From NCBI GenBank assembly GCA_006384855.1, contig VCJN01000716.1, forward strand, positions 37,802-101,801: a stretch of DNA of 64,000 bases, read 5' to 3'. The position numbers were made by a program, and so were the translations under genes. Positions 1-64,000 of the stretch are shown in pieces; position 1 is the first letter of the stretch; each line of letters opens with the position of its first letter. Below the pieces are notes generated by a model. It saw nothing but the letters and a program-made list of their open reading frames with translations, ran no database searches and had not been told where the DNA came from. The stretch is from Tetraselmis striata (Eukaryota; Chlorophyta; Chlorodendrophyceae; Chlorodendrales; Chlorodendraceae).

Positions 1-783
1 TATTACATATCAGGTGGTGCATGGTACGTGTTGATTTATGAAATAGCGTATACCATTAAGGAATACGAGGATACGACAAGGATACCATCGTTATCTAATC
101 ATAACGCGCGTAGTAACTGTCAACGTAATCTTTTCGTTTTGCATCAGTCATCAGTACGCATCCTTTTATCGCCATCTAATGTCAAACGAAGCCCGTCGAC
201 TTTCCCTTAATAAATAGGCAGTACAAGATCAATCAATGTACGAAGTGCCTTCCAAAATCAAGTCGCTATACACTAGACGTATTTGTCACTTTTCTTTCAA
301 CAGATTCTAAATTATCAACACATCCTCTACTTTTACTCTATTAATTTTTTAATTGCCGAACATCTATCCTAGTAGAGTGGTTTATCCCACACGGCGGGCG
401 ATGTCAGAAAAAGCAATCCACAACGTCGCATGTCTTTCGAGTCCCCTTAGCAGCGTGAAAACATATTGGCGCATTGTTCATTTACACCATGGGGCGATGT
501 TAGCGGGTAGTATCGACGGGTGCCGGCGCACCTACCCATATAACAGGAAACCTTACTAACATTAAAACGAGCCTCAAACTGGGCTGAGGTGCAAGCGAAT
601 AGTAGAACACTAGATGTGGTTCCGCTGTCGTTCCATCTGCATTTGACCTCTGCCAGAGAGGGCAGGTTACTTATTCGCGGTGTTCCTATTATCGCGGGCA
701 CCGTTCGTCCACTCTGAAGCGTCATTTCATTTGCGTCTGTGTGTTCATGCAGGGGGGGGGGGGGGGGGGGACGCCCGCCGCAC
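1..783. other. AT-rich stretch without recognisable gene
   Basis: Positions 1-740 are AT-rich and show no reading frame with protein-like character on either strand. The remaining C-terminal part of GatB, expected here if the gene continued at its earlier exon spacing, could not be found. A poly(G) run at about 751-770 lies 13 nt behind the donor of the last visible gatB exon (minus strand). I see nothing else. Confidence 0.6.
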
Positions 784-2513
784 CTGCAGCAGCTTGGGCA
801 GGATCTCCTTGCAGATCTTGCCGCTGATGGTGCCGTCGTCGATGAGGGCGATCATCTCCGCCAGCGTGCCTGGCCGCAGCTGCAGGCTGTCGAACGTCAC
901 CTTCTCGTTCTGCCCAGCAGCCGCAGATACAGGGGGGTGGGGTGGGGGGGGGCTTGCTTAGCAGCCCGCCTCGCTGAGCTTCGACACAACACACAGCAAC
1001 ACATCACAACCGCGCTTCGGCTTCGCTTTATAATACTGCAGTTTGACACTTCAATGGCACCCCTTTTTCTTTGCGAGAACAAAAGGCCAAGTTGCCCGGA
1101 CATCTACCCGCACACACCACAAAAACGGCAACATGTGGCGCGCCCACGGTAGTGCGGATTACGGTGCAGCGCTGCCGACAGTTCATCCGCGCGCCGCTGT
1201 CCCTTTCAATATGGGGGGAGGGTCGGGGCGCCGCACCTTGCAGTGCGCCATGACGTCGCCCATGATCCAGTTGGCGGCGGGCTTGGCCTTGGCGCCCGCC
1301 TGCGAGGAGGTCCGCCAAAACACACGCGCCGCCAACGATCAGCCCCAACAGGGCATTCAGAGTTGCGTTTCCCCCCTCAGCAGCTGTGGGCAGCCAGTTC
1401 AGGTCGTTCAGGTTCTTGGGGCACTTGGGGCGTTGAGCAATGCACCATAGGGCTTTGGGGAGTTAAGGCCTCGGGATTTAGAGGTTTCAGGGTTGAGAAC
1501 CTAAACCCCTTGCAATCGTAATGAAACCCTGGCGGGCTCGCTTCTTGCGCGTGCGGGAAGGGGGGGGGGGGGGGGGGGCTCAATAGAGTTGTTCCAAGCT
1601 AGGAATAGAAAAGTCCTTGTACAGCGCAGCGAACAGCTCGGAGCTCAGTTTTGCTCGGGGTTTGCGCGCGTGTGGTGACACAAGTACCTCGTTTATGCAA
1701 TGAAGTGGTGGCAAATAAACAGTATCAGCAGCGCCAGCGAGCAACGGACGGACCATATCTTGATGCGTAAAACAAAATTCATGCGGTGTTTCGTAGCCTG
1801 GAACAACAGATAAAGCACAACAATTTACGGATCACAATGTAAGGATATAAGAAGACAATAACCATGTGATGAACAACATAAGGACAAACACAAAAGGACC
1901 GCAATATAATGATTCGCGGTGGAGTCGTCATCGTAACGGGACTTCAAATGGGAATGGCCAGTACTTATTGCCTTACCGTATGATTGTGTCACATTGGCTT
2001 TAGCGGCGATGTATTCGGTAGGGAGTGCAAATCCCGGCAGTGTCGCCCTGTACCCGTACCCGTAACGCACTGCCAGATATGGTACGCATTGGTACCGCAT
2101 TGGGCAGCGGGTAGCGGGGTACCCGTGTCGGTACGTTATTCGGGCTGCTCGTGCATGGCGACATCACTACGAATCATTATTGTGGAAACCATATATAAAT
2201 ACACACAAATATATATAATATATATAAATATATTTATATTTCGATATATATATCGATATATATATATATCTACATATATTATAGCACATAGTATATATAT
2301 AATGCATAGCATATGATATATAGCATATATACTTGTCATTGTGAGACCAGGAAGGACGGTGGCGAGGGTGGGCTGATGCGCCGGGAGACAAAGGAGGCGC
2401 TCATCCGGGGTACGCTCACCTCCAGCACCTCGTCAAAGTAGGCGGCCACCACGTGATCGTCCGCCAGCTGGAGCGCGTCCGCCTTTGGGAGCCCTGAAGG
2501 TGAGAGGGCCCGC

Positions 2514-2545
<32 letters not shown>

Positions 2546-3470
2546 GGCGCTCGTCATTGCTTCTTCTGTCGCGTGAAGGCGGGTCATCTCACCGCATGTG
2601 GAAACGGGCCAGCCGGGACTGGAAAATGGGACGGGGGACCAGCGTTGCAAATGAAATTGAGCGAGAGAAACATATCTCGATGCACATTGAACACCGCTAC
2701 CATGATGGAATATGAAACAAGTTGGACTAAGGTCCGGACACGTGTAACGTCACTTAATGACAATGACAATGGTTTGTCTTCCTTTCTGGACACAATCAAC
2801 TACGCACGAGGTTCGGGCTCTCAGTGAATAGTAACGACTGCGATTTTATCATTGTTGTGGTTCTGGAAATGTATCAGAAAACACCGCAAATCCAGGCCAG
2901 AGTATCTGGGTCGAGACAATGGAGCAAACCTATATTCATTATTTAGTGTCCCACGGCCCCGATGAAATGACACGGTCCGCAGCGAGGGTGCTGCAGGCGA
3001 GTGGATGCCGAGTCAGGGAACCAAGAGCCGGTGGTGCGTGTTTGACATGGGCGCAGAGGCAGAGGGGGTCTGGGGAAGAGGGCCGGGAGGGGGGGGGGGG
3101 GGGGGGGGGGGGGCTCTTGCCGAGCGAGAGGAAGCGCGCCCTACGCGCCGCGGGCAGCTCTGGCAGCGCCGCCGTGACGCGCGCCAGCATCTCCTCCGTG
3201 ACAACCGCGGGCGGCAGGTCCGGCTCCGGGAAGTAGCGGTAGTCGGCGAGGCCCTCCTTCCTGGAGGTGGGCGGCGGCATGGAGAGCCCGTCAGGAGCAA
3301 GCTCCCCTGGACACATACATATATATGTACACATACATACACACATATATAACAGACATATACAATCTCCATGTACACACATGTGTATATGTGTGTATGT
3401 GTATGTGTCCACATACACAATATACAATGTACATTTACATACACACATAATAACACACACACATACATAC

Positions 3471-3517
<47 letters not shown>

Positions 3518-6116
3518 GTATTTATATTCATATGTATATGTGTATATAAAACACATACAGATATATGTATATATATATATATATCACATAGACATCTACA
3601 CATCTACGTACACAATATACAGTATACACAGACATATACCCCGGTAGATCAATACTCTTCACCAAAGCTTACAAAGAAGCAGAAAGAAGCGCAGTGCCAG
3701 CCACCAGCCAGCTGCGCGCGGGCGGGCGCTCACTTGCGCATGCTGTAGGTGCAGAGCTTCCCCTCATCCCACAGCCGCGTCTCCTGCACGATCTCGGCGC
3801 CGCACCCCGCGTCCAGCAGGCCGCTCTGCCGCTCGATCTCAAACTCGATCGCCTTCTGCATCGCGCTGAAGGAGTTCATGTTCTTCACCTCCACCTGGCG
3901 CCGCCCGGCCGCAGGCGATCAGCCGACGCGGCAACGCCACCAGAACGGGGGATGTGTTTCCGCGCGCCGTACCTTGGTGCCGAGGGCCGCCTGCCCCTTG
4001 GGGCGCACCGAGATGTTGACGTCGCAGCGCATGGAGCCCTCCTGCATGTTGCCGTTGCCGACGCCGATGGTGCGCATGATGCGCTGCAGCTCCGCCCCGT
4101 ACTCCGCCGCCTCCTCCCCGGTGCGCATGTCCGGCTCCGACACGATCTCCAGCAGCGGCACGCCCGCGCGGTTGTAGTCCACCAGCGAGTAGTCGCTGCC
4201 GGAGAGCGCCGCCGCGCCGCTGTGCACCTGCGGCCCCACATGCGGCGGTGAGCGGTGAGCCGGTGAATGACCAATCCCCTGTCAGCGGGAGCCGCATTAC
4301 TCCCGGCCACAAAAGGGCAGCTGATGCTGAGCCTTCCCACCCCGCCATACCCTCCTAGGCAGCTCGGAGCTGGTGTGCCAGATGGGGGGGGGGGGGGGGG
4401 GGGGGGGGGGTGTCCTCCTCCTCCTCCTCGCGCAGATATAGTTGCAAATCCTGACTGTTGCAGGATACCTCTAGCGTCGGCAGATGCCCCCCCCCCCCAC
4501 CCCGCCCCTTCGCCCCAAGGGAAGAGACACAATCGCAATGTCCACCCTGCATCCGGGCAATCCCATCACACGCCACACCAGGAGTTGCACTGCCGCATGC
4601 AACAGCACAGCTTGCTAACACCGGCCACATTGCGGAGTGAGATACAACAGGAATCACTCCTGAGCGGCTGAACACACTACATGGCGCGGCGCAAATAGAG
4701 CCTGTTGGCAATGATGCTGGCATGGCTTGAGAGGGTGGGGTGGGGGCGGGGGTGGGGGGGGGGGGGGGGGGGGGGGGGGGGAGGGGGGGCTGCCAGCGCG
4801 CGCACCAGCTTGCCAGCGTCCTCCTCAATGTGCGCGCGCGTGATCCCGATGGTCTTGGGCTCCTTCTGGCTCTGCAGCTGGATGACGAGCGAGCCTGCCA
4901 CCACCCCACCAGCAGCCCTCAGCATGCACCGTCTCCGTCGGTGCATATTGTTGGTGTGCATGTGGTCTGAGGGGGGGAGGGGGGGGCACCTCCGCTGCAG
5001 ATGGGCTCGTCGTACTGGCTGATCTGGTAGCCCTTGGGCAGGTCGGCGTAGAAATACTGCTTGCGGTCGAACTTGGAGCGCGGCGCGATCTTGCAGCCGA
5101 GCGACACGCCCGCCGCCACCGCCTTGGCGACCACCGCCTCGTTCAGCACCGGCAGGGTGCCCTGTGGGGGTCAAGCGCCCAACGAATGGGTGGGTGGGTG
5201 GGTGGGTAGCATGACGGAGCCATGGGCATCAACAGGCCAGCCAGCTAGATCCCATGCCAGCCCCTGCCTCTGGCTCATGGCCAGCTTCCTCACTAACACA
5301 CGAGCGCTGTGCGATGCTGGGAGCAAAGGTCGGATCTTAGCGCCCACTTGTGTGCGCGTCATGCCGCCGCCCGGGGGTCTGGGTGGGGGTGCGCACCGGG
5401 TGGCCGAGGCACACGGGGCACACGTGCGCGTTGGCCTCCGCGCCGTACTCGTTGGTGCAGCTGCAGAAGGCCTTGGTGGCGGTGGACAGCTGCACGTGCG
5501 TCTCGATGCCGATCACGGCCTCGTACGCCTGGGCGCGCACGGCGGAGGGGAGGTAGCTCAGGCATCGTGGGTGGGGGGATGACTGGTCGACTGGTGGCAT
5601 GCTGCCGAACGATCAGCATATTGTCCCATGCCGATTCTCACCTATCTACAAGGAACAACACTGCAACATCTACAGATGATACAGAATGAATCTCCGGAGA
5701 AATGATAAAGAGCCTATATATAGTAATGAACCAAGGACGGCCGAAAGGAACCCATATAGAAGAGAGGACACGCGACCCTCATCCAGCAGCATCCAGTGAC
5801 GGCGCGGGACCAGTCGGGTATGAGCCCACGCCTGCCCTTAGCGCGACCCCGCACGCCAGCACAGGCGGTTACCCACCTGCTTCGCCGGTGCCTCCGCCTT
5901 GGCGTCCGCGGCGGTGGCGGATAGCGCCACTCTCATGGACCGCCCCGCCACAGGCCGCCCCGCCGCCGACCCCTGCCGCCCGCTCTCGCCACCGCCGCGC
6001 CGCGCCGCATTGGGGGCACCGCCGCGCCCGGAGCACCGCGCGCGGGTCGCGGGCGCCAGCGGCCGGCTGCTATGTGCGCGCTGGCTGCAGGTGGCGGCCG
6101 GGGACGGCGCTGCCAT
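784..6116 (-). CDS. gatB: Organellar glutamyl-tRNA(Gln) amidotransferase subunit B (GatB), 3' end missing
   Basis: GatB, with GatA and GatC, amidates misacylated Glu-tRNA(Gln) in plastids and mitochondria. Ten exons were placed by motif and phase: 6116-5877, 5528-5397, 5161-4990, 4894-4806, 4227-3973, 3894-3734, 3260-3121, 2493-2420, 1299-1237, 909-784. They join without a frame break into 484 codons. Residues 1-80 are an Arg/Ala/Ser-rich transit peptide. The body shows family motifs in order: [93 protein letters not shown] and [18 protein letters not shown]. The start ATG at 6116 is the first one giving a targeting peptide in frame. About 70 residues of the C-terminal GatB/YqeY domain are not visible. 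Intron 7 has a GC donor. Identity is near certain; exon ends are hand-called. Confidence 0.95.
2199..2340. repeat. AT-rich microsatellite in gatB intron 8/9
   Basis: Interrupted (TA)n/(ATAT) sequence with short TCGATA and GCATA variants. It lies in the intron between gatB exons 8 and 9. Confidence 0.8.
3301..3640. repeat. (CA)n/(TA)n microsatellite in gatB intron 6
   Basis: Alternating purine-pyrimidine sequence, ACATACAT-type followed by pure (TA)n around 3479-3510, filling most of the intron between the exons ending at 3734 and starting at 3260. It may form unusual DNA structure, but nothing suggests a specific function. Confidence 0.85.
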
Positions 6117-7118
6117 CGCGTGGCAAGTGGGGGGGGGGGCCTGCGCACAGGCGGCGCCGTGTTGGTGCGCACAGCTCAGCGACAATACCGCACAGAGGCA
6201 TGGAGCCATCAGCACCTGCCCGCCAATATACCCGCAACATCCGGCGTGCCGCCACCTCGGCGCAGCGGGTCTGGAGAAATCGCACCTAGCACGAAAGTAT
6301 GACGGTGATCTCAGCAGGTTAAACCAGTGCCACTCAGCGTGCTGATATGTTTGAATAGATGGTGCCGATGTGGTGCGGGGAGGGGGGGGGGGGGGGGGGG
6401 GGGGAGGCGGTGGTGGCAAGCTCCTGTCGAGGTGCGCGTGGTGGTCGATATCGCTCGCTGTGCTGGGGTCGCTGCACGGATGATGAGACGATGTCGTGGC
6501 GGCGGCGCGGGCTGTCTGTATAAGCAAGGACAATCAGGATTAGTGAGTAGGGTTTGGTTACGAACAAGGGGTACAGTCGGGCGAAGGCAAGGGCAAGTCG
6601 TAGGGTACAATCATCTACGACGGCGCGGGGCGCGAGTGTCCGAATTTTGATGCTCCGATGCGCGCGTTTGCTGATATCAGGTAAATTGTAGTCATCATTT
6701 ATTTTCGGTGCGCATGTGAATAATCGCTATGGGTTATTCCCATCGATTCCCATTTCGGACGGGCGATTTGCCAGCGATTATTATTTGCTGACGCGGCGCT
6801 TCTGATGGCTACGAAGAAGTAGCGACTACCTGTACCTCGTCCTGATGCTGAGATACGCGCGATCGCGAGTGGGGACGATACGCGTAGTACCTGTAGTACC
6901 TGCAGTCTCGTCACCTGCCGGCCCCGCGCTTACGCGCTGCTGCGCTTGAAGTTCGTTGCGCTGCCTCGCGTCGCGCCTCCGCTGTTATTATTCCTTCGCA
7001 TCGCCACTTCACCCCAATACTTCACGGGCTGCTGTTCTCGACCAACCACGGCGGGCCTCGTGGTGAAAGCGTCCCCTTGGAGCCGACACCCTTGCCAGAC
7101 GCCTGCTCCCTGGTCGAC
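6117..7118. other. Divergent intergenic region between gatB and the AlgH-like gene
   Basis: About 1 kb separates the start codons of the two divergent genes, so it must hold both promoters and 5' UTRs. A poly(G) run at about 6380-6404 is the only obvious structure. I could not recognise a TATA box or any defined regulatory site. Confidence 0.6.
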
Positions 7119-10100
7119 ATGTTCTCGGCAGTCGCCATGCGGCCGCCGTCCGGTGCGTCCTCGGCGGCGGGCCGCCGACCAGAAGTACCCTCGACAGCGC
7201 GCCACTGCCGCTCGGCGCGCCCCCTCGCCCCCGCCAGCTGCCCCCGGGCGCCCAGACCACGGACGCAGCTCCGCGCGCGCTCCTCGAGCGACAGCGAGGA
7301 CGAGCAGCAGAACATTGCTGGCCGCAGCCAGGGCGAGGAGGAGGCCCCGCAGGTGGGTTGAGCACATTTCGCACTGTCAGGGTATATTCCGCAGGATGAG
7401 GGGAAAGCTGTACTGTATTAATGAAATCCAAACCAAACAAAAGGCATAGTTATAGTTTCTCTGCAGTTTCCCGGGCGCTGTAATTGATCGTCGGAACATC
7501 GTCGCCTCGGAAGTGGCATAGCGAGCGCACCAGCAGCCGGCTAAGTACCTGGTTGAGCCTCTAGCCCGGTGGCTAAATAGAACGCGTGATGTCTCTCCGC
7601 CACCTGACCGCTACGACGTGTGCCGGCGCGGTGGGCTCCGCGGCACTGCGACGCAGCGAGTGGGAGAGTGAACAATCCGCCGGGGCTGCCCCCCCCCCCC
7701 CCCCCCCCCCCCCCTTTTTACCAACTCACGACTCGGCACGCGCCCACCTGGCAGGTCCGGGGCGACTGGCGCGCTTTCCGTGCGGGCCTGGTAGCGAGCG
7801 AGCAAGCCAGTGTCATGACGGACGCCGGGACGCAGGGTGAGCGCGCCCAGACGGCCAGCGGCCAGCGCATACCAATCGCGCCGCGCCGAGCAGGAATACT
7901 ACCCTTACTAATTGATTAGGGGGCTACCTCCCCCACCCCCATCCCCCCCCCTTCCCGTTCTCCCTTCCCCCGCGTGGTGGCTGCTAGCTGACCCCCCCCC
8001 CCCCCCAACCCCCCCCCCCCCCCCCCCCCCGCCCCCGGCTTGGTGCCTGCCGGTGCAGACGACATTCAGCTATCATATGACCGGAGCCCGCAGAGCACCA
8101 GCCGCTGGGCGCATCTGATCCCTCAGCCGGAGGCGGGCTGCCTGCTGGTACGGAGGCGGCGGCTCTTATCACCCAGGAAAAAGGAGGAGGGAGGGCGCGC
8201 GCAATTGCCCCTCTGCCTGCCCCCCCTCCATTTTGGCATCCATGCCCCACTCATCCCTTCCCCTCTCGTGCACCCTCAGGTGTGCCGGCAGCCGGACCTG
8301 GGCTTCTTTGACCGCACCGTCATCCTGCTGCTCACACACGGTGCGCCCACCCCCCACCCCTTCTCTCAGTATCCCCCTTAAGCACTACCCCCTGCGGGCG
8401 GCGACACCACCCGCAGCTGACATGGCTGATGGGGGCACAGAGAACTCGGAGGGCAGCTATGGCCTCATCCTCAACAAGCAGTCCACGCTGATGGTGGACG
8501 ACGTGGCGCTCGAGGGCCTCAGCCGCAAGGTGAATGCTCCCGCCCCAGTAACACCCGGCCCGCACATCCGAAAGGGACGACAAGACGTTTCAGGCGGCGG
8601 GGGGGTGGGGAAGGGGGGAGGTCACAGCACCTTGCCGCCGTTGCGTGGCTCCATGTGTGCGGGAATGGGTGAAGGCGACGGTCGGTGGCAGGAGCTGTGA
8701 GGACTGCTGAGGCCAAAGCTGAATAGGGGGCGCCGGGGCTATGCGCACGCCGGTGGGGGCGCCGGCGGGACAACTACGAGGGCTACCCGCGCCATGGCCT
8801 GCCCTTCCTGTGGCAGGTCAGGTGCGGATACAGCGGCGGTGTTCCGTTGGGTAGCACCGCGCTCCCAATGCCAGGCTACCATCACACGGGGTCTTCCAGG
8901 GGCGTCGTCGTCCGCGGTCCATAGTACTGTTTTTACCAGGTGGCAGAAACTGTAAACGGCGGTGCCTACCCTGGCCGTGTCTTGCCACCCTTCTAGCGTT
9001 TTCCAGTCATGATCTGCGGTTGTTATCCGTAGACTGTTATTCTCGTGTTTTGAATAGCAATGATACTAGTGTTGCGGAAGCTCCATCGGAACAAACTGAT
9101 TGAATGTGACCGTGATATCACATTCGCAGCCGCCACGGGTGCGAGGAGCACTACGGGTACGGGGGTACAGCACCTGCTGGCGATGATTACTGGTGTGAAT
9201 TACAACAAGGGCAGTAACAAATCCACCCACTGCTACAAGCAGTACTCCACGCTCAACACAGCAATCCGCCTAGAGGCGGCCCGCATCCCGCACGAGGCGG
9301 GATGGATGAGTGATGCGCGCGCGGTTCAGAGTCGGGGCCATGATTTCTGGTGCGGGTACTGGCGTGCAATAACCCTTCCGCTCGTATTACTGCGCGCGCA
9401 CTTGTACCAGCGCAGTACCAGTCGCATCAGAACATCGATACGCGACCAAGGCAGCGTGAGGTAGGCTAGGCATTCCTGGTAATGTGGCGGTCACTTGCAA
9501 ATAACACCGGTAATTTACTAGTGATACCGGTGCCAGAAGGGACTATGTGACGACACGATACGCGTAGTAATCGTGTGCGTAATCTCATCGTTCACCGGTC
9601 CGCAATCCGTGTTGCGATATATTTGCAACAATGTATGTAATATTTTCCTGGAAGAATGGCAACACCCAAGCGAAGAATGCCCCCCCCCCCCCCCCCCCCC
9701 CCGCTGTCCATAGTGTGATTCGCAATATGACCAAGATGGATCTGCTAGTTTTCTTTTAAGAAAAGCCAAATTAGCAACACATTCTATTTCCTATTTTAAG
9801 TGCCGCACTTCCACCCTAATAGACTGGTGAGTATGGACTTTCTGCTGGCAAGATATCACTTTTCGAGAGAGGGGGGTGGGGGGCTTGAATGTGGGTAGCC
9901 ACAAGGGTGCGCCGAGAGCATACGGTGGCTGAGGGGCATCGCCCCGCACCGATTGGGCATCTGGCCGCCGGCCCATTTGTGAAATATTGGAAACGTGATG
10001 ACCCCGTGATGCATCTCTTTAGAGTTGGTGCTCTCTTAGGGCAGGGTAGGGTGTTGCGACATCTGTGTCACAGTTGGTCGGCACTCGTGGCAATGCAATC

Positions 10101-11608
10101 ATGCAAGTCAGTGCGTACTCGCCTGCCGCTGACCCCAATGCGGCTGGTCCTGCGACCTATCCCCCGCCCCCCCCCCACTCCTTGTGGTATCCCCCCCCCC
10201 TTTCAAAACCACCAACCAAACCCCACCCCTCTCACCCCTCTCACCCCTCTCCCGGTGCGTGGCTGCGCAGGCGTTTGCCGGAAACCCCCTCTACCTGGGT
10301 GGTCCCGTGGAGCTGGGCGTGCTGGGCATCCTGCACGGCGTCCCCGGCGTGAGTGGGGCGGAGGAGGTCTCGCCGGTGCGCGCCCCCCCCCCCCCCCCCC
10401 CCCCCTCCCCGGGGCCCCTCCCCCGGGGGCTGGCTGCGTGTGCGGCGAAGGACGGGGTGGCTGGGGACGAATGCCCCGGACCCACCGCCCGGCGGGATGC
10501 GGAACCCGGCACCACTCAGCGGCGGGTGAACCACTGCCGCACCACGCCGCGGCGGTGCGGCAGCGCCCAGCATCCAGTGCTGTCTTGCGGGAGCTGCTGC
10601 AGGGGCGGATGCTCGCCCCTCTCCGCCCCCCCTTAAAAAAAAGCTCAGCGCCATCACGCGCCCGGATGGGCCGATGGCGCGGGGGTGGTAGGAGGGAGGG
10701 CATCGCTCTGCCGCAGTTGCGGCGCTGCACGCTCTCAGCTCGCGCCCCATCCTGCGCGATTCGCTGCGACGGCACAGCGTCATTATTTGTGGGCCGTCTT
10801 TTCAGCCAAAACACCCGCGCGGCTGTCGACAATGGGCTGGTGGTGACCCGGTGGGGGGGGGGGGGGGGGGGGGGGGGGGCAGGACAACGTAGGCAGCGGG
10901 ATGTGTGTCATCCGACAAAGGGGCGGTTAATCGCTCAGTTGTGGTGCTGACGGCGCTGCCGGTGCCCCCCTACCCCCCCCCCCCCCCCCCCCCCGGGGGT
11001 GCCCGTTTGCGCCAAGCAGGGTGTGTTTCACGGCGGCCTGCGGCACGCGGCGGAGATGGTGGGCGGCGGCAGCGCCGACCCCTCGGAGTTCCAGCTCATC
11101 TGCGGCTACAGCGGCTGGGCGCCCTTCCAGCTGAGCGGCGAGCTGCACTCCAAGTCCTGGTACCCGATCCCACCCTAAGCAGCCCTAGAACAACCACAAC
11201 GACCCGACCCGTCTCCTCCCACCCGTCATGGAGCAGGATTGTTAGGGTTTCCAGGGCGATAGGTCAAGACGGTTTGTATGCCCTAAACATGTGAAATAAG
11301 GGCATGGACCAAAGCCGTAAAACTTTCGTGAAACCCCAATACAACGCTCTTACGGAACCTTGAAGTCAGACCCTAAAACCCTAATTACATGAAACCCTAC
11401 TCCGCAAGCCCCAACTATTGCACACATGCCCATGATGCATCTCAGGTACGTCATCTCCGCCAGCCGGGACATCATCCTGGAGTGCGCGCGCGTGCGGGGG
11501 AAGCACGAGCTGGACGTGCGCAGCAACATCTGGGAGGACATCCTGCGGCTCGCCGGCATCGACCCGCACAGCGTCGGTGCGCCCGCCCCCCCCGGGGCCA
11601 AACCCCAC

Positions 11609-11639
<31 letters not shown>

Positions 11640-11961
11640 CAACAGGCCGTCACAGTGATGAGGGGGTTGCGCCATGCGGATTTGGGGCCGTTCAGGTGTT
11701 GCCGTGGACAAACTCGGCGCTTTGGCGCTTTGCCCCCCCCCCCTCCTCCCCGCTTTTGTAGTGTGAGAGGGGACGACTGGTGACGCGCTCTTGTAAGAAA
11801 GCCACGTCATCAGAAACGTAGGGGGGTGCCTGCCGGCGCCTCCTTACAGTAACGGCATGTCTTCGTTGTATATTCGCCCAACGGTTTTGAGTGGCAAAAG
11901 GCAAAAGGGGCTTGCTTATGGCTGCTGTCTTCCAGGCGCGGCGGCACCCGTACGAAAGTAA
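7119..11961 (+). CDS. Organellar UPF0301 / AlgH / DUF179 family protein
   Basis: Nine exons join in frame into 318 residues: 7119-7352, 7755-7836, 8059-8147, 8280-8340, 8441-8529, 10271-10375, 11020-11159, 11446-11576 and a tentative 11936-11961. Residues 1 to about 75 are a Ser/Arg/Pro-rich transit peptide starting MFSAVAM. The body shows family features: DWRAFRAGLVASEQ, WAHLIPQPEAGCLL, FFDRTVILLL, GSYGLILNKQ, NPLYLGGPVELGVLGILHG, EEVSPGVFHGG, ICGYSGWAPFQL, SWYVISASRDIIL and IWEDILRL. The 1.7-kb intron 5 carries the 9.2-kb repeat. Plant members of the family are predicted plastid proteins; bacterial AlgH/YqgE proteins have no settled biochemical role, so I assign none. An earlier in-frame ATG at 7077 would add 14 residues. 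The last exon, ending in APVRK and a TAA, is the least certain. Confidence 0.9.
9191..9345 (-). repeat. Dispersed repeat with conserved hairpin, copy 1
   Basis: It matches 59757-59885 in the same orientation, with blocks such as GTGTGAATTACAA and GCGGCCCGCATCCCGC conserved. Both copies contain an 8-bp inverted repeat, CATCCCGC/GCGGGATG, with different loop bases. At 59.8 kb the repeat abuts the end of a minus-strand retroelement coding region, so this copy is probably the 3' end of a 5'-truncated insertion in intron 5 of the AlgH-like gene. Confidence 0.7.
11229..11400. repeat. Telomere-like CCCTAAA motifs in AlgH-like gene intron 7
   Basis: Degenerate TTTAGGG/CCCTAAA units, including ACCCTAAAACCCTAA at about 11371-11386, lie between exons 7 and 8. 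This is an interstitial motif cluster, not a telomere. Confidence 0.75.
11612..11640. repeat. (CA)n microsatellite
   Basis: Pure CACACA run just behind exon 8 of the AlgH-like gene, inside the last intron. Confidence 0.9.
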
Positions 11962-12175
11962 GAGAACTAAGAGTTGGCCCCGTCGGGTCATCGATCATAA
12001 GCCGCCCCAGCGATTGACGTCTTTGCGCCACCTGCAGTCGTAGGTCTGGCGTAGCCCCCAGGTGACCTATTAAGTGCATTATTTCGAGGCCCCACTGCGG
12101 ACACTAAGGTACTTAAATCTTATTAGTGCTTAGTGCAATACATGAGGCTGCAGCATTGGGTATGGGCCAGGGTTG

Positions 12176-12400
12176 GGCTGCAGTCCACTTCCCAGTACTG
12201 CAGGCTGCAGTACTGCAGGCTGCAGTCAACAGGCTGCAGGACTGCAGGCTGCAGTAGCACTGAAACTGCTGATTATAGGGAAGGGCGGGACAGTGAAGGG
12301 CATATATGTGGGGCACTTTGGGTAACTGCACTGCTGCAGCCCCTGTTCGGGAAGTACTGCAGGCGGCAGTGCAGTGGCTTAACTGCAGGCTGCAGTTTCC
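12176..12400. repeat. CTGCAGG-rich low-complexity tandem repeat
   Basis: Repeated units of the type CAGGCTGCAGTACTG are densest at 12195-12255, with scattered copies to 12400. They form overlapping palindromes centred on CTGCAG. No coding potential is seen. Confidence 0.8.
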
Positions 12401-12424
12401 CAACCCTGGTATGGACCATAGCCA

Positions 12425-12856
12425 ATTCAAACCGTTGCCTCATTCGAGCCCCAAAGGGCTAATGCGCATCAACCGGGTGTAACCCCACGGCACGGCCGGC
12501 CGTGATTCAGGCGGGGACCTCTCGCGTAAGAGACCACCGCTCCACCGAGCGGACAGACATCGAGGCCGGAGTACCCTCACGAAAGAGGCCACAGTTTCCC
12601 GAACACACCGGAATGCGCCACGCCAACGCCGCGCACGCATCCGTACAGCGGTGCGGGGCTTTCACGGCGGTGTACATTCCTTGATTGTCTGCTCGGTCTA
12701 TGGAGCAGCGCGGAGGTCTCTTGTACAAGAGGTCCCCGGTTCGATCCCTGGTTCTCCCTGTCGCGGGCAATAATATCCTCCGGGCCCTTGTCCCGGGTTT
12801 ACCCGGTTGATGCATTGGCCCTTTGGGGTTCGAATGAGGCAACGGTCTAACGGCTA
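12425..12856. mobile_element. Inverted pair of tRNA-like SINE-like units
   Basis: The arm at 12425-12570 (minus) and the arm at 12684-12856 (plus) are inverted homologous copies around a spacer of about 110 bp. Read outwards, each has a GCTCGGT...GGAGC segment resembling a tRNA D arm/A box, then GGTCTCTT...AGAGGTCCCCG. The right arm then has a B box GGTTCGATCCC (12738-12748). A distal body shared by both contains ACCCGGTTGATG, CCCTTTGGGG and GAATGAGGCAACGGT. Anticodon and acceptor stems do not pair properly, so these are not functional tRNAs. A tRNA-derived SINE duplicated in inverted orientation, or a foldback element using tRNA-like arms, both fit. Confidence 0.55.
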
Positions 12857-12859
12857 CGC

Positions 12860-14227
12860 CAGACCTAACGACTGCAGATGGCGCAAGAGTCCGAGTGCTG
12901 GGGCGGCTTCGGCCGGTCATCGGCCCGGGGGAAGGGGGGGGGGGGGGGGCTGGCGTTGGAGTGAGTTTTGCGTTTCCGAACACGCGGGTATCAGGTGGTT
13001 TCGGAAATTGTAAGAGTTTTGGAAATTGCGAAAGGGAGGTGGGTGTGGCGAGAGTGAAGCCGCGCGCCGAGTGCACACGATCGCGCGCCATCCCCCCCTC
13101 TCCCTCCCTCCATCCCTCCATCCTCTCTTACACACACACGCGAGCCGCCATTTGCAGAAATTTTCGTGGACCGTTTAATGTTTTGCTATGATGTTGTGGC
13201 AATTCCGGGGTATATGTGGCCTTAGGATAACCCCCCCCCCCCCCCCCCCCCCGTTCCCCAAATGGCCCACCTCTTGTATACTTGTCCTCACACCTTCTCT
13301 GCCTGCCATACTCTGCATGGCCCCTTCCTGGCTGAGAAGGTGTGCCCCCGCTCGTTGGCGTCAGGCAATGACTACCGCGCCTGAGGCGGCCGCCGGACCC
13401 CCTCGTATGAATGCGCCCACCGGCGAGGCGCGCGGCTGCTGGCTTTTGCCCCCCTCCCCTGGGCCTCCCCCCCCCCCCCCCCCCCCTCTCATTGACACCA
13501 CCGCGCTCGTGGGCTCCCACCACGGGCGACGGCGGCAGGAGCTGGCAGCCGGCTTTTGCCTTTGTACGCTGTTGGGCGCCTTGCTGCGGGGACTCCGTCC
13601 CCCCCGGCTGCGCCCCCGCGCCCATGTAATCAATTCATCCCAAATACCCCCCCCCCCCCCCCCTCCCCCTGGTGTCCCCGCTGACTCATGGCCCCTGTTA
13701 CAGAGCTGTGATTTGACTAAGTACTAAGTGTTAGTGACTAAGTACTGCAGCCCCCTGAGCGCGCGCTGCACGCCATGCCATTAATTGTGCAGAGGGCCAT
13801 TTGGCAGTTGTAGCTCCCGAGTGGGATTTCAAGTGATGAACTGCGGTCGGGCTAGCACGAGCTGTAGCACCACCTCCCGTGGTGCGCAGCCTGCTCGGCG
13901 ACCAGCAGGGGCGCTAACAGCTACCCCATCTGCTTCTTCATGACCTTCGCTGGGCTGCATGCTACGGGCTACGGCCGACCCTGTTATGCGACTTGATGCA
14001 GCCGGGCCGTCAGACAGCTGGCCGGAGTAGTTGGAAGACGGGCATGAATACAGTTGTAACCATTTTCAATTTCATTTTCCTTTTTTTTCTCCACCTTTTG
14101 CTGCCACGCTTCCACATGCACACTCACTCACACAGCAGTACCTCAGTCCCAGTGCGTGACAGTCCCCGAGCAGGCAGACCCCGCAAGTAGAGGCATAGCA
14201 GCAGCATTGTGTGTGCATATATATATG

Positions 14228-14267
<40 letters not shown>

Positions 14268-15240
14268 TATATGTATATATATACATACATATGTGTCTAT
14301 ATGTGTATATATATAATATATATATGTATATATATATGTCGCCAATATGACATGATAAATATATGACTTCGATCGTATTCCCGCTACTTTACCGATACTA
14401 ACCTACGCTAGAAGGGTGGGAGGACAGGGCCAAGCACCGCTGTTTCAAGTTTTCCCCGCCCACGCGCTAGTGCACTGATTTTGCCACATGACAGGTGCCG
14501 TGTGCGCACCGCAAAACGTCGGGTTGAACCTAGCATACAACGTGCACGCCCTTTCACGAGTTCCCCCGCAATGAGCGCACCGGGATAGGTTTTGCGTGGG
14601 TCTACCGACTAAAAGCGACCCAAGCGAAATCTCACCCATAAAACATACAGAATTTTGTGGCCTGCCATATAATGGCGTGCGCTTGAATGCATCGGTGATG
14701 CTGGAGGAAATACTGTTTAATACATGTGCCAAGTATGAGTGGTAGGTGCGTGACTGTGGGAGTACGGTCATCCGCGTGGGATGTAAAGAAGATACCTCCT
14801 GTCGATACCTCCAGTGATTAGGGGTCCCACAAGGGATGACAATAACGTGGGAATATGTACGCCTGAAAATGTTATTTAGATTTGTGAATAAATACTCTGT
14901 AATTCCTGGTATCCGCCCAGGAATTACAATACCCGTTTCTCAAGATAGCGACCACAATATACAGATAGTGACGACATAAACGACAAGATCATTCATGGGA
15001 AAAGGGTGAAATATTCCATAATATATATCATTCTTCTCAAATGCACTGCTATTTCATCAAATCAATTACAAAGCTGTAGCCATTTGCTCTTCAAGAAACA
15101 ATGGTCAGTAACATCTGATACCATACTACACTTCCAGCACGGCTCATTAAGACAGCATCACTCTACTATCTACAATCATGCGGAGCAGTTGCACCAGGAG
15201 GTCATACAGCACGCAGCAGCGACGTGCCCCCAGCTACGCA
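12860..15240. other. Region without a supported gene; poly(C) runs and a microsatellite
   Basis: Poly(C) runs lie at about 13231-13252, 13470-13487 and 13648-13663. By analogy with the confident genes, that orientation would suit plus-strand introns. Short plus-strand frames between them (for example 13262-13384, starting MAHLLYTCPHTFSACH) look mildly protein-like but match no family and could not be spliced into a model. 14213-14345 is (TA)n/(GA)n microsatellite. From 14350 to 15240 I see nothing. Confidence 0.5.
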
Positions 15241-15282
15241 GTAGGGCGCACTCATCACCTTGCTTCTGTCTTGCGGCTTTGG

Positions 15283-15774
15283 CTAGCTGCTAGAAGCCCG
15301 CGCGATCGCCAAGGGAACATCTGCTGCGTTCCCCACGGCAGTGGGGCACCCTGACTTCACCAAGGTGCCCTGCAGGTTCCCAATGAGGAAGAGGCCCTTC
15401 AGCTGACGCGGCGCCGCAGCGCCGGTCTTCGTCGCCTTTTTGGCCGCGGTAGGCGCTGGTGGGGACGCGGCCATGGGTACAGCCCTGGCCAGACGATAAG
15501 CGTGCTCCACATCCCTGGGGTTGATACCCGGCATTTTTGTGAAGTCGACGACCACCCGCACGCTCTCCCTCCTCTGCGGTGCACCGGCTCCTGGCTGCGT
15601 GCTGTGCTTGGTTGCGTCGTCGCCTTGGCGGCTTCTGTACTCCGCCAACACTTCGAACTGCAACCTCCCAGGCTGCGGGCAAGCAACGGCCGGTGAGGCC
15701 GTCCAGCAACGAATGGTACAGGCGTCTTGCGGGTACTCGATGTAGACACGGTGTTTCTCCCACGGCTCGCGGGT
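15283..15774 (-). CDS. Uncharacterised ORF, possibly transposon-derived
   Basis: An open frame follows a TAA at about 15777-15775 and runs 163 codons to a stop at 15283. It reads EPWEKHRVYIEYPQD near its start, VRVVVDFTKMPGINP in the middle and ends ARASSS. A Lys/Ala/Pro-rich linker separates two more ordered parts. No ATG lies upstream in frame, so it is either an internal exon or a decayed coding piece. I recognise no family. Its position downstream of other minus-strand coding segments allows it to belong to the same transcription unit. Confidence 0.3.
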   Translation of the reverse strand, partial: TREPWEKHRVYIEYPQDACTIRCWTASPAVACPQPGRLQFEVLAEYRSRQGDDATKHSTQPGAGAPQRRESVRVVVDFTKMPGINPRDVEHAYRLARAVPMAASPPAPTAAKKATKTGAAAPRQLKGLFLIGNLQGTLVKSGCPTAVGNAADVPLAIARASSS

Positions 15775-16261
15775 TTATAATTGGCAGCCCAGGACGGGCT
15801 TGGTGTCCAGGCTGGCACAACCTAAGGACACGCCCCGGTTCATGCGACCCGATCATCCCCTATTATCATAGATGTGTCTCAGTATCTCAGCGCTAGCGAT
15901 GTAAGTTTTCGAATAGAAGGACTGCTCCGGCAGTGTGGAATCATCATCGAACACCGAGCGCCTAGTGTGTTGAACCACAATGAGCAGCGGACACGGCATG
16001 GCCGCCATATACCTGCGTACCCCACAGCGATGCCGTGCCTGCTGTTTGGCTGAAGCATCCCCATGCCAGCACCCTAGCAACCCACCTTTGTGTCTTCGAC
16101 CCGCCGTATCTCCAGCTGATGGCTGGTGGCCTTTGGATTGGACGGTGGAGGGCTCGCATCGGCTCTGCTTCCTTTTTGCCCGGCGTCGCTCAAGCCTGGA
16201 GAGGCATTGCCATCCCCATCGGCTGCCGGATCGCGGTCCCAGAGTGACCCTTGGATCCTGG

Positions 16262-17427
16262 TCAGTTTCCCAGAACACAGAGCTCAGTCAGGGAGCGGCC
16301 GGTCGGCTTGTCAATAGATCCAGCACGGAAGAACACAGAGAGCATGCAGTGTTCGAGTTGGAGCATTCGACGCGCCGTTTTCATCCGGAGGGCCGGTAGC
16401 TCATCACCCGAGAGGGGAGGCTGACCCCACCTGGGACCGTCAGCCAGCCTGGGCCATGTGCTGGGGCGCGACAGTGGCGGCGAGTCCTCGCGCGCAATCC
16501 TGGCGAGCACTAGCAGCAACTGCGCCATGCCGGGCAATGGGTTGGGGTCGATGTGCATGAAGGCGCCGTCCTGCAGGCGCGCCAGCTGGTCGACCGTCTG
16601 GCCCAACTGGCCGATGCCGCCCACTTCCGCATACATCGCCGCTGTATAGCGAGAGTGTGGAAGCATCGACATGATCGTCCGGTTCTTGTCGCTCGCGTTC
16701 AGCGCATTGAACTGCTGGGCATCCAACTTGCGGATCTTCTCCAATATCTCCTGGCGGATCCCCCGGTCGTAGGCCCATACATACGCGCCTGCCATGTCGA
16801 GGTACCTCTTCAGCATCATCTCGGGCACGTCCCCGGCCATTTCGTAGCCGCCGCCACCGCCCGCCGGTCTTGCCAGCGGCTCATTGTGTGCGGCTGCCGC
16901 CCGGACAACGCTCTGCAGGGAGGGAGAGGGCAAGGGGGCCGTCAAGGAGGGAGCCGGTCGCATCTTCAGGTAGCGTTGCAGCGATGCAGTCCGCCGATGT
17001 GATCAGAAGTAATCCTCTTTTTGACTCTCAACTCCGTTTGTCAATTGAACTTCAGCAAAGAGTAATAAAGGTGCAATGCGAGATGGTGTCCTTGCAGCAT
17101 CATGTTTAAAGGAGCAAGGAGTGGCAGCTATCAAGCGACCGCATGGTGCTGCCTCCAGGGGCGTAGGGGCGGGGGGGGGATTGGGGGTTGAGGGCACCTG
17201 CAGTGTGTCCGTCTGCAACAGATGGTCCGGCGGTTTTGTGAGGAGAAAGCTTGACGATGCACGAAACGCCCACTCGTCGACGGTGTTGGCGATTGCCTGT
17301 GCCGGCGACAGGCAAGCATTACACCGTACGCGTGTGAGGGCTAGCGAGGTGCTGTTCCAACTGTGATACCATGGTGACTTGACAGAGTAGGAAGGGGGGG
17401 GGGGGGGGGGGCTGTGGGTGGGTGAGT

Positions 17428-17458
<31 letters not shown>

Positions 17459-20400
17459 CGTCCCGATGCTGAGCCCAGCAGCTGCCAACCCGTATACGGC
17501 AGACGCAGGAAAGCTCAGAGCGTGCGATCTTCCGCTAGCACCACCGTTGACAACCTTATCTTGGAAGTGGTCCACCTGCTGATTCTGGAGGCACCGGGAA
17601 GAGGGGGGTGGGGGGGGTGAGGGGGGGGGGGGGGGGGGTTAGAATGTGTTTCTATCATAAAAACCCATCGCAGTCTGGCCTGTTGTCGGCAGCTGTATTG
17701 GCATTATTCCACCAGTTTTAAAGTTTATATTGGTCACTATTTATGCACATTCCGCTTGTGCCGTTTTCCGTGGAGATAAATCTAGCAGGGGACACTACTG
17801 GGTGCGCTGTACATCGCTAAAAATGCGGTGCAACGAGTCCACCAATATGAGAAACGTGTGCGCGGCTGAGGAAGACAACAAGAATGCAATCATCACAGAC
17901 CGGGGCGGGGTGATTGGTGACTGAACGGTGGGATCCATCGTCATCTGGAAGTCTTCATGTATTCCCTGATTGGACTTCGCTCCTGCTTGGGAGTACACTG
18001 GACCAGCACCATGGCAAGGCTACTACTAAAGCTATAGCGATATGTGCGCAGGTCTCGGGAAAGTATGAGCTGTCTCGGGGCTTGCATCCAGGAGGGCAAG
18101 TCAATAACGGCACTGTGCCTTTGTGGGTACCGGCACTGCGCCTTTACGGGTGGCATGGCGAGTTGTCCAAGGAGGCTGAGCAGCAGGGCTACTGGGTGAC
18201 GGAATGAGCAGGGGGTCAGGGGAGGGGGGAGGGGGGAGACCTCCGCCAGGCTGGTCCCCATCTTGTCCTCCGCGCCAACTCTGCGCTGTTCAGACGTCTG
18301 GCTTGTGCCCGCGAGGCGGGATGAGAGCGCTGCAAGCGCCCCGTCCTTGCGTTCTTCCCGCCGGATACGGCGCACTCCTACGTTAAACTCAGCGAAGCCG
18401 TTGAACGCCGCGCCCAGAAGCGCCTCCAGCTGCTCGCGGCACAGGAAGAGCGGCGCCATGCGGATGGGGCCCTGCGCGCCCGCGAGGATGCAGCGGCGCC
18501 CAGCGTCAGCCTCCTGTGCTGGACTGTATGCCCCCCTCCCCTTCCCCCGCCCCCTACAGGTCGAGGCCGCCCCGCTAAGGACAGAGGCCATCCATACACC
18601 CGCCCACGGCCCAGCAACAGCACCCCATCAGTGGATGTTGGCGAGTTTTTCCCGTCCCACACACCAGTTCTCCGGGGGAGGGGTCCTACATACAGTATAG
18701 TGGCAAGGATTATGGCTCCTGGCCGCTGTGGCTGCTAAAGTGATACGCAACCGAGAAATATGCTACATGGCAGCGGAAAATACGCACGTGATCATTCTGC
18801 CCCTGCTCGCCCGCGCGGCAGTCGGCACTACTGGTATCGTCAGCAGCGACTACTAGAGCGGCTAGAATAGCGACTACTGAAGGTCATCACGTGATGATCA
18901 CGTGCAAGCATTACAATGCCCCCAGCGGGCTGACAAGCGGTACAATTTCACCACCACGGTACCCGTATCGCCCTCATGGAGTCACATTACACGCCTTGCC
19001 CACCCTTGGCGGTAAGTACCGCAAGCCCGGTACGTGGGGTGGTACGTAAGAACCAGTGTGCACGGACCCACGACCACGGAACGACCCCCTAACCTCTGTC
19101 ATGAGCCCCCGCTGGCCAACTCATCCCGGCATCGTCTCATTCGGACCGCCTCCCATAGTTGGGCTGCCGCGCCAATCATGAGTGAGAGCAGGTCATAGCC
19201 GAAGCTCACTCCGGGAATATAGAGGCTCGGAGCACAATGCGGACGGTACCGACAACCCTCGTTGCTGCCCATCTGCCCTGCGCCACCGCAGCAGCTTCCA
19301 ACTGAACGCAGTATCTTCAGACTGTAGCTGATTTCCAGTACGTACAGCGGCCACCGTTTGAGGTAGTCTTCTTATCGGTACAGGCTCTAGGTGGCTTCCC
19401 GGCACGCGCCGCCACAGCGGCCATGCTGCCTTATATTAGTTAAGCCTGGACAACTCATTCCGTTGTCATGCCACGAGCTCCCTTGAACCCTCGCTTTAGA
19501 CCCTCACGGAAGCATTTCCCGTATACGCTCTGCCTGTCTCCCGAGCCACCGGGGCCTACTCTCAGCTCACTTTCCAACGTGGCCGTGCGAGCATACGATA
19601 CCTACCAGTAGAACTCGCTTGCAACCGCGGTTGTTCAGGGGATCTCTGCGCTAACGCCGTACACCGAAGCTACGCCGCGTGCATATACGACGCCGCGTGT
19701 GGGCGCGAGGTTCCGGCCGGCCAGGGCACTCGGCGGATATCCTTCCCCGCAGCATGCTGCGCCCGTGCAGGGATCCCCTAAGCGACATCCTAGTGCTAGG
19801 CATCACAACTGGATTGGTTGTTCAAGGGCCCCCTCCCTTTTCTTCTCGCCTGCTGCGCCACAGCCCCGCAGAACGGAGGCCGCCTGCCTGCTCAGGGGCG
19901 CGCCGCGCGCAGCATGTCTTCGTTGCTCCCGGCCAATACTGCACTATGTACCAATATCTTCTGTCCATACCCATCTTTCCTGCCCCCCCTTCTTTCTAGA
20001 GAAGGCACCTCAAACGAGTCAAGCTTCGGCGAAGGCCTAATGCCCACCACATGGCCACACTGTCACGATGACTGCCTGTGCCCCACCCAGCCGTGCGGGC
20101 GCACCAGCTGGCTCGGGATGACAATTTTGATGCCGGGCACGCGGTACACCGGCGTGGCGCCGTCACTCTCCGCCTTGCTCCGCGCCGAGTCCTCGCCCAC
20201 CAGGCAGTAGCGCTTCGGGAAGGCGCAGAGCATGCACATGCCCGTCTACACGACATGGCAGCATGGCGGCATGGCGGTGGAGTCAGCACGGTGGGTGATG
20301 CTGGCGCGTGGCATCGGAGAGGGTGGGTGAGTGGGGATGGATGGGTGGATGGAGGCAGGGTGGGCCCAAGGCGGCGGCGCAGCGCCCACCTTCATGGTGA

Positions 20401-20599
20401 TATACTGCACGGCTCGCTTCTCGGACTCCGCGCCCACCAGTGTCTTGCCACTCAGCCGCCGCAGAGGGGACGCAAGCCAGTGGAGCGCGTGCCTCGCGGC
20501 GCCCAGTGGCCCGGAAGCGGGTGGGGAACCGGCCGCCTGGTTCAGCCGGTCTTCGTAGCGGGCCGCGGCCTGCGCAATAACAGTCACCCATGCAGTCAT
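16262..20599 (-). CDS. Unrecognised multi-exon gene (tentative model)
   Basis: Six minus-strand segments look like exons with proper splice borders and join in phase 0: 20599-20390 (or from an acceptor at 20570), 20245-20087, 18513-18376, 17575-17459, 17296-17198 and 16912-16262. Segments read AAARYEDRLNQAAG and GKTLVGAESEKRAVQYITMK; PKRYCLVGEDSARS and VYRVPGIKIVIPSQLVR; APLFLCREQLEALLGAAFNGF; HALSFPASAVYGLAAAGLS; AIANTVDEWAFRASSSFLL; and a helical last exon with MLKRYLDMAGAYVWAYDRGI. The donor at 17459 is followed at once by poly(C), as in the confident genes. I recognise no domain. That all six belong to one gene is inference; the segment from 17575 to 16262 is the best supported. The real start, and whether the last about 70 residues are translated, are uncertain. 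Confidence 0.45.
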
Positions 20600-20870
20600 G
20601 TACCTCAGCCACTACACAGGGTAAACTAAGGCGCCCGTGGGCGGACACTGGCTGTCAGCACTGTTAACAGCCAATAGATGGTATATATATGTAAAATGGG
20701 ATACTAGATACTGTACACCTTGCATATGTAGACACGCTGCATACATACAGATGTACTTGTACAATCCACTTCGCTGCACACACTTGCATGCACATCAGAC
20801 ATGTTGATAGATGTGAACAAATTATAGAACCGTCGTGGATAGTGTCCATGACAAATCACGGCTGGCTCTG

Positions 20871-22319
20871 TCAGACCAAGGATGAACCAACGCAATCTAA
20901 CGGGACTATATTCGATGGACTTTGGGCTGTGTCGATCAGCCGAGCATATGGCCTAACGAACTGCTGCAAACATGCAGCAAATCGAGCTGCTACCGTAGCT
21001 TGGGCACCACCGCCCGGGGAGAAATGTGGCGCGCTCAAGCAGGCGCTATACAACAAACGAACGAGATTTACCTGACGGCTGAAGAAGAGGGGTTGTTTGT
21101 CCAGGGTCGCGAATTGCGTTGCGCGCTGCGGCTGATGCTGTGACGATGGGTCGGTGCCCTTGCCGGCCACGCTCCGCCCTGCCTTGTTTCGCGCGGGCGC
21201 CATGAACCCGCACATGGTTCCGGCGAACACCGCGGGCACGAAGGGCGTCAAAGGAGGGACGGGCAATGCCGCCTTCGCTCCGCCTTTCGGCGCCATCTCA
21301 AACTGATCATGCACGGCAGCAGTTCCTCCGACTCCTCCTCCCCCGGGGCGCTGCTGAGTGCTCGCCTGTTCGACGACGCTGCCTCCGGCGGAAACTGGGA
21401 CTCCGAATAATATGGGCGCCGCCGGCTCGGTTGCGCGGCTGGTCGGCAGCGTCATAGTACCCACGCCGCCCTCCTCGCCGCCCCCGGTCACGCCCCCCGA
21501 GTCGGCAACTATGAACTCCGAGAAGTCGGCTCGCAGCCCCCGACGGAAATCCGCGGCAAGGCGGCGGCCTGCTGTGACCGTCGGCACCAACTGGCCTTCG
21601 TCGGCGCGATGCCATCCATTGGGACTGTGGTGTTTGCCCCGATGCGGGCCAACCCGTGCTGAATCCCAAACGCGCACGCCCGGGGACAGTTGGATAAGGC
21701 CCGCCGACCAGTCGGATGAGTACTCGTAGGCGGGTGCTGACACTGCCGGCGCCCGCAGCTCCCATATGCAGCTGACAGCCTCGCCGCTACTGGCGGTGCC
21801 CAAGATGGTGGACTGTGCAGGCTGTATTTGACGGTTCGATCCAGAGCAGCGGGACGCTTCCATCTCGCTGGCATATATGATGCGGGCCCGCCAACAACGC
21901 GTAGTCGGAACCGCGTGCACACCGCCAATAGTGCCGGCAGCTCCAGCTACCCGCTCAATAGCTCGATACGCGCCCTCGTACAACAGTGGCGATTGCACAA
22001 TCACCGGCACCCTGCCTTGCCAAACCGCCGGCACGAGAGGGTGAGGCTCGTCGTCTGGGCTACACGGCCCTCGAGCGCTGACGCCTATTAGAATTGCAGG
22101 ACAGGACCCAGAGCAGGAGCTGAGTGCCTGCACCGGGGTGGCAGATTCATACAAAATGCTGATGGTGTCGGCTGCTTGCTGCGCCAAGCTTTTACGGTAT
22201 GCGCGCTCACTGCGGATGTGAAGAAATGAACAAAGTGCCGCTGTGCAGCCGGCCGCCAGGCGATAGCGACAAGGGAAAGGATGGCCCTGGCAGAACAAGA
22301 TATATTGGTAAGACTGCAT
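20871..22319 (-). CDS. Long intronless ORF, unknown; possible retroelement ORF1
   Basis: A 482-codon open frame, long for this intron-rich window. The middle reads like real protein (VPVIVQSPLLYEGAYRAIER, TTRCWRARIIYASEMEASR), while the C-terminal third is Gly/Pro/Ala-rich. The WRARIIYASEMEA segment faintly resembles RNA-binding ORF1 proteins of non-LTR elements, but no zinc knuckle or other diagnostic motif is present. Both ends are unclear, and GC-rich sequence can produce long spurious frames, so confidence is low. Confidence 0.3.
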   Translation of the reverse strand: MQSYQYILFCQGHPFPCRYRLAAGCTAALCSFLHIRSERAYRKSLAQQAADTISILYESATPVQALSSCSGSCPAILIGVSARGPCSPDDEPHPLVPAVWQGRVPVIVQSPLLYEGAYRAIERVAGAAGTIGGVHAVPTTRCWRARIIYASEMEASRCSGSNRQIQPAQSTILGTASSGEAVSCIWELRAPAVSAPAYEYSSDWSAGLIQLSPGVRVWDSARVGPHRGKHHSPNGWHRADEGQLVPTVTAGRRLAADFRRGLRADFSEFIVADSGGVTGGGEEGGVGTMTLPTSRATEPAAPILFGVPVSAGGSVVEQASTQQRPGGGGVGGTAAVHDQFEMAPKGGAKAALPVPPLTPFVPAVFAGTMCGFMAPARNKAGRSVAGKGTDPSSQHQPQRATQFATLDKQPLFFSRQVNLVRLLYSACLSAPHFSPGGGAQATVAARFAACLQQFVRPYARLIDTAQSPSNIVPLDCVGSSLV

Positions 22320-23655
22320 AATAGTGCGATACCGGCTCGGGGCGCGCTTTGCGCGCTAATCAGATTTATATTACACAGATACGAGTATCTACTATAGTGC
22401 TTGCAGTGACAACGGTGACGACGGCAGAGGGGTGTGCCGCGGGATCCCACTCGTCGCTCGCCATTGTTTGCGCTTGCCACTCCTGGAATGCGCTGAATTG
22501 CGAGCACATATCCCATCATGCCTGCTCGCAACCAGCGCAGTGAGGGCGATGCCAAAGCCACTACTGGTCCTTTCGCACGATCGTTGTGTCGGTCATAGTC
22601 GCTATATAGTTTGCAGGGCTTATTAGCCACCTGGATTGTGACAAGAGTGTGCACAGACTTTCAACGACATTTCGAATATCATCGACTAGCGGCGACCGAC
22701 TGCTGACAGGATGCCTAAAGTGGGGCAGCTCAAGCCGTCATCAGCCCAGCGGTCGATATTTCTCGCGCGACCAGCCCTCAGTGACACGAAACTCCCTGCA
22801 GATGAGCGTCGTCACGAATCGCGACTGTGACGGGAAATGCCTCTGAGCGTCGACGACATATCACGAAACTGCGCTGAGACTACAAGAGCGCTACGGTACT
22901 GATGTATATCGCAGCGAGATGAATGACGGAATCGGAATCCTACTGCCGTTGCCGCAAATACGCTCGCTCGGTGGGCAGCTGTCGTTGACGGGATGCCGAC
23001 GGCAGCCGAGCGATAACAAGCCTGTCCGACATAATTGGTGCCGACGGTCATAAGTTTAACAGAAATCAGAAGGCTGCACGACGTATCAAGAGCCCGGCGC
23101 TGCAGGCTATACATATTTGTGCTGCGTATGCAGGATAGAGCGGGACGAGCCGGGAGGCGCGACCACCGCGGGAGGGGCCGAATGTCCGCTGCCCGGACAA
23201 TTCGATGGTGGCCCTGACTTAGGGCGACACGAGATAGGTATCTGTTGGCCTCCGCAACCCTGTGCCCGCACTGCGTGCGCGTGTTCTATCTGCCATAGAT
23301 ATCAGACCGGCAAACGATTTTGGCAACTGCCAATATTAGCCGCACTTGCAGATGTAGCGTTACTGCAAGCATCCGCATCTCGAACCATGCCCGTGACGAC
23401 AGGAAGTATCGCCAATGTGACAAGTACAATGAAACATATCTGATTTCTCAGAATTCAATCCATGACAATCCTGCTGTGACGTATGTATTCGCGCCAGTCG
23501 CCAAGACAAGAAAAAAGATGCAGGGTTGTCTTACATGAGGTTTTCGGTCATCCCGTGAAAAACCGACGGCTGCAACGATGCGGCCGACGAGCGCCGAGGC
23601 AGCAACACCCGTGTGGTGCGTGTCCTCGGAGGGACGCGTTACGAACGCGTGATGC
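22320..23655. other. Intergenic, nothing recognised
   Basis: Only short frames without family motifs or plausible splice partners are present. This region holds the 3' flank of RLK-A, whose stop codon is at 23658-23656. Confidence 0.6.
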
Positions 23656-26600
23656 CTAGCTATCCGGCTGCGTGTTTACAGTGGCGCCCATGAGAGCGTC
23701 GAGCTGCCGGACGAGCTGCGCCGCCGTGGGACGCGCCTTGTCGTCCTGCGCCCAGCAGCGCTCGATTATGTCCGCGAGCGGTTGCGGGCATGACGCCGGC
23801 AACGCGGGACGCTCCTTGCGCACCGATACCGCGTAGATGACCTGCGCGAGCGAGTGACGCGTGCTCGCCTCAGCAGCCAGCACGTATATATTTGACATAA
23901 AGAAACTCGCAGGCAACCATACGACACACAGACAAAGTTCCTGGGTGCCGGCACGCCTATCGAATATATTTTAAGAATATAATCACATGGTTTGAATACA
24001 TTCGTTTGGACATTTACGTCACAGAGTAAATGTCTGTAACGAGTTAGGACAATTCGTTAGGACAGGGCGCGTCCTTATTGACAAAACATTGCCTTTACTA
24101 TTATAGCTGCGGCCCCACATACCCATAGCAATGCCAGCTGCGCATACACAGCGGTCTGATACCACAGATCCTGAGCGTCGCCACTGCTGTCATCGGCTAC
24201 CAGGCCGCACCTGAAAGGGTGTTTCGTAGTCCCAGGGCGGCTGACGCGAGGCCATCTCGTTCAGGATGACGCCCAGCGCGTATCTGGCGGGATGCAGCCA
24301 AGGCGGCAATTGCGGGATAGAAATGAGGCAAATCCCCGATTACCATCAGCAGGAGGAGGGAGGCAGATGCAAGCGCAGTCCCGGCATCCATCTTGCAATA
24401 TATCCCACACGCAGAAACGGGTGGGGGTCCTACATGTCTGCCTTCTCATGCAACTTGGATTGCGTGAAAGTCTCCGGTGCCTGTCACGGTGGTAGGGAAC
24501 GGCGCAGCCATGAGCGTGCAGACTGTGTGAGACGCGACTAAATGACTGCCACGCAGTCCACCTATTCCAGAGGCTCAGCCTGTGTAGTTTTTGCGACCCC
24601 CGCAGTCGCAAACATTGCCGGCACTGGCACTGAGGCTGCAGACTTCATTGTTTGGGACCTGGCCTGAAGGCCGGTGCTGTGCTGCAAAACACGCTATCTA
24701 TTATCACCTATTATTATGTCAACCGCTGTGCAGATCAATCCAAATGTATGTCTTAATAGTATCTACACTACGGGTGCTGACGCACCGATAAGTACCGCTT
24801 AAAATAGGCCTCAAAACAGGATTGGTAGCAGGTTTTAGGGTTCTATCCAAAACCCTAAACCCTTAAACCCTGAATCTATATACTAACAACGAATATTCGC
24901 TAAGTTCTGCTACAGTTTTGTCTGCATCTGACGTCTGGCAGGCAATGCATTATTACTCTTATTGCCGCGCCGGCACGTGCTCTGTGCTTGATTTCAACTG
25001 GTGTCCCCAACTTGTGTGCAGCCGGGAAGTTCGACCTGGGCACAGAATCGCTGCTGCAGGGCAAGGCGTAGAGGGGGGTGGACTGTGGGAGCGCAGAGGG
25101 GCAGGTGCGCACCATGTAGAACGGGGTTCCGCCGGCCGAGGTGATGAGGTAGCTCTTGAGCGGGTCCTTGATGCGGCCGAGGCCCAGGTCGCAGATCCTG
25201 GCGCGGCCGTCCGCGCCCAGCAGGATATTTTCGGGCTTGAGGTCGCGGTGCACCGTGGTGGTGTGCAGGAACGCCTGCGCCGCGGTGCAGGGGCGCTCAC
25301 ACACGTGCGTGAGCCCGGCGCAGGTGACCTGCCACATGCATGTTTGCTGCGCTGCTTGTGTGTGCTCCTTAGCTTTATGGCCACGTGGTCCACCCTCTTT
25401 GGCACTCGAAGACCTGAACAAGTGCCTCAAAGCAAAAGACCTGGAAGCATATGGGTATCGCCGCGGGCTCTATATTTCAGCTTCATCAAACGGAGCTGTC
25501 GCCTGTGACGTGATATAGAGCCCTCCTATGGTCGTACTATCGTCACCTTGCGAGGAGGTGCGCCGCCACGTCCGTGCGCACGTACAGTGTTCTCAAAGAA
25601 AATCCGTTGCAATGTTTGGATGATGATTTCACGCGTATCAGTCACATTGCGATCAATTGATTATGAAATCGAAGACATGTTGGGCTGCAGCAACCCACTT
25701 GGCCGCCAGCGATGCGGTGACAGAAAGTCGGAAAGAATCAATCATTACACCGGTATACTTCATTCGCGTGCTCGGCCACTCGGTCTACGGTTCTAACTGG
25801 GAGGCCGTAATTGTCGAGGACCAAAAGCACGGAGTAAAACATCTTCTACTGTTGCCCTAGCGAGAGTTGCGATCGGTAGTTTCAGCAGAAAATTGTCTAG
25901 TTACGCCCCCGGCAGACGCAGCTTCGAATAGTTCGCCTGAGAACTACCCGGGCGACAATATTTCAAGCCCTCTGCGAGCAAAATATTGCGAATCACCCGG
26001 TGTAAGGCCGATGAAAACGCGACTCCCATCATGACAAACCGATATCGTGCCATACTCGTGCTGATTTACCACTGGTACAGAACTATCTATGGATAGTCGG
26101 GTTATGTTTAAGAGGTAATGCCGGTATACGGCACAGGTCGCGGCACATACAACGGTACTTCTATATGTATAGATAGGGCCAAATAAAATGCAGACCCCCT
26201 AGTATCTAGAAATCAAGGTTTAGATATGTTTCACAAATGAGCGAGCACCGATGCAGATGTTGTCCGCCAGTCTGTCCAGCTCTAACATCAATCCAACCCA
26301 TCAACCGTAGCGTGCCGCAGAGTTCGAAATACCATGCATAACAGAATGTGGAGCGACGTGTGAGGCCAAGAGGGGGAAAGAGGTGTGGGGGAGGGGGGGG
26401 GGGGGGTGCAGACTCACCAGCCCTTCCGCAATGTCGCGCCCAAGTCGCAGCACATCGGGGTACGTGAGGCGGCGGCTGTGGTGGTAGATGGTGTCGTGCA
26501 GCGAGCCGCCGGGCACGTACTCGTAGATAATGCACACATTTGGCGGCGCCACGCACGCGCCGTACATCCGCACGATGCGGTCGCAGCCCTGCGGCGCATC

Positions 26601-29600
26601 CCACAGCGGCCATCAGGTGACCGTTGGTGGGCGGTCCGGCGGGTAGCATGCGGTTGCTTGTCGTCATAACAGGTTATTTCAGCGAGGCACCTTGTTGGAG
26701 AGCGCCGCCATGATCTCAATCTCCGCCTTGAAGCTCATCATCTGCGCAGCGCTGCTTAGCTCGCCCTTCCCGGGCAGCAGCATCTTGACCGCCACGTCCA
26801 TCCCCCGCCACTCGGCCTGCGGCCGGCCATGCCAGCGCCAACATCAAGCGCAACCCTGGGAAGCGGGCTGCGCGATCCCTCGGGGCTCTACTCCCATCAC
26901 GCGCATGGTTGAGTCAATACACTGACGCGAACTTGCTAGACCAGAAAGAGGCTGGGATTCAGACGTGTCCGCACAGAAGAAACTGTGCCCCATCCTGAGA
27001 AGTAGGCACAGTTTCCCACATGAAAACAAAGCACATAACATAATAGAAAATATGATATATTGGATACATTATATACTGCACGTATATAGTATATTATAAT
27101 CTATATTATATATGCGGTTGCCGACCCGGCTATAAGAACCCAAATTTCGATATCAGAAATGGGGCGCTAGCAAATGTTCATAATTATCATAATGATATCA
27201 TGTTGTGTTCGTCTGGCATTGGACCAATAAGGACTTGTCGCGTTGTTGATTTTTTTCTTCTAGTTGGGTCGGCACCTGTACTGTTTTTACATATACAATA
27301 AGTATTGAACGCCTACGTGACCGACTGCGCCTCAGTTCACCCGTGTCATCTTGCATCGCCTCTGGATCGCTGAGGGATGGCGCTGCAATCGATGGGAATA
27401 TGGAGAGCGCTCCCTAGGCAGCCCGGCGCAGGATCATGCGTCAGGGGGGGGGGGGGGGGGTGGCTGCGCACCTGGTACACGGTGCCGAACGCCCCGGACC
27501 CCAGCTTGCCGCGCATCCGGCCCCGCAGCTCGCGGTGCCAGCTGACGTGGAGGTTGCACCCCTCTCCGGGCGCAAAGGCCGGCGGCGCGCGCTGCTTGAG
27601 CGAGGTGGCGGCGGCCTTGCTGCGGCGAGGAGGGCGCTGGCCGCCGCCGCCGATGGTGCCGAGAGAGGTTCGGCAGCGACAAGTTGGGCGGGCGCGCCGC
27701 CTGGCTGGCCAGGCGCCACAGCATCTCCAGCGCGAGCCGGAGGTGCGCCGCCAGCAAACACGCGGCAAACGGCCCAAAGGTCTCATCCTCGCCAGCGCCG
27801 CATCGCTGCTGCTGGCGGACGTGGGCGCGGTAGCTGTCGGCCAGCAGGGCGACGAGGCTGGGCAGGGCCCGGGGCGGCACCCGCCCAGGCGGCGGCGCGC
27901 ACGCAGCGACGTCGGGGCCCGCCGGCTTGCCGATACGCCAGCAGTCGAACGAGAGGCAGCGGGATGGGAATGCCCCCGGCGATGGCGAGGAGGCATGAAC
28001 GCTGCCACTGCCTGAGCAAGCGGGCGCGGCTGGTCAGCGAGGCAGATCACTGAGGGGCAGCGGCAGCTGATACGCCTCCTGAACGAACTAGCTGGTCTAA
28101 TAGGATGGAAATTGAGCAATTGGAAAATAGTAGAATAGAATAGAAAAGAGTAGAATATGTGGTTGATGGTTTGGATTATTATTATTTATTGCAAGAAAAC
28201 TTGCAGAAAACGTGCATTGTTTTGAAAGTACATAGCGAGACAGGACTGCAGACCGATGCACGCTCAAACGATGACGTGCATCATACCGACAGCGTTACGC
28301 GTTATGCGTAAGGAGCTTCATTAGCAGGGTCCAGGGTCCACACTTAGACGTCAGGGAATCCTTACATAGTATAGCTAAAAGCCTATTTAACGCGTACATA
28401 TACCGGTCAAGATAACTCGCGCGTTTTGTAAGGATATTGCAGACATGAAGGATATATTGCAGCAATATCATAGACATGTACGATTACGTAATCCTTACAA
28501 TCGCATCCACACAGCCGCGTCCACACACGACGGAACTTCAGCAATAATATCAAGATGAGAGTAAGGATTTATACCAGAATAGATATTCCTTAGATTAGTA
28601 CCAGAATATATACTTCCTCTGATTTATACCAGAATAGATAGAGTAGAAACGGTTAAAAACACTAGCAGGGTCGCAAAACACGGCTTGATATGGTCGTTTA
28701 AATTTTTGCCACCTACGCGCTAGTATATATGATAAATATGATGCCTGTAAACTTGCAGCGGTATTCTCGATACACTTTCGTGCAGTGAACCGAATAGCGG
28801 CATGGCTCCAAGCCGAGGAGGGCGGGCCCTTCATTCCAGCTGCCCGGGGATGGGGGGAGCCTCACGCGCGCGCACTCACCTTTCTCCATTGCGGACAGGC
28901 CTTTGGGCGCCTGGCCTGCCCATTCCAGCCGCGAAACAATTGCCAGGTCCGAGCTCTGTGACGATGCCTGTGAATGGGGGCAGAAGCGCCCGGGGGGGGG
29001 GGGGGGGGGGGGGCAAGGGTCCCATGATCCACAAGTACTCAGCGGCGATACACCCTACCCTTGCCGTCACCGACTGAGGCGGGCGCGGCAGCAATGACAA
29101 TCCCAGTAAGGCACTGCGATAACGTGCTGGCGGTGTATCATCGCCCCATCTATAGCTATAGATGCGATGCTTTCTCTAGCATCGTAAACGGGATGCGGCA
29201 TTCACAGCAGCCGATTCCGTCAATGATGGTCAGCAACGACATCCTGAATAGGAATGCCAAGCAGGGTCAGCCGTAGTGCCGATCATACGGTCTTCAATTT
29301 TTTTTGGGGGGGGAGGGGGGGGGGGGGGGGGGGTTCACCTGCGCCTGTGCCGCGGCGCGGCGGCGGCTGCTGAAGACGACAAAGCCGATGACGGCCGCCA
29401 CCGCAGCTGCCACGACGGCGGCTCCCACGCCAAGTGGCATAAACAAACCGCCTCCCGCCGCCTCCGCCTCAGCCCCCTCGCCCTCTCCTTCCTCCTCTGC
29501 CTCGGTCTCAGCAATGCTGACGAAGCTCCCATCTGCAACGGCGGTGCATCGGCGGCCGTCCTCAGTCACAGGAGCTGGTGACGCATTGAATTGGAGGGGC

Positions 29601-32600
29601 TCGGGGGGGGGGGGGGGGGGGCGCACGTTCATCCGGCAGCCCCTCCTCCCCAGACACCTGCAGCACCTCCAGCCCCGCAGCCGCCAGTCGCGGGAAGATG
29701 CTCCCCCGCAGCCGCGCCTGCCAGGTCTCCAGGTCGCGATACGCCGTGCCGGGCGGGAAGTGCGCCATCGCCTCGACGGTCAGCGCGCCGCCGCCGGCCA
29801 GCCCGCCACCCGCCTCGGAGACCCCCCACGCCACCACCGCCGCCTCCGGCAGCGCAGTCAGCTCGGCCACGTCCTGCAGGAACAGCTCCACGGCACGCCT
29901 CGTGCGCGTCGGCAGCGCCGCCACCTCCGCCTCGCCCAGCTGCCTTAGTCTGCGGCGGTCCGCCACGGGCGAGATGATCGTTGCCACGACGTGCAGCCAT
30001 GCGCCGTTGGCAGGGTACCCGCAGCGCACCACCGGGTAGTCCGCCGACAGCCAGGGCGGCGCGCCCACCCTCAGGGCCGGCAACAGCGGGGGCGGCACGC
30101 AGGGCAGCGCCTGCGACTCGTCCATCGCCAGGGACGTCACCGCCACGAGGGCGCCGCCCCATTCCTGCGCGTCCGCAAGATCGTCGGCAGTATTGTCAAT
30201 GCGCGCATCGCGGTCCCCTGCAACCTCGCCGTACACAGCGACATCTATTCGCGTGCCGTGATCATGTGTTTGCACATATGTTTGGTTTTGCTCGCGTCTC
30301 CTGCCCTACCTGCACCGGTTTCAAGTAGTCCTAAAACCCTAAATATTCTAAGACCCTAAAATTATAGCCCCCAAAATCCTGAAATGGTTGTAGGATAGGG
30401 TTGCTTTCTCCCTCCCGCTCCATCTTTTCAAACCGCTAGTTTGAATAGCATAATGGATAGCATCATGGCGTACCGTAGTCGGAGTGTAAGTCCTACTGTG
30501 ATATTGTTCTTACCCCCCCCCCCCCCCCCCCCGTGCTGAGATGAGAGAAATAACGCTACTCTTAAACATTTGACAGTTTTTCATCAGCACACACACACAC
30601 ACACACTTTCAAGCTGCGCAGGTATCCCAACCTGGTGTTGCAACAAAATTGAGTGTTTTTACCCGCACACCCGTCTAATGGCATCGCAGACCCGCGCATG
30701 CATGCATGCATTCATGCATGCATGCATGTATGCAAGTATATATGAAGTAACTTGACAGTTGAATCAGCGATGCGTCGATTTTTCAGAAAATTTTAAAGGA
30801 ACGGGTTCTATATCACTGGCCTACAGTTCCATGAATTGCATTGCCGGCGCTTTGAAGTAGCAACTATGAACTCGCGTGTGGCTTGCATAGAAGTCATCAG
30901 GCGCAGCGTTTCGAGCGGCGGCTCACCGGATTATAGTACTTGGTAGTACATGTCGGTAGATAAGCGCTTATGACGACTAGCGAGTACCATTTTTTTGCCA
31001 TTACCAGCAGCGAGTAGCGAGTACCAGTACCAGTACCTCCCAACCGTGAGATCGTAATCGGACGGCTGTGTAATTAAGAACCGTGGGCGGGCGGGCGGGC
31101 GGGCGGGTGGGTGGATTATAGTACTTAGTAGTACATGTCAGTAGATAAGCGCTTTAGTCATGCACCTATAGGCCCGATCCGCAGTATACGGGTACCCGTA
31201 CAGCAATAAAGCTCACCGCGGAAAAATCGACGCTTCGCTGGATAAACATGCATACATACATACATACATGTGTGCGTGACTGTGTGCATGACCCGTGCGT
31301 GACCCGCAGGGCGCGGCAGGTATACGCCGATGAACCCGCTTGGCTTGACGTATAAGACAACGCGTCTGTACCGTGCAACATTCAGGGACTGAATTCAAAG
31401 TCCGATACTATAGCATTAGCGGAATTGAGTGCCAACACCCTTTACTGCCCGATAAGCTCGCACTGTGTACCGCCTTGAGGCGCCCCATGCCGCATTACGC
31501 AGAAGTCGGCTGGCACAGAAAAATGCAGCGGTATTGGAGTGATGAGGAGGGGGGGGGGGGGGGGGGGGGGGGCATGTCACGCACCTGGGGGATGCCGCCT
31601 TGGAGGTCGTTGTCCGCCAGGTCGAGCACCGCGAGCCGGCTGAGCGCGGACCACTGCGCGGGGAGGGTGCCTGTGAGGTTGTTATCCCCCACATGCATCT
31701 CGTTGAGGCCCGCTAGGGCGCTCCACTCGGGCGGCAGCGGGCCGGTGAGCCAGTTCCCGTGGACGTAGAGACCCTCGAGGGCGGTCAGAACGCTGCGCCA
31801 AATGCACAAATCCCAATAAATGCCAGATGTTCATGTCGGTAAAGCAAGCTCTCCGCACGTCTGATGACAGGTTATGCATTTTAGTGCTGAGCGATGAAAA
31901 GTGCTTATTGGATTAGTGCAATTTGGGTGGGTGGGGGGGGGGGGGGGGGACACGATATACCGTACTCGGCGTGCAGATGGATGTACCTTCACGGTAAGGA
32001 AGTTCCATGCATTATAAATACCCCCTCCCTCTATTTCCAAGCATGGTGTCTCATTTTCCGTTAATGCATATGGTTGTCATTATATCGAATATGCTGCTGA
32101 AAAAAGTAGGCATCCTACTGTGCGTGCCGGTAGTTACAATTTCGGATATTATTGGAACGGTGTATCGCTGGCTGCCCGGCGAGCAATAACTGCTATGCTC
32201 ACCTGTACTGCGCTGGCAGCAGCCCCGAGAAGTGCGCGTCCTGCAGCCAGAGGCTGCCCAGCTGGGAGAGAGCGGACAGCTGCGGCGGCAGCGAGCCTGC
32301 GAGCTCCGAATCCCCCAGGCTCAGGACCTTGAGGTCCGTCAGCGCGCTGCACCGAACAACACAACGGCAGCATCACGCCGGAAGGCGCCCGGGGGGGGGG
32401 AAGGGGGGGGTCAGCTCATTCAGTAACAGTCGTTATTCCCACGACCGTCTTGCGTTTTGACAAGGGGGCGATCAGAGGCAGCTCGAAATGGCAGTGGGGC
32501 AGTTTGGTGCGCCAAGAGACAGAGACAGAGAGAGAGAGAGAGAGTGTGTGTGGAGGGGGGGGGGGAGGGGGGGGGGGGGGGGGGGGGGCGGGAGCGTGGG

Positions 32601-35600
32601 GGGAGGGGGTATGATGGCGGCAGCACACCTGAGTTGCGGCGGGACCGACGCGTTGAAGTAGTTGTACGAAAGTTCGAGATCCGTCAGCTGTGTGAGTGCC
32701 GACAGCTGCGGCGGAATGCCGCCGCTCAGGTCGTTACTGCTGAGGTCGAGCCACTGCAGGGCCCCCAGAGTACTGCAGGGGCGCGCGAGCCGGGGCTTAT
32801 TAGGGACTATTATTATTGGCAGGCACCACTGACCGACGGCACAGAGTGCCGTGGCCAAGGCGTCGCGAGCGCTGGCTTGCCGTCTTGGTGAAATGGGCGC
32901 ACCTGTATTCCTCTGGTAGGGTACCGCTAAGGCGGTTGTCATGTACGTGAAACACCAGCTGGGGAACACATCAAGGCAGGGGCCACAGCCGCAGGCAACA
33001 AGTCAGCCCGAGATAACAATCACGCAATCACGCTTATTAGGGTTTGAGATATCCTAAACCTCAAATTCTAAACCCTACCCCCGGTAAAGTACCAGCAGTA
33101 GAGAGAGAAAAGCACATTTATCCTGAAATATTTCAGAATACACCCTGAATATCACAGGGATCTTCCGCCTCGTTGCTGCAACACAATTCATTGTCTTTCA
33201 GGAACCCGGCGAACCGAATCAAATGTTACTGTAGTGTTCGAGTGTGGTAATTAGCAAGGAAGCAATGAGTCGACGAGACACATATCATGCCTTGGTAAAC
33301 ATCAGAGGAGACGGAGGAAGTAAGGGGGCTGTCATTTTCCAGGACACGGTTTCCTCGCTTGCATTTCCGGAATGATTTCCGAGATGTTTTATTGGGATTT
33401 GTCAACGTCCTGCCCGCCGCCCAGACAAAATAATCTAAAGGTACATACAGTACACCGTTTATTCCTGGAAAGAGCGCTACCCCGGCCCCGCGGTTTGTAG
33501 CACATACTACCAACGGGTAATCCTTATTTAAAAGCACAACTTCTTTCAGGCCGGAAATCAGACGACCGGGGCACGTGAAGGGCAATATTTCAAATCCGGG
33601 CGGATGTGGGCCAGCTGCCGGATTATTTCTGAAAGAGTCGCAAATTTCGAATAATACCGTCTTGGTCGGCGCAACTCGGGTGAACCGCCTCAGCGAGCCA
33701 GCATAATTCTGAAAACGTGATACCGGCCTTTCAAATAGGGGTTTCGTCGTCGGTCGCGTCCATTTTGCTGCCATGGTGGGAGATGTTTCCAGAAAGTATA
33801 CCACCGCTTAGCCTAATGTATTGATGGGAGGTGTGGTAATGTAGCGTGTCACTAATAAGCTGTGCATCACAAAGTTGTAAAGGGACCAGTACGTATGGTG
33901 TATCGCTGACTGGCGACTGACTGTCTCACTGACTGACTGACTGACTGACTGACTGACTGACAGACCACCGGTATGTATAGCAGCGGGAAAACCCCTTTTC
34001 CGAGTGAGTATCTGGGGGGAGGGGGGGCTACCAGTCGTGCCAGCGCGCTCCACTGCGGCGGCAGGCTCCCAACCAGCCGGTTCTCCGCCAAGCCCAGGTA
34101 CGCCAGCCCCTGCAGGGAGCTATGTATTCCAGACGCCATTCACATGAAAGTCAATGCGGGGCGGTAGTGACGTTGTAATGATCCGCGCCGAAAACAAGCT
34201 CTGCCCCGTCCGTGGTCAGCCTTACGTCATCACGGCCGACTTGGCATGATATGTGGGGAGGCCAGAGGGAGTAGGGGAGGGGCACGCTGCCAGAGTAGCT
34301 AGAAGGACTGCATTTCTTGGTGCATATATGCAGAAGTATGTGAAAAAACTATTATGATGGTACTGCACAATGTAGTCGCCATGAAGATGAATGAACATAA
34401 ATGCATTTAGCTACCGCGTAGTGATATGGCACGTAGATGTGCGCGTGTGTGTGTGTACAATATACCATTTAATGGGTTTGAGACTAAAAGAGAAATTAAT
34501 GATGAGATTAAAATGATGAAATAATGATTCGATATTAAATTTGGCACCGGACAACGACTGCCGACCCCCAGTATCGCGTGGATTCGCAATGTAGGTTCCC
34601 CTTTGCGGTGGGGGGGGGGGGGGGGATAAAATATCAGTACATGGTGAAACGCAACAAAGCGAGGGACGGTACGGTGGATACTCTCTTGCATGTAACAGCA
34701 CACCCACGCATATGCATTGCTTAGAAAATGGTTGTGACTGTTGCGGTCGCATCAGTAAGGCGCTTGCTGGTGTCTCAGCCGGAATGAGGTTAGGATGGGG
34801 GAACTTGCAGGCAGGAAGGCATCCGATGCCGCTCCGGGACTCGCGCAGATGATGGCACGTTACTTGGCGGGCACCTGAATGCGGCCGGGAGAGTGCCGGA
34901 GAGCGCGTTGCCGCCCAGATCCAGCGTCTCAAGGCTGCGCAGCGTGCTGACCCATGCGGGCACGGGGCCCACAATCAGGTTGGCGTACATGGAGAGCTCC
35001 AACAGATTGGTGAAGGAGCTGTGCCGTGGTGGTGGGTGGGTGTGGGTGTTGGGGGGGGGGGGAGGGGGGGGGGGGCTGCGTCAGCTCTGGCCAGGGAGTA
35101 CATCGGTAAGGTTCTATCGCGGATCACAGAAATACTGAATCGTTTTACGCAATCAAGTCGGAGCTTCCATGCCATATTCGTGACTTATTCTGATGTGTTT
35201 CCAAAAAACCTATTTTTCCTCTCTTTCAAGGGGGGGGAGGGGGGGTCCAAAACAGCAACATATAGCGAACCCAGCGCGCAGTTATGGTGATTGCAGAGTG
35301 CATGCAATACTTTGTGTTATGGTCTGCAGATGACGGGTTTCCGTCCGATCGGCGCAACAGTGCAGAACTGTGCGATGCGGCTCCCGATGGGGTATGCGCA
35401 AAGTCTGATGCATCTCGGCTCTCTGCCATACGTGGGCTTGCTCGCAAGAGACATTTCCTTCGGGAACCCTCCCCCAGAAAATGATGATGATGATGCGACC
35501 CAGAGTCGGTGGCCCTTCGGCCTGTCTCAGCCCGGAGGGGAACGCGATGGGGGAGCCAGGGGCCGTGAGGCGAACCTATAGGGCTCGGGGATGGCGCCGT

Positions 35601-36232
35601 CCAGGTGGTTGAAGTCAACCAGGAAGTGCATCATGCTGGTCAGCCCGGAGTACGCGACCGGCAGGGCGCCGGTGATCCCGTTGTCGGTCAACGCCAGCAT
35701 GCGCAGTCCGAGCCATCGACTGTTGTGCGCGTGGATATTGCAGTCACATGGGTGTCAGGGGAGATTCCTGTCAGTATTATCCAGGGGGAAGGGGAGGGAG
35801 GGGGTGGGGGACTCGGCACCATTTTTAACACGGAGCTCATGGCACCATTGTGTGGGCGCAATGCATGCGTAGCTGTGTTGGACCATAGAATCAGAGATTC
35901 CTGTCAGTATTATCCATGGTGAAAGAGTGGACCTATTCTTTATTCAGTGAAGCGAATCAGTGCTGGCCTCCTTTCGTCCTTTTTTTGTGCGAGCCCCCAC
36001 CCCCCCTTTGTCCAAGTCCCTACCCCATCCCCGGCCTGTTGATTCCTAGCATTGCGCTGCCTCGCCACACGGTGCAAGGCGCCACACCTGTACCCAATCG
36101 GTAGCGGCCCTTCCAGCTTGTTCACCTCCAGGTTCAGCTCCTCCTGGGGGCAGCCAGGGGGCGCCATGGTATGTGGGTCATGGATGAATGGATGGCCGGC
36201 TGTGCTAACCTGCCGCACGCCCGCCAGAGGGT

Positions 36233-36265
<33 letters not shown>

Positions 36266-37429
36266 GCGGGCACCAGCTTGAGCCAGCGGCTGTACTGCGG
36301 GGGCAGGCTGCCCGTGAGCAGCTGGTCGGCACAGACAAAATTCCACAGTTGCCGCAGGACGCTCCACTCCCGCGGAAGGCTGCAGAGCGGGCACGCAGCG
36401 AGCCGCGTCTCAAAGGAGAGAGCGCACTGCTAAGCATCGAGGCTACGTGCGCTGACATGCACTCGAACGTGCTGCGTGGCATTGGTTGGAGGTCCTGGCT
36501 GCGCTGGCTCAATCTACCCCCCCCCCCCCCCCCCAAAAAAAAGGCAGTGGCTGCTTTGGATCTGCCCGCTTACACGCCATCTCACCTGCCGGTGATCTCA
36601 TTTCCCACGGCCTCGAACGTTTCCCTGCCGCAGGTTCAGCACGGAGCTCAGTGAGACAAGGGAGGGGAGCGGCCGTGGCGGTGCTCCAGTAGGGCTCCGC
36701 CTGATGGCTGCAAATACATGCAACGAAACGGGTGGAGGGGAAGTGGGAAGGAGGAGGGGGCGCACAGAGCCACGAGCTTGCTCCAGGCAGTTGGGAGCGG
36801 GCCAGGCAGGGGCTTGTTCTCCGGCAACACGCTGCGGCATAAGTTGTGTATACGATGAGTCAACCGAGCCGATGTAAGCAAACAGATGACAAACGAGTCC
36901 TTGAGGAGGGCTGTTCTCATTCGGTGGAAGGGGGAAGGGGGGGGGGGGGGGGGGGAGTATGAAAAGCATTATTTGAGACGGGCCAGCTGACTAGTTTGGG
37001 GGGGGGGAGGGGGGGGGGGGGGGGAGTATCCACGCAGGTGAGCGAGGGCAGAAGGGGGCATTTGGCGGGAGCCGCACATTCCGTACGCGCGCCCATCCTC
37101 ACAAGACACACCCGCCGCCTCCCACTCCGCGAAAGAGGTGGCGCCGACCCAGCCTAGCGCCTCGCCGTGTGCGTACTCCAGCAGGGTGCCGCGATCTGAC
37201 GGGAACATCGTCAGGGCGGTGAGTGCGGGTGGTAGTCGCGGGAAGCCGATGAGGCGCGTGCGGCATGCGGAGCGACGGCGAGAGTGTGCGAGCGGCAGAC
37301 GCGGCGGCCCGCTGGCTGCTTACCCCGGCCGCAGTAGTTGCCATGCGCAGAGGTAACCCAAAGCGCGAACAGCAAGGTCACCGCCGCGCCCGCCTCGACG
37401 TCGCCACGGCGCCACCACCGTTTCGGCAT
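23656..37429 (-). CDS. LRR receptor-like protein kinase (RLK-A), complete
   Basis: Twenty-four exons join in frame into 1160 residues: 37429-37324, 37195-37078, 36831-36766, 36624-36586, 36379-36274, 36143-36088, 35719-35576, 35018-34875, 34119-34032, 32958-32903, 32772-32629, 32346-32203, 31792-31585, 30164-29627, 29532-29339 (or from 29574), 28967-28880, 28011-27681, 27619-27472, 26816-26691, 26588-26418, 25274-25113, 24480-24434, 24283-24211, 23841-23656. Order: signal peptide (1-35), LRRNT-like cap (WEAAGVSCEDGRAYGI), plant-type LRRs to about 473, an unnamed ectodomain (473-652), an acidic stretch and membrane span (about 680-705), a juxtamembrane insert (747-856) and a TKL-type kinase (about 890-1160). 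The kinase has GSGAFGTVY, VAVK, HRDLKPEN, DLG in place of DFG, an APE start to the P+1 region and a C-terminal RCW...RPTA. It is predicted to span the plasma membrane; the ligand is unknown. Head-to-head with RLK-B. Confidence 0.93.
24832..24873. repeat. Telomere-like CCCTAAA cluster in RLK-A intron
   Basis: TTTTAGGG followed by AAACCCTAAACCCTTAAACC lies between the kinase exons ending at 25113 and starting at 24480. Confidence 0.8.
30330..30362. repeat. Telomere-like CCCTAAA cluster in RLK-A intron
   Basis: CCTAAAACCCTAAATATT and a further ACCCTAAAA lie in the large intron between the last LRR exon and the ectodomain exon. Confidence 0.8.
30513..30532. repeat. Poly(C) run in RLK-A intron (wrong-way exception)
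   Basis: This run is C on the plus strand inside a minus-strand gene, opposite to most runs in RLK-A. It lies far from either splice site of its intron. Confidence 0.85.
30931..31154. repeat. Pair of 41-bp direct repeats with GGGC tandem array
   Basis: The sequences at about 30931-30972 and 31114-31154 match closely (GGATTATAGTACTT, TAGTACATGTC, GTAGATAAGCGCTT). Between them lie GAGTACCAGTACC-type units and a (GGGC)n run at 31086-31110. The pair sits in the same RLK-A intron and may be remnants of a small inserted element. Confidence 0.75.
33037..33078. repeat. Telomere-like CCCTAAA cluster in RLK-A intron
   Basis: TTAGGGTTTGAGATATCC followed by CTAAACC and TAAACCCTACC lies between LRR exons ending at 34032 and starting at 32958. 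Confidence 0.75.
33928..33961. repeat. (CTGA)n microsatellite
   Basis: About eight tandem tetranucleotide units in an RLK-A intron, next to the LRR exon at 34119-34032. Confidence 0.9.
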
Positions 37430-37891
37430 GCCGCTGGAGGAGTGCGCCGGGTCGGCACGTGCCGCTGGATGCGAGGCGGATTTAACACCGGATGTATCGC
37501 TGGATTGAACAGCCAGTACGGACACCACCGCTGCCGCGGAAGGTCGCTAGGTAGACTCACCCCCGGCACCAAGTGTGTGGATGTGGGCACCCCGCTGGCT
37601 GGGCCAACTTGCTACAGGCCTAAGGTATGTATATTGGCTAGACAGAGGAGCGTTGACGGTCGAGAGCTGGCGACTAGAGGATGGGCAGACCGCCATCAGG
37701 ACGAACTCACTTTGAGGGAAGTCGTGACATCGCGACCTGCCGCTGCTGGGATTCGTCTCGGAACGAATTCCGAACGCACCGGAATACAATACAGAAAATA
37801 CAATATACAAATAATGCCGCTTCCAGCCGCCAGAAGTACCGACGATATCAGGACGGCATAAACCGGATACATGACAGCTCATGTAATTATA

Positions 37892-38110
37892 TATGGTCAG
37901 ATTGAAATTATATAGAAGTTTGAATTACATTTAGGCTAAGTACGGCGGGATTAAGCCAACGTTAAAGATTCCGACGTACGCTGCTAGATACGCAGCTGTG
38001 CGTCGTAGCCCTCCCTTCGCCCCCTTACATGACGCCCCGCGGCGCGGCGGTGACTCCACCTTTTGCCTCTGCGCCAGCTGATCAGCTAGCGCAACGGCAT
38101 CGAGACTCTA
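37892..38110 (+). repeat. DIRS-like element repeat, copy R1
   Basis: About 210 bp, starting near ATGGTCA and containing GGCTAAGTACGGCGGG, ACGCAGC, CCCCGCGGCGCGGCGGTG and the tail CGGCATCGAGACTCT. It precedes gag copy 1. Confidence 0.8.
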
Positions 38111-38157
38111 GCACTCTCGGAATGTGGCTCTCGATCTCCCCTTATGACGGCTGACGC

Positions 38158-39352
38158 AGCCGCTCGACGTGTATGCAACGACAGCACATGACTATGGCCA
38201 GCACACGGTTGCCCGACGACCTGTACATTCTCCCGGAGGAGGGCGGTCGCGACGCCCCGACTGTGACGGCTCACACCACTAGCCTCACTGACCTAATGCA
38301 GCGGATGATGATGCGGCTTGACGAGCTGGACTCCCGCACCCTTCCCGGACAACAGCCACAACACGAGCAGAAACTCATGCCTTCGACGCTACACGACAGC
38401 CTCGCGGGTGGCGACGGAGAGGACAACCCTCCCGCCCCCGGTGTCCATGCCAAAACCCCCGGCCTCGCGGTGTCCATAGACCCGCGCGACTGAATTGATT
38501 ACCTGCCGAGGGCGTACGCCGAGTGCATGCCTCCCGTGGGCGTCACAGCACCCAAACTCTGGATCCCACGACACGACGTGAGGGGGCCGCATCCTAACGG
38601 ACGAGAAGAAGCACGCGACGCGCGAGGAATATCGTCACCTCCTTTGCTATGGCGTTTACGCGTTGAAAATGCCACCGCCGATGATGTGGCAACGCGTACA
38701 CAACAGCACCGCCTCCGAGACCGCGGACACCAACGGCCTACTCGACTCCGCCATCTGCACGATCACGACGTGCAGCCATGTCGGCGAGGACAGGCTCACC
38801 TACCTCAGACGCTTCAAGTGCAGGAAGGCGAGGCAGCAGGAGTACGTTGTTGCCGAGCGGCTTGTCTACAACCGCTTTTCCGACACCGCCGCCACCGAGC
38901 GCTCCAACAACGGCGTCGTCGATGGCCTCCTCAACGCCCTGAACGACAAGCGACTCGAGATCAGCCTCCGCCACGGACCCAAGGCCTAGGCCGCACCGCA
39001 CTTGAAGGGCAGCGGTGGCGGGGCGGGAGGAGGGGGCGGAGGAGGAGGCGGGGCGGAGGCGGAGGCGGCGGCAACCACCTCAAGGAGCGCTCAAAGCGAG
39101 ATAGGGGCGGACAAGGACAAGGACAAGGATAAAAGCGCGGGGCAGGGCAAGCCTCAGCTCGGCGACCGTGCTAAGAAGATTCCTACCCCCGAGACAGAGC
39201 CTCAGCAAGGCGACCTGGTTAGCCGGGTTCGCAAGGGCCTTGCGGCGTCGCAGGTGTCGCGGCTCTCGGGGCTGACCCGGGTTCACTTACCCGTGACGGT
39301 TGTGTTCAAAGCCATTACCCTGGCAAAAATCCAATGGTTTGACCTGGGCTAG
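38158..39352 (+). pseudogene. gag-like region of DIRS-like element, copy 1 (broken)
   Basis: The first frame starts near 38185 and reads RLPDDLYILPEEGG, then MMMRLDELDSRT, and hits TGA at about 38491 in the IDPRD context where copy 2 encodes Trp. Coding sense continues in another frame from about 38663 to 38989 (EDRLTYLRRFKCRKA, VAERLVYNRFSDTAATERS), followed by a Gly-rich tail. No nucleic-acid-binding zinc knuckle is seen. The assignment to gag rests on its place before the reverse transcriptase and its homology to copy 2. Confidence 0.7.
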
Positions 39353-40040
39353 ACCGGGGCGAAGGACCCCGGTACAGTGGCGCACGTGGAGTTGTTCCGC
39401 GCCAGCCTAGCAACGGTTGTGCTCTGTATGTTTTACTGCAGCGGCGGAGCGAGAGTTGAGTGCCGTACGGGCGACATCGTACTCGCACCGAACGATGGGG
39501 TCCGCCTATTTATCATCGGCAGCGGAAGGGCCAGCGTGCTGGCACCGATGCGAACCCAAAATTATTGTGATGCCAACTGCCAGCCTCAGCCCATCCGGAC
39601 ATCGCACAATTCATGTGGTACTTTGATACCGTCCGTCAGAGTTTCGCCGGCGGACAAGTGCCGGCGGCCAGACGGCCCATCACTTGCAACGAGGCACACG
39701 CTAAGTGGACAGTGCACACCCTCACCACCTGACGTTAGCTGATGCTGGCGGCCGTGCATGACGGCCCCCCTCCAGGTTTCGCTTGGACGTCGTACTCCCT
39801 CCACAAAGGGCTGCCACCGCCGCCTACGCAGTTGGCGTGATGATGCATAAGATCAAGTACTTCGGCGGCTGAGCCATGGAGTCCAGCGTCGTACTAACCT
39901 GCATCGACCCAACAGCACTGCCGTGCCCGGCAGCAGGGCACCTCTTTGGGTGGATGACCTCTTGGGGCGGTCGGCCAGCCATGGCGGTGCCACGCCATAC
40001 GGCGACATGATGGCAAAACTGTGAGCCCCTTGCTTTGCTA

Positions 40041-40238
40041 ATGGTCATATTTAAATTATAGAGTTTTGAATTACACGGGGGCTAAGTACGGCGGGAATAA
40101 TCCGACGTTACATATTCCGGGGTACGCTGCTAGGTACGCAGCCGTGCGTCTTCGCCTCCCTTCAACCCCTATATGACGTCCCGCGGCGCGGCGGTGACTC
40201 CACCTCTGCCTATGCGCCAGCTGATCAGTTAGCGCAAC
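40041..40238 (+). repeat. DIRS-like element repeat, copy R2
   Basis: Same unit as R1 (GGCTAAGTACGGCGGG, ATGACGTCCCGCGG, CAGCTGATCAG). It is not followed by a gag frame. A shorter unit, GGCAAAACTGTGAGCCCCTT, lies just before it (about 40012) and again at about 40316. Confidence 0.8.
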
Positions 40239-40460
40239 CCACCCCTCTCAATCCTTCTCTGCGTTTTACGGGCCTCCGCCCCTAGGGCGAAACGTAAGAG
40301 ATCGAACACCTTTTGGCAAAACTGTGAGCCCCTTGCTTCGTTCGCTAATAATCCAAAACGCATACGGGCACAATACCTGTACATCCGCCGATAGATCGGG
40401 CCGTCAGACAAAGATTTGGATGTTTTTTCTTTTCGCCCCCGGGACAGGACCGATGGATTT

Positions 40461-40677
40461 ATGGTCATATTGAGAATTATACAGGTTTGAACTGCACGGG
40501 GCTAAGTACGACGGGTGTTACCCGACGTTGCAATTCCGCCATACGCGGCCAGTACGATACTGCCGTGTGCCCACGTCCATCCCTCACCCCGATATGACGC
40601 CCCGCGACGCGGCGGTGTCTCCACCTTCTGCATTTGCGCCAGCTTCCAGCGCTACGGCATCGAGACTCTCGCAGTCT
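40461..40677 (+). repeat. DIRS-like element repeat, copy R3
   Basis: Third copy, more diverged (GCTAAGTACGACGGGTG, CCCCGCGACGCGGCGGTG) but sharing the CGGCATCGAGACTCTCG tail with R1. It precedes gag copy 2. Confidence 0.8.
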
Positions 40678-40758
40678 CGTAAGGTGACACACGACCTCAC
40701 AAACGACGTTCGACGCCAGCCGCTCGCGGCGACTGCAATAACGACAGCATGCCGTACT

Positions 40759-41775
40759 ATGGAGAACACACGGTTGCCTGACGACTTGAACGATTCGGAG
40801 GGGTGCGGTGGAGGACAACGCCACCAAGTTCGATGACTGACACCGCTAGCTTCACTGCGCTGGTGCAGCGGATGCTGCTGCGACTCGACGAGCTAAACTC
40901 CCGCACCTCTTCCATTCAACAACCACCTCCGCAGAAACCTATTCTCGCGACGCCAGCCGACGGCCTCGAGGGTGACGACGAGGAGGACGACCCTCCCCCC
41001 GGTTTCCCTGCAAAAGCTCCATGCCACGCGGCGTTCATCGACCCGCGCGACTGGATCGACTACCTGCCGCGGGCATACGCCGAGTCTATGCCCCATGTAG
41101 GACTCACCAACCCCGGGCTATGGAACCCACGCAACGACGAGTGGGACCGCTACCTCACCGACGAGAAGTAGCACGCGACGCGCGACGAGTATCGCCACCT
41201 GTTGTGCTATGGAGTCTTTACCGCCGCCGCGCACGCGGCGCGCGCTCACGGACGCTGTGGCAACGCTTCGCGCGAAAAACGCCACCGCTCGCGACACCGC
41301 GGACGCCAACGACCTACTCGACTCCGCGATTCGCACGATCGCGACGTGCGGGCAGGCTGTTGAAGACCGGCTCACCTACCTCCGGCGTTTGAAGTGCAAG
41401 AAGGCGCTTACCGGCGAGGAGCGAGTCGCCGAGCGCCTCTTCTACTCCCCCTTCTTCGACACCACCGCCGCCGAGCGCTCCAGCAATGGCATCGACGGCC
41501 TCCTCAACGCCCGGGACGACAAAGACTCGAGGTCAGCCTCCACCAGGCGGCCAAGGCGCAGGCCGCCGCGCAGTTCAAGGGCAGCGGCAGCGGAGGGAGC
41601 GGAGGTGGCAGCGGCAACATCCGCATCAAGGAGCAAGAGCGCGCATAACACGCAGACCGCGCCACAAAGGAGAGGGACGGACAAAAACAAGGACAACGAC
41701 AAGATCAAGGGCAAGCCTCAGCCCGGCAACCCTGCGAGGAAGACTACTACCCCGCAGACAGAGGAGCATAACTGA
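40759..41775 (+). pseudogene. gag-like region of DIRS-like element, copy 2 (broken)
   Basis: It begins with NTRLPDDLNDSEG, shifts frame, and then reads LLRLDELNSRTSS and IDPRDWIDYLPRAYAE from about 40838. It stops at a TAG near 41169-41171, where copy 1 has a Lys codon. A downstream frame to 41775 carries AVEDRLTYLRRLKCKKAL and VAERLFYSPFFDTTAAERS and ends in a basic Lys/Asn/Asp-rich tail. Each gag copy therefore has stops the other lacks. Confidence 0.7.
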
Positions 41776-41811
41776 CAGTGTGCCCCGCCGTTCCGAGTCA
41801 TGCTACCCAAG

Positions 41812-43540
41812 TTCAAGCTACATGCGACACCGCGTGCGGCGGCAATGGCGGCAACGGCAAGACATCGGGGCGAGCGATCAAGTCCTACGGTGGATCCAGG
41901 AGGGCGTCCGGATCCCCTTCAAGCACAACCGCCCCCCACCCAACTTCCACAACGGCATCACCATGCTGGACGCTACCCCAGCGCAGCTCACCTTCCTCGA
42001 GGGCGAGCTTGCCCGCTTCGTGGAGTCCGGCGCGTGGGAGCTTGGCACCTGCCGCAAGTGGGTGTCAAGACTCTTTTTAGTACCCAAGCCCGGCGTCACC
42101 CAGTGGCGCTGCATCATCGACCTCCGCGTGCTCAACTCTTACTGTGTGCGCAAGCGGTTCAAGATGGAGACCCTACTGGGAGTGCGCCACTTAACCAAAA
42201 AGCGAGACTACATGTTCTCCTTCGACCTCCAAGACGGCTTCTATGCTCTAGGCATCGCGGAGGCGGAGACTACTTCACCGTGGACGTCCGAGGTCAGCTC
42301 TACAGGCTCGCGGGTCTGCCAATGGGCTGGAGCCTCTCGCCCCATTACTTCGTCACGCTCACCCAAATATTCATCACCCACCTGCGGAAACCCGAGCCCG
42401 AGCCCCCTTCATCGTCTACGCAGCCCACACGGAGCAAGCGCTACCTCCGGCGGACCAGGTGGAGGGGGGCGCGCATCCTACCTTACGTGGACGACTTCCT
42501 CCTCTTCTCCGCATCGATGGAGCAGGCGCTCCACCTCCGTCAACGGCTCGCCAGCCTCCTCGACGCCTTGGGGCTGCAGCGTAACCCCACAAAGGGCTTT
42601 TGGGAGCCCTGCCAGTTCGGCAGGCACCATGGGGGTGGACCTCGACTCAACGTCCGGCATGTTCTACGCACCGGCATACAAGCTGAACCGGCTCTCCCGG
42701 CAGGCCACCCTGCTCATCGGCCGCGCCACGCGGAACGCCAGCTGGCTCCCAGGGCGCGAACTGCAGTCACTGGCAGAGCAGGCGCAGTTACTCTTTCTGG
42801 CGATCCCGGCCGCAAGATTTTTCATGCGAGAGCTCCACTCCGTGGTCGGCGACCAGTGGGGCAGGCGCGTCCGGATGACGCCACAGCTCCGCCGCGACCT
42901 ACAGTGGTGGACATCGGTGCCCAGTCAGTCCAACGGCAAGCCCATCCACCGCCCGGTGGAGACGGCTTCTCTGCACACCTACAACTCATGCTACGGGTGG
43001 GGCGGGGTGTTGAACGGCAGGCTGGAGGCGCGGGGATTATGGAGCTCGGCGGACGAGCGCCAGCACATCACATGGAAGGAGCTCAAAGCGATCCGACTTG
43101 CCGTGCAAAGCTTCCTCCCCCACCTCGCCGGGCGCAACGTCCTCCTGCACGAGGGCAATAAGGCGGTATGTCATGTTATGTCGGGCCTAACCTCGCGCTC
43201 TCCCGAGATGATGGCCGAGCTGCGGCGACTCTGGTGCTTGATGGACTCGCACGGCATCCACCTGCGAGCGCGGTACATTCGCTCGGCAGCGAATATCTGG
43301 GCGGACCGTCTAAGCCGGCACCTCGACAGCGACGATTGGCAACTCGACCCCCTCCTGTTCGCGGAACTTGAGAGCCGGTTCGGCCCTCATTCCATCGACC
43401 GCTTCGTCGCGTCCGCCCTCAACACCCTGCTCCCCCGCTACAACGCGGCGTGGTTGGACCCTACGTGCGAGGGGGTGGACTCGTTGCATCTGCCGGATGC
43501 GGACTGGCGCAGCGAAAACAACTGGTGCAACGCACCCTAG
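41812..43540 (+). pseudogene. Reverse transcriptase-RNase H of DIRS-like element (two frameshifts)
   Basis: The RT starts around RQDIGASDQVLRWIQEG. Palm motifs are WVSRLFLVPKP, WRCIIDLRVLN, FSFDLQDGFY, then LPMGWSLSP and LPYVDDFLLF in a different frame. The frame changes near 42265 and changes back near 42615, where coding resumes at MGVDLDSTSGMF. The RNase H part has YGWGGVL, the Glu of ITWKELKAI and ANIWADRLSRHL. The first Asp (TYNSCYGWGG) and the usual Asp of the DN(K/Q) motif (HEGNKAVCHV) are replaced, so RNase H would be inactive. The frame ends in a stop at 43540. Confidence 0.85.
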
Positions 43541-43558
43541 TCCCTGCTACCCGACCTC

Positions 43559-44262
43559 GTGCAGAAGCTCCAGCAGAGTGGCGCAGCGGCGACCGTCGTC
43601 GCCCCGCGATGGGAGGGCAAGGTGTGGCACCAGGCACTCACCGATATGGCAATGGAGGAGCTCACCGTGACGCCACGCACCGGCGGTTTGTTCCGGCCGG
43701 GACGGCGGGACGGGCGAGGTATGATCGGCAGGCCTCACTGGCCCGTGACTGTATTCCGCGTTCCCTTCCGGCATGGGTCTACCTGCGCCGAGGGGCCGTA
43801 AGTGCTACGCTATCCATGTTTCCGGGCAACGGCCACCAACTACCGGCTGTACGTGCGGCACCATTACGATCTGCAACGGTGAAGTACCGCGTCGAGGTCG
43901 CGAGCTGTACGACACCATGGGCTGATTCGATGCCCCCGTGCATGACACGGGTTCTAGAATATGACACCCTTGGCGTCCAAACCCTTGAGCTCCTATCAGC
44001 TGCGTGGGCGCCGGCCACAGCGGCGTCTCACGCCACTTGCATGAAGCAATATTTCCGTTTCTGCGAAGAGGAGCGGCGACCGGCCATGGCTGCCGACCCC
44101 GGGACTATGGCACGGTACGTCACGTGGTTGGGCAACCTAGGGACGATCGAAGCCTCCAGCTTGCAGCCTTACCTCTCGGCCGTCAACAACTTCTTCAACG
44201 ACCGCGGCCGGGAGCCGACGGCTTTGGGCGATCTGGTGAGCAAAGTCCGCAAGACTTTCTAG
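43559..44262 (+). pseudogene. Tyrosine recombinase of DIRS-like element, N-terminal half only
   Basis: A linker (VVAPRWEGKVWHQALTDMA) leads into a SAM-like core-binding domain in another frame: LLSAAWAPATAASHATCMKQ, YFRFCEEERRPAMAADPGTM, RYVTWLGNLG, SLQPYLSAVNNFFNDRG. The frame ends after SKVRKTF at 44262. The catalytic domain (R, H-x-x-R, Y) is not found downstream, so the gene is truncated. Confidence 0.8.
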
Positions 44263-44886
44263 ATGTGTCCATCGGCATACTGTATCGGCCAATCAGCGTG
44301 CGCGCGCTCATTTGGCGTCTTTCACGCACCGACGAGTTTAATTCATCCTACGGTACTTCAGGATCACACTAATATGGGTCTCAGGAGTTTGGGTACCCGC
44401 GGGGTAGGGTCGGGCGAAGGCAATGTACTAAAGTACTACGGACGGCAGGCAGGGGGGCGCGCGGTGTGCAAGGCACGACAGACGCCAAGTACACTAAGTA
44501 CCCGTACGCACCGAGTCCTGCCTGATGGGTGACGAAGCCTGCTGCTTGCGCTCATCCGTCATATCTGCGCCTTGAACGGCGCGACGACCAGCACGGCCTG
44601 CGAGCGGCTTCTCAGACTACCCCCCCCCCCCCCCCCCCCCCCCCCGGCGCGCCTCTGCGAGGTCTAGCACCACTTGCGCAGAACTATTGAAGCCAGACAA
44701 GGCTCCCATCCTGGTCAGATCTCGCTTTGGGTGGACTGCATACGGCCGCTGAGTTGCGCCGCTGCCGCTGGCGCAGTGTCGTAGTGATTCGTGGCACAAC
44801 ACACATTCTGTACATTCGGACAGTTCATCGCGCGGACGTTTGTTATTGCACGCGACCGGCGGCGTTCCCTGCGGCGCGGCGGCATC
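44263..44886. other. 5' flank of RLK-B
   Basis: Contains GTACTAAAGTAC- and AAGTACACTAAGTACCC-type short repeats near 44426-44515 and a poly(C) run at about 44620-44646, some 240 bp before the RLK-B start codon. It must hold the RLK-B promoter; no recognisable element is seen. Confidence 0.5.
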
Positions 44887-47800
44887 ATGCCGGTGCGGAC
44901 GCGGGGTCGGGGCGCCGCCTCCCCAGCGTGGAAGTTGCTTAAGCTGGCCCTCATCGGCTGGTTTCTAACCGCGGAGGTCGGTTGTTGCGACCTAGGTGAG
45001 CACGGCCACCTAAGTGCTGGTCATTCGGAGAAGGGACTGCGTGTGCCGTGTACCTGTAACGTTATGCCCCGCGGGGAATATCTTAAAATTTGCGCCACGG
45101 AGATATTTGACCGCCCCTCCCCGAACGGCGTCGTCTCCCCACCGCAGATCGCGCCACGCTTCTGCAGTACCAGCACGCAGGCACGCTGGCCTGGGACACT
45201 GCCGGCTCCACGGCGGCGTGGGAGGACGCAGGCGTGCGCTGCGAGGAAGGGCGAGCGTACAGGATGTGCGCACAACCGCCCCTATTCCCGGATTCCGCCC
45301 CACCGAAAAGACTCGCTCTCCCCGCCGCCGCGCGCTTGAGTATCAGTCATGCCTCGGACTTAAACTCGCTCCCCCCTTGGCACTCGGACGATCTCGCCGC
45401 CATTTACACCCCCCGCCCCCCGCCCCTCCCGTATTAATCCTACTGCTGCTTTCTTGCCCCCCGCAGCACGCTGCCGGAGGGGATGTCTCTGCCTGGCCCG
45501 CTGCCGGCCGTTTTCAGCAAGCTCACGGCGCTGTGAGTGCCCACCTCATCACATAGATACGCCAATGATACGCCTCCATCATACCAGCACCAACACAGCG
45601 CACTTTTGTTTTCGCATTACACTTTGAACGGAGATGCTTACCTGCTAGCTAGATGATTGACAATCGATGCCACCCGGTCATCCTGCGTGATGGCGCGCAT
45701 CACTGCCACCGCAGGAACCGCTTTGCTGCGAGCGACAACGGCATCACTGGCAGGTGCGGTGCCGCCCAGTGGGCCGCCGCGAGGGCTGTCTGACCATCCC
45801 TGGGCTCCGTTACCCCTGCGGCCGCTGCTGATGGCGCTGTTGACCCGAAATGCTGTCATCGTCCCGCTGAGATGCCGACCCGCTGCTGTGGCCCTCACGC
45901 GCAGCCTGCCGCCGGAGTGGAGCGCATGCGTGGAGCTGGTGCGCCCCCTCCTAATTCCCAACGGGCCCCAACAACAGCGCACCCACACCAGCCAGCCCGT
46001 CCGCCTGCCTGCCTGCCTGATCGCCGCCATGCTCGCCCTGATCCGCTCCGCGCTGGCCGCCCACAGAGGGAGCTGAACCTGGACGGCAATCGGCTCAGCG
46101 GGACGCTGCCGGAGGATTACAGGTACTGAAACCGTGTCAGTACAGGGTGGGGCATCGTGTCTTGGGCCGTTTGACCACCCAACACATCACGGCGATAGCT
46201 GATACGGGCGCCTGCGTGGGCCCACGTTCCTTGTCCCCATCCATGTTGGGCGACCGTGCATGTTGGGCGACCGTGCATGTTGGCGCATGCATGTTGAGGT
46301 ATGTTGGGCCACGGTGCAAGAGATGTGCCTGGTCGCTGACCCCCCTGCCCTCGCTGCGTGCCGCCGGAGCAGCGCACTGTCCGCGCTGGAGGAGCTGCAC
46401 CTCGAGGGCAACACCCTCACGGGGCCGCTGCCGCTTGGATGGAGCGGACTGGAGAGGCTCGAGGAGCTGAGCCTCGGCGGCAACGCGCTGCGCGGGCCGC
46501 TGCCAGCGGCGTGGAGCGAGCTGAGGGAGCTGGAGGAGCTGAAGCTAGCGGGGAATGGGCTCAGCGGGACGCTCCCGGCGCAGTGGTCGGCAATGCGCCT
46601 CCTTGAATCGCTCGACCTGGGCGGCAACAACCTCACGGGCGGCATCCCCGAGGTGAGAGCTCCGCCCCACCCGTCAGCTGGGGCTGGACGCTGTCACTAT
46701 ACCCAATAGTGTGATGAGTCATGTTGCAACGCCCAATGTCATGGCAGTGTCTCTGACATGCGACGTCAGATGTGCGACATTCGGGCTGTGGTTTTGGCGT
46801 GCCATGTTTTGGCACTGTGATGTCACTGTGCTGACATGTAGCGTGATGTCGTGTCATGGTATGGTATGCTGATATCACGCCCATGCCATGCGATTTGTCA
46901 TGATAGGCTGCCATGTGGCCGTGGTGTGGCGTCATGTCATGTCTTTGCATTGTGATAGAAGGCTCACTGTTGCACGGTGGTGTCATTGCATGGCTGCGCG
47001 CTCTATGCTCATGACGGGGGTGGCCCTGTCGCAGGAATGGGGCGTCGCCCTCACAGTGCTGGAGTCCCTGACCTTGGGCGAGGCGCAGGAGCTCTCGTGC
47101 ATCCCGCCGTCCCTGCTGCGCGCGCTCACCAGCGGCACGTATCCATGGCTGATTCAAGACCGCATCGTCGTGTGCGGCATGCCGCAGCTCAAGCCGCCGG
47201 GCATCCACACCAGCCCCTGGCTGCAGCTTGTCGTCACCGTCATCGCCCCGCACGCCGGGAGCGCGAGCGCCGCTGCCGGGACGACTGGGCGCCGCAGCCT
47301 GCAGCAGCTGGACAGGGCGGATTTGATGGCGCTGTCGCCAGCAACGCGCGAGGCGGTGGAGCTGCTCCGTGAGGACGTGGTAGAGCTGACGGGGCTGCCG
47401 AGGGTGGCGGTGGCGGCGTGGAGCGTCCAGGAGGCGGGCGGTGGGCTGGAGGCGGGGGGCGCGCTGACCATGGAGTTGCTGCTGCGCTTCCCGCCCGGCG
47501 CCACGTACGACGAACTGGAGGGCTGGGAGAACCGGCTGGCGACGAGCAAGGACGAGTTCACGCGGCTGCTTAGCAGCGGCCTGCAGGTGGTGCACATCTC
47601 CGCGGAGGAAAGCCTGCAGCCGGCAGACGACGACTTGACGGGCGACGACTTCGATGACGCGGGGTGGCCCCCGCGCAGCGAGGCCGAGTCCGGCTCGGTC
47701 GCGCTCATCATCGGGGCGACTGTGGGCGCCGTCGTCGTGGCGCTTACGGCCGTGGCTGGCCTTTCGTTCTACGTGTGCCGCCACGCCTCCCATCAGCAGG

Positions 47801-50800
47801 TCGCCCCCCCCCCCCCCCCCCCCCCCGGCCGCGCCCCTTTCTCCGCCCGCATGTGCGTTGGTTCCCATTCAGCATGTGAATCAACCCAACAGCAGAGAGG
47901 TCCCTGAGTGACCAAGACCTCGTCCGATTCGCTGTAGCGGGTGCTAATGGCAGGAATACAAACATGTACTTCCATGTTCACCTGCCGACGCGGTGATAGC
48001 AGCACTGTGAATAGGGACCCGCCCTACCTGCCAGATGCCAGATGTAGATGAAACTACAGCGGGGCTGCACGGAATGTTCTTGTGGGTGGCATGCAGCCCC
48101 AATCTGAGGCTTGTGGTTGTAAGGCCTCTTACCGGTGCGCCGGCACCCGTACATCTAGAAGACTCGACTGTTATCCACAACCCCCCGTCACGCCGCCAAC
48201 CACTGATCCAGCAGGGCGGCACGGTTGCCCCGGCTCTGGACGGCTGCCCTGGCTATGCGCCGACCACCATGGGAACAGTGTCCGCCTGCGTGGCTGGCGC
48301 GGCGTCCCCTGCAAGCCGCTGCCTGCCCACTGAAGTCGGCCTAACGCAATGACAGCGTGCCTCCCAGCAGGTGCCGTCGCTCGACTCGAGGTCGTCGTTC
48401 GGACGAGATGCGTCCAGCCTGGACGCCATGGCGCACATGAAGGGCTCCGTGGGGACTAGCGACGCCGAGTCGCCGGCCACGCTCCAAGAGGGGAGCGCGG
48501 TGCGCGACGGCCTCCCCTTCAAGCAGCGGCTGCCCGCGTCTATGGCGGGGGAGGGCGAGCCGACGCCCGGCAAGTTCTTCGACCTGAGCGTCGACTGGTA
48601 CAGCGACCTGGAGGGGCAGCTGGGCGCCAAGCTCGGCACGGGGGCGTTCGGAACGGTCTATAAGGTGAGCCTGGGCCGCCGGCAGAGCACACACGTGTAT
48701 GTATGTATGTATGTATGTATGTATGTATGTATGTATGTCTGTCTGTCTGTCTGTCTGTGACAAAGACTTGGCAGCTCTTCACGTGAGAGCCTGGTTTGCG
48801 CCGGATGATGCCATGCTGCCTCGTGCCGAACGCCGCCTCCTGAGCTCATGCGGCTGCTCGGTCTCCCCGCCGCCGCAGGCGCGCTGGCGCGGGCAGGACG
48901 TGGCGGTTAAGGTGTTTGCCGGGGGTGTGAACATGGACAGCGACGCGCAGATGGCCAGCTTCCGGGACGAGGTCAAGATCATGGCGGAGCTCTCCAACAA
49001 GGTCCGCACCTGCGCTGCCCAGATGTCCCGCACACATCGCTCGCCCGCCACGCCCGCGCACTCCCCTGTCCCTGCCGTGGCAACAACGCTCTACCTGACG
49101 TGTGGATGGCGCTGTGGCGGCAAATCCCCCCCCTGGCCCCCACCACTCCTCACTGCAGGGATGCGACCGCATCGTGCGGATGCACGGCGCCTGCCTGTCG
49201 CCGCCGAAGGTGTGCATCATCTACGAGTACATGCCCGGCGGCTCGCTGCACAACCGCATCCACAACAGCAGCCAGCCGCTGACGCACCTGGACGTGATGC
49301 GAATCGGGCTCGACATAGCCGAGGGGCTGGTGCGGCCCCCGGCCCGCTGCTCCCACCGCATCAATCGCATGCTGCCCAATGACAGCCTGTATGTGTGCAT
49401 ATGTGTATGTGTATGCAGCCGTGTGTATATATGTGTGGATGTGGGTGTAGATGTATATTTGTAGCATGTGTGTCTGTATGAAGATGTTAATGTGTACGGA
49501 TGCCGACGCACCTATGAGAACATCCGACGCACCTCAACTTGGGCCGTGCATGCATCCTACAAGAAGATTCGCTATAGTTCCGCTCTGGTTTCGTCCAGTT
49601 GACGTCTGGCAGGCATCGCCGGCTCTTGTTTGCAGTGCTTTTAGGACTGCGTCAGCGCCCGTGTATTATAGGTGCATGTGCTTGTTTATTTTAGCGGGCG
49701 AATCATGTGACCTCTGCTGCTCAATATATTTCCTGTTGAACTCCTGAACGCAGTTAAACGGCACAGTATACATGCGCCATATCTCGTTAATTAATCGGCC
49801 CTCCTTCCTTTGCCCACTCACACCGCCGGGCCATCCGTCCCGGGCAGGCCTTCCTGCACGCAACCACGGTGCACCGCGACCTCAAGCCCCAAAATATCCT
49901 GCTGGGCGCGGACGGCCGCGCCAAGATCTGCGACCTGGGCCTCGGGCGCGCCAAGGACCCGATGAAGAGCTACCTCATCACCGAGGCCGGCGGCACCGCC
50001 TCGTACATGGTGCGCCCCCCCCCCCCCCCCCCCCTGGGTGCGCCGTTGGCCTCGTCTTGCAGCCATTAACATGTGTGTTTGCCTGGGTGGTATCGCGGCG
50101 ACGCAGGCGCCGGAGGTGTTTTCGCACTGCAAGCTGCATGACAAAGTGGACATGTAATCCCCCCCCCCCCCCCCCCCCTCTCTCCCACAGGCCCCCAAGC
50201 AAGCATCCTTGACACCCCTGCGCTGAGTGACTATCCGATCGTCTGCTGGGGGCCATGCGCTCGTACCCGCACTAGCGGGTCGGGTTTGCGGGTCCGAAAA
50301 CGAATGATCTGTTGTACAGCAACGAGCCGGGAGATCCGTGGTGTATTCTGAAATAATGCACTTATGTATTTCCTCTTGGGGGGGAAAGAGGGGGGGAGGG
50401 GGGGGTCAACGACGAGGACACCCCGCGAACCCTACCGTGGATATAGGGCTGACTGGGGTGTCGGTTTGTTGCCTGCAGGTACGCGCTCGGGGTCATTTTG
50501 AACGAGATGCTGTCCCGCAAGCCGCCGTGGAGCAACGACTCGTGGCACGCAGCAGCTTTCCAGGTGAACGCTGCGCTGGGCCCGCATGCCCATCCCCATC
50601 CCCCCCCCCCCCCCCCCCCCTGCGGGTGGCTCTTGGCGCGCTAGAGCTCCGAAACCACCACCACTCCGGGGTCCTCGGAACTACCTAATGTCGCCTCTGT
50701 GCTCCGAAACCATCCGCCCCTCACCCCGTCCCCTCGTACCTCTGCCCGGGGCCCATCACAGTGCTTTGACAGCAGCCGGTACACATAAACGGATGTTCCG

Positions 50801-51108
50801 TACCAGTACTTACTCGACTTCGACCCCCCCCCCCCCCCCCCCCCCCCCCCCCACCCCCACCCAATCTCTCCTTTGTGAACCAGATTATGTATGCCGTCAC
50901 GGTGCACAAGGAGCGGCCCGAGATCCCCAAGTCGTGCCCCCCCGCCCTGGCGACACTGATCCGCCGCTGCTGGGCGACCGACTCAAAGGAGCGGCCGTCC
51001 GCGGCCGAGGCGGCGGAGCAGCTGGGCGACCTGCTGGCGGCGGCGGAGACGGGGCAAGCGGCGCAGGCGGCGACGGGCATGCTCGGGGCCGCGGTCCTCA
51101 CGGCGTAG
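44887..51108 (+). CDS. LRR receptor-like protein kinase (RLK-B), complete
   Basis: Fifteen exons join in frame into 857 residues: 44887-44995, 45148-45265, 45467-45532, 45715-45753, 45905-45938, 46067-46122, 46373-46652, 47035-47799, 48371-48664, 48879-49001, 49159-49329, 49848-50009, 50107-50153, 50479-50563, 50884-51108. Order: signal peptide ([16 protein letters not shown]), LRRNT-like cap ([16 protein letters not shown]), a short LRR block ending [11 protein letters not shown] (about residue 234), an unnamed ectodomain (235-450), a membrane span (about 455-480), an acidic/Ser juxtamembrane part and a TKL-type kinase. The kinase has [32 protein letters not shown] for DFG, an APE start to the P+1 region, DMYALG and RCW...RPSA. 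Exon sizes 118, 66, 39, 56, 171, 162 and 47 equal those of RLK-A. The ligand and pathway are unknown. Confidence 0.94.
48697..48758. repeat. (GTAT)n/(GTCT)n microsatellite
   Basis: Tandem tetranucleotides in the RLK-B intron that follows the P-loop exon. Confidence 0.9.
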
Positions 51109-51156
51109 CCGCACGGCGCTGGTGTATTTATTCGGCGGGCGGCGGCCGACGATGGC

Positions 51157-51179
51157 GTCTCGCCCCAATTCGGCGAGAC
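51157..51179 (+). other. Hairpin in the RLK-B 3' region
   Basis: GTCTCGCC at 51157-51164 pairs with GGCGAGAC at 51172-51179 across a 7-nt loop, starting 48 nt after the RLK-B stop codon. Weaker flanking complementarity (GATGGCG and CGCCATC) could extend the stem. A 3' UTR structure is plausible; its role is unknown. Confidence 0.5.
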
Positions 51180-52059
51180 GAGCCACCGCCGCCATCGTGT
51201 AGAGAGAAATAGTGCGAGGTGCTTAATGACTATAACGGGGTGTCGCCTACCCAGGGCTTGTTGATCGCTGCCTGAACGGCCGTCGTAGAGACGCTGCAAG
51301 GGACACTAAAGCCAGTCCTGTCTCGGGCGCAAAAAAATAGGAGGCGAAGACCGCCTTCTATGACAAAAAAGTTTTATTTAATTTTGTAACAAACACAAGC
51401 GTAGTAGAGGTGCTTTGCCGCACACAGGAATACGAAGTTGAAAGGAGTTGTAACTCCAAATCCAGCGGTGGGATTTGGAGTAACGAAATAGAATCACCGC
51501 GTCGTCATTAATTTCATCATCTCGACGATGGACAGAGGCATTCCAACTTCATGTGCCGACGCACCTACCAGGTACAGGTATACGGTACCCTGTACCTCTA
51601 GGGCTAATGATGCGCACTTCTTTTCGCCGGGAAACGACACACCACGGGCCGACACGCTGGCACGCGGAACATACGAGGCATTATATGATCTAAATAACCT
51701 GTTTATGGGGTGTCCCACCAATGTTAACTGCCCTAGTGCAGCCCGTACAGTCTGCTGGTGGTTTCAACCGGTGAACTTATTACCACTGCCATCAAAGTTT
51801 AGTACGGGCTGCCCCATCGCATGTGAGCCCTGCTTTCCCGGCCGGGGAGGTACTTAGGACAGCCACCAACGGCTCGCCACCCATCTTCCAGCTGCTTGCC
51901 CTTGCTCGGCAGCGGCTTCGCGTACTTGTGAGCGTGAGGGTCGCGGAGCAGGCTGATCAAGTCCGCACTGAGGCTCTCTTCCCCCGTAGTGAGGCGTCAT
52001 ATATACCACGCACATGCGCTACATCATCCGTAGCAACAGACCCTGCTCCAGTCCAGCAA
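51180..52059. other. Region after RLK-B, no gene recognised
   Basis: Probably the rest of the RLK-B 3' UTR and intergenic DNA. Short frames here have no recognisable motif. The last part may belong to the retroelement fragment that follows. Confidence 0.5.
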
Positions 52060-52676
52060 CTACTCAAACACTTGAGTTTTTTTGTTGATTCGGTTGCTGG
52101 TACCTTCTCTGTTTCCGAGGAAAGATGGACCAGATTGCAAAAAAATAATACAAATGATTTGTTACTGGCCCGTAGAGACAGAGTGCCAGTGCGCAAACAT
52201 GCCCGTGTCATTAGCCAAGCAAGTTATCTCTATGAAGCTGGCATTTGGTCCCTTGGCTCAGTTATATGTACACGGCATTTGTATGTTGTGCAGAATTAAC
52301 TATGGTTCTGCTCTGCATGCTGGGTTACCCTTTCCCCAGAAGCTATTGCTTGACTTCAGTTATGGAAAGGCCTTAACATAGCTAACTGTTGCGTGGGCCG
52401 CATATGGCCTCGAGCCCTCGACAACATGGGGCATTTCTTGATGTGGGACTTGATGCCGTGATATTGGCTGGGGTGGTCTTATGTTCAAAGGCCTTTATGA
52501 TTCTACTGTTGTTGTCCATGAGTTCTTTACTCTTTGGGACTAGATATATAGCCCAATCTTCTACTTTCAGAGACCTGGCAAGTGTTATTAGATGTCTATT
52601 ATCTTTTATATCTTTTTTGTGCTGGTGCATCACTGCTCGTCATACAATTGCAAACAGACAATTGTCCTACTACTGA
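52060..52676 (+). pseudogene. Fossil reverse transcriptase/RNase H fragment
   Basis: Pieces in shifting frames match the connection and RNase H part of retroelement polyproteins. HLSFFVDSVAGTFSVSEERW (from about 52072) parallels the 'hLGf.vds..gtfsvpe' stretch after the RT palm. AKQVISMKLAFGPLAQLY (about 52206-52260) matches the 'R.LA..iS...A.GP..RL' helix. SSTFRDLASVIRCLLSF (about 52557-52607) matches the RNase H Glu helix. At least three frame changes are needed. The pattern resembles DIRS/Ngaro-type RT-RH, but the copy differs from the 41.8-kb element. The sequence is more AT-rich than the genes around it, consistent with age. Confidence 0.6.
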
Positions 52677-55600
52677 TAGTAGGCAGAAATAGGAAGTCGC
52701 TGGCTAGTATCAATAATCTCGCCATTCGGTTGCATCACCTAGAGATGAACTGGATGCCCAAGCAAAGATAGAAGTCCTCGTGCCGACATGACGTCATGAT
52801 CAATACATATCTGAATACTAGTGACTAGATGTTGCACAATACGAATTGTTGGATGTCCGATGTGGCCCGCATAATTCATACTTGTTTGCTAGCAGCAGAA
52901 TGCACACTGTAGTGTGCGCATTTTCCAGCACTTTTCCCAGCATTGGTGCCATGCCACTTCACGAGTAAATTCAGTACAAATGAAAATTGAAATTGAAACT
53001 CCTAACGACTTTGTTCCCGCTTAGTCTTTGATGCTAGATGGCGGGCCAGCTGTCTTATGGCCCGGCGGCACGAACCCGCACAAGATCCACTTGTTGAATA
53101 TAGTGCCTAGCGTGCAGCTCTCTGAAGGCCAGGGCCCTAATGTAACGGGCGAGACCCTCTTCCTTTGTATTTTCTTTTTCGCAATCTCCCCTCTCCGACC
53201 CTACCCCGTATCCTATTCCACCAACGGACATTCCTCCGGCTTTTTAGGGGTTCATCATACTAATCCGCCAATCTGACGCCTTGTGATAACCGCCGTCTCA
53301 TGTCCCAGCGGGTGCAGCTAGGACGCCTCCACGGGCGTCCATTCCCCTCCCGTCCCTTCCCCGGCCACTAACAGAGCTGCGGCGCTATAGCCAGCTAAGG
53401 CAGCCGAGGTGTCCCTCCGGCAGCGTCGCAGGTGTCGGGCTCGGGGGCTGTCGGGGTGCCTCCGTGACTGGCTAACCCATCGTGTTATTGGCGTCCGCCA
53501 GTGAGAGGTGGGGGCTGCCGCGTGGCGGGTCGTCAGGGCACGCAGCTCCCGACAGGGCGACTGAGCGGCTCCTCTCGCCGCTCCGCCTTCGAAATTGCTG
53601 GCCATTTGATGCACCATGGTGCCCTCTACTGCGCCGAACGCCTTGGCCCGCCGCATTCGCTCAGGCAGCACGCCACCTTTGTCCAAGTGGTGGATCAAGG
53701 GTCGGTTCTCAGCGGTACACAACCGCCCTCAGCTCCACGGCGGGTAGGGGGCCGGTGTCTGTGCGGTCGCGGCCGGTCCGTGGGCTGCCGCAGCCGTCTA
53801 GCTAGATCTCTTGTGGGGTGTTGTAGAGTCTGCAATATCCGCGGGCGCATGAGGACCGTGAAAAGCCCAAAACTTACCTGATTTTCTAGGGTTTCATCTA
53901 GGGTTTCATTCCCTGGTAGCGACCCAAGCAGGGCACGAGGAGACGTACAGCCAAGCCCTTCTGAGATTTCGTGGCGAAGTGTAGACGTTGTGGCGAGGTA
54001 ATTTATACGGCTGCCGCCGTGGCAGCAAAATCCAAGGCTGAAGACCCCGCCGAAGCACACCTAGCTAGGACCTCTAATTCAGCCTAGATGGGACCCCTGA
54101 GTCCGCCGGGGTCAGACCGCTAGGTGAACCTAGGTGGTACTTCAAAATGGACCTCTAAAAGGGACCCCTAAGGAGGACAACATGCAGAAGACGGAGTAGT
54201 GTGCAGCTGATGGTAAGGGGCGCAAGACATTGTAGCCACAGCTGAGCAGCAGTATACCATCTTATGAGTACAATTAGACAGAGGACAACACTTGATGCGC
54301 ACGCGGCCTGGGCCCGGCGCGCGCACGCACGCGCGTAGCGAGCCCTTAGCAGCGTCACGTCCAACCATGGTTGCGGTCGCGTGCGTCTAAGAGGGCCTCC
54401 CCTTTTGGCGGCCCCTCTACTTCCCATTTGTCTTGCATGTGAGTGCCGGTGAATGCATGTGTTACTGGTGAGACACTTAGGCAGGAGGTTGTGTATGGGA
54501 CTGAGACGGGGTAAGAGACGAAGATCGGCGTGAGGAACGAAGATCGGAGGTGACCGCCATTGCACCGCTCGTGCGTGCCTGGCGGACACACTACGCGTGC
54601 TTTTTTACCGTAGTGCGTGCGTGCTTCTTGTTCGGCCCGTCCAGCATGGAGAAGTCCCACGGAAGGTACAGTAGGAACGATTGACGGTCGCGGCCAATAA
54701 CACGTTAAGTACTGCGCGACGCGCGGTTGACTTGTGGCGAGGCATTCCGCTACCGACCAGCATTCACCCCTAGAGTACGGGCAAGACCTGCAACGCTGGT
54801 CTGAACTAAAGCCATGCATGTGTCAGAGAGGTGCCTATACTGTCTTAGGTTCGCGTTCGAAAATACGCGGGCAGAGCCCAACGCCTTAGCATGGGCCGCC
54901 CATTGAGATGGTGACAGCGCCCCACGCAGGAATGCGAGGATGCGACGGCAAGAGGGGGGGGAAGGGGGGGGGGGGGGGATCGACCGGCCCGCCGCCCCTC
55001 TGTGGGTCGGGGACGAACGGCTGCTCGGTCTCGGTCTTCAGTCTTTGGGCGCGGGTATTGAGGGCGCGCACTCGTGCGGGGGTGCTGCGGCGCCGCCATG
55101 AGGCGGGCAGCCGCGCGCCACGCCGGCGTTGCGCGCTGGAGGCGGCGCAGGTGCCGGCATCGGTGTCGGCGCCGGATCGCGAAAAAACGGGGTAGACAGG
55201 TTGGCCACGAGAGCCGAGATCGCGCCCCGATGACGCTGCGAGTCAGTGTTTTTGGCGGAGCTGGGATTGGCTCCGACGGGGAATTGGGTTCGGCGGGGCA
55301 GCGTTGACGGCGCGCAATGGATCGTAGCTGGGAGGCGGGTGGTCGTCGGGCGCTCCAACGAAAAAACAAATCGTGAAAAATAAGCATGCAATCTGCAAAG
55401 AGCATGCGGGGGCGCACGCGTGTGTTGGTGGCGTGGCATACCGGACTCTCCGGGGTTTGCACGTCGTGGGGTTTGACCTCGCTAAGCGGTGTAGAGTAGG
55501 GGTGCGGCGGCGCGATGCCGACGGCTGAAGGGGTTGGGGGTGGGGAGGTCATGGTGGCGGCAAGTGCTCCGAAGATACCGCACTCCGCCGACCTTGTCCT

Positions 55601-58600
55601 CTCCTGCCGCAACACCGGTACTACGTTGCTTAACACCGTAAAACGGCGGAGAAATATCCATTTCATTACACCATGATTGGTCCCCTTTTAATTGCTGGAT
55701 TACTTTATTTCCGTTCAGACTAGTCGGGTGATGTCCTAAGACATATGCAACCATGTGGTGTTGATTGTGGGCGCTCTAATAATTATTTACTAGGACACCT
55801 CCGATTCGTGGAATATTCTGGCACTCGATGGTGTACACTTTGTCCCTCGGACCCCCGCCCTGCCGGCCAGACGGTGGCGTTGTATATGCTAGCTGTGTTG
55901 AACTTGTCGACTGCGATACTGGCTTAAGACACACCAAGGTTATCTTCGCCCCCGGCGATAAATTCGCGACGATTACGTTTCTGCGATAAATTCGTCGAGT
56001 GACGATAAACGTAAGGCGGATCAGTTCTGCCAAGGGATACGCATGACTATTTTCGCGATTCCCGGTTCAGTGTATCATGTTAGGCTGCCGCGCCGCTCGA
56101 TGGGCATTACTGAGCCTACTGGTAGGCATGCCCCTTATCGCCCAGTATTTCATGGCTTCACCGGCATACTTGTTTGGTCCTCGCCGGATAAAACAGTTTC
56201 CAATTGCAAAGTTGTAAATTTGCGAAGTGCACTCGGTACCTCGCTCTCACAGTGGATGGACTCTATCATTGGCGTCACCGCTAAGTAACAAGTTTCTTAT
56301 TACTTAGGGCTCGCCCTCTTGCCGTAGTGGGGGCGCTATTGCCGCAGCTAATGCCGGCATTGCCTGCGAAGATTAGGGTAATCATATGGGCTCTAGTAAT
56401 GCGTCGTGTCAAGTTACTTATATAAAATATAATGAAGAAAGTATGTTGTTTGTATCTCGCGGAATTCATGCCCACTCCGGATTAACGCGACGGACGTCCC
56501 CAAGACTATGCCACACTTTCCGCCTTGCGAGGGCCCTTTCCCGGATTCTAAACCGGACGAGTATGGCGTTCGTTCATGGGGTGGTCGGCCGCCGGAGAAT
56601 GTGTTTACATGGTCCGTTTCTGAAACGAATGACGAGGATGAGTCCTAGTGCTCGTCCCGATGTATTTGAGACTGAAGATGGATGTTTGAGATATAGTAGC
56701 TCCGCCGATCTTGCCTTAAACTCGGTTGCACACTCAGCTACATACTAGTGTTTGTCTCAGTTTTGCGGCCCTGTACGGACGGGCATGGCTTGGAAAACTG
56801 AGCATATTCATATTGCCGTAGTTGTAGCTTTACGCAACATAGCGGAGTACAGTTGGAGAACCGGCATTTGAAAATGCCAGTTTTTTCGTGCCGTCGCCCG
56901 CTGTTAGGGTTACCACCACAACTCTACCTGCATACCTATACCCGCACATATGTATACACCCACACTCATATTGCCCACTCACTTGTACCAGCACACCTAG
57001 CGACTATATACACCCATACTCGTTACGGCTCACATACTATTACTCACTCGCCTACATGTAGTACGCATACTCCCCTTCCGCCCGTACGCATACACTGCGT
57101 ACATGTTACACGTCATGCCCTTGTCAACCATTACGCCGCGATGACTTCTTCATGACTCCAAGCTATTGCATATCAAAACCTAATGCATGCATGCAACCGC
57201 CTGCCAAGCGGATAGCTGCCTAAAGCCGTGCACGCCCGGGCACACTGTAACAATTTCCTTTGCTTGAAATATCCTTCTCGTGTATATGACAAAGCCTCTC
57301 GCCTAAAGCTTGCATTCCGCCGTACAAGAGGCGGCAACAGCGCGGTTCCGGCTAAATTCTCTCATGTTACACCGGAGCTCTGATCATTTCCATCCCGTCC
57401 ACCCAACTGTATTGGGGTTTATTTTGCTCGATGATTATGATGTACTGTGGCACAGTAAATATGCGATTTTGTCTTTTTGATTTGAACTCATGACGTAGCG
57501 GTACTGTGATACTCATATTGTTGTACTAACGCAGAATTATATGCATTGCTTTGACTGAACGCACTGAGTATTGAGCCGCTTGTTTGGAGCAGTGTTTGTT
57601 GGACGACTGCTGGCCGGGAGATGAGATGTATGTTTACATAGAGGCAGCGGTCAACACACATTTATCATTTCATGTAACCAACACCCATATGCTGACCAAC
57701 CGTCCGGTTGCACTCTGAGGCTACATATACGTATTTGTCTCAGTATTGCCGCCGCTATGTACGGGCGGGCATGGCTCGGAAACCCACCTTCGACCGAGTA
57801 TCGGTAGTCCGCCGGTGGGGGTGGTACGCTACGCCGAGGAGCGGTTGACTCGGCCGGCATCTTGGACTAACCGACCGACGACCCCATCGTCCCATGCGTC
57901 AGCCCCAGGTTAGTTGCGGGGCGCTATCATTCGGTTTCAATCCTTGTAGGACGTAGCAGTGGCGGGTGGGCGCTAGCGGCCATGCCGATGCCCCGTGCGA
58001 ATATCGCAGCCATGAGCAATTGAAATTGAAATTGATTACAACGTGCGAGTCTGCGGCTCTCCACGGCCAAGACTGAGTTGTTTTTAGGGCATGCCATCTC
58101 TAACCATAGTAGGCAACACAGATAGTGTAATTACAGCTCCAGCCTTCGGCCATCTTCTTTCGTTTCCAAACCCGCCTCCTTCCATGACGTGATCAGTAGC
58201 TTGGTTAATTCGGGATGACTACGGCCGGTCGCCCATACTAGTGACTACCGTTAATCGGCAGTACGGAGATTACGAATACAGTCCTCGCTCCGCCCCCGAA
58301 ACGGTTTTCGTATACATCGGTAATGCACCGGAACCGCGCAATCTTCGGTCGTCGTCCTGCGTTTTGGGTGCACTTGCCGCCATCGCTGAAAATATCCCGC
58401 AGATCACGGCGCTGATCGCCCCACCGCGCTGTGGCGGTCCGCCGGCCTCGGCCGCGGTCCGCCGATGCTGCCTCAATCTCGCCCGCCTGAGCTCTTACGG
58501 TGGGATCCCCAAGGGGGACTGGAGGGGGAAAGGCGGGCACCAACCCCCCCCCTCCCGCGTGTCATCGCTCCGTGGTCGGCAGGCCGGTCCTACTCGCGCG

Positions 58601-59756
58601 CGCGCCGCTTGCCTCCGCAGCGCGCCTCGTCGTTGTGGCCGCCCATCCATGGTCAAATCGAGATGGCCGCCAGCTGTCTCATCCCGCTGCATGGCTGCGA
58701 CTCCCTCATGGTATTCCATTTTCTGTCTCCTGCCCCCTGAGTCGCTACCATGCCCGGCCTCTCCACCCCCGAACGCCGGCCCCGCTTTTAAGTGCCGGGC
58801 TCACGTAGTCTCCTTGCGCTCGCCGCCCTCACCCGTTCTCGCGGTGCGGCTGAGGGTTTCCCGGGTGTTCCGAACGGGTCGGCCGCAGGGCGCCGCCGAA
58901 CTGCACTCCGTTGTACTAGGCCGGGATTCGAGTAATTCACAGGTGAAACACAAATGGGGGGGGGGGGGGGACGCCAGGTCTTCTACATGTCGGTCGTGGG
59001 TCGTACCGAGGTACGAGAACACGATTTATTTCGAACAGCCCTTTCGAGTAGACTGACCCCGTCCGAGTCGTACAGACCCCCCTCCCCATCCGTAGGCGGA
59101 TCTCGGAAAGGCCGACGCAAGGTCGAGGTCGTATAAGAATTAATTTTTAGCAGCCCCCGTACATGGATGCTGGCCGGCGGCGCCATCAGCATGCGCGCTA
59201 CCGGGACTGCGAGTATTATTTGACCCCCCCTATGGCCTCTCGGTCGTCGATCCAAGGACCCGCCACAACCGGCATGCCCCCTGGCGTACCCAGCCGGACA
59301 CGGGTCTTAGGGGTTGCCGGCGCGCACCACGTGGAGGTGAGGGTGGTTCCGCCGGGCATGCCGCACTTGGTGGGCCGCTGCTTGGTGGCGGGCGTTGCAA
59401 TGAGTACGAGATGGCGCGGCATTGGTGGCGCGAACGCACGTACGTCGCCGTAGTTTGATCGATGATATTCTCCTCCAATCTGGCAAGCAACAGTCAACGA
59501 CGCAAGTAGTGCGCGACGATGCAAGAGCTAGCATGGCCAGCCGGAGTACTACTAAGTACTGACACGGCCTCATTTCGATCGCGACGCCAAGTACTTCGAG
59601 CATGATGACATAACATATGTACTACTGCTGCTAAGCCGAAACCGCTTCCCTCCCCTTTTTATTGTACAATACATTGGCTACCCCCCCACCGGAAGTCCAG
59701 AAGGCCGTGATGCTCTGCCGATGGTACGGTTGTGAAGCGGTACCGGTGAGCAACGG
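52677..59756. other. 7-kb stretch without a supported gene
   Basis: Frames such as 53318-53722 (minus), 54845-55666 (minus, 273 codons), 56386-56748 (plus) and 58241-59056 (plus, 271 codons) have no recognisable motifs or splice partners. Features seen: telomere-like CTAGGGTTTCATCTAGGG at 53887-53904, G-rich runs at 54954-54979, and TTGAAATTGAAA-type tracts at about 52982-52999 and 58019-58036 that resemble the tandem tails of some non-LTR retroelements. A poly(G) run lies at 58955-58969. This is probably decayed repeat-rich DNA. Confidence 0.45.
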
Positions 59757-59885
59757 TGTGAATTACAAAAAGGGCAGTTCCCCATAATTAGAAAATCAAC
59801 ACAGCAAGGCGCCTAAAAGCGGCCCGCATCCCGCATAAGGCGGGATGGATGAGTAATGCGCACACGGTTCAGAGTCCGGGCCACG
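59757..59885 (-). repeat. Dispersed repeat with conserved hairpin, copy 2
   Basis: Shares GTGTGAATTACAA, GCGGCCCGCATCCCGC and GCGGGATGGATGAGT with 9191-9345. Here it directly adjoins the end of the minus-strand retroelement coding region, so it is probably that element's 3' terminal region. Confidence 0.7.
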
Positions 59886-59899
59886 CGTGCACGTGTGTG

Positions 59900-61740
59900 C
59901 GTGGGTGATCCTCGGACGTGCTGTGCAGCTTCAGCAACGGGATGGCAGACGAATCTGCGCCGTCTGATGAGGCAGCGAGCGCGCTCTCGAGCGGCCACCA
60001 AGCTCAAGACCCCGAGGAAATCTCTTGCGAGCAAGGCCTCCTGGTGGGCCCGGGTGATGCACCGAGTGCCCCGCGACGTGACGGCACCCCGATCCGCAGC
60101 CAAGCATGCGATACCACGCACTGTGCGGCGCACCCCCTTGCTCACCTCACCCACTGTGCCGAAGACCATGCCCGTGTAATCCGATCGACATATCCAGGAT
60201 GTCTCGAAAAGGACCCTTCTGTCCGGGCTCCGTGTTGTGCCACGCCGCATCCCGCGCAGCCAACCCCCGTTGTATGTCGCCCAACATGGAGCGCTCAAAT
60301 CGATCCACAGCCGTGGCCCGGGGCACTGCAGTGTACTTGACCCCGTACCGCATAGTCTTGAACTCCGGCAGCGTGGACTTCAAGCTCCAGGGATCATAAC
60401 TCCCGGTCACGACGTTGAACGCCGGAAGGGAGAGCTCTGCGTCCGGCACTAAGTCCTTGAGTTCATCCCTGGGCACGGTGTTGCCGAGAGGCACTGCCTG
60501 CTGGAACAAGTCATCCATCTCCCGCCGCACCGCGATACCTAGGTCGTGAACACAGTGATCGCGGAAGGCATCTGCGATAGCGTCGTGCTGTACACGCCAG
60601 TGAGCGTCTCCAGGCGCCGGGAGGTTCATGAGCGCGTCGCCGTATAGGTCAACAATGACGGGGTTGTGCTCCGTCGAGGGCAGAATGATCTGGCTCCCAA
60701 CCACCGGGGCCAAGCACGGGCTAGGCAGGAGGAAGTACACGGCAGCGACCTCTCGCAGCTCATGCGGAGTCATGACTGTCCGCGCGGTGAGGATGTATGG
60801 CCACTGTCCACATGCCTGACGCCGCGTCGAGCTGGTTGAACAAGATCCGTTCCCTACATGTGGCAGGGAGAGCGCACACCTCATTTCGAAGCCGAGAGTT
60901 GTTGGCCTAGTCTAGAAACGCCGTCAGCTCCTTTTGCGAGCCCGACGCAGCCTCCACTTCCCGCTCCATCTGGCGCGCATCTGCGTCGCCAAGATGGCCA
61001 GCAGTAGCCGCTTGGAGGCGGCCCCACGCCTCGCGCATCTCTGCGGCGTAGCTGTCCGACCCATGAGCATCGTTGAGGAAGTGGTCATACTGGCGGGCGG
61101 ACGAAGTTGCGTTGAAGCTGCCTCGGCCAAGTACGGACCCGAGCTGTGGGTCGAAGAAACCAGGGGTGGGGGTGTTGGTGCCGGAGTTCCTAGTCAAGAA
61201 CTTTGGGAGGATGGCATTCATGCAGCCGATGAAGGCGGCATCACGAACGGTAGCCATGCGGCGGATGCCAGCTCCCTTCAACCGAGTGGGGAGGTGAAGC
61301 CTGCTGCGCGCCCTGGCCACTGCATCCTCGCTCAAGGTAGCCACCTCCGCTGCCATGGGGTCGGGGTCGTGCAAAAGCTCCGCGAAGAAATCGGTGACCA
61401 CCGGATTGGTTGCAGTGCCGTACGTGGAGGGATCAAAAGAGACCCCTAGCACCCGTTCGACCGCCGCGAGGATGGTGGCGTCCACCGCCTCCGCAAAGTG
61501 AAGCGGTACCGGTACTAGTACCCGTACCGGTAGTAGCAGCGGGAGTACCGCCGCAGCAGTAGTAGGAGCAGCGTGCTGGCGCCGCCGTACGTGCGCGGTC
61601 ACACAAATTCCCCGCGGGTATTGGTAGTCGTTATTTTTTCGCCCCCGGGACATGGCTTGCAATAGTGAAACTCTTGCAACGTCTATACAACGGCCGTTTA
61701 TTAGGCAGAGATCCGGGAGAGAAGGGCAATACTCGAGCAT
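59900..61740 (-). pseudogene. Retroelement polyprotein C-terminal region, interrupted
   Basis: The frame from 61740 to 60907 carries RLHLPTRLKGAGIRRMATVR and DAAFIGCMNAILPKFL. This is the 'LPxRxGGxGxR...A..iG' block that follows the RT domain in many protist retroelements. A TAG at 60909-60907 interrupts it; the same frame continues for about 45 codons (FNQLDAASGMW), then coding sense moves to the frame 60884-60147 (HWRVQHDAIADAFRDHCVH, the usual 'R.RHD.....l' helix, and VRREMDDLF). It moves again to the frame ending near 59880 (YTGMVFGTVGEVSKGVRR). At least one stop and two frameshifts mark it as dead. The assignment rests on motif memory, not a search. Confidence 0.6.
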
Positions 61741-62277
61741 TTTTGGTTTAATCCACGATCTCGTAAAGTGTCACTATTAAAATGATACAATTTAACGGGC
61801 GATGTGATTTAGTAGCGGAACTCAAGTACGTCGCCTAGTACTACGTCGCAGGACAGCCGACAGGCAACGGGGGAGCCGCAGTGTGCCCCGACTTGCTAGA
61901 GCTAGCCCAAAGCTTCCGTGTCGGAGCATAATCCGCGAGTGACGAGGACGACTACCTCGCGGTACCAGAATTACTGCAACGAGCTGAGTGGTTACGAGGA
62001 CGTTCGACAAGTCAGTCAAGTGCCTGCGATTTCCCTTTGCGTAGCGACCTGACAAACGAGTACCTCAAACAGGATGACCGGCGTCTGCCGGCCCATGAGG
62101 AGTACATTGGATGACGTGGTTTTGGGCCCACATGGCTGTTCTTTTCGTGGCTCTCAACGACCTGCTACCTTAAGTCCCTGCTGCTAATCAAGACTTCACC
62201 CCCTACCTCGCGCGCGCCCGGAATCATGCCGAGGACATGGACAGCGCGTTTCCTTTTCGTCCGGCTTTCTTGCGGAA
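61741..62277. other. Region without recognised gene
   Basis: Upstream of the 59.8-61.7 kb element. No motif-bearing frame and no RT palm motifs are seen. Confidence 0.5.
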
Positions 62278-62482
62278 GATGACAAGATTAAGCGCGTACA
62301 CGGGGACCAAGGCCTACTGGACATTTTGCGGGCCCAACATTTTCAGCTTGCGGCTGAGCATAATAGCTCTGCGATTTTCGAGGACCTGATGAAGGACTAC
62401 GAGCGTCATGTTTTCGACGCAACGGTCGCCAGAAGCGCGAAGGCAACCACCACCGCGTGGGTGGCAGCGGCGCTCGCATGAC
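62278..62482 (+). pseudogene. Short frame, possibly part of the right-hand recombinase element
   Basis: An open stretch reading LDILRAQHFQLAAEHNSSAI and FEDLMKDYERHVFDATVARS before a stop near 62482. It looks like real helical protein and lies upstream of, and on the same strand as, the tyrosine recombinase. I cannot name it; a linker or gag fragment of the same element is a guess. Confidence 0.3.
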
Positions 62483-63036
62483 GTGGGCGTGGACATATGT
62501 GGCGGCGGCCAAGGGCGTGGTCGCGAAGGTGAGCACAAGTGGGCGCCTTTCGCCGGAGCTGCTACCGCTTTGCGAGGTCACCTTTCGGTGACCGCCGCAC
62601 GGCGCTCCTTGACAGCCCTACGGCGGGATGAGCGTCCCGTGTCCGGTCCGGACCCCCCTACCCTACAAACTTCATTTATACCTTTTGCGGTGCGGCTCTT
62701 CTTACAGCCACAGCCGAGTGCGGCTCAACCATCGGCACGCATGCACATTGCGGCTCAACGATCCTCCTCCCGTACCATTTCATCACCTCGTCCGTCGGTT
62801 ACACGGCGTGTTACAACTGCTTCGCAACTACCATCTTACGCGCGTGTATGGTACGCGTGCGTGTGACAGACGCTACGAGCGCGATGGCGCGCGGGGCGAC
62901 CCTCTTACCTGAACCTTGCCCGCAAACCCAAACCGGTGCCCGCAATAACTCGTCCACCAATTACCCGGCATACTTGCGTAGTTGCCCGTTGTCGCCCGAT
63001 GGGCTACTTCACTCCGGACCCGTATACATGAGGCAT

Positions 63037-64000
63037 TCGGCTCGGACGAGTTGGGACAACGAGCGCTCGATATACTTTCGAGCTCCCTCACCGCCCAAGC
63101 GCTCAAGAGCTATGGCAGCAAGCTGCGAGTCTCGGTTCGCGGAGTTTTGCCACGACTCCGAAACCATCAGCCCGCTGGAAGCGATTACTGCTACTGTCGT
63201 CCTGTACGTCGCTTGGATTGGTGAGCGGGGGCACATTGATGAGGCTAAGTCGTTACAACCCTACCTGTCAGCCATCGAGACGTTCTTCGAGTTGCACAGC
63301 ATCGACCCCATCGCTACTAAGGATAGCCTGCACCTCACGGCCGCTCGTCGCGGCATATGTTGCAACGCAACGCCGAATGGAGGCTGCCCCTTTGCGAGTC
63401 CCGTTGCTTGCCGATGTTGCTTCCGCCTTCGTACAGCGGGCCGAGTGAATTATGTCTGCTCTCCCCCCGAGTACAAGTACGACTTCCACGCCCTCATCAT
63501 GGCCTCGGCTGTCAACTTCATATTCTTTGCCATGGGCTTACATGCGTATCCTGCCGAGTGCAGGACGTGCATGTCGACTCCTACAACATCATCCTGCGGG
63601 TGTACCGAGAGAAGGGGCGTGCCGGACGGCGCGGCCCCGACGACCTACGAGTGTTGCTCCTTCCTTTGTCGGAGCACCCCCGTGTCGCCCGTCGCCTCCG
63701 GCGTCACTTCATCGAGAGCGTCCAATTTTTCCCTGGTTCCTGTTGCCTTGGCAGAGACAAACTTTTGGGCGGTCACCCCGAGCGAGCAGTCGAGCTTTTG
63801 GACTACCGCTACCATGTCGGACTAGCTCTCTACGGCCGTTCTTATCGTCGATGCTGCCCGCGCCGGCACTTATTCCCGGAGTTCTTACAATCTTCGTAAG
63901 GAGCGGGGAGCGGGCTCTGATGCTATCGCCATCGGAGTTCCGCTGTCCCACGTCCGCCATCAAGGCGGCTGGGCCACTAACTCCGACGTCATTTTTGGAC
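63037..64000 (+). pseudogene. Tyrosine recombinase of a second DIRS/PAT-like element (frameshifted, runs off the edge)
   Basis: The SAM-like domain is split over two frames: DELGQRALDILSSSLTAQAL, then RFAEFCHDSETISPLEAITA and AKSLQPYLSAIETFFELHSI. The latter aligns with the first recombinase (SLQPYLSAVNNFF). The next parts are in further frames: MEAAPLRVPLLADVASAFVQ, HALIMASAVNFIFFAMGL and VQDVHVDSYNIILRVYREKG (core of the catalytic domain). The last 110 bases read SYNLRKERGAGSDAIAIGVP and LSHVRHQGGWATNSDVIFG, matching the box II region up to just before the expected catalytic Tyr, which falls outside the window. Several frameshifts make it non-functional as it stands, unless some are sequencing errors. 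Confidence 0.75.

Follow-up and report, generated by a model that had tools for sequence, protein, structure and literature searches.

The window analysed here is the whole of a 64,000-nt stretch of Tetraselmis striata DNA (contig VCJN01000716.1, 37,802-101,801). It contains gatB, an AlgH-like gene, RLK-A, RLK-B and a gene of unknown family. The spliced AlgH-like product matches Pfam DUF179. A nuclear rbcS of this genome has its nearest matches among small subunits of green algae, which marks the source as a chlorophyte. Across the window there are 46 C or G runs of at least 12 nt, 18 of C and 28 of G, and no A or T run of this length. The first-pass annotation had claimed that sense-strand C runs lie shortly behind many 5' splice sites, and had listed 16 such donors. 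On inspection, this was borne out. The dinucleotide behind the donor is GT at 15 of the 16 sites and GC at 3121. A run of 14-31 C begins 3-24 nt into the intron at 14 donors, and the other two are followed by interrupted runs. Expressed differently, 14 of the 46 runs in the window have a listed donor less than 25 nt upstream of their start.

In gatB, all of the runs are on the minus strand. C19 (752..770) starts 13 nt behind donor 784, and C25 (3089..3113) starts 7 nt behind the GC donor 3121, which opens a GC-AG intron recognised by eye from the frame LSLG|LPK. C28, preceded by C7-T, occupies 4754..4781 and starts 24 nt behind donor 4806. Directly behind donor 4990 is the interrupted run C8-T-C7 (4971..4986). 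The AlgH-like gene has C23 on the plus strand (10383..10405), starting 7 nt behind donor 10375. For the gene of unknown family, C28 (17428..17455, minus strand) starts 3 nt behind the proposed donor 17459. The RLK-A runs are also on the minus strand. They comprise C14 (26393..26406), 11 nt behind the kinase-exon donor 26418; C17 (27444..27460), 11 nt behind donor 27472, where the exon ends GTVYQ; two C19 runs (29315..29333 and 29603..29621), each starting 5 nt behind its donor (29339 and 29627); C24 (31549..31572), 12 nt behind the LRR-exon donor 31585; the interrupted run C7-T-C6 (34014..34027), behind donor 34032; and C31 (36233..36263), 10 nt behind donor 36274. In RLK-B the runs are on the plus strand: C23 (47804..47826) starts 4 nt behind donor 47799, C20 (50015..50034) starts 5 nt behind donor 50009, where the exon ends GGTASYM, and a further C20 (50159..50178) starts 5 nt behind the proposed donor 50153.

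Four further C runs are on the acceptor side and end 20-31 nt upstream of the AG. These are C24 in gatB (2514..2537, minus strand; 20 nt before acceptor 2493), two C22 runs in the AlgH-like gene (8009..8030 and 10973..10994, plus strand; 28 and 25 nt before acceptors 8059 and 11020) and C29 in RLK-B (50824..50852, plus strand; 31 nt before acceptor 50884). Three of the exceptions described for the strand pattern are indeed present. The sense strand of the AlgH-like gene carries G27 (10853..10879, a minus-strand C run), while C20 (30513..30532) and C18 (36517..36534), both on the plus strand, are antisense to RLK-A.

The donors themselves are mostly recovered independently of the runs. We used a gene finder, trained on kinesin exons, with C and G runs of at least 7 masked and GC donors allowed at a penalty. 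Given five gene regions and strands named beforehand, it ended exons exactly at 13 of the 16 listed donors and missed 3121, 50153 and 17459. Run blind across the whole window, and counting exons above 15 bits, it ended exons at nine of the 16: 784 (exon 784-909), 4806, 4990, 10375, 26418, 29627, 31585, 47799 and 50009. Furthermore, in an alignment with solved GatB, the spliced gatB product has no gap at junction 4990 or 4806; a 7-residue insertion relative to solved GatB starts four residues beyond the 4806 junction. We conclude that the clustering of C runs behind intron starts is a genuine observation.

To place these runs in a wider context, we pooled three sets of predicted introns, from kinesin genes, the window and sampled 10-kb stretches. 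The result is 110 introns totalling 35,342 nt, 90 of which are from outside the window. Note that donors in all counts come from homology plus prediction, and that the counts include some predicted introns that overlap one another from opposite strands, as seen for L014. Of 28 sense C runs of at least 10 nt, 14 begin less than 25 nt from the donor, where uniform placement predicts 2.2. None of 20,000 permutations reached 14 (binomial p 4e-9). For sense G runs, the equivalent figure is 2 of 13. The donor-near share of C runs is 8/17 for kinesin, 3/7 for the window and 3/4 for the sampled stretches. The pooled excess persists at exon-score cut-offs of 5, 10, 15, 20 and 30; the sampled stretches by themselves have 0 of 1 run near a donor at cut-off 30. 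Shorter runs, C6-C9, occur 12 times within 25 nt of donors and their G equivalents once. Similarly, a Y10 tract begins less than 25 nt from the donor in 23 of the 110 introns and an R10 tract in four, and the pyrimidine fraction is 0.62-0.64 at +7..+18 compared with 0.54 at +61. Even so, only 13 of the 110 introns have a run of at least 10 within 25 nt of the donor. In the rest of the introns, 14 C runs and 11 G runs lie on the sense strand, and within 50 nt of acceptors there are 5 of the 28 C runs and 3 of the 13 G runs. Hence, the earlier claim that strand is set by gene direction holds in the donor zone and fails elsewhere in introns. Likewise, runs before acceptors exist, in the four cases above, but the counts do not support a special pattern there.

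The association extends genome-wide. C12 within 0-6 nt follows GTGAG at 4.0 and GTAAG at 2.3 per 1000 sites, while the non-donor permutations GAGTG and TGAAG each have a rate of 1.5, with genome-wide site numbers estimated from 199 kb. Per site, C12 is thus about 2.7 times as frequent behind GTGAG as behind GAGTG; GAGTG itself includes GTG and so makes a conservative control. Genome-wide counts of G12 do not differ in this way (692 for GTGAG, 682 for GAGTG), and the resulting two-by-two test gives p 1.6e-27. Around all 111 runs in 263 kb, CAGGTG occurs nine times within 40 nt upstream, twice far upstream and three times downstream. This signal is only modest because most runs do not adjoin donors. 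Two other counts were set aside. GTGAG N22-28 C12 (1176, against 616 for N60-66) has the same direction, but one repeated element turns up more than once among its listed matches. AGGTGVG up to 24 nt before G12 (1051 + 924) has no count for C as counterpart.

The C excess does not depend on the runs. In 67 run-less introns, C makes up 45% of positions +7..+16 and 28% mid-intron; the corresponding values are 28 and 29% for G, and 14.5 and 24% for T. Fourteen of the 24 introns pinned by homology are run-less, with 44% C at +7..+16 and 36% at +7..+31. At the latter positions, comparison sites have less C (29% behind exonic AGGTG, 21% behind intronic GTG). Logically, a tract that assists splicing might compensate for weak donors. 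The correlation between donor strength and downstream C content has the expected sign but is not significant, at low power (rho -0.12, p 0.21, n=110), and donors with and without G at +5 did not differ significantly in downstream C content (p 0.54, n=110).

Run lengths are unstable. In near-identical gene pairs, with flanks diverging by 0.8-6%, all nine runs of at least 10 nt are kept, and none has the same length in both copies; four or more of them sit behind donors. Runs also come and go. Among five RLK-A/RLK-B introns matched by eye, one has a run in both genes (29339 and 47799), three in one gene only (for example, the counterpart of intron 50009, RLK-A intron 25113, has none) and one in neither. 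Since runs appear and vanish between paralogues, no particular run is needed. Note that C-richness persists in the run-less RLK partners at DIAEGL and GGTxxYM. The runs share length instability with ordinary microsatellites, but independence from strand and splice site is contradicted. They appear to be the extremes, lengthened by slippage, of a donor zone that is generally rich in C and poor in U.

Among the explanations offered by the first-pass annotation, a splicing or poly(C)-binding-protein signal appears, from sequence, to fit best, because the pattern is specific to donors and to C and has a weaker form in run-less introns. We therefore favour, at roughly even chances, a form of the known donor-proximal pyrimidine tract that uses C alone and is over-expanded by slippage, and for which we infer a role in splicing. 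Intron starts carry a C-rich zone, poor in U and A, from about +5 to +60 and strongest to +25. This zone would stand in for the pyrimidine tract found just behind the 5' splice site in many eukaryotes, with C as the pyrimidine used in a GC-rich genome. In pre-mRNA it may be bound by a TIA1/Nam8/UBP1-like protein, or by a KH poly(C)-binding protein, which would help U1 snRNP to hold the donor. C seeds in the zone would be hypermutable, so that replication slippage could expand them to runs of 10 to about 34 C. Selection would remove such expansions from exons and tolerate, or even make use of, those in the donor zone. G seeds near donors are presumably not expanded likewise.

Function may, of course, be unnecessary. 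Some process at intron starts that is linked to transcription or to splicing, such as exposure of one strand or repair coupled to pausing, could make or preserve sense C, with slippage adding the rest. The unstable run lengths, their turnover between paralogues and the lack of significant compensation at weak donors are all in keeping with such a mutational bias, which we regard as possible but doubtful. The skew is limited to the first tens of nucleotides, and the 14:11 ratio elsewhere counts against a simple form of the idea. Transcription-linked expansion along the gene, also proposed at the outset, does not fit for the same reason, and whole-gene strand asymmetry is ruled out by it. Since gene-wide transcriptional asymmetry fails, a donor-locked mutational process is needed, and we know of no precedent for one. 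Alternatively, G structures, also among the annotation's proposals, might form in the template shortly beyond the donor and slow RNA polymerase as the donor emerges from it, giving U1 time to bind. Strand and position are right, and the 14-31 G on the template are long enough for a quadruplex. Conversely, run-less introns share the C excess without long template G tracts, and the scarcity of donor-near runs (13 of 110 introns) also speaks against this model, which we consider improbable.

The remaining alternatives concern how the runs are retained, inserted or read. If sense G runs do harm close to donors and are lost for that reason, only C runs would be left behind, and G runs are few there (two). 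However, C runs are about 12-fold denser near donors (5.09/kb) than in the remainder of introns, which has 14 in 32.6 kb, and G runs show no depletion (0.73/kb near donors, 0.37/kb overall). The C excess contradicts purging as the sole cause, which makes a passive filter distinctly improbable, though purging could add to another cause. That runs are the ends of introners, or of other repeats inserted at AG|GT, is very unlikely. A repeat containing GTGAG and a C run does recur among the first matches listed, seven intron pairs have blastn similarity and 20 of the 110 introns match elsewhere in the sample. Yet one of the seven pairs is a single piece of DNA predicted on both strands, another matches over 34 nt at an intron start and five are internal, while many of the 20 introns are from loci with a near-duplicate in the search set. 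No end-to-end intron families were seen in this small sample of about 300 kb. Lastly, no part of an assembly is less reliable than the lengths of homopolymers. Nevertheless, both members of gene pairs carry the runs, and base calling cannot produce the link to donor and strand that is seen genome-wide; an artefact of assembly or base calling can practically be dismissed.

If the C-only donor tract is functional, it represents a flexible slot in which the base can switch from U to C, on very unstable sequence. One could then ask directly whether a specific base is required in the slot or any pyrimidine will do. Gene copies and paralogues provide a natural series of tract lengths for measuring splicing. 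In practical terms, gene finders and primers for such genomes should anticipate poly(C) directly behind exons. A bolder version, which we think unlikely though worth stating, is that a green-algal lineage replaced the usual U-rich donor signal with one made of C alone, which a poly(C)-binding factor reads at U1. Since homopolymers are prone to slippage, tract length would differ between alleles and tune splicing, and donor use would evolve rapidly, as a contingency-like trait.

None of the literature matches listed, which leave most subscription journals outside their coverage, describes poly(C) behind the donors of an alga. Related patterns are known. Daphnia introns have strand-biased mononucleotide repeats, according to passages of PMC3152781, and so share a pyrimidine homopolymer with sense bias. 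In Daphnia, however, poly-T prevails over poly-A, and those passages contain no link to donors. In Chlamydomonas and Volvox, as excerpts of PMC3887541 describe, tandem repeats also gather towards intron ends. There, the distribution is U-shaped, covering both ends, and mainly involves GT/AC dinucleotides; here, it is the donor end, C mononucleotides and one strand. The C-rich tracts recognised by alphaCP/PCBP at mammalian cassette exons, which promote splicing in the sections of PMC4797308 available, similarly adjoin exons. Those tracts are mainly on the acceptor side (upstream for 644 of 686 flanked exons, only downstream for 42), whereas the excess here is at donors. The nearest parallel is with tracts linked to TIA proteins. 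According to passages of PMC2766253, almost all of 22 eukaryotes have pyrimidine tracts that lie no more than about 20 nt beyond the donor in 20-40% of their introns, with TIA1/TIAR, Nam8 and UBP1/RBP45 as binding proteins. The sense-strand position near the 5' splice site, and the sizeable share of introns (Y10 in 23 of 110), are alike. In TIA-type tracts the bound protein contacts U1C, and the tract is inversely related to donor strength in most metazoans, against which our low-powered, non-significant rho is set. Two differences are clear. TIA-type tracts are U-rich, whereas T is depleted and C enriched here, and pure homopolymers reach 31-34 nt behind donors, compared with published mean lengths of 10-14 nt. 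With regard to base, RRM3 of TIA-1 prefers C-rich RNA, according to passages of PMC4284772.

The first-pass annotation had listed 16 donors with sense-strand C runs just inside the intron. A GC follows 3121, and a GT each of the other 15. The run behind the donor is pure in 14 cases, 14–31 nt long, and starts 3–24 nt into the intron; the runs at donors 4990 and 34032 are each interrupted by a single T. We built a small gene finder from kinesin coding sequence (14,244 nt). Note that its recovery of 27 of 28 homology-placed kinesin introns measures fit and is not an independent test, since the same introns were used in training. With C or G runs of ≥7 nt hidden, and the five gene regions and their strands supplied from the first-pass annotation, predicted exon ends match 13 of the 16 donors exactly. 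Run unaided on the whole window, the gene finder places exon ends scoring >15 bits at nine of the 16.

Spliced gatB (minus strand) matches GatB_N (Pfam, E 8e-119), and its junctions at 4990 and 4806 align gap-free with solved GatB; a 7-residue insertion starts four residues beyond the 4806 junction. At 3121 gatB has an apparent GC-AG intron: the frame LSLG|LPK, read by eye across the junction, requires the GC donor. Here a C25 run starts 7 nt into the intron on the minus strand. Pfam recognizes DUF179 in the AlgH-like product and leucine-rich repeat (LRR) and kinase families in that of RLK-A. Six exons give RLK-B one stop-free frame, with LRRs, a membrane stretch and a kinase domain recognized by eye. 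The predicted product of the 17459 gene had no match in a Pfam scan, and donors 17459 and 50153 are those of the first-pass gene model.

The window (G000:C561:37802-101801) comes from an assembly of 224 Mb in 2903 contigs, which a nuclear gene for the Rubisco small subunit identifies as that of a green alga. For comparison we sampled 199 kb, reading every 140th contig from base 1001 to base 11000, which gave 20 stretches. The window has 46 C or G runs of ≥12 nt and the sample 67; the counts for A or T runs are 0 and 2. We then pooled 110 introns shorter than 3000 nt with both flanking exons scoring ≥10 bits (53 from kinesin genes, 20 from the window and 37 from the sampled stretches), having removed the near-duplicate kinesin loci L035, L045, L046, L048 and L054 before counting. 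These introns contain 28 C and 13 G sense runs of ≥10 nt. Half of the C runs (14/28) begin ≤25 nt from the donor, where random placement within their own introns predicts 2.2, compared with 2/13 G runs. C-run density is 5.09 per kb within this interval and 0.28–0.73 per kb in other distance bins. Kinesin, window and sampled-stretch introns agree, and the pooled clustering persists at five exon-score cut-offs. A C run of ≥10 nt lies within 25 nt of the donor in 13/110 introns; for runs of ≥6 nt starting within 30 nt, the figures are 22/110 for C and 3/110 for G.

The strand bias had been described as following gene direction. This holds in the donor zone; elsewhere in the same introns, sense runs number 14 for C and 11 for G. 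Hence, the bias belongs to the donor zone. C runs had also been noted in acceptor tracts, and all four cases named are present. Still, acceptors are not special for C runs: 5/28 C and 3/13 G runs lie ≤50 nt from an acceptor.

The proposed clustering at donors is also apparent genome-wide. We counted plus-strand matches, each motif once, with per-site rates based on site numbers estimated from the 199-kb sample. C12 follows GTGAG within 0–6 nt 808 times (4.0 per 1000 sites), and its permutation GAGTG 320 times (1.5 per 1000). The equivalent counts are 271 (2.3 per 1000) for GTAAG and 344 (1.5 per 1000) for TGAAG. G12 follows GTGAG 692 times and GAGTG 682 times, so G runs show no donor effect; the C versus G odds ratio for GTGAG/GAGTG is 2.5 (p 1.6e-27). 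Per start position behind GTGAG, C12 falls from ~115 at 0–6 nt to 40 at 60–66 nt. Because only part of GTGAG sites are donors, these counts presumably understate the C enrichment behind genuine donors. Separately, a repeated sequence starting GTGAGTGGATGCCCCGCCGCCAC, then C runs, occurs at several places among the matches listed (G000 C4:2749, C5:77893, C35:13863, C37:42617, C49:57596 and C51:372). This family may carry its own C tract.

Introns without runs are also C-rich behind the donor. In 67 introns of ≥80 nt lacking any C or G run of ≥8 nt, C reaches 45% at +7 to +16, against 28% mid-intron; G is flat, A and T are low, and the C excess declines gradually to about +60. Among homology-pinned introns, 14/24 are run-less, with 44% C at +7 to +16 and 36% at +7 to +31. 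The longer interval holds 29% C behind exonic AGGTG sites (n = 41) and 21% behind GTG sites >60 nt inside introns (n = 54). Medium runs (C6–C9) occur 12 times within 25 nt of a donor, and the G equivalent once. Therefore, a C-rich donor zone is general, and the long runs are its extreme form.

Run length is unstable. We compared five pairs of near-identical kinesin loci (0.8–6% mismatch; alleles or recent copies): L053/L054 (C861/C845), L044/L045 (C1502/C725), L047/L048 (C1583/C1332), L031/L046 (C2472/C134) and L035/L036 (C394/C65). The members of a pair lie on different contigs, so both haplotypes, or else recent duplicates, may be retained in this assembly. Four pairs contain nine runs of ≥10 nt; all nine are kept in both copies and all nine differ in length. 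At least four sit behind donors (28 vs 31, 20 vs 22, and two in L035/L036, at 11 vs 12 and at 10 vs 11 in one comparison but 10 vs 12 in another); others, including the L047/L048 run of 36 vs 22, are intronic and away from the donor. RLK-A and RLK-B (25113-36294 and 46373-50009) appear to be LRR receptor kinase paralogues, encoded on opposite strands and sharing intron positions. Of five introns paired by eye from exon-end residues, one has a run in both partners, three in one partner and one in neither. At the GGTxxYM intron, the run-less partner reads GTGCGCACCTGCCCC; the other has GTGCGC then Cs. Runs thus come and go easily, and the C-rich zone tends to outlast them.

Other elements were noticed. 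Long open frames at 41486-44262 are by eye like a reverse transcriptase/RNase H and a tyrosine recombinase, which would suit a DIRS-like element. In Pfam the reverse transcriptase/RNase H-like frame had no match, and the recombinase-like frame matched nothing but Phage_int_SAM_1, below threshold (E 0.0034). At 53885-53909 a 12-nt unit, TCTAGGGTTTCA, occurs twice and includes TAGGGTTT, a plant-telomere-like word. Only one match to the Rubisco small subunit turned up in the genome (L055, C1745:67761-68102). Its entire domain lies within a single open frame, and a ~50-residue tail rich in proline, glycine and tyrosine closes the sequence. We know of no such tail in other small subunits.

These introns combine a C-rich donor zone, strand specificity and unstable run length. 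On the simplest reading, this GC-rich alga would fill with C the donor-proximal slot that holds a pyrimidine tract in other eukaryotes, and slippage could expand C seeds in the zone into runs. A protein bound to the C zone might contact U1, with some effect on splicing. As C content rises, donor strength does not drop significantly (rho -0.12, p 0.21, n 110), which speaks mildly against a compensating enhancer.

Among the best-ranked papers that our literature searches listed, no account of algal poly(C) tracts at donors appeared. There are published parallels. In almost all of 22 eukaryotes, 20–40% of introns have a pyrimidine tract within ~20 nt behind the donor, and these tracts are linked to the U1-recruiting TIA proteins (PMC2766253); RRM3 of TIA-1 prefers C-rich RNA (PMC4284772). 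In mammals, alphaCP proteins act through C-rich tracts to promote splicing, in most cases at acceptors (PMC4797308). Daphnia introns favour sense-strand poly-T (PMC3152781), and Chlamydomonas and Volvox have tandem repeats, mainly GT/AC, near both intron ends (PMC3887541).
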